Shown here: positions 1-33,155 of the stretch, piece by piece
Layout: each line of letters starts with the position of its first letter
Numbering within the stretch: the stretch's first letter is position 1
Virus record (IMG/VR): IMGVR_UViG_3300046474_000200
Location: 1-33,155 of that record
Length of the DNA stretch: 33,155 bases
Source of the DNA: a virus
Reading direction: 5' to 3' (one strand)
Notes under the pieces: generated by a model
The model's database searches: none
Seen by the model: the letters and a program-made list of their open reading frames with translations, nothing else
What the model was told of the DNA's origin: nothing
Program-made: the position numbers and the translations under genes

Positions 1-161
1 CTGGCACCCCCGCCCTCCCCTCGGATTGAATGCCCGCGTAATTGCCCGAACTCGTGGGAGACCTGCTGGTCAAGGCACGGATAGTCACTGATTTCAGCAC
101 GTAATCACGTGCTGTTACGTATCGGTGTTGGGGGGATTCCCAAACCGAGCATTTAGAAGGG
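1..161. other. Left-edge non-coding segment, possible packaging-end region
   Basis: No reading frame is supported here. A perfect 8-bp inverted repeat with a 4-base loop (CAGCACGT-aatc-ACGTGCTG) lies at 95-114. The first 25 bases are rich in C runs. The segment directly precedes the terminase-proximal genes, which is where cohesive-end (cos) phages usually carry the packaging site, so a cos or terminase-binding role is plausible. The sequence alone cannot show whether position 1 is a real genome end. Confidence 0.35.
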
Positions 162-386
162 TTGAAACTCTCCGTGCCTGTTTCTCATGACCCCGTTAAG
201 GGTGGCTGGGCCTCGTCCGGCGCCGTTGCGAACCTGACTCACACTGTGGGCACTGCTGACGGCACCATTGATGACGTTGGCGCCTCGTTCTCTCAGTCGA
301 TTCTGAACAACAACTTCAAGGAACTGTCTGCCAAGCTCAACGCGATTCTTGTTGCGCTGAGGGAGGCGGGAAACATCGTTTCGTAG
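162..386 (+). CDS. Small protein, possible head-fibre-like protein
   Basis: This is a 74-residue frame from TTG at 162. AGAAGGG at 155-161 is almost touching that TTG, so the in-frame GTG at 174 (70 residues) may be the real start. The C-terminal half (SFSQSILNNNFKELSAKLNAIL) reads like a short amphipathic helix or coiled coil. It recalls small phage head-fibre or attachment proteins that trimerise through such a segment, but this is a weak resemblance. It is the first gene of the head module and ends 17 bases before the small terminase gene. No enzyme motif or membrane segment is visible. Confidence 0.6.
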   Translation: MKLSVPVSHDPVKGGWASSGAVANLTHTVGTADGTIDDVGASFSQSILNNNFKELSAKLNAILVALREAGNIVS

Positions 387-403
387 CTCGGAGAGGGGGC
401 GTT

Positions 404-868
404 ATGGCTGCCGGTAGACCACCTAAGCCAACGGCGCTCAAGGCGCTACAGGGTAACCCTGGGAAACGCCCCCTCAACGGCGCTGAGCCGCAGCCCTCGG
501 CTGATATCCCGGAACCTCCGGTCACTCTCAAGGGTGAGGGTCGCGCTGAGTGGCGCCGTGTGGTCCCTGAGCTTGCCCGACTAGGGCTTGTGACCAAGGT
601 TGACCGGGCTTACCTCGTCGCCTACTGCTCAGCGTGGGGCACGTTTGAGGCTGCGCGTATCGCGATGGCTGAACATGGCCCCCTCGTCAACGGGCGTGAC
701 GGGAACCTCGTCAAGAATCCGGCGGCTCAGGTCATGCGTGATGCTGCGGACATGATGATTAAGTTTGGCGCTCGCTTTGGCCTCTCGCCTAGTGACCGCT
801 CTCGACTTGCCGTGACCCCTCCGATTGAGGACGGGCACGATGCATCGGTTTTGAAGCTACTTAGCTAG
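404..868 (+). CDS. terS: Terminase small subunit (P27-like)
   Basis: This 154-residue protein begins GRPPKPTALKALQGNPGKRP, the typical N-terminus of P27-family (Terminase_4) small terminases in actinobacteriophages. The small subunit recognises the packaging site and recruits the large subunit. A helical core follows, with the usual ending of the family around residues 100-140 (NPAAQVMRDAADMMIKFGAR). The ATG at 404 is preceded by GGAGAGGGGG. The gene lies upstream of the large terminase with one small unknown gene between them. Length is normal for the family. Confidence 0.88.
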   Translation: MAAGRPPKPTALKALQGNPGKRPLNGAEPQPSADIPEPPVTLKGEGRAEWRRVVPELARLGLVTKVDRAYLVAYCSAWGTFEAARIAMAEHGPLVNGRDGNLVKNPAAQVMRDAADMMIKFGARFGLSPSDRSRLAVTPPIEDGHDASVLKLLS

Positions 869-876
869 GGGGCACG

Positions 877-1104
877 TTGAATCAGTATCAGGTCTACGTC
901 TACAAGGGCGAGCTTAACCGGAGCGTGAATATCACCGTTCCGAATGGTGTTCGTTCCGGTCGCACTGACGCTGCCGTGCACTCACTCGCTGACGCCATTG
1001 AGGCGGACCTTGTTGACCTTGCTGAGTACGAGGGCGCGACCCCTTGGCGCACGGTGCAGTACGTGTCTGACCTCGTGACGACTGAGGACGTGCAGAGGGT
1101 CTAG
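877..1104 (+). CDS. Hypothetical protein between the terminase genes
   Basis: This 75-residue protein starts at TTG 877, with AGGGGG just upstream. It begins MNQYQVYVYKGELNRSVNITV and is acidic in its second half. I do not recognise a family. It starts 8 bases after terS and is followed by the first operator palindrome and terL, so it is probably co-transcribed with the packaging genes. Confidence 0.7.
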   Translation: MNQYQVYVYKGELNRSVNITVPNGVRSGRTDAAVHSLADAIEADLVDLAEYEGATPWRTVQYVSDLVTTEDVQRV

Positions 1105-1113
1105 GGGAGGCAG

Positions 1114-1129
1114 CTCCCAAATTTGGGAG
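1114..1129. promoter_or_regulatory. Operator palindrome 1 (CTCCCAAATTTGGGAG)
   Basis: Perfect 16-bp dyad with CA-g and g-TG flanks. It lies between the 877 gene and terL. Its right arm doubles as the terL ribosome site. Confidence 0.85.
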
Positions 1130-1137
1130 GTGCTCTC

Positions 1138-2874
1138 TTGCTTCCGGTTTCTCCGTACGGTCCGGCTGAGCCTAAGCCTGGATTCTTTATGTACGACGAG
1201 GCCAAAGCGGCTCACGCTGTGACGTTCATTGAACGGCTTATCGTCCACACCAAGGGACGGCATGCCGGACATCCGTTCATCCTCGACGAGTGGCAAAAAG
1301 AAGAGATCGTAAAGCCACTGTTCGGCACGATGATGTGGGATGACCAGTACAACGAGCACGTGCGGCAATACCGCATTGCTTGGCTGGAAATGGCCCGCAA
1401 GAACGGTAAGAGTGAGCTACTTTCAGCGTTCGCGCTGCTCGGCCTCGTCGGCGATTTTGAGGAGTCGGCTGAGGTTTACTCGGTTGCTGCTGACCGTGAT
1501 CAGGCTGGATTGGTTTACAACACCGCTAAGCGGATGGTTGAGCTTTCGCCGATCCTCAGCAAGCGACTAGAGATCATCGATTCGCGCAAGCGCATTATTG
1601 ATCGCAAGACGAACAGTTTTTACCAAGTGCTTCCGGGTGACGCTGCGGGTGCCCTCGGTACCAATCCGTCCATGGTTCTGTTCGACGAGGTGCTGACGCA
1701 GAAAGACCGGCATCTCTGGGACGCGATGCGACAGGGTTTCGGCACCCGGCGTCAGCCGATCATGATTGCGGCAACGACGGCCGCTTACCGCACGGCTGCA
1801 TTCGCCCTTGAGGAGCACGAGCACGGGCTACGCGTACGCGATGACCAGAACCTTGACTCGGCCCGGTTTGTGTTCGCGCGGAACGTCCCTGACGAATGGG
1901 ATTGGACGGACGAGGGTGTACCGCCCTCCGAGGAGCACCCAAAGGGGACCGGTTGGTATCTCGCCAATCCGGCCCTTGGCTCGTTCCTGAATATCAACAA
2001 CTTGCGCGCTGAGGCGGACGAGGCTAAGCAAAAGCCGACCGCTCAGAACTCTTTCCGAGTGTTCCGCCTTAACCAATGGGTGTCTCAGGCCAACCGTTGG
2101 TTGGACATGCACCTATGGGACGTGAACGGCTCAGAGAAGATCACGCGCGAGTCTTTGCGCGGTCGACCTTGTTACGCCGGAATCGACCTTGCCGCAACGG
2201 GTGACTTTAACGCTTGGGTCCTGCTGTTTCCGGGCTCGCCGAACGATCCTGAGGCGGACGGCTGGACAGTCATTCCGCATTTCTGGGTTCCTCGTCCGGC
2301 TGTTGCTCGCCGCTCGAATATGCAAAGCCATTTCGAGGTGTGGGAGCGTGACGGGCACCTCACGGTGACCGAGGGCCCGACGACGGACTTTAACGCTATC
2401 TTCCGGCACATCGCGCGGGACGCTGAGGACTTCCGAATCAAGTTCTTTGGCTACGACCCGTGGAACGCTACGCAGCTTGTGAATGACCTTGAGGCTCAGG
2501 GACTTACGGCCGTCAAGGTGCCTCAGTCAGCGGCCCGGTTGAACGATCCCTGTAAGAAGATCGAGGGTTCGCTAGCGGCCAATGGGCTACGCCACGGCGG
2601 GCACCCGGTGCTGCGTTGGATGGCTGACAACGTTGAACTTGACGTTACGGGTGATGGCCTCATTCGGCCCTCTAAGGCTCGTTCCGGCGAGAAGATCGAC
2701 GGCATTGCCGCTCTCGCTAACGCTTTCTTCCTGACCGCTTTGCCGGACGAGGAAGAGGCTTTCGTGACGTTCCTGAATTTCAACGACAACCTCTCTGACG
2801 CTGATCTAGAGGCGCTATTGACTCCCGCATCTCAGCGGGACCGGGAAGCTCATTTCTTCCCTGACGACGACTAG
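1138..2874 (+). CDS. terL: Terminase large subunit
   Basis: This is the 578-residue packaging motor and nuclease. The ATPase Walker A is ARKNGKS with Lys near residue 91. Walker B is VLFDE with Asp183-Glu184. The nuclease domain begins with YAGIDLAATGD (Asp about 350), the RNase H-like fold of Terminase_1/HK97-type large subunits. The TTG at 1138 is chosen because GGGAGG (1125-1130) sits 7 bases before it. An in-frame TTG at 1123 lies inside the palindrome and has no ribosome site of its own. The ribosome site is therefore the right arm of the operator palindrome at 1114-1129. The length is normal for the family. Confidence 0.95.
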   Translation: MLPVSPYGPAEPKPGFFMYDEAKAAHAVTFIERLIVHTKGRHAGHPFILDEWQKEEIVKPLFGTMMWDDQYNEHVRQYRIAWLEMARKNGKSELLSAFALLGLVGDFEESAEVYSVAADRDQAGLVYNTAKRMVELSPILSKRLEIIDSRKRIIDRKTNSFYQVLPGDAAGALGTNPSMVLFDEVLTQKDRHLWDAMRQGFGTRRQPIMIAATTAAYRTAAFALEEHEHGLRVRDDQNLDSARFVFARNVPDEWDWTDEGVPPSEEHPKGTGWYLANPALGSFLNINNLRAEADEAKQKPTAQNSFRVFRLNQWVSQANRWLDMHLWDVNGSEKITRESLRGRPCYAGIDLAATGDFNAWVLLFPGSPNDPEADGWTVIPHFWVPRPAVARRSNMQSHFEVWERDGHLTVTEGPTTDFNAIFRHIARDAEDFRIKFFGYDPWNATQLVNDLEAQGLTAVKVPQSAARLNDPCKKIEGSLAANGLRHGGHPVLRWMADNVELDVTGDGLIRPSKARSGEKIDGIAALANAFFLTALPDEEEAFVTFLNFNDNLSDADLEALLTPASQRDREAHFFPDDD

Positions 2875-2882
2875 GAGTCACA

Positions 2883-3074
2883 TTGGAACGGCTGACTAAG
2901 TTCAGCCGCTCCCTCGTCACCTCCCTTACTGCTCAGGTCCCTAACGCATTCCAGCTTGGCGCGTTCGGGTTCGGTGTCACGGCTGCATACGACGTTGCGC
3001 GCCCTCTTGGGCACCTAGCGGCGGCCGTTGCGCTTGGCCTGATCGGTAAGGCTATGGACGGGGGCAAGCGGTGA
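2883..3074 (+). CDS. Small protein, possibly membrane-associated
   Basis: This 63-residue protein starts at TTG 2883 with AGGAG upstream. The middle and C-terminal parts are hydrophobic and alanine-rich (LGAFGFGVTAAYDVA, LGHLAAAVALGLIGKAM), suggesting one weak membrane segment or an amphipathic helix. It overlaps the portal start by 4 bases (GTGA), so the two are translationally coupled. I do not recognise the family. Confidence 0.65.
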   Translation: MERLTKFSRSLVTSLTAQVPNAFQLGAFGFGVTAAYDVARPLGHLAAAVALGLIGKAMDGGKR

Positions 3075-4369
3075 GCATCTTCTCTCGCATTGGCGACGAG
3101 GTGCGGAGCGTCCTAGCGAGTGCACCGGCCAAGGCTTGGGAGACCGAGTTTCAGAGTCTCGGCACCCGGACCAATTCCGGCCGTCGCGTTAACCGCAAGT
3201 CAGCGCTACAGATGATCGCTGTCTATTCGTGCATCTCGCTGATTGCGGACGCCATCGCGTCTCTGCCGGTCGACCATTACACCAAGCTCAACGGCAAACG
3301 AACCATGTTTGATGGGTCGCGCTCGCCTCGTTGGGTGCGTCAGCCGAACCCCTATCAGACGGCGTTTGAGTTCTGGCACAGGGTCATTGTCTCGCTGCTG
3401 ACGGACGGTAACGCGTTCATCTTCACTGACCGCAATGACCGGGGTGACGTCACAGCGCTGTACGTGCTGCACCCTGAGGACGTCTACATTGTCGAGAAGC
3501 CACTAGGGGACAACCTTTATCAGGTTGCCGGTTTCGAGAAGCTACAGGACCGCTCGCAGATTCTGCATATTCCGGCGTTCACCGTTCCGGGGTGCAGTCG
3601 TGGCGTGTCGCCTATCGACATTGCGCGCGAGGCTATCGGGCTTGGCTTGACGGCCGAGGAGTACGGCGCCCGGTTCTTTGATCAGGGTACGACCATGGCG
3701 GGTGTCATTGAGCACCCGGGCACTCCTCGCCCCGACGAGGCAAAGCTACTGCGGGAGATGTTCCGCAAGACACATGCGGGCGTAAAGAACTCGCACTCAA
3801 TCGGTGTGCTTACCGGCGGTGCTCAGTTCCGGCCTATCACGCTGACGCCGGAACAAGCGCAGTTCCTCGAAACGCGCCGTTTCCAGAAAACGGAAATTGC
3901 GCTCCTGTACCGCATTCCCGCTTACCTCGTTGACTCGCAGGTTACGAGCACGTGGGGGAGTGGCATTGAGGAACAGAACAAGTTCTTCGTTGATCAGACC
4001 CTTATGCCGTGGCTGACGCGCCTTGAGCAGAGTATCTCTACGTTCCTGCTGCCCGGCTTTCAGTACGTGCGCTTCAACGTCGACGCTCGACTACGGGCCA
4101 AGACGCTTGACCGCTATCACGCGTACGCACAGGCGGTTTCCAACGGCTTTATGAACGCCGATGAGATCAGGGCCCTTGAGGACCTTGAGCCGCTTCCCAA
4201 GAAGTTGGGCCAGAAGTTCTATGTTCCGGCAAACCTCATGGAAGTGACCGGCGAGAAGAAGCCTGCCGCGCAGATAGCGCCTCCGGCCTCTCCGCCCGTG
4301 CCACCTCCGCCGGATCCGAACGCGCCGCCCAATCAAGCGCCAACGGACCTAGGAGGTACAAGCCCGTGA
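3071..4369 (+). CDS. Portal protein
   Basis: This 432-residue protein fits the Phage_portal (HK97 gp3-like) family, which forms the dodecameric ring at one capsid vertex. Characteristic stretches are SALQMIAVYSCISLIADAIASLP near the N-terminus, the LLTDGNAFIF and YVLHPEDVYI strands, and AEEYGARFFDQGTTMAGVIEHPG near residues 195-215. The last 35 residues are a proline-rich tail (PPASPPVPPPPDPNAPP). It starts at GTG 3071, overlapping the upstream stop, and overlaps the protease gene by 4 bases. The order portal-protease-capsid is the standard HK97 arrangement. Confidence 0.95.
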   Translation: MSIFSRIGDEVRSVLASAPAKAWETEFQSLGTRTNSGRRVNRKSALQMIAVYSCISLIADAIASLPVDHYTKLNGKRTMFDGSRSPRWVRQPNPYQTAFEFWHRVIVSLLTDGNAFIFTDRNDRGDVTALYVLHPEDVYIVEKPLGDNLYQVAGFEKLQDRSQILHIPAFTVPGCSRGVSPIDIAREAIGLGLTAEEYGARFFDQGTTMAGVIEHPGTPRPDEAKLLREMFRKTHAGVKNSHSIGVLTGGAQFRPITLTPEQAQFLETRRFQKTEIALLYRIPAYLVDSQVTSTWGSGIEEQNKFFVDQTLMPWLTRLEQSISTFLLPGFQYVRFNVDARLRAKTLDRYHAYAQAVSNGFMNADEIRALEDLEPLPKKLGQKFYVPANLMEVTGEKKPAAQIAPPASPPVPPPPDPNAPPNQAPTDLGGTSP

Positions 4370-5064
4370 CACTAGAACGTCGGTCAGTTCCGACTGAATT
4401 TGAGGTGCGCACTCAGGGCGACACCTTCCAGTTTTACGGCTACGCGCTCAAGTGGGATGCGCGGAGTCAGAACCTGGGGGGTTTCCGTGAGCGGGTGGCT
4501 ATGGGGGCCACCTCGGACAGCATCGGGCGGGACGATATCCGCGCGCTGTTCAACCATGATCCCAACCTCGTGCTTGGCCGGAATCGGTCGGGCACGCTGA
4601 GGCTTTCGGAGGATTCCGAGGGTCTGCATTACGAGGTTGACATGCCTGACACCTCGTACGCCCGTGACCTCACTGAGGCCATGCAGCGCGGTGACGTGAG
4701 TCAGTCCTCGTTTGGTTTCAAGGTTGCCGGGCCGGACGGTCAGGACTTTGCCGAGGACGAGGACGGTTTCCCGCTCCGCACCCTGAGCAAGATTTCCCTC
4801 TTTGACGTGAGCCCGGTGACCTATCCGGCTTACACCGACTCCACTTCCGGAGTTGGCTCCCGCGCGCTTGAGCTACTTGCCGAACAGCGCGGGATTTCTG
4901 TTGCGCGGCTGGATTCGCCGGAAGCGATCCGGGCCGTAATTCGCGGGGACGAGGTCACGCCCGAATCTCGGTGCCTGCCGACTCCCGTCTATGCGCGTTA
5001 TGCGCTGCCGACCGATCCCAAGGCGGCATACGCGGCCCTTACGTCGCCGCTCGAATCCAAGTGA
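4366..5064 (+). CDS. Prohead maturation protease
   Basis: This 232-residue serine protease belongs to the HK97 prohead protease family (Peptidase_S78/U35). It opens with the typical FEVRTQGDTFQFYGYALKW strand pattern. The likely catalytic residues are His64 in FNHD and Ser115 in QSSFGF. KISLFDVSPVTYPAY near residue 145 is the family's closing motif. It would remove the N-terminal delta domain of the next gene's capsid protein. The GTG at 4366 has AGGAGG upstream and overlaps the portal stop. Confidence 0.93.
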   Translation: MTLERRSVPTEFEVRTQGDTFQFYGYALKWDARSQNLGGFRERVAMGATSDSIGRDDIRALFNHDPNLVLGRNRSGTLRLSEDSEGLHYEVDMPDTSYARDLTEAMQRGDVSQSSFGFKVAGPDGQDFAEDEDGFPLRTLSKISLFDVSPVTYPAYTDSTSGVGSRALELLAEQRGISVARLDSPEAIRAVIRGDEVTPESRCLPTPVYARYALPTDPKAAYAALTSPLESK

Positions 5065-5077
5065 AAGGTTCCTGTTA

Positions 5078-6262
5078 ATGGATTACGCCAAGAAGGCTCA
5101 GGACGCGCTTGAGGAGCGCGCCCGGATCGTTGGTGAGCTGCGCTCGATCAACGATGACGCCACCCTGTCTGAGGCTGAGAAGCGTGAGCGCATTGAGCGT
5201 GCGGACGCTGACGCTCAGCGGTACGAGGCTGAGGCCCGTGACTACGTTGAGCGCGCTGAGCGTGAGGCGGAGGCTCGTTCCCTTGCCGCGCGTGCCGGAG
5301 CTGCTCTGAGCGGCGCTGAGGGCCGTTCGGCGGGCGGTGGCCGGGACGAGGCCGAGGAACTGCGCGCCATCGGTCGTGGTGAGGTCAAGGGTGTTGACTT
5401 TGACATCCGTACCGCAACGTCGGGCACTGCCGGTAACGCCGGTAACACCAAGCCGACCACGTTTGCGGCTCAGGTCATTGAGGCCATGCGTGTGCGCTCG
5501 GACTTCTTCTCTTACGCGCGCACGCTGACCACGTCCGGCGGCGAGACGATCGAGTACCCGGTTAAGAACGGGCGCCCGACGGCCGCTCAGCAGGCGGAAA
5601 ACGTCGCGTACGGCAAGAGTGACGAGTCCTGGACCAAGACCAACATTGGTGCGTACAAGTACGGCATCATTGTTGAGGCCACTCAGGAAATCGTCGACGA
5701 CTCGGCCCTAGACATCCTCGGCATTCTCGCGAATGACGCTGGTGAGGCCGTGGCGGACGCCGTTATGACTGACCTGATGGTCGGTAACGGCACCGGCAAG
5801 CCTTGGGGTTGGGTTACCCGCTCGACCGGCGCTGTGAACTCCGCGAACCTCGCGGGCGTTACGGCCGACAACCTCATTGACCTACAGCATGCGCTACTGC
5901 TGCCGTACCGCCGTAACGCTGTCTTTATGACCAGTGACACGGCCGTTGCTGCGCTGCGCAAGCTCAAGGACTCGACCGGCCGTTACCTGTGGCAGCCGTC
6001 GCTACTCGCGGGCAAGCCTGACACCCTCCTAGGTGCTCCGCTGATCACGGACCCGAACTTTGTTACTACCGGTTCGGGCTCCAAGATCATGGTTTACGGC
6101 GACCCTTCCAAGTACCTGATCCGGCAGGCTAAGGCGCTGCGGGTGGTCCGTTCCGACGAGTACGGCTTTGACCGTGACGTCGTGGCGTTCAAGGTCACGT
6201 GGCGCGGTTCCGGCGACCTGTTCGACACCGCGAGTGTCAAGGCGCTGACCGTTACCGCCTAA
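5078..6262 (+). CDS. Major capsid protein (HK97 fold)
   Basis: This 394-residue protein has a charged, coiled-coil-rich N-terminal segment of about 100 residues (the scaffolding delta domain) followed by the HK97-fold capsid body. Recognisable parts are SGGETIEYPVKNG (E-loop region), the long spine helix around AGEAVADAVMTDLMVGNGTGKPWG, and the A-domain FMTSDTAVAALRKLKDSTGRYLWQPS. I start it at ATG 5078, preceded by AAAGG; the frame stays open further upstream but only over the protease gene. The delta domain is presumably cut off by the adjacent protease. The cleavage point cannot be fixed by eye. Confidence 0.95.
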   Translation: MDYAKKAQDALEERARIVGELRSINDDATLSEAEKRERIERADADAQRYEAEARDYVERAEREAEARSLAARAGAALSGAEGRSAGGGRDEAEELRAIGRGEVKGVDFDIRTATSGTAGNAGNTKPTTFAAQVIEAMRVRSDFFSYARTLTTSGGETIEYPVKNGRPTAAQQAENVAYGKSDESWTKTNIGAYKYGIIVEATQEIVDDSALDILGILANDAGEAVADAVMTDLMVGNGTGKPWGWVTRSTGAVNSANLAGVTADNLIDLQHALLLPYRRNAVFMTSDTAVAALRKLKDSTGRYLWQPSLLAGKPDTLLGAPLITDPNFVTTGSGSKIMVYGDPSKYLIRQAKALRVVRSDEYGFDRDVVAFKVTWRGSGDLFDTASVKALTVTA

Positions 6263-6285
6263 TCAGCGGTTCGAGGGGTGGGCAG

Positions 6286-6301
6286 CTCCCAAATTTGGGA
6301 G
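6286..6301. promoter_or_regulatory. Operator palindrome 2
   Basis: Perfect core with CA-g and t-TG flanks, after the capsid gene. It is nested in a longer GGGC...GCCC stem and followed by CCCCCTTGGGAGGG, so it may also terminate capsid transcription. Confidence 0.85.
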
Positions 6302-6327
6302 TTGCTCGCCCCCTTGGGAGGGATTAC

Positions 6328-6540
6328 GTGAAAGTCAAGATTCTTGAGCATGTGCCGGGGCTACTCGACGGCGACCCGTTCCCCGCTGAGGGTTCGGTTG
6401 TGACGCTGCCCGTTGGTCTGGCTATGTCGCTCGTCAATGACAACCGCGCTGAGCCTGTGGGAGGCCCTGAGGGGCCCGAGAGGGCGTCAGCGGCAGCACC
6501 CGAGACCCGTAAGGTCACCCGGGCTCGCAAGACGGCGTAA
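6328..6540 (+). CDS. Small head-module protein
   Basis: This 70-residue protein starts at GTG 6328, preceded by GGGAGGG (6316-6322). It has a small beta-type N-terminal part (VKVKILEHVPGLLDGDPFPA) ending in LAMSLVNDNRAEPV, then a low-complexity basic tail (ETRKVTRARKTA). Actinobacteriophages often carry such a small protein just after the capsid gene. The 54-residue product at 7805 has a similar ending (SLIRQGWREV), suggesting related folds. Its function is unknown. Confidence 0.7.
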   Translation: MKVKILEHVPGLLDGDPFPAEGSVVTLPVGLAMSLVNDNRAEPVGGPEGPERASAAAPETRKVTRARKTA

Positions 6541-6549
6541 GGGGGCACT

Positions 6550-7380
6550 GTGCGGTTTCTGAGCGGTAGGGCTATCAGCCTGACCCATACGTTTCTCGAT
6601 GATGAAACGGTCTTGGTGCCCTCGGCCGTGGCTGTGACCGTGCAGGATGCTTCCGGCGCAACGGTGTTTACCGGTGCTGCCGTCAACACTGCCGGTACGT
6701 GGGGTGTGTCCGTACCGGTCAAGCCTCTCGGTGCCTACACAGTCACTTGGGACGGTGGCTCAACTGCCGTCGATAGCACGGCGTTTGAGGTAGTCGGTAG
6801 CTTCCTGTTCACCGTGCCCGATGCGCGCGGGTCGGACATGGACCTTGCCGACGCTACTAGGTTTCCGGCGGGGGATATCCGCCATTACCGGGAAGTGGTT
6901 GAGGACGAGTTCCAAACCATCACCGGCCGTAGCTTCACGCGGCGAGTGAGGCGATTTGAGTTCAGCGGTGACGGATCGCAGACGGTCATTGTGCCGCTGT
7001 TCGATGTGACCGCCGTGACGGCCGTCAGTGACGGTTCTAACGCCCTCGGAGTGACCGGATGGGTACTTTCCCCTTCCGGGGTCCTACAGGCGCCCTATGA
7101 GTTCACTGAGGGCGTTACGTACACCCTCACGCTTGAGTACGGCGTGCCGTTCCCGCCGGATGACATCAAGCGGGCGGGGCTCCTGAGGCTGCGTTCACTG
7201 CTGACCGCTGAGCGTTCGGGTATCCCGGACCGGGCTACGGCGTTCGTGGCTTCCGAGGGTGGCAACTTCACTCTTGCCGTGGCTGGTCGCAACGGCTATG
7301 AGACCGGTATCCCGGACGTTGACGCGATTCTCAACCGGTACAAGTACCGGATTGTTAACGACGTGTTCGGGGTGGCGTGA
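6550..7380 (+). CDS. Head-tail adaptor (connector) protein
   Basis: This 276-residue protein starts at GTG 6550 with AGGGGG before it. Residues 1-95 look like a beta-sandwich domain (AVTVQDASGATVFTGAAVNTAG). The following part, with IRHYREVVEDEFQTITGRSF, the pattern YTLTLEYGVPFPPDDIKRAGLLRLRS and a helical ending, resembles gp6/gp15-like connectors that dock under the portal. Its place between the capsid and tail genes agrees with this. The N-terminal beta-domain makes it longer than minimal connectors. It overlaps the next start (TGATG). Confidence 0.75.
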   Translation: MRFLSGRAISLTHTFLDDETVLVPSAVAVTVQDASGATVFTGAAVNTAGTWGVSVPVKPLGAYTVTWDGGSTAVDSTAFEVVGSFLFTVPDARGSDMDLADATRFPAGDIRHYREVVEDEFQTITGRSFTRRVRRFEFSGDGSQTVIVPLFDVTAVTAVSDGSNALGVTGWVLSPSGVLQAPYEFTEGVTYTLTLEYGVPFPPDDIKRAGLLRLRSLLTAERSGIPDRATAFVASEGGNFTLAVAGRNGYETGIPDVDAILNRYKYRIVNDVFGVA

Positions 7381-7802
7381 TGGCGACCAATGCACTTGCT
7401 GTCAAGGCTGCGTTGCGTGACCTCGTCAAGGCGCAGCCTGAACTATCCGGCTATCAGATCACGTGGGGTTACCCGACGAGGGGCCCTGAGCGCCGTTGGG
7501 TGTTCGTGGGCGACGTTGATTGGGACGATTCCCAGTGGGCGACGCTGCGGACCCGAGAAGAGGCTTTCAGCGTCAGCGTGGTCCTCAATTGCCAACTATC
7601 CGCCGGTACTTCCGAGGAGGTTGAGCTAGAGATTCAGCGCATGGCGGCCGGAATTGAGAACGGCCTAAAGGCCAATCCGTCGCTCGGTCTCTCGTCGGTC
7701 GTGACTAGCGATTTTGTGCCCAAGAAGTTGGTCAGCTTTCCAACTGACGGCGCGTACGAGGGTCAGTTTGAGTGCGTCCTACGTGTGAAAGCGAGGCTTT
7801 AA
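7380..7802 (+). CDS. Putative tail terminator / head-tail joining protein
   Basis: This 140-residue protein starts at ATG 7380, overlapping the upstream stop. The pattern AALRDLVKAQPELSGYQITWGYP, then RRWVFVGDVDWDDSQWATLRTREEAFSVSVVLNC, fits small alpha-beta proteins that cap the tail tube (lambda gpU / SPP1 gp17-like). It lies between the connector and tail-tube genes, which supports that role. The assignment rests on position and general pattern rather than a diagnostic motif. Confidence 0.65.
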   Translation: MATNALAVKAALRDLVKAQPELSGYQITWGYPTRGPERRWVFVGDVDWDDSQWATLRTREEAFSVSVVLNCQLSAGTSEEVELEIQRMAAGIENGLKANPSLGLSSVVTSDFVPKKLVSFPTDGAYEGQFECVLRVKARL

Positions 7803-7804
7803 GA

Positions 7805-7969
7805 GTGGCGACGCTTGTTTATGAGGGTCCGTACGGCGCTGTTGACGTGCCCTCGATTGGGGTCACGGCCACAAAGGGTGAGCCGGTCGAGATAGACGAG
7901 GCTGTTGCTGAGTCGCTGATCCGGCAGGGTTGGCGTGAGGTCACGGCCAAGAAGGGTGAGGCCAAGTAG
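7805..7969 (+). CDS. Small protein before the tail tube gene
   Basis: This 54-residue protein is read from GTG 7805, 2 bases after the upstream stop. Its ending, VEIDEAVAESLIRQGWREV plus a basic tail, resembles that of the 6328 product. The stop overlaps the tail-tube start by one base (TAGTG), so the two are coupled. GAGG at 7793-7796 is the only obvious ribosome site. Its function is unknown. Confidence 0.6.
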   Translation: MATLVYEGPYGAVDVPSIGVTATKGEPVEIDEAVAESLIRQGWREVTAKKGEAK

Positions 7970-8940
7970 TGGCTACGATTCACGATCAGTATGTTGGTGC
8001 CGTTGACGAGGTCACCTACGGCACGGCCGTTGCGGTCACCAAGTTTTTCGAATACCGCTCCGAGGGCATCGCCGGTAAGTACGAGCGGATTGACTCGGAA
8101 GCTATCCGGGCGGGTGGCGGCCGTGCGCTGCGTTCCGACCGATTCGCGGTCAACCCCAAGGGTGCCGAGGGTGACCTCAAGCTTGAGGTTCTCTCGGATG
8201 GTTTCACGCACTGGTTTAAGCACATGTTCGGCGGATTCTCCGACGCTGCACCGGGCGGCGGATTCACCGTGCACACGTACACCGTGGGCGACCTTAACGG
8301 AAAGTCCTTTACCACGCAGGTTGGCCGTTGGGGCTCCGGCGGCACCCTGTACCCGTTCACTTACGCGGGCGGCAAGGTCAAGGACTGGGAGCTTTCCAAC
8401 GCTGTTGACGAGGTTCTACAGCTGAGCCTGTCTCTCGACTTTGCGACTGAAAGTCAGGGTGCCGGTGCGGGTGCGCTCGCGCTCTCTACGCCGACTTACC
8501 CGGCTCTTGCAAAGCTGTTCACCTTCCAGGGTGGCACGGTGACTGTCGGCGGCTCGCAGTTCAACATCTCTGATTTCAGCATCAAGGGTGACAACGGCCT
8601 TAAGACTGACCGGTATTTCATCAAGACCGGTGGCGTCAAGGCTGAGCCGCTTGAGGACTCGCTACGTAAGTATGAGTTCTCTCTAAAGGGCGAGTTCGTT
8701 GACCTGACTCAGGCTCAGCGTGTCTCGGCTGCGACTACGGCGGGTGCGCTGGGCGTCATTTCGGTTACGTGGGACGGTCCTGACCTTTCTCAGCTCAAGG
8801 TCGATATTCCGTTCGCCCGATTCGACGAGGGCTCGCCGAACAGCGGTGGTCGAGAGGTCAACGGGCTTGACCTGAGCGGTGTTTGCCTGACTGACGGTAC
8901 CGCCTCGCCGGTCACCATCACGTACAAGGCGCTGACGTAA
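7969..8940 (+). CDS. Major tail (tube) protein
   Basis: This 323-residue protein has the features of actinophage tail-tube proteins. It begins IHDQYVGAVDEVTYGTAVAVTKFFEYRSEGI. It continues with a beta-rich body containing KGAEGDLKLEVLSDGFTHW and GGKVKDWELSNAVDEVLQLSLS, and ends in strands with SPVTITYKAL. It polymerises into the tail tube around the tape measure. The GTG at 7969 overlaps the upstream stop. It is directly followed by an operator palindrome, which may mark the end of a transcription segment. Confidence 0.88.
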   Translation: MATIHDQYVGAVDEVTYGTAVAVTKFFEYRSEGIAGKYERIDSEAIRAGGGRALRSDRFAVNPKGAEGDLKLEVLSDGFTHWFKHMFGGFSDAAPGGGFTVHTYTVGDLNGKSFTTQVGRWGSGGTLYPFTYAGGKVKDWELSNAVDEVLQLSLSLDFATESQGAGAGALALSTPTYPALAKLFTFQGGTVTVGGSQFNISDFSIKGDNGLKTDRYFIKTGGVKAEPLEDSLRKYEFSLKGEFVDLTQAQRVSAATTAGALGVISVTWDGPDLSQLKVDIPFARFDEGSPNSGGREVNGLDLSGVCLTDGTASPVTITYKALT

Positions 8941-8947
8941 TAGGCAG

Positions 8948-8963
8948 CTCCCAAATTTGGGAG
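8948..8963. promoter_or_regulatory. Operator palindrome 3
   Basis: Perfect core; the dyad is fully symmetric over 22 bp (CAG...CTG). It lies between the tail tube and gp10-like genes. Confidence 0.85.
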
Positions 8964-8982
8964 CTGAGGGAGGACTGAGCCA

Positions 8983-9444
8983 ATGCCTGCGAATGGCTAT
9001 GGAGCCAACATCGAGGGGTTGGCTCAGTTCACCCGTGCCCTTGCTGCGGTGGGGGAGCGGTTCCCTCAAGAGGTTAAAGAGGCCAACTACAACGTTGCCG
9101 ACAAACTAGCCATGGCGGCCAAGGCCAAGGCTAGTGGGTTGTCTCGGCAGCAATCAGCGGCGGCACGCAGCCTACGGGCTACCAAGACACAGAATTACGC
9201 TGCCGTCCGCATGGGTTCCGCACGGGTGCCGTTCGCACTAGGCGCTGAGTTTGGTGCTCGAAAGCGCACCCGTTCCGGCAAGATTGCGCGCGGTTTCCGC
9301 CTGTGGCGCGGAAATCAGTTCATGTCTTGGAACGGCGGACCCGGTTACTTCCTTCACCCTTCCATCCGTGAGAAGGGTCCTGAACTTATCAACGAGTACA
9401 TGCGGGCAATTGACCGCATTAGCGGAGAGGCTTTCCCCGAATGA
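8983..9444 (+). CDS. HK97 gp10-like tail/neck protein
   Basis: This 153-residue basic protein starts at ATG 8983 with GAGGGAGGA upstream. An N-terminal helical part (FTRALAAVGERFPQEVKEANYNVADKL) is followed by FALGAEFGA and the ending GPGYFLHPSIREKGPEL. This is the general pattern of HK97 gp10-like tail-completion proteins. Such genes usually precede the tail tube gene; here it follows it. It overlaps the chaperone start by 4 bases. Confidence 0.65.
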   Translation: MPANGYGANIEGLAQFTRALAAVGERFPQEVKEANYNVADKLAMAAKAKASGLSRQQSAAARSLRATKTQNYAAVRMGSARVPFALGAEFGARKRTRSGKIARGFRLWRGNQFMSWNGGPGYFLHPSIREKGPELINEYMRAIDRISGEAFPE

Positions 9445-9770
9445 GCGAGACTGTTGCGCTGCGTATTGACCCCGACGTTCTGACGATCGGTGACCTTGAG
9501 GACTTTGAGGACGTCGTGGGCGTTCCCCTGTACGACGCGCTAAAGCCCAAGGCGGTTTACGAGGACGGTCAGAAGGTCCTTGACGAGAAGGGCCGTCCCC
9601 TTCTCGAAACGCAGATTTCGACCAAGGCGCTAAAGGCGCTGATCTGGATTACTCAGCGCATCGAAAACGCTGAGTTCACCCTCGACGACGCCCGACGCGT
9701 CCGCGTCTCTGCCCTTGAGCTAGTCGGGGCGGACGACGAGGAGGGAAACGACGACGGGCAGAGCGCCTAA
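9441..9770 (+). CDS. Tail assembly chaperone (short, G-like form)
   Basis: This 109-residue acidic protein lies directly before the tape measure gene, the constant position of tail assembly chaperones. These bind the tape measure during tail polymerisation and are absent from the virion. The C-terminus is very acidic (GADDEEGNDDGQ). The slippery heptamer GGGAAAC at 9743-9749 lies near its end in the correct phase and allows a -1 shift into a second frame. The ATG at 9441 overlaps the upstream stop. Confidence 0.88.
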   Translation: MSETVALRIDPDVLTIGDLEDFEDVVGVPLYDALKPKAVYEDGQKVLDEKGRPLLETQISTKALKALIWITQRIENAEFTLDDARRVRVSALELVGADDEEGNDDGQSA

Positions 9771-9904
9771 GAGAGCGGGCAGCGTTCTGCCGGTTTTACC
9801 GGATGACTCCCGCTGACGTTCGGCAGATGACTGCCGCTGAATATCAGGCTTTCACCTCGTACATGAGCGAGGAACTAGCGTCGAGGGAGTCGCAATATGG
9901 CTGA
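9441..9904 (+). CDS. Tail assembly chaperone, -1 frameshift (G-T) product
   Basis: Slippage on G GGA AAC (9743-9749) joins codons 1-103 of the chaperone to a -1 frame resuming at 9749 and ending at TGA 9902-9904. The product is about 154 residues. The new 51-residue tail is arginine-rich, then reads AAFCRFYRMTPADVRQMTAAEY, a pattern common in T-domains of phage chaperones. A 5-bp hairpin (9778-9791) lies about 28 bases downstream and may or may not matter. The -1 frame has no good start of its own and ends inside the tape-measure start region, both typical of lambda G/GT-like arrangements. Confidence 0.85.
9743..9749 (+). promoter_or_regulatory. Programmed -1 ribosomal frameshift site GGGAAAC
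   Basis: The heptamer follows the X XXY YYZ rule, with zero-frame codons GGA (9744) and AAC (9747). It lies 7 codons before the zero-frame stop and inside the span where the -1 frame is open (9719-9901). Confidence 0.88.
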
Positions 9905-12900
9905 GAACTCTAGGACTCTACGCGTTGTCATTGTGGGCAACGCTGCGAGCGCTCAGCGGGCACTACGTGCGGTTGCTGGAGAGACTGACAATCTCCAGCG
10001 CCGTTCCCGGGGCCTAGGGGGAGCGTTCGGGGCCTTTGGGTCCCGTCTCGCTCAGTTCGGCAAGGCAACCGCGCTAGGGCTCGGCGTGGCTGCCGGTGCT
10101 GCGGTGGTCTGGGGTACCAAGACGGCCGTTCAAATGGAAAACGCGCAGGTTGGCTTTACCACGATGCTGGGCAGTGCCAAAAAGGCGACTGAGTTCCTGG
10201 CGAAGCTACAGGCTTTCGCGGTGGCTACCCCGTTTTCTTCTCAGGACGTCATCAAGTACTCGCAAAGCATGATGGCCATGGGCTTTAAGGCCAAGGAAGT
10301 GATCCCGACCCTGAGGGACGCTGGTGACGCCGTGGCGGCCCTCGGTGGCGAGCCTGAGCGCCTACAGCGCGTGCTGCTGGCCATGGGCCAGATCAAGGCC
10401 AAGGGTCGCGTTATGGGGCAGGAAATGCTACAGCTCACCGAAAACGGTGTTCGTGGCTGGCAGTACCTCGCTGACTACCTGCACAAGTCCGTGCCCGAGA
10501 CCATGAAGCTCGGCGAGAAGGGTCTCATTAGCGCTGACACCGCCATGAAAGCGCTGCGTAAGGGGATGCGCAAGGACTTTGGCGGCATGATGAAAGAGCA
10601 GGCAAACAGCGTATCCGGCATGTGGTCGACGCTAAAGGACACTGCTCAAATCGCACTCGGCAAGATGATGACGGCGTTTTTCCCGCTCATCAAGTCGGTG
10701 TTGCCTAAGATCACGTCGGGTGTGTCAACACTCGCAACGGTCATGGTGCCGACATTCCAGCGAATAGGCGCAGCCATAGGCCCGATCGTGGCGCGCATTC
10801 GCTCGCTGTTCAGCGGGCAGGTTATGCCGGTCCTACAGCGGGTCGGGCAGTACGTGTCTGGCACGCTGATACCGATGATGCGCGACAACTTCAACCGGCT
10901 ACAGCCGGTCGTCATGCAGCTCGTGAACATCTTCCGTACTGAGGTGCTTCCGGCGCTCAAGACGGTTGGCGCTGCGGTAATCCCGGTGTTCAAGACGATC
11001 GTTGATGTCATTGAACAGAAGGTAATCCCGGCTGCCATCGGATTTGTCCAGGCCGTCATGCCGTCCATTCAGCGGTTCGCCGGATTCATCAAGGGCACGG
11101 TTGCCCCGCTCCTCGTGTGGGCATTCCAGCAAGCGCAGCCGGTCATTACCAAGTTCGGTAACGTCGTGACGACGGTGTTTCAGGCCATCGCTGCGGTAAT
11201 CAACTTCCTGACGCCCGTTCTCGCGTTCCTCTGGAAGTTCCTAGGCCCGGTTGTGATCAGCACCCTTAAGGGGCTGTGGTCCGGCATTATCGGCGTGATC
11301 TCCGGTGCGCTGAGCATCATTCAGGGTGTCGCCAACATCTTTATCGGCATCTTCACTGGCAATTGGTCCAAGGCTTGGACCGGCGTAAAGCAGATATTCT
11401 CGGGTATCTGGCAATTCATCGTCGGCGCATTCAAGATTTGGATCTTCGGCAAGGTATTCGGCATCATGCGCGGCGGTATCGCCAAGGTTGCCGGGCTTTG
11501 GCGTGCCGGTTGGGCCGGTATTCGCTCCGTGTTCACGAGCATCGTTGGATTCATCCGGGGTGGCGTTAGCGGCTGGACCGGCGCCATACAGGGAATCATC
11601 GGCCGTGGCGTTTCGTTCTTCCGGGGGATATGGTCGCGCGGTTGGTCCGGCATGCGCTCGACTGTCAGCAGTATGGGCAGTCGCATTGCCGGAGTGGTCC
11701 GAGGGATCCCCAGTAAGATCACGGGCTTTTTCCGGGGGCTGCCCGGCAAGCTTGTGCAGATCGGTAAGGACATCATCAGCGGCCTCGTGCGAGGCATCAA
11801 GAACAGCCTCGGTGCCGTCCTCGGCGCTGCAAAGGCAGTCGTTGACCACATCCCGGGGCCGATCCGAAAGCTAATGGGCATCAAGTCGCCCTCACGCGTC
11901 ATGGCGGATATCGGTAAGTGGATTACGCGCGGCCTCGTGGTCGGCATGCTCGGTGGCGTCAAGAGCGTCAAGAAGACGAGTGAGCATCTCGCCGACCTCG
12001 TCACCAAGGCGTTCCGTGCGGGCAAGATTTCGCGTAGCCACGCTGACTCGCTGCACAAGTACATCAGCGCGCAAAACAAGAAGCTGTCGAAGCTTGCCAA
12101 GGATCGCGAGAAGGTTGCAAAGCAGCTAAAGAGCGCAACCAAGAAGCTTGATGACCTCAAGAAGGCTCGCTCTGATATGGCCTCGTCCGTGGCGAGCAAG
12201 GCCAAGGATTACGGCTCGTTCGTCAACTCGTTCTCTACCGAGGACGGGGCGGACAACTCGCCGAGTGCGATTCTCGCGCGGCTCAAGGGCAAGCTACACA
12301 ACATCATCAAGTTCCGGCAGAATCTCGCCACTCTGCATAAGCGGGGCTTTGGTAACGGCATCATCAATGAGATTGCTCAGGCCGGTCCCGAGCAAGGCGG
12401 ACCGATGGCGACGGCGCTACTCAACGCGAACGGCGCGGATATCAAGGCGATCAATAGCGCCTATTCGCAGATCGGTAAGCAGAGTGACGCGCTGGGCAAG
12501 AAGGTTGCCGGGGACTATTACAAGGCGGGCATTGACTCGGCTCAGGGTCTCGTCAATGGGCTCAAGAAGAAGGAAAGCGACATCACCAAGGCAATCAAGA
12601 AGATTGCCAACGCGATGGTCAAGCAACTCAAGAAGTCGCTAGGTATCAAGTCGCCCTCTCGGGTGTTCCGGGCTCAGGGTCTGTGGGTCGGCAAGGGTCT
12701 CGCCCTCGGTGTCGACGACACCACGGCGGACGTACAGGCAGCCGTCAACCGGCTTGCTGACGTGCGTCCCAACCGGCGCCGGATCGCCGATAGGTCGGTT
12801 GAGTACGCCAACCCGAACACGTGGCGTGGTGGCGCTCAGCCGGTCGTGCACGTGCACGTTGCCGGAAACGTGACCGCTGAGCAGAACCTTGCCAAGGCGA

Positions 12901-12968
12901 TTGCGTCGACGGTACGTGACGAGATTGTGCGCACGGGCAAGCGGAACGGCGGACGTACCGGCCTGTAG
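9897..12968 (+). CDS. Tape measure protein
   Basis: At 1023 residues this is the longest product. It sets tail length. Residues about 70-260 carry the tape-measure N-terminal pattern (VQMENAQVGFTTMLGSAKKATEFLAKLQAFA...). A long hydrophobic, amphipathic middle follows, with repeated aromatic-glycine helices (about 430-640). GIKSPSRV occurs twice, near residues 661 and 917, each time followed by a glycine-rich segment, indicating an internal duplication. A lysine-rich coiled coil lies around 715-770. The ATG at 9897 has GAGGGAG upstream and overlaps the end of the frameshifted chaperone. Confidence 0.93.
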   Translation: MAENSRTLRVVIVGNAASAQRALRAVAGETDNLQRRSRGLGGAFGAFGSRLAQFGKATALGLGVAAGAAVVWGTKTAVQMENAQVGFTTMLGSAKKATEFLAKLQAFAVATPFSSQDVIKYSQSMMAMGFKAKEVIPTLRDAGDAVAALGGEPERLQRVLLAMGQIKAKGRVMGQEMLQLTENGVRGWQYLADYLHKSVPETMKLGEKGLISADTAMKALRKGMRKDFGGMMKEQANSVSGMWSTLKDTAQIALGKMMTAFFPLIKSVLPKITSGVSTLATVMVPTFQRIGAAIGPIVARIRSLFSGQVMPVLQRVGQYVSGTLIPMMRDNFNRLQPVVMQLVNIFRTEVLPALKTVGAAVIPVFKTIVDVIEQKVIPAAIGFVQAVMPSIQRFAGFIKGTVAPLLVWAFQQAQPVITKFGNVVTTVFQAIAAVINFLTPVLAFLWKFLGPVVISTLKGLWSGIIGVISGALSIIQGVANIFIGIFTGNWSKAWTGVKQIFSGIWQFIVGAFKIWIFGKVFGIMRGGIAKVAGLWRAGWAGIRSVFTSIVGFIRGGVSGWTGAIQGIIGRGVSFFRGIWSRGWSGMRSTVSSMGSRIAGVVRGIPSKITGFFRGLPGKLVQIGKDIISGLVRGIKNSLGAVLGAAKAVVDHIPGPIRKLMGIKSPSRVMADIGKWITRGLVVGMLGGVKSVKKTSEHLADLVTKAFRAGKISRSHADSLHKYISAQNKKLSKLAKDREKVAKQLKSATKKLDDLKKARSDMASSVASKAKDYGSFVNSFSTEDGADNSPSAILARLKGKLHNIIKFRQNLATLHKRGFGNGIINEIAQAGPEQGGPMATALLNANGADIKAINSAYSQIGKQSDALGKKVAGDYYKAGIDSAQGLVNGLKKKESDITKAIKKIANAMVKQLKKSLGIKSPSRVFRAQGLWVGKGLALGVDDTTADVQAAVNRLADVRPNRRRIADRSVEYANPNTWRGGAQPVVHVHVAGNVTAEQNLAKAIASTVRDEIVRTGKRNGGRTGL

Positions 12969-12991
12969 GGGAGTCGGGGGCATCTAGGCAC

Positions 12992-13007
12992 CTCCCAAAT
13001 TTGGGAG
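12992..13007. promoter_or_regulatory. Operator palindrome 4, nested in a terminator-like stem
   Basis: Perfect core with CA-c and c-TG flanks, after the tape measure gene. An outer 11-bp stem, GGGGGCATCTA (12976-12986) with TAGGTGCCCCC (13014-13024), encloses it and is followed by TCTCT. Confidence 0.85.
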
Positions 13008-13051
13008 CTGCGGTAGGTGCCCCCTCTCTAATCTGACTAGGAGGTGCATCC

Positions 13052-16006
13052 TTGGCTCAACCATCTGTCACGGTTGAGGTGGCGCTTGACGGGGGACCGT
13101 TTTCCACCTCGTACACGTGGACCGACATAACCAATTGGGTACAGGCGCTCAAGGTCAAGCGTGGCCGAAGCTATGAGCTTGACCGCATTGAGGCGGGTAC
13201 CCTCTCGCTGACTCTCGACAATGCCGACGGCCGGTTTACGCCCGGTCGAGACACGATTAACGAACTGCTGCCGGACAATGTCCGCACGGGCACTGAAACG
13301 CTGGGCTCAACGTCCGGCTTTAGTGCGGGTACTGGGGTTACCCTTGCTTCGGGTACGAGCACGCCGCATAGCGGAACCAAGGCGCTACAGATTCTTGGTT
13401 CCTCGCTCAGCGCCTTTCAATGGATCGCCTACCCGAATACCGTCAACGTCACAGCGGGCACGGCCTATCAGGGGTCGATGTGGATTCGCAAGACCGTTTC
13501 GGGTGGCTACGCTGACGTACCGCTACAGGTGGTCCTAGCGTGGTATGACGCTTCTTTCGCCCTACTTTCCGAGTCCCCGGGCGCAACGTGGGACGGCACT
13601 AGTTCCTCATATACCAAGCTGTCCGCGACGGGTACGGCTCCCGCTAATGCGGCACATTGCTTTTTCGTCCTCAAGTCGACTGCCGCTGTAGCGAGTAGCT
13701 ACGTCTATTGGGCTGACGATTGGTCGCTTGCTCAGGTTAACCCCAACTATCCCAACATCATTCCTCGTCGCCGCATTCGCGTGCGTACGCCGAACCTTTT
13801 GCCTAAGGACACGGCTACCGGCGGCGATATCACGCGTACGTCTGCCGCGTACAACTGCGTCACGGCGGGCACGAGTGATTTCTACACCACGTCCGTTGCC
13901 AAGAGCGGTAGCGGCGCGATACAGGTGCAGTTCGGCAACAACGGCACGGCCGAGTTTGCGAGCGCTGTACAGGTTGGTTATGTGGCCACGGTTCCCGCCG
14001 GTCAATGGTGGTGGTCGGGTACTACCAAGGTCCCTACCGGCCTAGCGCGCATTGCGCCCGGCTCTCACTACAGCGCTGCCGCACAGGTACAGCTAAAGAC
14101 CGGGTCACCGGCCACGGGTGTTAAGGCCCGGCTCAAGTACTACGACGCTGCCGGTAACTTCCTGGCCTCAAGCGCTGCGAGCGGCACGATTAACCTTGTC
14201 GCCGGATCGTGGGTGACGGTATCCATTCTCAACCAAACCGCTCCGGCTAATGCCGTGTGGGCGGGCGTGGAAATCGGCAACAACCTCAACGGCGATAACA
14301 GCGCGGTCATTTACGTTGACGAGGCTCAGCTTGAATTGGGCACCACGGTTTCAGCGTGGACCCCGGGCGGGTCGGTGTTTTCCGGCTACGTCGAGAAATG
14401 GTCTGTTCAGCTTGACTCGCTTGTGCCCACGTGTGAGGTTTCAGCGGTCGACGGTTTCTCGGTGCTGGGCACTACTGAGATGCGTACGCCCTATCAGTCT
14501 GCCGTTCTGGCAAGCGAACCGGTCGGGTATTGGCCGTTGACTGACTCTGTGGGCAGCACCACCGTGGCGAACCTCGTTGACGACACTCAGGCGGGCGCCC
14601 TCGTCGCGTCCAAGTACGGCGGGGCTACTCCGGCTTTCGGCGCTGCCTCTCTGCTCTCTAAAGAGCCTACGCCGACCGCGTACAGCCTTGGGAACATATC
14701 CAGCACGACCGGAACCGTAATCGACGTCAACGACAGCGGAAAGCGAAACTACCCGCTTGCCTTTGAGCTGAGCGTTGCTTTCTGGGCTCTGCCGGTCCGC
14801 CCCTCGTCGGGCAACGTCATAACCCTGTGGTCATGCTGGGACGACATGGCGCAAAACCTGTTGTCCATACGGCTGGACTCCGCCGGGGTTGTTACCGTCC
14901 TCGTCACGTACGCCGCTGGTGAGACGCAGACTTACGACACGACGTCTATTCTCACGCTGTCTACGTCAACACCCTCGTTTATCGCCGTGACGATTGCGGG
15001 CGGCAGTTTCACGCTGTACGTGAATGGCGCGCTTGCATTCGGGTATCCGAACAGCCCGGCAAGCAACACGGACCTACGCGATTTGCGTTGGTCGTCGCTC
15101 GCCGGTCGGCAGGCAGGTTCCATTTACTCGGAGTACGCCAACGGCCGTTACGGGCACTTGGCCGTTTGGGACCGTGCGCTACTCGGTTCGGAAGTGTCGG
15201 ACCTTTGGAAGCTTGGCGGTAACGGGACTACGGCGTACACAGAAGCGGAAGACCTCCGGCTTTCTCGTCTCGCCGCGTATGCCAACTTCCAGGGTGACCT
15301 ATCCCTTGACGGTGGTAAGAGCACGCTACAGACCCCGACATGGGACGACGCCACGGCAGCGCTTGAGGTGCTACAGAATGCCGCTGAGGATGCCGCAGGA
15401 TACGTGTTCATAGACAGTGACGGTCGGCTGACCTATCACAACCGGGCACGTCGTCAGTCGGCTCCCGTGCGGTACACACTGGGCGATAGCACGGGCCTCC
15501 CGTACGAGCCAGGGCTCACGTTCACCATGGACGACGACAAGGTAATCAACGAGGTTACCTACACGCGTACCGGGGGAGCGGCGGCAACGGTTCGCTCGGC
15601 CTCGTCCATTGCGACGTACGGCCGTAAGAGCAAGAGCCTTGACTTGGCCATCACGACCGATTCAGCGGCCAAGGATGCTGCTTACTCACTGCTCAATGCC
15701 TATGAGGTGCCGATCGTGCGCTGTGATCAGGTGAGCATCAACGCCACGGCTACCAACGCGCTATTTCCGATTGCGCTTGGTATCGAGATTGGCGACCGGG
15801 TCCGGCTTGCGGACCTCCCGCCGGGTGCCCCCGCCTCGTCGTATGAGTTCTACGTTGAGGCCATTGACACTGATGTTTCGGTGGACGGTCAGACGGCTCG
15901 ATGGGTGGCAACTCTGTCACTGTCACCGGCAACGGCTACTGACGTTTGGGTCATTGAGGACGGCACTAACGGCATTCTCGACTCAACAACGATTCTTGCT
16001 TACTAG
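13052..16006 (+). CDS. Tail-tip protein: Dit-like N-terminus, carbohydrate-binding/LamG middle, hub-like C-terminus
   Basis: This 984-residue protein starts at TTG 13052 with AGGAGG upstream. Residues 1-75 (YTWTDITNWVQALKVKRGRS..., LSLTLDNADGRFTPGR) are the distal-tail start seen in Streptomyces phages. Two carbohydrate-binding-like beta domains follow (about 80-225 and 245-440; GTSTPHSGTKALQILGSS is typical). A LamG/concanavalin-like domain lies at about 485-700, opening with PVGYWPLTDSVG. The last 260 residues (KVINEVTYTRTGG..., IEIGDRVRLADLPPGAP) look like a tail hub or Tal domain. It probably combines tail-tip structure with cell-surface recognition. Confidence 0.85.
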   Translation: MAQPSVTVEVALDGGPFSTSYTWTDITNWVQALKVKRGRSYELDRIEAGTLSLTLDNADGRFTPGRDTINELLPDNVRTGTETLGSTSGFSAGTGVTLASGTSTPHSGTKALQILGSSLSAFQWIAYPNTVNVTAGTAYQGSMWIRKTVSGGYADVPLQVVLAWYDASFALLSESPGATWDGTSSSYTKLSATGTAPANAAHCFFVLKSTAAVASSYVYWADDWSLAQVNPNYPNIIPRRRIRVRTPNLLPKDTATGGDITRTSAAYNCVTAGTSDFYTTSVAKSGSGAIQVQFGNNGTAEFASAVQVGYVATVPAGQWWWSGTTKVPTGLARIAPGSHYSAAAQVQLKTGSPATGVKARLKYYDAAGNFLASSAASGTINLVAGSWVTVSILNQTAPANAVWAGVEIGNNLNGDNSAVIYVDEAQLELGTTVSAWTPGGSVFSGYVEKWSVQLDSLVPTCEVSAVDGFSVLGTTEMRTPYQSAVLASEPVGYWPLTDSVGSTTVANLVDDTQAGALVASKYGGATPAFGAASLLSKEPTPTAYSLGNISSTTGTVIDVNDSGKRNYPLAFELSVAFWALPVRPSSGNVITLWSCWDDMAQNLLSIRLDSAGVVTVLVTYAAGETQTYDTTSILTLSTSTPSFIAVTIAGGSFTLYVNGALAFGYPNSPASNTDLRDLRWSSLAGRQAGSIYSEYANGRYGHLAVWDRALLGSEVSDLWKLGGNGTTAYTEAEDLRLSRLAAYANFQGDLSLDGGKSTLQTPTWDDATAALEVLQNAAEDAAGYVFIDSDGRLTYHNRARRQSAPVRYTLGDSTGLPYEPGLTFTMDDDKVINEVTYTRTGGAAATVRSASSIATYGRKSKSLDLAITTDSAAKDAAYSLLNAYEVPIVRCDQVSINATATNALFPIALGIEIGDRVRLADLPPGAPASSYEFYVEAIDTDVSVDGQTARWVATLSLSPATATDVWVIEDGTNGILDSTTILAY

Positions 16007-16018
16007 CTGAGGTGGCAT

Positions 16019-16034
16019 CTCCCAAATTTGGGAG
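16019..16034. promoter_or_regulatory. Operator palindrome 5
   Basis: Perfect core with CA-t and g-TG flanks, extended by GGCA/TGCC and followed by CCCCTTGGGAGGG. The downstream sequence closely parallels that after copy 2. Confidence 0.85.
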
Positions 16035-16057
16035 GTGCCCCCTTGGGAGGGTACACA

Positions 16058-16582
16058 TTGGCCACCATACCGAGTCAGCGCACTTGGAACGCTGGTGAGA
16101 CTGTCACGGCCGCGCAGCTCAATTCGAACGTTCGCGATGCGGTCAACTTTTACAAGGCGCTGCCGTTCGGGTACGCGTACCGTACTGCGGCGCAGACGGT
16201 TGCAAACGGCGGTAGCTGGACTAGGGCCGACCTTGACACCGAGTACTACGACAACGACGCGATGTACACCACCTCAACGCCGGGACGAATCACGATCGTG
16301 ACCCCGGGGCTCTATTTCGTTGAGGGTCAGTTGCGCTATTCGAGTAGCTCAAGCGGCACCTATCGCGCTGCTCGCATTCAGCTAACCGGCACCGACGTTG
16401 ACACGCAATACGTGCCTCTCGCACCGAGCAACTCAACTCAGGTGTACGTCAAGGGCTACCGGCAGTGCGTTGCGGGTGACTATTTCGAAATCAGCGGGCT
16501 GCACGACCACACCGCCGCTCTTTCCCTGGCAGTCGGCAGCTACCACTACACGTTTCTACGCGCCCGTTTCATGGGTGCATAA
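16058..16582 (+). CDS. Minor tail protein with C1q-like fold
   Basis: This 174-residue protein starts at TTG 16058 with GGGAGGG 7 bases upstream. The N-terminal ATIPSQRTWNAGETVTAAQL is a stock attachment segment of actinophage tail-tip proteins. The remainder (SWTRADLDTEYYDNDAMYTTSTPGRITIVTPGLYFVEGQLRY..., YHYTFLRARFMG) matches the jelly-roll pattern of C1q/TNF-like receptor-binding domains. It probably sits at the tail tip and may contact the host wall. It is followed at once by the endolysin gene. Confidence 0.82.
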   Translation: MATIPSQRTWNAGETVTAAQLNSNVRDAVNFYKALPFGYAYRTAAQTVANGGSWTRADLDTEYYDNDAMYTTSTPGRITIVTPGLYFVEGQLRYSSSSSGTYRAARIQLTGTDVDTQYVPLAPSNSTQVYVKGYRQCVAGDYFEISGLHDHTAALSLAVGSYHYTFLRARFMGA

Positions 16583-16591
16583 GGGGAGTCC

Positions 16592-17497
16592 TTGAGTACC
16601 GTTTGGATTGAGGGCGCTGAGCGCCTAGGAAAGGGCTCTATCGGCGGAGCCATGGACTACCCCGGGAAGCCTCCCCGGGTAGTCTGGCACACGACCGAAT
16701 CGGGCGCCGGTAACGGGGCGTTTGATGCCGTCGCGCGGGTGCTCATGACCAATGGCGACGAGCCGCACATTCTGTACGACCCGACGACTGACCGCATTGG
16801 GCAGTTCGGCCCGCTCAATGAGTCGGCCCGCGCACTCAAGAACGATGGCGCCACCCGAACCAACCGGGTCGGCAAGGTGTGCATTCAGATTGAGGTGCTC
16901 GCGCGCGCTGGGACGCCCTTTACGGGCTATTGGAAGCCCGGTAAGAACTTCCGTGCGCTCATGGCTGCAATCCGCTCTTGGGGCGTGCCTGACGTGTTCC
17001 CCATGGGTGCTCTAGCGAGCCACTACGCGGACCCGGCGGCCAAGCGTGACCGTGATGTGTGGCTTACCAAGGGTGGCCACTACGGACACAGCAACATCCC
17101 CGGTAATGACCACTGGGACCCCGGGGCGATCAACAAGGCTGCGCTGTTCGCTGCGGCGCCGGTAAAGACCACGTTGCCCGCTCACCTCCCGTCGCGTCCC
17201 CCGGTTAAGCCGTCCGTTTCGCTGCGTAAGGTCATTGCGGCCGCTCGACGTGACCCCGGGCTTCCTGACGGGGGAGTGACGTTCAAGGCTGACGCCCTCG
17301 TTGTCGAGCGCGCCCTACACGCTGAGGGGCTACTCGACGCCAAGTACGTTGACGGCTCGTTCGGCCTACGTACGCGCGCCGCTTACCGGCTGTGGCAGAT
17401 GCGAATTGGCTTCCGTGGCAAGGCTGCGGACGGCATTCCTGGGGCTAAGTCCCTGGGCATGCTTGGTAAGAAGCGCGGATTCTCGGTCGGTGGGTAA
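16592..17497 (+). CDS. Endolysin: amidase-like domain plus peptidoglycan-binding domain
   Basis: This 301-residue protein starts at TTG 16592 with AGGGGAG upstream. The N-terminal domain carries VVWHTTESG (zinc-ligand candidate His33), IQIEV, and GHSNIPGNDHWDPG near residue 170. This fits an N-acetylmuramoyl-L-alanine amidase-type lysin, though the exact bond cut cannot be proved by eye. A proline-rich linker (about 190-210) leads to a C-terminal helical domain (about 215-300) with YVDGSFGLRTRAAYRLWQ and DGIPGAKSLGML, the pattern of PG_binding_1. No signal peptide is seen, so export would need the small membrane proteins that follow. Confidence 0.9.
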   Translation: MSTVWIEGAERLGKGSIGGAMDYPGKPPRVVWHTTESGAGNGAFDAVARVLMTNGDEPHILYDPTTDRIGQFGPLNESARALKNDGATRTNRVGKVCIQIEVLARAGTPFTGYWKPGKNFRALMAAIRSWGVPDVFPMGALASHYADPAAKRDRDVWLTKGGHYGHSNIPGNDHWDPGAINKAALFAAAPVKTTLPAHLPSRPPVKPSVSLRKVIAAARRDPGLPDGGVTFKADALVVERALHAEGLLDAKYVDGSFGLRTRAAYRLWQMRIGFRGKAADGIPGAKSLGMLGKKRGFSVGG

Positions 17498-17500
17498 GCC

Positions 17501-17725
17501 GTGGACCGTGACCCGCTAGGAGTGACCATTAGCGCCCGGGAAATCTATGACGAGATTGTTGGGCTGCGGGAGGACGTACGCAGCCTCACACAGTCCAATG
17601 AGGGCGTTGGGGAACAGCTCAAGGACCATGAGGACCGACTCAGGAAGGTTGAGGCTTGGCGGTACGCGCTGCCAGTCTCGGCAGTCACCGGCATTGTCTC
17701 GGCCGTCGTGACCTTTGTTCGCTGA
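17501..17725 (+). CDS. Small coiled-coil membrane protein (XhlA-like)
   Basis: This 74-residue protein starts at GTG 17501. An in-frame GTG at 17522 is a weaker alternative. Charged, heptad-like residues 12-50 (EIYDEIVGLREDVRSLTQ... EDRLRKVEAW) are followed by one hydrophobic C-terminal segment (ALPVSAVTGIVSAVVTFV). That layout matches XhlA-type lysis proteins. It lies between the endolysin and the holin-like gene and probably takes part in lysis. Confidence 0.7.
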   Translation: MDRDPLGVTISAREIYDEIVGLREDVRSLTQSNEGVGEQLKDHEDRLRKVEAWRYALPVSAVTGIVSAVVTFVR

Positions 17726-17760
17726 GTGTAACTGAGACTTGTACCCGGATGTCCGTTTCT

Positions 17761-17800
17761 GCCCCCGTATGCCCTATGCCGGCGCCGGGGGCCAATTTTC
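17761..17800 (+). terminator. Intrinsic terminator between the lysis genes
   Basis: The arms GCCCCCG (17761-17767) and CGGGGGC (17786-17792) pair perfectly, and the 3' side is followed by CAATTTTC. The loop is 18 bases and contains a further small GC-rich hairpin. Confidence 0.65.
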
Positions 17801-17817
17801 ACACAGAGTGAGGATGT

Positions 17818-18027
17818 ATGGAGTTCATCAAGAAGCACCCCGCACGGCTGTACGCGCTCGTTGTGGCGCTCCTACCGCTAGTGGCGCACTTCCTGCCCGA
17901 CGTGCCGACTGAGGCCGTTCTAGCCGTTGTTGCGGCCGTCCTCGGTACCGGTGAGGCCGTACAGCGGGTTGAGAACGTCAAGACCGAGGACGCGTATTGG
18001 ACCGACGCTTTCGGCGACGGCAAGTAA
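17818..18027 (+). CDS. Putative holin (two membrane segments)
   Basis: This 69-residue protein has a basic start (MEFIKKHPARL), two hydrophobic stretches (about residues 11-26 and 31-47) and an acidic C-terminus. This is the usual layout of small two-segment holins. It follows the endolysin and the XhlA-like gene. The ATG at 17818 has GTGAGGA just upstream. A terminator-like hairpin precedes it, so it may have its own promoter or depend on readthrough. Confidence 0.75.
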   Translation: MEFIKKHPARLYALVVALLPLVAHFLPDVPTEAVLAVVAAVLGTGEAVQRVENVKTEDAYWTDAFGDGK

Positions 18028-18030
18028 GGC

Positions 18031-18055
18031 GTAGAGACGCCCTCTCACACCGTAG
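18031..18055 (+). promoter_or_regulatory. Repeated leader motif, copy A
   Basis: The sequence is TAGAGACGCCCTCTCACACC with a diverged 3' part. The TAG lies 49 bases before the dNMP kinase ATG. It may be a promoter or a leader RNA element (see the motif finding). Confidence 0.55.
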
Positions 18056-18080
18056 GGGAAACCTACAGTTGGGAGGGCGT
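18037..18080 (+). promoter_or_regulatory. Leader hairpin masking the dNMP kinase ribosome site
   Basis: ACGCCCTC (18037-18044) pairs with GAGGGCGT (18073-18080), which holds the ribosome site and abuts the ATG at 18081. An inner stem, GTAGG/CCTAC around a ggaaa loop, stabilises it. If transcribed from upstream, the start would be hidden. Confidence 0.55.
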
Positions 18081-18620
18081 ATGCATATTGCGCTCATGGG
18101 CCGGGCTCGTTCCGGCAAGGACACGCTTGCCTCGTACCTCGTCGAGAAGCACGGCTATACGCGTGTCGCTTTCGCCGACCCGCTTAAGGAAATGGCGCTC
18201 AGCGTTGATCCGCTGATATCCACGTTCCCCGATATGGCGCCCGTACGGCTTTCCCGCCTCGTCGCCGATGTCGGGTGGGAATACGCCAAGGATCATTACC
18301 CGGAAGTGCGCCGGATTCTGCAAAACCTCGGTCAGACGGTAAGGGGAGAAATTCCCGGTTACTGGGTTGGGCGGGCAATGCGCCGGATCCTCGCCACTGA
18401 CGGCCCGGTTGTTGTGTCTGACTGTCGGTACCCCGACGAGGCCGCAGCGCTGATGTCCGCCGGTTTCACTTCCGTCCGCCTCGTCCGGCCCGGTGTCGAG
18501 ACCATGGCTCACGAGAGTGAGCGTGCTCTCTCGTCTTGGTTCTCAGACCATGTGATCTACAACGGCGGCATGATCGCTGACATGTACCCCAAGGTTGACG
18601 CCATCCTTGGCGCCGCGTAG
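18081..18620 (+). CDS. Deoxynucleoside monophosphate kinase
   Basis: This 179-residue protein begins MHIALMGRARSGKDTLASYL, a P-loop at residues 7-15. It continues with VAFADPLKEMA, VVVSDCRYPDEAAALMSAGF and a C-terminal SDHVIYNGG, the pattern of T4 gp1-like dNMP kinases. The family phosphorylates dNMPs to dNDPs for phage DNA synthesis. The start is ATG 18081; the frame runs open upstream but without a credible start. With ThyX and dCMP deaminase at 32-33 kb it forms a nucleotide-supply set. Confidence 0.88.
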   Translation: MHIALMGRARSGKDTLASYLVEKHGYTRVAFADPLKEMALSVDPLISTFPDMAPVRLSRLVADVGWEYAKDHYPEVRRILQNLGQTVRGEIPGYWVGRAMRRILATDGPVVVSDCRYPDEAAALMSAGFTSVRLVRPGVETMAHESERALSSWFSDHVIYNGGMIADMYPKVDAILGAA

Positions 18621-18626
18621 CACCAC

Positions 18627-18665
18627 AGCCCCTCGTTCCCTCACGGGAGCGGGGGGCTTTCGTCG
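18627..18665 (+). terminator. Strong intrinsic terminator after the dNMP kinase
   Basis: A 14-bp stem, AGCCCCTCGTTCCC (18627-18640) with GGGAGCGGGGGGCT (18645-18658), closes on a TCAC tetraloop. It is followed by TTCGTCGTTTCG. It separates the kinase from the next unit. Confidence 0.85.
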
Positions 18666-18692
18666 TTTCGTCACCCGTTCGAGTGACCGCAG

Positions 18693-18708
18693 CTCCCAAA
18701 TTTGGGAG
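18693..18708. promoter_or_regulatory. Operator palindrome 6
   Basis: Perfect core with a CA-g left flank; the right flank is t-AG, the only exception to the TG rule. It lies downstream of the kinase terminator and 75 bases before the 18783 gene. Confidence 0.82.
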
Positions 18709-18782
18709 TAGGTTGCACCGACCATGATCACTGTGCTTAACTACTCCCGCAACGACAACAACGAAGGCAAGGGGCGGCACCG

Positions 18783-20399
18783 ATGGGGCGCAACGAACTG
18801 AACGAGTGGCTGAACGTCAGTCCGTCGCGCTCCTTTATCCGCATCGGCAAGGGCAAGTCGGCGCACCTGGACCGGGGCAACGACGAGAGCCTGTGTGGAC
18901 GGCTCATGATCACCGGCGGTCGCATCGACACCATAGACGCAGCCAACATGGACAACATCTGTTCGCGCTGCTGGAAGATCATGGAACGAGAGGCCAACGA
19001 GGCCGCCGCGCAGCTCCCAAATTTGGGAGATGAGTTGCACGAGGACGAGGCGACCACTAAGGTTGCCAACAACAGCCCGGCAGACAGCGGGGCAGGGGAG
19101 GAAGGCAAGGCAATGACGACTTTCGCGGAGCGCATGGATGCGGCGGAGTACGTGCAGGTTGGCGCTGGCAAGACGCCTCACGTCAAGGGGGACGACGGCA
19201 AGAACACCGCTTGCGGCAAGACCCCCAAGGGTGCACTGTCCGACCCCGACCTGACCAAGGTGTGCAAGGCTTGCCTTGCCGTAATCACTGCCGCCTACCC
19301 GACCGACGAGGAGACCAACACCGTGGCTACCGACACCGAGACCGCTGAGCTGACGGACGACGAGAAGCGTCAGAAGATCGGTGAGCTGACGCTCGCTATC
19401 AAGGCGCTCGCTGAGGCGGGGGAGGATCAGGAAGGGGCTCAGGCGCTCAAGGACGAGGCTGAGAGCCTGATTGGAACACTGCCGGTCGGCGACCGCAACG
19501 ACCTGCGCAAGGTGCTTGACGTTGCGTTCAAGGGTGGCAGCGACGTCCCGACTGAGGCCAAGGCCAAGCCTGCCGCCAAGAAGACGGTTGCCAAGAAGGT
19601 TGCCGCTCCCAAGCCCGACCTTGAAACCAAGGACTACAAGACGGCCGAGGGCGTTTCGGAACTCGTCACCATGGGTGCCGAGAAGATCCGTGAGGGTGTG
19701 ACCGCTCACCAGAAGGCGAGCACCACCGCGCACGAGGTGGCGGCCGTCATCCTTGACATGCGTCTCCGCATCAAGAACAAGTCCGGTGTTCCGGACCTCA
19801 AGGCTCAGTCTCAGGCGGCACGCGACGCTGCGGGGGACATGTACAAGGCTGCGGGCAGCAAGCTCGACGGCACCGACGAGGAGGTACGCGACGCGGTTGC
19901 CTCGATGGTCAAGGCCACTCAGTACCGCATGTCGGATCTTCTCGTGAACTGGGTTCGTGCCCTGGACAACTCGCCCGAGGAGTACGCCAAGCTTTTCGGT
20001 GCGGTCAAGGAAGCGCACCCGGACATGACCCCCGCTGAGGCGGTGTTCAAGTTCTACAACCTCAGCAACAAGTCCGCCCTTGAGCGCGAGAAGGAGAGGC
20101 AGGCTGCCAAGAGGCTTGACCCCGAGACCAAGCTTGCCATCACGGCGGGTGGCGGAGAGGTGCCCGAGGAGCCTGAGGGCAAGGGCGGGGAGGCCGTCAA
20201 GACCCCGGGCGAGAAGGTGGCTGAGGCCGCACCGGAGAAGAAAGCTGAGACGTTCGTTGAGGCGCTCACCAAGCTCGTCAGCAAGTTCGACAAGTCGTAC
20301 CTTGAGACCATTGAGGACGAGGACGAGAAGAGCAAGCTTGAGGGTCAGATCAAGGACGCTGAGGACAAGCTCAAGGAACTCCGCAAGGCTCTGATCTAA
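18783..20399 (+). CDS. Large early protein with two zinc-knuckle-like modules, possible gene fusion
   Basis: This 538-residue protein is not recognised as a whole. Two similar N-terminal modules are visible: His28, Cys38, Cys60-x2-Cys63 and His133, Cys144, Cys161-x2-Cys164, each likely to bind one zinc. Between them lies an acidic linker encoded partly by an operator palindrome (19014-19029, QLPNLG). A second good start exists at ATG 19113 (Met111) behind GGGGAGGAAGG, so a 428-residue shorter form is likely. The rest is charged and helical, with a lysine/alanine-rich linker near 260-280 and coiled coils near the end. The layout suggests two adjacent genes fused across a former intergenic operator. 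Confidence 0.75.
   Translation: MGRNELNEWLNVSPSRSFIRIGKGKSAHLDRGNDESLCGRLMITGGRIDTIDAANMDNICSRCWKIMEREANEAAAQLPNLGDELHEDEATTKVANNSPADSGAGEEGKAMTTFAERMDAAEYVQVGAGKTPHVKGDDGKNTACGKTPKGALSDPDLTKVCKACLAVITAAYPTDEETNTVATDTETAELTDDEKRQKIGELTLAIKALAEAGEDQEGAQALKDEAESLIGTLPVGDRNDLRKVLDVAFKGGSDVPTEAKAKPAAKKTVAKKVAAPKPDLETKDYKTAEGVSELVTMGAEKIREGVTAHQKASTTAHEVAAVILDMRLRIKNKSGVPDLKAQSQAARDAAGDMYKAAGSKLDGTDEEVRDAVASMVKATQYRMSDLLVNWVRALDNSPEEYAKLFGAVKEAHPDMTPAEAVFKFYNLSNKSALEREKERQAAKRLDPETKLAITAGGGEVPEEPEGKGGEAVKTPGEKVAEAAPEKKAETFVEALTKLVSKFDKSYLETIEDEDEKSKLEGQIKDAEDKLKELRKALI
19014..19029. promoter_or_regulatory. Operator palindrome 7, inside a reading frame
   Basis: Perfect core with CA-g and a-TG flanks, inside codons 77-82 of the 18783 gene (QLPNLG), 84 bases before the internal start at 19113. 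Confidence 0.82.
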
Positions 20400-20409
20400 C
20401 CGACCGTCA

Positions 20410-20446
20410 GAGGGGCCCTGGGTATCGCGCCCGGGGCCCCTCCCAT
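20410..20446 (+). terminator. Intrinsic terminator
   Basis: GAGGGGCCCTGGG (20410-20422) pairs with CCCGGGGCCCCTC (20430-20442), with one internal T-G wobble and a 7-base loop. It is followed by CCATTTC. Confidence 0.75.
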
Positions 20447-20470
20447 TTCAAGGCAAGGGGAGGGCAAGTA

Positions 20471-21169
20471 ATGCCGAAAGTGAAGGCACACAGGAACGCG
20501 CGGATTCAGTACGTCGGCACGGCGTACACGCGAGGCAAGGGCACTGACACGGTGTCGTTGCATGGCATCATCACGGACGAGGGCCCGGACTGGGACCGTC
20601 CGCTGACTTTCAAGATGTCGCCGGACGCTGCCCGCGCGTTGGCTGCGCAGCTCATCGAGAAAGCCGACAAGGTAGACGCCGAACGTGAGCCGAAAGCGCC
20701 TGTGGAATTCACCGAGGAACGGCCCGGGGTCTGGAAGACAGCTACGCCCGAGGATGGCGAGCGACTTGACGCGTCCATTGATGAGGCGCTGGCAAGCCTA
20801 GGAACGTCGCTCGCGGAGTTGCGTGCAGCGGAGGAGCGTGACGAGACGCCGACCGTGTGCGCTGAGTGTGACCGGACGCGCCCGCGTTGGACCATGAACC
20901 ATGTGGGGGGTGGCTCATGGGTGTGTGCCCCGACGTTCGCCATGCACTGTGGGGTGTGCTGTAAGCCGGGGGAGTCCCTGACTCACTACACGGAGGAGGA
21001 GCACCGGCACGGGGATGCCGTTCTGGAACACGCCGACGCTGAACGCGCGGCACGGCTGGAAGCGTCGCTAGGGGACACGGACAGCGATGAGCTTCCGGAC
21101 GCGCAAGGGCGCTACTGCTCGCGCTGCCATCTGGACCACACCCCCGAGGACTGTTACTACAAGGTCTAG
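20471..21169 (+). CDS. Hypothetical protein with several Cys-x2-Cys knuckles
   Basis: This 232-residue protein starts at ATG 20471 with GGGGAGGG 6 bases upstream. The N-terminal 75 residues are a compact alpha-beta region (IQYVGTAYTRGKGTDTVSLHGII...). The C-terminal half has Cys pairs CAEC, CGVC and CSRC plus nearby His residues, so one or two zinc sites are likely. The family is not recognised. It is flanked by terminators on both sides and is probably its own transcription unit. Confidence 0.72.
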   Translation: MPKVKAHRNARIQYVGTAYTRGKGTDTVSLHGIITDEGPDWDRPLTFKMSPDAARALAAQLIEKADKVDAEREPKAPVEFTEERPGVWKTATPEDGERLDASIDEALASLGTSLAELRAAEERDETPTVCAECDRTRPRWTMNHVGGGSWVCAPTFAMHCGVCCKPGESLTHYTEEEHRHGDAVLEHADAERAARLEASLGDTDSDELPDAQGRYCSRCHLDHTPEDCYYKV

Positions 21170-21190
21170 GCGCCCGTCTCACGCCCTTAC

Positions 21191-21228
21191 AGCCCCGCTA
21201 GGTCCCCTCGGCCCGGCGGGGCTTTTTC
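21191..21228 (+). terminator. Intrinsic terminator
   Basis: AGCCCCGC (21191-21198) pairs with GCGGGGCT (21216-21223), followed by TTTTC. It is the clearest U-tract terminator in the window. Confidence 0.85.
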
Positions 21229-21257
21229 ATGCCCTCAGACGGGCGCACAGAGCTTTT

Positions 21258-21292
21258 GCTCATATGAGCGCAGCCGGCCGCTCATCTGAGCG
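21258..21292. promoter_or_regulatory. Tandem pair of near-palindromes (operator-like)
   Basis: GCTCATATGAGCG (21258-21270) and GCTCATCTGAGCG (21280-21292) differ at one base and are 22 bases apart, two helical turns. Each contains CTCAT/ATGAG half-sites. They lie just upstream of the small ORF at 21309. This looks like a cooperative dimer-binding site; the binding protein is unknown. Confidence 0.5.
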
Positions 21293-21305
21293 GAACAGCG
21301 GGGGA

Positions 21306-21402
21306 GGGATGACGGTTGACGATTCTTGGGTGTTTTCAGATATCCCAATAGAGATCCTTAAGAGATACCGAGAAATGCGTGCCGTTCGTCAACCGTCATC
21401 CC
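21306..21402. repeat. 17-bp perfect inverted repeat flanking a 63-base AT-rich segment
   Basis: GGGATGACGGTTGACGA (21306-21322) is repeated in inverted orientation at 21386-21402. The left arm contains both the ATG of the small ORF and TTGACG, a possible -35 element. The enclosed bases are clearly more AT-rich than their surroundings. Confidence 0.8.
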
Positions 21403-21431
21403 TAGATAACCCCTCTCAAGTGGTCGTGTAA
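21309..21431 (+). CDS. Small leader ORF upstream of the nuclease
   Basis: This 40-residue frame starts at ATG 21309; an in-frame ATG at 21264 would give 55 residues. The product begins MTVDDSWVFSDIPIEILKRYREMR, acidic then helical and basic. Base composition is more AT-rich than neighbouring genes. Its stop (21429-21431) falls in the loop of the hairpin that covers the ribosome site of the nuclease gene, so its translation could open that hairpin. The family is not recognised. Confidence 0.5.
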   Translation: MTVDDSWVFSDIPIEILKRYREMRAVRQPSSLDNPSQVVV

Positions 21432-21449
21432 GCAACCACGAGAGGGGTT
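21402..21449 (+). promoter_or_regulatory. Leader motif copy F and hairpin covering the nuclease ribosome site
   Basis: AACCCCTCTC (21408-21417) pairs perfectly with GAGAGGGGTT (21440-21449), with an inner TGGT/ACCA stem. The right arm is the Shine-Dalgarno region of the ATG at 21453. The left part (CTAGATAACCCCTCTCA) is a diverged relative of the repeated leader motif. Confidence 0.6.
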
Positions 21450-21452
21450 CAC

Positions 21453-22286
21453 ATGGCCGGTACGGTCCGAACCATCATGCGGGGCGGTTCCCGCTTTTAC
21501 ATCAACCCGACGACCGACGAGAAGGTACCCGGCGTCACGTCGGTTATCGGCATGCTGCCTAAGCCGTTCCTCACTTTCTGGGCAGCGAAGATGACGGCTG
21601 AGGCGGCCGTTGACAACCTCGCTGCCGTTGGCTCTATCGCTGAGCGGGACCGGCAAGGGGCCGTCGACTACCTCAAGGGCGCACACCGCCGGTACACCTC
21701 GCTGCGCGCGGGTGTTGGCTCTGACGCGCATGACCTGTTTGAGCGCATGATCCGGGGCGAACTCGTCGGGCGCGTGCACCCCGACCTAGCGCCGTACGTC
21801 CGGCACTTTGCCGAGTTCCTGGAAGCGGTCAACCCTGAGCTTGTGCGCGCCGAGGACGTTGCTTGGTCCGACACGCACAAGTACGCCGGATCCTTTGACG
21901 CCATCCTCCGCGTGTGGCTCGACGAGGACAACCGGCCTACGCCGGACCGGTCGGGCACTCCCGCGCTGCTCATGACCGACTGGAAGACCAGCAAGGACAC
22001 TTACCCGGACGTTGCCCTACAGATGTCCGCTTACGCCTATGCCGACCGGATCATTTCGCCGGACGGCAGCTCTGAGCCGATGCCTGAGTTTGACGGGGCG
22101 GTTGTGCTGCACGTGACCGCTGATCACTGGGCGTTCAAGCCGGTCCTCGTCAATGACGAGGTGTTCGGGCAGTTCCTCAACCTGCGACGCACGTTCGTGT
22201 GGGACCGAGAGACGTCAAAGACCGTCATCGGTAAGCCCATTGCGTCGGGTGGCGCCCTCGTGACGGGCACTCAGCGGCGCCGCTAG
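21453..22286 (+). CDS. RecB/Cas4-like PD-(D/E)XK nuclease
   Basis: This 277-residue protein has the nuclease core in order: YAGSFDAIL with Asp149, DWKTSK with Asp176 and Lys178, and the QMSAY motif with Gln190 and Tyr194. Those are the RecB/Cas4/exonuclease-family signatures (PDDEXK_1). Phage members process DNA ends during replication or recombination. No Cys cluster for an iron-sulfur centre is evident, so it is closer to phage exonucleases than to true Cas4. The ATG at 21453 has GAGAGGGG upstream, within the hairpin described above. It is followed by a leader motif and an operator before the RDF-like gene. Confidence 0.85.
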   Translation: MAGTVRTIMRGGSRFYINPTTDEKVPGVTSVIGMLPKPFLTFWAAKMTAEAAVDNLAAVGSIAERDRQGAVDYLKGAHRRYTSLRAGVGSDAHDLFERMIRGELVGRVHPDLAPYVRHFAEFLEAVNPELVRAEDVAWSDTHKYAGSFDAILRVWLDEDNRPTPDRSGTPALLMTDWKTSKDTYPDVALQMSAYAYADRIISPDGSSEPMPEFDGAVVLHVTADHWAFKPVLVNDEVFGQFLNLRRTFVWDRETSKTVIGKPIASGGALVTGTQRRR

Positions 22287-22310
22287 AGACCCCCTCTCAC
22301 ATGTAAGTAC
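22283..22310 (+). promoter_or_regulatory. Repeated leader motif, copy B
   Basis: CTAGAGACCCCCTCTCACA followed by TGTAAGTA. The TAG is the stop of the nuclease gene. An operator palindrome follows 51 bases downstream, before the gene at 22412. There is no close ribosome site for it to mask, which favours a promoter role. Confidence 0.55.
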
Positions 22311-22334
22311 GGGGCGGGCAAGGGCGGGAAGCAC

Positions 22335-22350
22335 CTCCCAAATTTGGGAG
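22335..22350. promoter_or_regulatory. Operator palindrome 8
   Basis: Perfect core with CA-c and t-TG flanks, between the leader motif B and the RDF-like gene. Outer arms GGCAAGGG and CCCTTGCC form a larger hairpin around it. Confidence 0.85.
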
Positions 22351-22411
22351 TTGAGTGCATGCCCCCTTGCCTGCCTCGCCCAATCAGAGACATTCAGAGT
22401 GAGGTCACAGC

Positions 22412-23113
22412 GTGGCAACCCTTCGCATTTTCGACACCGACCCCGACGCTAAGCCCAAGCCTCGTCGGCAGTTCGCCAACGACGTTGCGTTTCAGTTCCG
22501 TTCGGGGCGCATGGTCAACAACCGCCCTCAATCGCTTGCCGATTGGCGGGTAACGACCGGTGATCCTGAGGTGGCCAAGGCTGTTGCTCAGCTCATGGGC
22601 GGTAGCCCCAACGAGTGGGAAACCTCCAAGGATGATTTCCTTGAGGTGCTCACCACCACGAACAGTGTTCAGGTCATCATCGACGGCCCTAAGGCCATCA
22701 ACGCTCGCATGATCCTGTGGGGTCGCTCCGGCCCTATCCACGAGTGTGACGGCGTTGAGTTCCTCTCGCCGGACGAGGACAAGGGTAAGCCGTGCGGTTG
22801 CCCGCCGCTCCTCGCTGACCGTAAGACTTCCGCGCGTGCCGGTCGTGGTCCGCAGCCCAACACGACTGTGAGTTTCCGCCTCGCTGAGGATTACGACCTT
22901 GGCATAGGCAAGTTCACTTCCACCTCGTGGGACCTCGTCAGCGTGCTGCATGAGGTTGAGGACGACCTTGACCGTATCGGGGGAGAGGCACTGTGCTCGC
23001 TCAGCCTTGAGCTAGTGCAGTTCACTACGTCCGCCGGTCAGGCCGTCGAATACCGAAAGCCTGTCATCAAGGTTCTCAAGTCCTGGAATGACGCGATTGC
23101 CGAGGAGTTCTGA
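22412..23113 (+). CDS. phiC31 gp3-like protein (recombination directionality factor family)
   Basis: This 233-residue protein starts at GTG 22412 with GTGAGGT upstream. Its sequence plan resembles phage gp3-like proteins: LRIFDTDPDAKPKPRRQFANDV, ADWRVTTGDPEVAKAVAQLMGG, ARMILWGRSGPIHECDGVEFLSP, KPCGCPPLL, and a final LELVQFTTSAGQAVEYRKPVIKVL. His110, Cys112, Cys128 and Cys130 may bind zinc. In phiC31, gp3 turns the serine integrase toward excision. Many phages carry relatives whose role is unproven, and no integrase is present in this window. It is preceded by a leader motif and an operator. Confidence 0.75.
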   Translation: MATLRIFDTDPDAKPKPRRQFANDVAFQFRSGRMVNNRPQSLADWRVTTGDPEVAKAVAQLMGGSPNEWETSKDDFLEVLTTTNSVQVIIDGPKAINARMILWGRSGPIHECDGVEFLSPDEDKGKPCGCPPLLADRKTSARAGRGPQPNTTVSFRLAEDYDLGIGKFTSTSWDLVSVLHEVEDDLDRIGGEALCSLSLELVQFTTSAGQAVEYRKPVIKVLKSWNDAIAEEF

Positions 23114-23114
23114 C

Positions 23115-23390
23115 ATGGGTAAGCGTGGCACTGTGACCGACTATGCGGGGGATGAGCTGTACCGGGGTGACCTCGTCACCTACGCGGTACGCAACGGCAA
23201 CCGGGTGCGCATGTCTGACGCGTTCGTTGAGCGGGTGACCGCTCGCGTTGAGGCCGGACGGCTGCGCCCGATGCTGTATGTCCGACCGACCGGTAACGAG
23301 TCAGGTTTCGTCAAGAGGCGTACTCAGCGCGGTGTTTGGATCGCCGCTGAACATGTGCGCCTCGTCGCCGCCGGTCCTGTCACCGACTAA
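23115..23390 (+). CDS. Small basic hypothetical protein
   Basis: This 91-residue protein starts at ATG 23115, two bases after the RDF-like stop, so the two are probably coupled. It is rich in Arg and Val, with an SH3-like or small-barrel look (YRGDLVTYAVRNGNRVRMSDAFVERV, RRTQRGVWIAAEHVRLV). The family is not recognised. A strong terminator follows. Confidence 0.72.
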   Translation: MGKRGTVTDYAGDELYRGDLVTYAVRNGNRVRMSDAFVERVTARVEAGRLRPMLYVRPTGNESGFVKRRTQRGVWIAAEHVRLVAAGPVTD

Positions 23391-23406
23391 CCGGCCCAAC
23401 TACCTA

Positions 23407-23450
23407 GCCCGGCAACTGCCTACCGACATTGGGCAGTTGCCGGGCCTTTG
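23407..23450 (+). terminator. Strong intrinsic terminator
   Basis: GCCCGGCAACTGCC (23407-23420) pairs perfectly with GGCAGTTGCCGGGC (23432-23445) around an 11-base loop, followed by CTTTGTCGTCTT. It ends the nuclease/RDF unit. Confidence 0.87.
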
Positions 23451-23471
23451 TCGTCTTACTAGGGAGGTTGA

Positions 23472-23654
23472 ATGGAGCGGCGTATTAGCTGCGCCAATGC
23501 TCCGGCCATCGGTGATATCCGGGCCATGGGTGAGGGTGACGTCATTTGGCTGCATGCCAATGTCGAGACTCGCAAGGATTGGCCACGCTACGCGGATGCG
23601 CTGATTGCAGCGGTTACCCGTGGCGCTGAGGTTAGGCGTAGGTGGGGGCTGTGA
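23472..23654 (+). CDS. Small hypothetical protein
   Basis: This 60-residue protein starts at ATG 23472 with AGGGAGG upstream. The sequence MERRISCANAPAIGDIRAMGEGDVIWLHANVETRKDW... has no motif I recognise. Its stop overlaps the start of a 24-residue membrane peptide. Confidence 0.65.
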   Translation: MERRISCANAPAIGDIRAMGEGDVIWLHANVETRKDWPRYADALIAAVTRGAEVRRRWGL

Positions 23655-23725
23655 CAGCTTTCTTCGTTGGCATGTTCTGTGGGCTGATTCTGTACTACGT
23701 GACGAGGGGCGGGCTCAAGCGGTGA
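23651..23725 (+). CDS. 24-residue membrane peptide
   Basis: The frame GTG 23651 to TGA 23725 encodes TAFFVGMFCGLILYYVTRGG followed by LKR: one hydrophobic helix with a basic C-terminus. It overlaps the preceding stop (GTGA) and the following HNH start (GTGA), which makes a real coupled gene likely despite its size. Its role is unknown. Confidence 0.6.
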   Translation: MTAFFVGMFCGLILYYVTRGGLKR

Positions 23726-24159
23726 AGGTGTGTCGACTATGCGGGCGGGGGAAGCCCGCTGAACAGTTCCTAGCGGGCAAAGCCCGTAAGCCCTCTAGCA
23801 CGTGCTCGACGTGCCGCCGGAAGCTACAGGCTCAGCACCGACGCAACTACTACGCGCGCTTGCCGGTCGACAAGCGGCATGAGCTGACACACAAGCGCCG
23901 TGCTGAGGCTGCGGGAGTGGAACACGTCCCGTACTCCCGTACGGCCATCCTCGCCCGTTGGGGGCACATGTGTGCCTACTGCAATGCGTACGCCACGCAC
24001 CTTGACCACGTGACACCAATTGCCAAGGGGGGTGCGGACGTTGAGGCAAACATCGTTCCGGCATGTGCCCCGTGCAACCTGAGCAAGGGAGCAAAAACGC
24101 TTGCCGAGTGGTCAGAGACATTCGGGCCCGGGGAGTTGCCGGACGATCCGCCGTTCTAG
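23722..24159 (+). CDS. HNH endonuclease with N-terminal zinc ribbon
   Basis: This 145-residue protein starts at GTG 23722, overlapping the upstream stop. A zinc ribbon is formed by Cys4, Cys7, Cys28 and Cys31. The HNH core has Cys84-x2-Cys87, then LDHVTPI with Asp95-His96, Asn110 and Cys115-x2-Cys118-Asn119. All key residues are present. It could be a homing endonuclease or a phage nicking enzyme acting in DNA processing. Its stop codon is part of the next leader motif. Confidence 0.88.
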   Translation: MKVCRLCGRGKPAEQFLAGKARKPSSTCSTCRRKLQAQHRRNYYARLPVDKRHELTHKRRAEAAGVEHVPYSRTAILARWGHMCAYCNAYATHLDHVTPIAKGGADVEANIVPACAPCNLSKGAKTLAEWSETFGPGELPDDPPF

Positions 24160-24182
24160 AGATGCCCTCTCAGACCTGAGTG
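24156..24182 (+). promoter_or_regulatory. Repeated leader motif, copy C
   Basis: CTAGAGATGCCCTCTCAG then ACCTGAGTGA. The TAG is the HNH stop, and the primase ATG is 44 bases downstream. A weak CTCTC/GAGAG pairing (24167-24171 with 24185-24189) is possible. Confidence 0.55.
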
Positions 24183-24200
24183 AAGAGAGAAAGGGACCCA

Positions 24201-26654
24201 ATGCAGTTCACTGACATTCTCGCGCGGTTCGCTCAGGTCTCCGAGGAGGTTGACGGCGGGTATCTCGCCCTGTGTCCGGCGCATGCGGACTCAAACCCCT
24301 CGTTGCGCATATGGCGCGGCGATGACAACAAGGTTCGGATCACGTGCCGTTCCGGGTGCAAGCCTGATGACATCGTGCGTGCCGCAAACCTCACTTGGGC
24401 CGACATGTTCAACGCCACGGGGGAGGGGCTGACCGTAGCCAAGGAAAAGCCGGTCCTCGTCGGTCCGGGCCCAATTGCCGGGCTGCGTATGTACGTTGAG
24501 GAAACGTCTCACGCGCTCCTCGACTATGACAGCGAATGGGCGGCACGCGCACGGGCCTACGTTGGCGAACGGTTCGGGCTCGACGCTGACACGGCTTGTG
24601 AGATGTTCCTTGGGGTTGACCCTGGGGCTTTCTCGGGTGGGCCGTCCCGTCCGTTCCCGTTCCTCTCCCGCGCTTACACCTCGTTCCCTCGTCTCACGGT
24701 TCCCCTCGTCGGTTTCGACGGTGTCATACGAGGGCTACAGGGGCGCGATCTTTCCGGGGAGTGCCCCGGTCGGTGGGTGTCCCTGATGAACCCCAAGGGG
24801 CACAGGTGGGCCCCGTACGGCGTTTTCAGGGGTGAGGGTGGCTATGGGGTCACCATCGTGTCTGAGGGGCCCGGAGACGGGCTCACAGCGGTTTCTGTGG
24901 GGTACAACGCCGTAGCGGTACGGGGTGCCTCGCTCGCCGGTAGCCCGGAGTTGCTCGCCGAGTTCGCCGAGGGGCTGCACGGTACTCAGGTAATCGCTGC
25001 GGGAGACAACGACGAGGCCGGGCAGCGCTTTAACCGCATGCTTGCCGAGGGGCTCAAGCCGTTCGGGATCGTGGTGTATGAGCTGCGGATCCCGGACCAT
25101 GGGCCCAAGACTGACCTCTCTCGATGGCGTGAGGTTGACCCCCATGGCTTCCCCCTTGCGCTGCACCGTGCCGTCAAGGCTGCAAAGCCCGTGCGCAACA
25201 GCGCTGAGGCTGAGGCTGAGGCGGTATCCGCTGAGCTGACCGAAGCAACCGGCGCGGACGTCGTGAGCCGTGACCAGGGCACTGAGGCTGCGCGCATCCT
25301 CGCTGGTCTGATCAACCGCTATGGCGAGTCGGACGCGATGAACGCACATGCCCTCGTTGCGTGGACTGACGGCCGTATCAAGTACGCCCCGGGGCTTGGG
25401 TTCTACACATGGAACGGGCGCACTTGGGAGCGCTCTGAGGTCAAGATCAGGCAGGAAATCCACCGCATGGGCGCTGCCCTCGTGCTCGCGGGTGAGACGC
25501 AGAAAGCCCGGGGGTTCACCATGACCACTCGGATTGATGCCCTCATGACTGAGCTGCGGAGCGTGCCGACCGTGCACGTTGATGCGTCCGCATTCGACGC
25601 GCGGCCTGATCTGCTGAGTTTCCGTAACGGCACGGTCGACCTGCGGACGGGTGTCCTGAGGCCGCACGCCAAGGGGGACATGCTCACGTACGCGCTCGAT
25701 ATCGAGTACCGGGCTAGCGCCGAGTGCCCGCGCTGGGAACAGTTCCTGTCTGAGATTTTCCCTGACAACCCTGAGCTTGTTCCGTACATGCGTCGCCTCG
25801 TCGGCTACGGCATTTCGGGGCACGTCAGCGAACAGGCTTTCTGTGTTCTGTGGGGCAAGGGCGCTAACGGCAAGTCGGTGTTTACCGAGACGCTCAGCAG
25901 TGTGTTTCGGACTATCAGCAAGACCACTGGCTTTGCCACGTTCGAGGAAAAGTCGTCGGGCGGCATTCCCAACGACATTGCCGCGCTGCGAGGTGCTCGC
26001 CTCGTCATGGCTTCCGAGGGCGAAAGCGGTAGGCCCATGTCTGAGGCCATCCTCAAGCGGGTGACCGGCAAGGACATGATCTCTGCGCGGTTCCTCCGCC
26101 AAGAGTTTTTCGAGTTCCGTCCGGCGTTCCTGCTCATGCTGGCAACCAACCACAAGCCTCGTTTCCGGGGTCAGGACGAGGGGCTTTGGCGCCGAGTCAA
26201 GATGATCCCGTTCAAGCGGTGGTTTGCTCCGGACGAGCGTGACCACACCCTTGACGCAAAGCTGTTGGCTGAGGCTGAGGGCATTGCCGCTTGGGCGGTC
26301 CGTGGCGCCGTTGAATGGTTCGCCAACGGGCTTGAGGACCCTGGGGTTATCAAGCGTGCCGTCAAGGAATACCGCGAGACGAGTGACGCGCTCGCCGGTT
26401 TCTTCCCGGGTGTTCTTGAGCGGGACGAGGCGCACACCCTCAACGGTACTGAGGCTTTCAACTCTTACCTTGACTGGTGTGAGGCTGAGAACCTCCCGAT
26501 GCGTGAGCGGTGGACGCGACGCACGTTTTACGCGGCCATGGAAGAGCGCGGGATCGTCCGCAAGAAGACGGCCGTAGGCATCGCCCTCGTCGGTGTGTCG
26601 TTGCCGGGTGCGCCTAAGCCGGTATCCGGTCCGGGCATCCTCGGAGGCGCGTAG
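24201..26654 (+). CDS. Primase-helicase (P4/D5-type)
   Basis: This 817-residue protein fuses a primase to an SF3 helicase. A zinc finger lies at Cys25, His28, Cys49 and Cys53. A TOPRIM core follows, with VSEGPGDG (Glu222) and AAGDNDEAG (Asp269, Asp271). The D5_N region occupies roughly 400-540. The helicase has Walker A GKGANGKS (Lys558), the acidic motif ASEGESG, and LLMLATNHKPRFRGQDEGLWRRVKMIPF carrying motif C and the arginine finger. I choose ATG 24201, with AAAGGGA upstream, over GTG 24180, which lies in the leader motif. Together with the polymerase it forms the replication core. Confidence 0.95.
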   Translation: MQFTDILARFAQVSEEVDGGYLALCPAHADSNPSLRIWRGDDNKVRITCRSGCKPDDIVRAANLTWADMFNATGEGLTVAKEKPVLVGPGPIAGLRMYVEETSHALLDYDSEWAARARAYVGERFGLDADTACEMFLGVDPGAFSGGPSRPFPFLSRAYTSFPRLTVPLVGFDGVIRGLQGRDLSGECPGRWVSLMNPKGHRWAPYGVFRGEGGYGVTIVSEGPGDGLTAVSVGYNAVAVRGASLAGSPELLAEFAEGLHGTQVIAAGDNDEAGQRFNRMLAEGLKPFGIVVYELRIPDHGPKTDLSRWREVDPHGFPLALHRAVKAAKPVRNSAEAEAEAVSAELTEATGADVVSRDQGTEAARILAGLINRYGESDAMNAHALVAWTDGRIKYAPGLGFYTWNGRTWERSEVKIRQEIHRMGAALVLAGETQKARGFTMTTRIDALMTELRSVPTVHVDASAFDARPDLLSFRNGTVDLRTGVLRPHAKGDMLTYALDIEYRASAECPRWEQFLSEIFPDNPELVPYMRRLVGYGISGHVSEQAFCVLWGKGANGKSVFTETLSSVFRTISKTTGFATFEEKSSGGIPNDIAALRGARLVMASEGESGRPMSEAILKRVTGKDMISARFLRQEFFEFRPAFLLMLATNHKPRFRGQDEGLWRRVKMIPFKRWFAPDERDHTLDAKLLAEAEGIAAWAVRGAVEWFANGLEDPGVIKRAVKEYRETSDALAGFFPGVLERDEAHTLNGTEAFNSYLDWCEAENLPMRERWTRRTFYAAMEERGIVRKKTAVGIALVGVSLPGAPKPVSGPGILGGA

Positions 26655-26776
26655 TGCACATCTGGCATCGCTGGGGGAAGTGGGGCAAGCCGAAAGAGTA
26701 CGGCTCGTTTGTCGAGTCTCACTATCAGGAACGCACGTGCGCGGTGTGCAACCTAGTTCAGCGTAGGTCGCTGTAA
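26654..26776 (+). CDS. Small hypothetical protein with one Cys-x2-Cys
   Basis: This 40-residue frame starts at GTG 26654, sharing one base with the primase stop. The product is Trp/Lys-rich at first (HIWHRWGKWGKPKEYGSF) and has CAVC near its end. A single Cys pair could bind zinc only as a dimer. It is supported by tight coupling and by filling the gap before the operator; no family is recognised. Confidence 0.5.
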   Translation: MHIWHRWGKWGKPKEYGSFVESHYQERTCAVCNLVQRRSL

Positions 26777-26796
26777 GTGGTCAACTCAGGGGGCAA

Positions 26797-26812
26797 CTCC
26801 CAAATTCGGGAG
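26797..26812. promoter_or_regulatory. Operator palindrome 9 (one-base variant)
   Basis: CTCCCAAATTCGGGAG, a single T-to-C change in the core. Flanks CA-a and c-TG are kept. It is nested in GGGGGCA...TGCCCCC, followed by TTGTCG, 26 bases before the polymerase start. Confidence 0.8.
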
Positions 26813-26837
26813 CTGCCCCCTTGTCGTGGGGAGAGAC

Positions 26838-28685
26838 GTGAGGGTTTACAGACATGCCGTCGCCGGTGACGTCGTCGAGGTGCTCATACCCGAGACGCTT
26901 GACGACTTGTACGCGTTCAAGGACTGGCTAGCTGAGGCCAACAAGCGTGGCCCGGTAGCGGTCGACACCGAGACAACCGGCCTCAACATCTACAGCAACG
27001 GCTACCGGTTGCGCACCGTGCAGTTTGGCGACGCGCACACCGCATGGGTCATCCATTGGGAGCGCGGGGGTTACTTCCAGGATGTTGCCCGTTGGGCGCT
27101 GCGCATCCTTGAACGGGTGCTCATTCACAACGCGCCGTTTGACTGGCTAGTCCTGGACGAACATGCGGGCATCCCGCTTGAGGACTTGGCACCTCGTACG
27201 ACGGATACCAAGCTCAAGGCTGCCCTCGTCGACCCCCGCCAACCGCAAGAGGGTGGCGTTGGGACGGGCCTCAAGCCGTTGAGTGCTTTCTACATTGACC
27301 CCTCGTCGCCGGACACTCAGGGCGACCTTACGGCGGTGTTCCGGTCCCTGGGTTTGACCAAGGCAACCGGGTGGGCCGGTATCCCGCTCGACCACCCAAC
27401 TTACAACCTCTATGCGGGACTTGACGTCATCCTCGGCTCACGTATCGACGTGGTGCTGACCGCCGAACTTGAGCGGCGGGGTGTGCGCCCTGAGCTTGTG
27501 CAGTACGAGCATGAGCTAGCCCGTATCTGCTCGGTCATGATGCGCACGGGCCTCGTTCTCGACGAGGAGTACACGCACGGGCTGCGGTACCAACTCCAAG
27601 ACGAGGCCGGGCATTTCGAGGGTGTTGCCCGGCGGTACGGCGTCGAGAACGTGAACAGTACGGCTCAGGTTGCTGAGGCGCTGTTGGCCATGGGTGAGAC
27701 GCTCACTGAGCGGACGGCATCGGGTGCGGTCAAGGTTGATAAGGCCGTGTTGCTCGGTCTCGCAGACATGTCTATGCAGTGGGAGCGTACGGGGCTGCGT
27801 AGCCCAAACCCGTTGGCTGAGGCGGTAGTTAGGGCCAAGCGTGCGGGTAAGTGGGGGTCGGCATACGTAGACACGTTCCTTGAGACGGTCGACGGCAACG
27901 GCCGTGTGCATCCCATGATCAACACCTTGCAAGCCCGAACGGGTCGGATGAGTATTTCCGGGCTTGCGCTGCAAACGCTGCCGTCCTCGGATCAGATGAT
28001 CCGCCGTGCGCTCCTCGCTGACGAGGGTCACGTCATGGTGTCGACCGACTTTGCGGCCGTTGAGCTACGTGTGTTGGCTGCGCTCGCTGATGTGAAGCGC
28101 ATGAAGGAAGCCATCCGGGACGGCCGAGACTTGCACGACTTCACAGCGGGTCTCGTGTTCGGTCCGGGGTTCACCAAGCAACACCGCAAGATTTCCAAGG
28201 GAATTGCGTTCGGCAAGGTGTACGGCGGTGGCGCTGCCACGATCGCTCGCCAGACCGGCGCACCGTATGACGAGGTGGTCAAGGCGCTTGCTGCCTATGA
28301 CCGGGCGTACCCGGAGATTAAGCGGTTCGCCAACCGTCACCAGCGTGAGGCGCGCGCTAACGGCATGGTCACCGTGACCGTGACGGGCCGTCACCTGCCG
28401 CTAGACCGTGACCGGGCGTACGCCGTGACGAACTATCAGGTTCAGAGTGCGGCCCGTGACGTCCTCGGTCAGGCACTGATCAACATGGACGAGGCCGGGC
28501 TAACTGCCTATCTCCGCTTGCCAATTCATGACGAGGTGCTTGCAAGCGTGCCCGCCAACGAGGCGACCGACTACGCGCGCGAGATTGAGCGCTGCATGCG
28601 CATGCACCTTGGGGGAGTGGCCATCGACGCTGAGGCGGAGATTGGGCGCCGTTCCTGGGGGTCCCTGTACGGGGCTGAGTACTGA
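26838..28685 (+). CDS. Family-A DNA polymerase (3'-5' exonuclease plus polymerase)
   Basis: This 615-residue enzyme has the proofreading exonuclease motifs DTET (Asp43, Glu45), HNAPFD (Asp102) and YAGLD (Tyr192, Asp196). The polymerase has motif A STDFAAVELR (Asp404, Glu409), motif B RKISKGIAFGKVYGGG and motif C HDE (Asp565). There is no 5'-3' exonuclease domain, as usual for phage PolA. I prefer GTG 26838, with GGGGAG 5 bases upstream, over the in-frame GTG at 26826. It replicates the phage genome with the upstream primase-helicase. Confidence 0.95.
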   Translation: MRVYRHAVAGDVVEVLIPETLDDLYAFKDWLAEANKRGPVAVDTETTGLNIYSNGYRLRTVQFGDAHTAWVIHWERGGYFQDVARWALRILERVLIHNAPFDWLVLDEHAGIPLEDLAPRTTDTKLKAALVDPRQPQEGGVGTGLKPLSAFYIDPSSPDTQGDLTAVFRSLGLTKATGWAGIPLDHPTYNLYAGLDVILGSRIDVVLTAELERRGVRPELVQYEHELARICSVMMRTGLVLDEEYTHGLRYQLQDEAGHFEGVARRYGVENVNSTAQVAEALLAMGETLTERTASGAVKVDKAVLLGLADMSMQWERTGLRSPNPLAEAVVRAKRAGKWGSAYVDTFLETVDGNGRVHPMINTLQARTGRMSISGLALQTLPSSDQMIRRALLADEGHVMVSTDFAAVELRVLAALADVKRMKEAIRDGRDLHDFTAGLVFGPGFTKQHRKISKGIAFGKVYGGGAATIARQTGAPYDEVVKALAAYDRAYPEIKRFANRHQREARANGMVTVTVTGRHLPLDRDRAYAVTNYQVQSAARDVLGQALINMDEAGLTAYLRLPIHDEVLASVPANEATDYAREIERCMRMHLGGVAIDAEAEIGRRSWGSLYGAEY

Positions 28686-28701
28686 GATCCGAGGGGGTCA
28701 C

Positions 28702-28977
28702 TTGTTCTACCGGCGACAACGGGAACGGGTGGCCCCCTCTCGTGCTGAGCTTTACCGAATGTGGGCAGATGCGGACGCATGGGCCTGTATCTACTGCGGC
28801 GCCCCCTGGGACGAGGTGGATCACTTCTACCCGTTGGCCGGGGGAGGGGAGGACACGCACGGCAATTGTTGGCCAAGTTGTACGCGCTGTAACCATTCCA
28901 AGGCTGACGCTCACCCTGTGTCGTGGTTGAGGGTTCAGCTCCCAAATTTGGGAGGTGAGCTGCGTCACACTCGTTGA
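28702..28977 (+). CDS. HNH endonuclease (short form)
   Basis: This 91-residue protein starts at TTG 28702 with GAGGGGG upstream. The HNH core is complete: Cys29-x2-Cys32, Asp40-His41, Asn55 and Cys60-x2-Cys63-Asn64. The C-terminus reads through an operator palindrome (28939-28954), giving QLPNLGGEL. Those residues lie outside the catalytic fold and may be an extension acquired when the original stop was lost. It follows the polymerase by 16 bases. Confidence 0.85.
   Translation: MFYRRQRERVAPSRAELYRMWADADAWACIYCGAPWDEVDHFYPLAGGGEDTHGNCWPSCTRCNHSKADAHPVSWLRVQLPNLGGELRHTR
28939..28954. promoter_or_regulatory. Operator palindrome 10, at the end of a reading frame
   Basis: Perfect core with CA-g and g-TG flanks, inside the last codons of the short HNH gene (QLPNLG), at the edge of the large non-coding region. 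Confidence 0.82.
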
Positions 28978-29339
28978 CCTTACCGATCATGCGTTGGCGT
29001 TAACGATCTTTGCTGCGAACTCATGATCGCTTTGCTGTGACACACATGTACCGCTCGGTAACGATGGCGTGATGTCTCCGAGTTAGGTCTCATCCCTGAG
29101 GACGATTCAGATTTCGACATGTGTTCCTCACACATCCATCACAACCCCAACTAGGTCTAGTGGGCACCTAAGTAAGGCCGTGGACTACCTACCTAATTAG
29201 GTGTGTAGTCAGACCCACGACAGATCGCCAAAGCGCTAGCGGGACGTCGTGCAACACCCGGAAGGAACCCCAAGGCATGCCCCCGCATGCCCTGTGGCAC
29301 CCCGTGTGGCGCACGTCACCTCATGCGCTCCCTTCCGGG
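28978..29339. other. Non-coding region with several dyads, candidate control or origin region
   Basis: No supported gene lies here. Visible structures are: CGATCATG (28984-28991) inverted at 29022-29029; ACACATGT (29042-29049) inverted at 29117-29124; an ACCTAATTAGGT palindrome (29191-29202) inside a 28-bp dyad with GACTAC/GTAGTC ends (29183-29210); CACCTAAGTA at 29165, matching the 3' half of the leader motif; a GGCATGC-cccc-GCATGCC hairpin (29274-29291); and an outer stem CCCGGAAGG/CCTTCCGGG (29257-29265 with 29331-29339). It is less GC-rich than the genes around it. It may hold promoters, a replication origin or a structured RNA. Confidence 0.5.
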
Positions 29340-29386
29340 CTAGAGACGCCCTCTCAGACCTCAGTAACGAGGCCAACCGGAAGGAA
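29257..29386 (+). promoter_or_regulatory. Possible alternative-pairing leader of the sigma-factor gene
   Basis: CCTTCCGG (29331-29338) can pair either with CCGGAAGG at 29258-29265 or with CCGGAAGG at 29377-29384. The second copy is the ribosome site of the gene at 29395. The two pairings exclude each other. The CCGGAAGGAA repeat is 10 bp and exact. Confidence 0.45.
29340..29366 (+). promoter_or_regulatory. Repeated leader motif, copy D
   Basis: CTAGAGACGCCCTCTCAG then ACCTCAGTA. The TAG is 54 bases before the sigma-factor ATG. It is not part of an upstream stop here, so its conservation is not due to coding. Confidence 0.6.
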
Positions 29387-29394
29387 ACACGATC

Positions 29395-30198
29395 ATGTCT
29401 GAGTTCCCCACCATTACCCCCGACGACGTCACGGCCGCTCGCGCTGGTGACCTCGTCGCCTCCCGCACGATCATCGACGGCACCGAGGGAATCGTTAAGA
29501 AGCTCTCTTACGAGGCTTGCCGTAAGGCTTCCCGCCTTGACCTCGTCGAGGACATGGAACAGCACGCACGACTGACCGTGTGGGAGGCCGTGAGCCGGTA
29601 CGAGGCGCGCAACGATGCCAAGTTCTCTAGCTACGTGTTCCGGAACATAGCCGGAGCCATTGAGGACGAGATGAGCCGAGTCACTCGGCCGGGTGTCAGC
29701 ACCGAATCAATGAAGATGTTCGTCAAGTGCCTCAGCATCTCCGAGGGGGACGTTGCAGCGGCCGAGAAGCTTGCCACGGTCGGCAACAGTGCCCGCCGGT
29801 TGAGTAAGGAACTTGCCCGCGCTACCCGACTTGCTTGGGAGGGTGCTTCGAGCCTCGATATGCCCGCTGAGGACACCGACGGGGGAGCGGCGACCCTGGG
29901 GGACCTGATCGCCGATCCGTACGGCTACGGCGTCCCTGAGGGCCTCGTTGAGCCCAGTGACATTGCGGCCAGTCAGCGCAACCGCAACAAGGACCTTGCT
30001 CACGCGCTCCTCGCGCTGACCACCGAGCGACGCAGGTTCGTTCTCAAGGCCACGTACGGCATTGACCCCGTGCCGTTCTTTGAGGACGACAACGAGATTG
30101 CCGCGCACCTTGAGGTGGCGCGTAGCACGGTCGGTAACACGCGCTCTCAGGCGCTCAAGGAACTCCGCACCAAGGGTGAGGCGCTCCTCAACGCGTAA
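29395..30198 (+). CDS. Sigma-70-like RNA polymerase factor
   Basis: This 267-residue protein starts at ATG 29395 with GGAAGG upstream. Residues about 28-100 match region 2 (LVEDMEQHARLTVWEAVSRYEARNDAKFSSYVFRNIAGAI), the part that binds the polymerase and the -10 element. Residues about 205-262 match region 4 with a helix-turn-helix (NEIAAHLEVARSTVGNTRSQALKEL). The linker between them is divergent. It could redirect host RNA polymerase to phage promoters. Its own gene carries the repeated leader motif, as do several other non-structural genes. Confidence 0.85.
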   Translation: MSEFPTITPDDVTAARAGDLVASRTIIDGTEGIVKKLSYEACRKASRLDLVEDMEQHARLTVWEAVSRYEARNDAKFSSYVFRNIAGAIEDEMSRVTRPGVSTESMKMFVKCLSISEGDVAAAEKLATVGNSARRLSKELARATRLAWEGASSLDMPAEDTDGGAATLGDLIADPYGYGVPEGLVEPSDIAASQRNRNKDLAHALLALTTERRRFVLKATYGIDPVPFFEDDNEIAAHLEVARSTVGNTRSQALKELRTKGEALLNA

Positions 30199-30201
30199 GC
30201 G

Positions 30202-30228
30202 CTAGAGACGCCCTCTCACACCTAAGTA
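30202..30228 (+). promoter_or_regulatory. Repeated leader motif, copy E
   Basis: CTAGAGACGCCCTCTCACA then CCTAAGTA, starting 4 bases after the sigma stop and 42 bases before the tRNA-like gene. A GGCGC/GCGCC hairpin (30229-30243) lies between. With no start codon nearby, a promoter is the simplest reading. Confidence 0.6.
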
Positions 30229-30244
30229 GGCGCCGTCAGCGCCC

Positions 30245-30315
30245 GCCCCGGTAGCTCAGTGGCAGAGCAGGACTGATCACCCAACGGTCGCAGGGTTCGA
30301 ATCCCGCCCGGGGCG
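30245..30315 (+). tRNA. tRNA-like gene with an irregular anticodon arm, isotype not assigned
   Basis: The acceptor stem GCCCCGG/CCGGGGC (30245-30251 with 30308-30314), TA at positions 8-9, the D-arm GCTC-agtggca-GAGC, and the TTCGAAT T-loop with GGG/CCC are all canonical. The anticodon arm is not. The only good stem is GACTG/CGGTC (30271-30275 with 30285-30289) around a 9-base loop, ATCACCCAA, leaving almost no variable loop and a bulged A in the T-stem. CCA is not encoded. It is either a real but unusual tRNA, a tRNA mimic, or a decaying gene. Confidence 0.6.
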
Positions 30316-30347
30316 CTCCGCAAGACCAAATCAGAGGAGAAACAGAA

Positions 30348-30524
30348 ATGACTTACACCCTTCCCAGCGGTGGCCGAGTGCAGTTCTTCCGCGTCGACGC
30401 GGACACCGTTGAGTTCGTCCACTACAACCGCAACAACGAGGTCACTGCCACGGTTCGCAAGAGCCTTTCCGAGGCCGGTCCGCTTATCGCCGCTCTCGCG
30501 GTGGCTGAGACCGCTCTTTCGTAG
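30348..30524 (+). CDS. Small hypothetical protein
   Basis: This 58-residue protein starts at ATG 30348 with GAGGAGA upstream. It begins TYTLPSGGRVQFFRVDADTVEFVHYN, a likely small beta-structure, and ends in an alanine-rich helix. The family is not recognised. It may share the transcript that starts before the tRNA-like gene. Confidence 0.7.
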   Translation: MTYTLPSGGRVQFFRVDADTVEFVHYNRNNEVTATVRKSLSEAGPLIAALAVAETALS

Positions 30525-30554
30525 ACCAGTGGCGGGACCGGAAAGCGAGCCTCA

Positions 30555-30710
30555 ATGGCTAAGCGATTCATGCCCGCTCTTGACGAAATGGATGCCGGGG
30601 CGCACCCGACCCTAGGCGTACGAGAGACAGCGGAGAGGCGTGAGGCACTCGACAGCCTCACCCTCTCCGGTCTCTTTGATGACGAGGCGGACACCGATGA
30701 ATGGGAGTAA
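30555..30710 (+). CDS. Small acidic hypothetical protein
   Basis: This 51-residue protein starts at ATG 30555; AAAGCGAG precedes it. It is helical and acidic (ETAERREALDSLTLSGLFDDEADTDEWE). The stop lies 4 bases before the next ATG. The family is not recognised. Confidence 0.6.
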   Translation: MAKRFMPALDEMDAGAHPTLGVRETAERREALDSLTLSGLFDDEADTDEWE

Positions 30711-30714
30711 CGGC

Positions 30715-30969
30715 ATGCCGGGCATTGTGCGAATCAAGGAAACTCGCGAGGTCAAGGCGGAACTCACGGCCGAAAAGGGCGGGCGGCTGATTGCGTGGCA
30801 CAACGACCGTGAGCCGGGGCTCATTTCGATTGCTGCTGTGGGCGACCGTGCCAAGCTCACTCCGGCTGAGGCCCGAGCGATCGGCAGATGGCTGATTGAG
30901 AATGCCGACATTGTCAGCATGACGCCGGGCAGCGTGATTCCCGGGCTCAAGACGAGGACGTACCGCTAA
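30715..30969 (+). CDS. Small hypothetical protein
   Basis: This 84-residue protein starts at ATG 30715, with GGGAG 7 bases upstream; an ATG at 30697 is possible but has a poorer site. It reads PGIVRIKETREVKAELTAEK..., a small alpha-beta pattern, with an LTPAEARAIGRWLIENA helix. The same general plan (beta strands then an 'E-A/S-A-R' helix) is seen in the next product, so they may be related. The stop overlaps the next start (TAATG). Confidence 0.68.
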   Translation: MPGIVRIKETREVKAELTAEKGGRLIAWHNDREPGLISIAAVGDRAKLTPAEARAIGRWLIENADIVSMTPGSVIPGLKTRTYR

Positions 30970-31328
30970 TGGGCAAGCGCGCTGATCTAGACCGGCCTGC
31001 GGGGCGCCTCAGTGTGGCGCTCGACAACGACGGCGAAATACGTCTCACGTTCGGCACACAGACAGCGTTTCTCGACGCTGAGAGTGCCCGTGATCTGTCG
31101 TCCATGCTCCTCAGCCTTGCGGATGAGGCAGACGACATTCTTGGTAACGAGGCCGTTACCGACCCGCTGACCGGGGAACGCTCGGAACGCACCGATACGG
31201 AATACGTCGCTGACCGGGCGGACGTCTGGCACGCTGCCCGTGGCTTGCTCGTCTCGGGTGGCTACATCCCGCCGGATCCTGAGGACGTCATAAGCCTCGC
31301 TCGCTTCCTGGCGGGTGATGGCCTGTGA
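30969..31328 (+). CDS. Hypothetical protein
   Basis: This 119-residue protein starts at ATG 30969, overlapping the previous stop. The first half (GRLSVALDNDGEIRLTFGTQTAFLDAESARDLSSMLLSLADEA) parallels the preceding protein. The second half is acidic and helical. The function is unknown. It overlaps the following GTG start by 4 bases. Confidence 0.68.
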   Translation: MGKRADLDRPAGRLSVALDNDGEIRLTFGTQTAFLDAESARDLSSMLLSLADEADDILGNEAVTDPLTGERSERTDTEYVADRADVWHAARGLLVSGGYIPPDPEDVISLARFLAGDGL

Positions 31329-31903
31329 GCGTACGCACGTGGAACCTCGTCCCCGTCGGGCTCGCAACGGGCCTAGCGGGGCTTGTGGCGGCCGTTGGTG
31401 CCGGTATCGGGGTGAGTGCTACGGCAGACGATTCCAAGCCCGTACCGACCCCCACAGTGACCGTTACGGAAACGGTGACGGCTACCCCCAAGCCCAAGGC
31501 AACGCACAAGGCCAAGCGCAAGCGCAAGGCCAAGCCCAAGCCAACGGCTACGCCGACCGTGACGCGCTCACCGAGGGCGACGAGGAGCACGACGAGGCCG
31601 ACGGTATCCGGAAGCCCTCAGGCGGTCGCTAGGACGCTCCTAGCGGCCCGTGGGTGGTCGGCTCAGTGGTCGGCATTCAATGCCCTTGAGATGGGGGAGG
31701 CGGGATGGAATCCCCGTGCTCTTAACCCCTCGTCGGGTGCTTGTGGTCTGCCTCAGGCGCTGCCCTGTAGCAAGCTCCCGAACGGCATCAACTCGACCGT
31801 GACACAGCAGGTCACTTGGATGCTGGATTACATCGCCCGGAATTACGGGTCACCGGCCAAGGCTTATGCCGCTTGGCTTTCTCGTTCGCCGCATTGGTAC
31901 TGA
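31325..31903 (+). CDS. Membrane-anchored lytic transglycosylase-like protein
   Basis: This 192-residue protein has one hydrophobic N-terminal segment (about residues 8-32), a Thr/Pro then Lys-rich linker (33-95) and a C-terminal domain (96-192). The domain reads FNALEMGEAGWNPRALNPSS, continuing GACGLPQALP; Glu122 or Glu125 is the likely catalytic acid. This is the pattern of actinobacterial SLT-like or aggregation-promoting-factor C-terminal domains. Cys140 and Cys148 could form a disulfide outside the cell. It lies outside the lysis cassette, so it may modify the envelope early, aid release, or block superinfection. Confidence 0.75.
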   Translation: MSVRTWNLVPVGLATGLAGLVAAVGAGIGVSATADDSKPVPTPTVTVTETVTATPKPKATHKAKRKRKAKPKPTATPTVTRSPRATRSTTRPTVSGSPQAVARTLLAARGWSAQWSAFNALEMGEAGWNPRALNPSSGACGLPQALPCSKLPNGINSTVTQQVTWMLDYIARNYGSPAKAYAAWLSRSPHWY

Positions 31904-31917
31904 GTGAATCGGGGCAG

Positions 31918-31933
31918 CTCCCAAATTTGGGAG
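31918..31933. promoter_or_regulatory. Operator palindrome 11
   Basis: Perfect core with CA-g and t-TG flanks, extended to GGGGCA/TGCCCC (31911-31940). It lies between the transglycosylase-like gene and thyX. Confidence 0.85.
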
Positions 31934-31955
31934 TTGCCCCGGTAGGGAGAGACTT

Positions 31956-32645
31956 TTGAACGTCGACGTGATCGCGTCCACCTCGTTGGGTGATCTGCCA
32001 CTGTGGGAGGCGTACGGTTACGACGCCTGGCCGGAGCGTGTGACCGATGCTGACGCCCTCGGAGAGGCTGCGGGGCGCATCTGTTACAAGAGCTTCAACC
32101 GGCCCAACCCCAAGACGGCGCGCAACGAGGGCTACCTAGCCAACATCCTTGCTCAGGCGCATTTCAGCGTACTTGAGCATGCGTCAGTTTCGTTCCTCGT
32201 CCGGGGCGTAAGTCGGGCGCTGCTAACGGAGTTGACGAGGCATCGGCACCTGAGTTTCAGCGTCGTGTCACAGCGGTACGTCGACTACTCCGACACCGAG
32301 CCTGTGATCCCTCCGGCCATTGCTGGCACCTCCCTTGAGCGGCCGTTCCGCAACGACTACAACGCTGCCCTCAAGGCTTACGAGGCCGGTGTCACGCTGC
32401 TCATGCGCCGAGGGCTCAAGCGCAAGCAAGCGCGGGAAGCGGCGCGCGGGATGCTTCCGAATGCTGCCCCGGTCGACATGGTGGTTACCGGCAATCTGCG
32501 CGCGTGGCGTGACGTCCTCGGTAAGAGGTGGCACGTAGCGGCTGACGCTGAGATCAGGGAGTTTGCGGGGCTTACGCTCGCCAAGCTGCGCCGAGTTGCG
32601 CCGAACAGCTTTCAGGACGTCCCCACCGAGCCCTACGGGAGTTGA
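31956..32645 (+). CDS. thyX: Flavin-dependent thymidylate synthase
   Basis: This 229-residue protein carries the ThyX signature [14 protein letters not shown] at residues 95-108 (canonical form RHRxxSxxxxSxRY), together with [13 protein letters not shown] around 68-80 and the C-terminal helices of the family. ThyX makes dTMP from dUMP using FAD and methylene-tetrahydrofolate. The TTG at 31956 has GGGAGAG upstream, just downstream of an operator palindrome. It pairs functionally with the dCMP deaminase that follows and the dNMP kinase at 18 kb. Confidence 0.95.
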
Positions 32646-32646
32646 G

Positions 32647-32844
32647 ATGGCCGAGGTTTTCGCCGGGCTGACTGACTGGCAGATTTCAGTGTTGTACGAC
32701 ATGCGGGATTACTGGTCAGACAAGGACCGGCACGGGGAGCTAGAGCGCGATCACTTTTACGCGCCGGAACAGCTACAGGCTTTCTATTCGCTGAGCGCGC
32801 TAATCGACGCTGAGGCGAGAAAGCGACGGATCGTTTATGTCTGA
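32647..32844 (+). CDS. Small hypothetical protein between thyX and the deaminase
   Basis: This 65-residue helical, charged protein starts at ATG 32647, one base after the thyX stop. It reads AEVFAGLTDWQISVLYDMRDYW...FYAPEQLQAFYSLSALIDAE. The family is not recognised. It overlaps the deaminase start by 8 bases. Confidence 0.7.
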   Translation: MAEVFAGLTDWQISVLYDMRDYWSDKDRHGELERDHFYAPEQLQAFYSLSALIDAEARKRRIVYV

Positions 32845-33155
32845 CCGTCCCTCGTGGGACGCATACTTTCTGGCCGGTGCTGAGTGGGCAGCGTCCCGCG
32901 CTGACTGCACCCGGGCGCAAGTCGGTGCCGTCCTCGTGAACGCTGCCAACGAGGTGCGGGGGACCGGTTACAACGGTGCTCCGCCGGGTGTTCCCGGTTG
33001 TGCCTCAGCGGGTGCGTGTCCGCGCGGCAAGCACACGCGCATGCCGTTGCCTAACCTGGTGGGGCTGCATAACTGCCTATGCGGTAAGGGGTGGCCATGC
33101 CCGGATGCGGTCGAGCCGGACAGCGACTATGCGAACTGCGTGGCCGACCATGCGG
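32837..33155 (+). CDS. dCMP/cytidine-type deaminase (cut by the window edge)
   Basis: About 106 residues are present from ATG 32837. The deaminase pattern is clear: CTRAQVGAVLVN, GTGYNGAPPGVPGC and ACPRGKHTRMPLP, ending at CVADHA, where the catalytic His-Ala-Glu should follow outside the window. Such enzymes make dUMP from dCMP, feeding ThyX. Extra cysteines (GLHNCLCGKGWPC) suggest an added zinc site. Confidence 0.85.
   Translation, partial: MSDRPSWDAYFLAGAEWAASRADCTRAQVGAVLVNAANEVRGTGYNGAPPGVPGCASAGACPRGKHTRMPLPNLVGLHNCLCGKGWPCPDAVEPDSDYANCVADHA

Follow-up and report, generated by a model that had tools for sequence, protein, structure and literature searches.

The name 'conserved inverted repeat' is used for the sites bound by the repressor of phage phiC31. 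As described in PMC4557955, phiC31 and L5 have 18-30 dispersed repressor sites, with phiC31 producing three repressor isoforms and with L5 stoperators being asymmetric, monomer-bound, and served by another repressor. Cluster A stoperator motifs, as reported in PMC6550527, diverge along with the repressor, and this is a precedent for the joint change of sites and repressor. R4-like Streptomyces phages, which are a different phage group, have dispersed intergenic repressor sites, i.e., stoperators (PMC10276819), and resemble the locus considered here in site layout.

That locus, 'the window', is a stretch of 33,155 nucleotides from what is a soil phage and relative of Streptomyces phage phiC31. 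Repeated along it is a palindrome, CTCCCAAATTTGGGAG, the copies of which very probably serve as operators for a phiC31-type c repressor encoded by the phage itself (18783-20399), though with a divergent operator sequence. Judged from sequence, the kind of system is a known one, with its operator sequence changed and most of the places of its sites kept.

Palindrome copies in the window

Upon searching all 33,155 bases, with up to 3 mismatches allowed, ten exact copies of CTCCCAAATTTGGGAG, each a perfect 16-bp palindrome, were found along with one, at 26797, carrying a single change. These 11 starts are precisely those of the first-pass annotation, and its claim that chance would give none fits with 100 dinucleotide shuffles, which yielded a mean of 0.09 and a maximum of 1, versus the 11 observed. 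The copies, predicted as operators, are as follows:

1111..1132 (22-bp frame; core 1114), no strand: operator 1, before TerL
6283..6304 (core 6286), no strand: operator 2, 3' of the capsid gene, tip of a terminator-like hairpin
8945..8966 (core 8948), no strand: operator 3, 3' of the major tail gene
12989..13010 (core 12992), no strand: operator 4, 3' of the tape measure gene, hairpin
16016..16037 (core 16019), no strand: operator 5, 3' of a tail gene, hairpin
18690..18711 (core 18693), no strand: operator 6, upstream of c, outer stem not clear
19011..19032 (core 19014), no strand: operator 7, within the 5' part of c, encoding QLPNLG; non-coding in the relative
22332..22353 (core 22335), no strand: operator 8, between exonuclease and RDF-like genes, hairpin
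26794..26815 (core 26797), no strand: operator 9, with a single mismatch, between the genes for primase and for DNA polymerase, hairpin
28936..28957 (core 28939), no strand: operator 10, between the polymerase gene and that for a sigma factor, close to where an HNH ORF ends
31915..31936 (core 31918), no strand: operator 11, before thyX, hairpin

Outside of the core, CA is kept on the left of 11/11 copies and nTG on the right of 10/11, copy 6 (18693), with TAG, being the sole exception, all as first described. Likewise borne out, within the window, is that the intervening base does not covary: Its left/right pairs, for copies 1 through 11, are g/g, g/t, g/c, c/c, t/g, g/t, g/a, c/t, a/c, g/g, and g/t, and such variation means that this base is free in the window. 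In the listed sites of relatives it is invariably C/G, strain L048, at 99% identity, being excluded. Nor is the motif absent from relatives, as all 14 of the viral contigs possessing at least two exact copies align to the window.

The copies are, as had been stated, mainly intergenic, i.e., 9 of 11 based on my own gene calls (the ORF list plus judged start sites), with 19014 found within the repressor ORF and 28939 close to the end of the HNH ORF. In the mechanical ORF list some ORFs overlap or start within other copies, e.g., 6199-6540, with true starts taken as further down. Since GGGAG is like a Shine-Dalgarno core and some starts are nearby, the copies might be viewed as start-associated, ribosome-binding elements, with CTCCC sequestering GGGAG. 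Distances to likely starts are variable, however, several of the genes downstream possess a GGAGG-like site of their own, and two copies are found within ORFs, making this view scarcely credible.

The c repressor gene and its two sites

It had been stated that the repressor gene is not recognized here, but the gene in fact is present in the window, its product matching Pfam PF25746 (E 6.6e-60) as well as, by tblastn, the repressors of phiC31, BT1, TG1, Rowa, and Shaeky. Gene order is dNMP kinase, c, and then exonuclease, the same placement as seen with phiC31-type c. The features at c are these:

18783..20399, + strand: c repressor gene, encoding 538 aa of the phiC31 c family, with PF25746 spanning residues 191-531
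18713..18742, + strand: candidate c promoter, TTGCAC - 18 - TTAACT, with a weak -10, read by eye
19035..19063, + strand: promoter-like TTGCAC - 17 - TAAGGT, directly after operator 7
19113..20399, + strand: candidate short repressor isoform, predicted to start at M111, behind GGGGAGGAAGG

One site is found just upstream of c (18693) and another within its 5' part (19014). Their equivalents in phiC31, in which CTACTCACGTGAGTAG occurs at 16 places, are those before c (19201) and in c (19773), and BT1 and TG1 likewise have one site before c and one in c. With Shaeky, the scan found no site before or in c, a degenerate copy being seen by eye only. The in-gene site is exact both in the window, where it is coding, and in the relative, where it is non-coding, and in a protein alignment the in-gene operator peptides, QLPNLGDE (window), THVSS (phiC31), THVSR (BT1), and THVSA (TG1), occupy neighboring columns.

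A promoter pattern scan missed the candidate promoter at 18713..18742, and the pattern of that scan was also present on the opposite side of a site in 1 of 28 cases (at 26797). The M111 start carries a Shine-Dalgarno and is preceded by the in-gene operator and by promoter-like hexamers, and the relative's repressor (MSTYVQIG...) starts at approximately the position equivalent to M111. Possibly, then, c yields nested long and short repressor forms. In a lysogen, the repressor is predicted to bind, at every site, about 22 bp made up of the inner CTCCCAAATTTGGGAG and the outer CAn/nTG. The in-gene operator, and probably the pre-c operator as well, would end just before a -35 hexamer, and as operator and hexamer abut, binding should govern the nested repressor transcripts, i.e., those for the long and the short protein, as a predicted autoregulation.

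Networks and site positions across the repressor family

Among 23 repressor-core sequences, a dispersed palindrome network is clear for 19 and weak for 4 (G060, G227, Dubu, and G318). Eighteen of the clear networks come from de novo search. Rowa, the other, gave none in the palindrome search, and its operator emerged from comparison, without shuffle control, of the regions upstream of c and gp25. The operators differ among the family, and their half-sites align within one 22-bp frame, with the outer CA present in 11 of 21 operator profiles. A search for relatives with alignment A1 yielded no usable pattern, and one using Shaeky's repressor found none. A GGAGAGGTCCTCTCC repeat in Dubu may be considered as a candidate operator.

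PhiC31, and also BT1 and Vash, share with the window their repressor family and, like it, carry a dispersed 16-bp palindrome, in their case at 15-16 places, mainly intergenic. The phiC31 core is CTACTCACGTGAGTAG, versus CTCCCAAATTTGGGAG in the window, with repressors 26-27% identical. PhiC31's own operator sequence was not found as a window core, but as operators vary within the repressor family the exact sequence is not taken as defining, and the window is filed as a variant. Rowa, of the same repressor family, has 17 sites of a 22-bp palindrome, with half-sites of CACCTCCGaAa versus CA.CTCCCAAA in the window and a repressor 28% identical to the window's; a joint Rowa and window clade was not recovered in the tree, though not rejected either (AU p 0.17). 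The operator strings of the window and of Rowa did not occur in a full-text literature search, the scope of which had most subscription journals outside of it. Literature matches to a 10-base piece of the phiC31 operator were papers on people, plants, and animals.

Positions are shared as well. Of the assignable intergenic sites, which represent 8 of the window's 11, 7 are found in gaps that are occupied by a site in phiC31 as well, versus 10 of 24 gaps overall (hypergeometric p 0.0023); shared gaps include those after capsid, between primase and polymerase, between polymerase and sigma factor, and before thyX. Site 22335 has no counterpart in phiC31. A broader interval count is less telling, giving, for phiC31, 8/11 shared versus 4.27 expected, with some intervals counted twice. 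The originally suggested parallel with phiC31, of one repressor and many operators, is supported by the c-family gene, by same-design networks elsewhere, and by shared positions.

Partition, replication, or packaging sites can be dispersed palindromes too, so that some other phage DNA-binding protein might be envisaged at these copies. The Pfam scans of 17 window proteins, from a genome of which about 7.6 kb, present in the relative, may be missing, nevertheless contained no partition protein, and the site design recurs in phages having a c repressor; such another protein is highly improbable. A parallel with L5 had also been drawn, and this holds in function, i.e., many dispersed sites at which transcription would be blocked, but not beyond it. 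To view the copies as L5/R4-type stoperators under an L5-like repressor would be in keeping with many dispersed, mainly intergenic sites such as those of R4-like Streptomyces phages (PMC10276819). The window sites, however, are symmetric, versus the asymmetric, monomer-bound sites of L5 (as described in PMC4557955), and the repressor found is of the phiC31 c family, leaving that view, too, with very little probability.

Hairpins, possible roadblocks, and repressor specificity

At six gene-end sites (6286, 12992, 16019, 22335, 26797, and 31918) the operator is the tip of a terminator-like hairpin, and hairpins are found again at orthologous gene-end sites. Outer flanks, a feature missed by the first-pass annotation, are complementary in the window (p 0.0024) and in the relative (p 0.001), though less clearly at 5 of the 11 window sites. 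Own flank pairs are better on average than window/relative hybrids (p 0.034, 11 sites; p 0.0195, the 9 sites outside of c), with one hybrid pairing beating both own pairings at 4/11 sites (1114, 16019, 18693, and 28939). In AbbeyMikolon (p 0.109) and Sycamore (p 0.353) this complementarity fails to reach significance. Terminators without poly-U are known from phiC31. A terminator scan of 15500-33155 requiring a T-run returned no more than chance would give, 13 versus 11.9 expected, with no operator hairpin there among them.

Complementary outer flanks and recurring gene-end hairpins are what would be expected were the palindromes RNA-only, that is, terminator hairpins or processing sites whose shared core is simply a favored hairpin tip. 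The 16-bp core, though, does not covary but stays constant, the copies at 18693 and 19014 lack a clear outer stem and still are exact in both the window and the relative, and the same design is seen, with other cores, in phages of the same repressor family. An RNA-only role consequently is improbable. The first-pass annotation, in favoring DNA over a continuous RNA stem, was correct with regard to the 22-bp core, but given the gene-end hairpins and complementary flanks its DNA-only view is to be amended for several gene-end copies.

For the predicted c operators, this suggests direct operator-terminator coupling. At several gene-end sites, bound repressor probably would be a roadblock reinforcing the terminator-like hairpins, and reinforced termination would keep read-through from waking the prophage. 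Tentatively, and with somewhat under an even chance of being correct, several gene-end palindromes may have two readers, i.e., the repressor reading an operator in DNA and a terminator hairpin tip being read in RNA, with the repressor serving as a lysogeny-specific terminator roadblock of an origin separate from that of L5 stoperators, and with the family's whole set of at least 10 operators having been rewritten together, at largely fixed positions, as the repressor took on another specificity, for which residues 381 and 432 are candidates.

Modeled with AlphaFold, repressor residues 223-538 have a mean pLDDT of 68, with model residues 60-220, all helical, at about 88. Foldseek against the PDB gave no match at E <=0.001. 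A fold claim from VIA-align of Foldseek matches was rejected, the top three being designed helical proteins (Z 8.1, 7.5, and 6.7) and no DNA-binding family standing out. In BFVD there were three matches at E <=0.001, the Nesbitt immunity repressor and proteins of Vash and Shawty listed as uncharacterized, the loci of which match the window repressor by tblastn as well. The c repressor, with no sequence-detectable relative among solved structures, gains here a set of matched candidate targets.

The general question, in my judgement, is how repressor specificity changes when at least 12 sites must follow, as Cluster A stoperators appear to have done. The 23 repressor-core rows, 4 being from weak networks, span several operator specificities aligned in one 22-bp frame, so that which residues recognize the operator, and in what order changes took place, becomes testable. 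Six core columns are invariant in 18 repressors scored C at operator position -3, of which 4 rest on the weak operators (G060, G227, Dubu, and G318). Two of these six columns, residues 381 and 432, differ in 5/5 repressors scored A, a split that represents two changes on the tree and from which no significance is obtainable. L076 and L079 were scored from the exact motif, and in Sycamore position -3 is mixed.

The palindrome and its probable repressor gene

The 16-bp palindrome, with sites named here by their starts (1114, 6286, 8948, 12992, 16019, 18693, 19014, 22335, 26797, 28939 and 31918), is matched 11 times in the window, 10 of them exactly, versus 0.09 matches expected by chance. The dispersed palindrome described by the first-pass annotation thus is real, and its kept outer flanks are seen as well, i.e., CA on the left at 11 of 11 sites and TG on the right at 10 of 11. 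That annotation had left the gene for the binding protein unrecognised, yet a c-family repressor ORF is present:

18783-20399, phiC31-type repressor gene c (Pfam PF25746, Streptomyces phage repressor protein c, E 6.6e-60)

This gene lies between those for dNMP kinase and exonuclease, an order common to the window and the phages compared, and by tblastn its product matches 28 phage records, including phiC31, BT1, TG1, Rowa and Shaeky. The family is found in 8 of 392 genomes of the genus of G001 (a bacterial genome recorded as Streptomyces violascens), a count including G001 itself, which was picked because of its repressor. The whole is best read as a conserved-inverted-repeat system of the phiC31 type whose operator has diverged, one in which the repressor would bind the palindromes, may regulate its own gene, may exist as isoforms, and would serve as a roadblock at terminators. 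By eye, the window's long repressor has two modules (18783-19113) with a similar C...CxxC pattern in each, the in-gene operator being situated between them; the repressor of a relative (IMG/VR contig 3300047446_000091; 41,410 bases, with segments aligned to the window 70-86% identical) has the second module only.

Networks and site positions across the family

The motif had also been proposed for searching in relatives, and among 23 sequences carrying the repressor core the same kind of network is clear in 19 and weak in 4. Networks were counted as 16-mers, allowing at most 3 mismatches in one search and at most 2 in two others, with 16-mers reaching at most 2 copies in the single block shuffle per sequence of the latter; counts for phiC31, BT1, TG1, Shaeky and AbbeyMikolon are without shuffle, and the window count has its own shuffle control.

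Copies of the repeated palindrome (G- and L-numbers label individual sequences)
Window 11; relative 8 in 21 kb
phiC31 16; BT1 16; TG1 15; Vash 15
AbbeyMikolon 11; Shaeky 11; Sycamore 12
G263 17; G340 14; G193 11; G001 19; G047 8; G002 14
L065 8 in 20 kb; L076 9 and L079 9, in 22 kb
Rowa 17 (22-bp site, identified by a different route from the 16-mer search)
Weak: G227 5; G060 3; phage Dubu 3; G318 3

Dubu (L067) carries, alongside its weak CGACTCAATTGAGTCG set, GGAGAGGTCCTCTCC-like repeats at 11 places, many of them intergenic.

The family's operator half-sites can be aligned in one 22-bp frame, which in the window comprises the core plus outer CAn/nTG. The outer CA flagged by the first-pass annotation is found in 11 of 21 operator profiles, with the phiC31 group lacking it. 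Repressor residues 381 and 432 are candidates, as leads only, for operator specificity.

Operator half-sites
Window: CA.CTCCCAAA
Relative: CACCTCCCAAA
Rowa: CACCTCCGaAa
AbbeyMikolon: CACCaCCTCAC
G001 and L065: CACCGACTCAC
Shaeky: CACACCTaAAC
phiC31: AaCCTACTCAC

Between the window and the phages compared, phiC31 among them, genome places of sites have largely been kept while the operator sequence has changed. phiC31 also has a site in 7 of the 8 gaps matching window sites (22335 being the single miss) versus 10 of 24 gaps overall (p 0.0023), as counted over gaps of at least 20 bases, up to thyX, using only those window sites whose counterpart gap in phiC31 is clear; excluded beforehand were 8948 (no gap there in phiC31), 16019 (counterpart uncertain) and 19014 (inside c, where phiC31 too has a site). 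By intervals, each of eight phages shares 7 to 10 of the window's 11 sites, versus 4.0 to 6.2 expected, a count that loses force where there are few anchors and in which some intervals stand for several sites. The primase/polymerase gap has a site in 8 of 8 phages.

DNA site versus RNA hairpin

The claim that selection acts on DNA rather than on an RNA stem holds up in part. The in-gene site 19014 is coding (QLPNLG) in the window and non-coding in the relative, and is exact in both, indicating selection on DNA. The outer flanks nevertheless are complementary: beyond the 22 bp, a site's own two flanks pair better than flanks from different sites in the window (p 0.0024), phiC31 (0.0006), BT1 (0.0046), TG1 (0.001), Vash (0.0028) and Shaeky (0.009), though not significantly in AbbeyMikolon (0.109) or Sycamore (0.353), these tests being non-independent because the phages are related. 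For the relative (17 sites, two contigs, flanks measured from the 16-bp core) p is 0.001. Own pairs, averaging -16.95, are stronger than window-relative hybrids, averaging -14.42 (p 0.034 over 11 sites; 0.0195 over 9, the two c sites left out), with one hybrid strongest of all at 4 of 11 sites. Folding places the operator at a hairpin tip at 6286, 12992, 16019, 22335, 26797 and 31918, and the hairpin is less clear at the other five; these hairpins have no clear U tail, and a scan of 15500-33155 requiring one lists none of them.

Extent of the record and neighbouring elements

The 33,155-base virus record may be a fragment. The relative runs beyond the window's end, through six more sites and a serine integrase, until it returns to the counterpart of window 1114, so that about 7.6 kb with additional operator sites probably is missing from the window. 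The recombination directionality factor fits a serine integrase in that missing part.

22412-23113, plus strand, recombination directionality factor, phiC31 gp3-like (PF18897)
L032 (locus of the relative) 5743-7590, minus strand, serine integrase, in the part apparently absent from the window
30245-30315, plus strand, tRNA gene (Rfam)

A -35/-10-like pair directly follows 4 of 28 sites in window and relative, i.e., the window's in-gene site, the relative's two c sites and one further relative site (pairs TTGCAC-17-TAAGGT, TTGCGA-18-TAGTCT, TTGCAC-17-TACAGT and TTGCGT-17-TAACGT). Window positions picked at random give a rate of 0.00265, and the sites' other side, reading away, gives 1 of 28. 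By eye, window 18693 is followed by TTGCAC-18-TTAACT.

A second dispersed element, CTAGAGACGCCCTCTCANACC, occurs on the plus strand near gene ends at 18031, 22283, 24156, 29340 and 30202, these 5 copies at up to 3 mismatches comparing with 0.01 expected. It is absent from eight other c-family phages in a scan allowing up to 4 mismatches; the relative has 3 copies in its locus L062 and 3 in L026, one common to both. Immediately upstream of the operator before c is a conserved block, TCACCCGTTCGAGTGA (window 18671-18686; L062 9895-9910), perhaps a site for a different regulator, and Sycamore, by eye, has a near copy before its own c gene.
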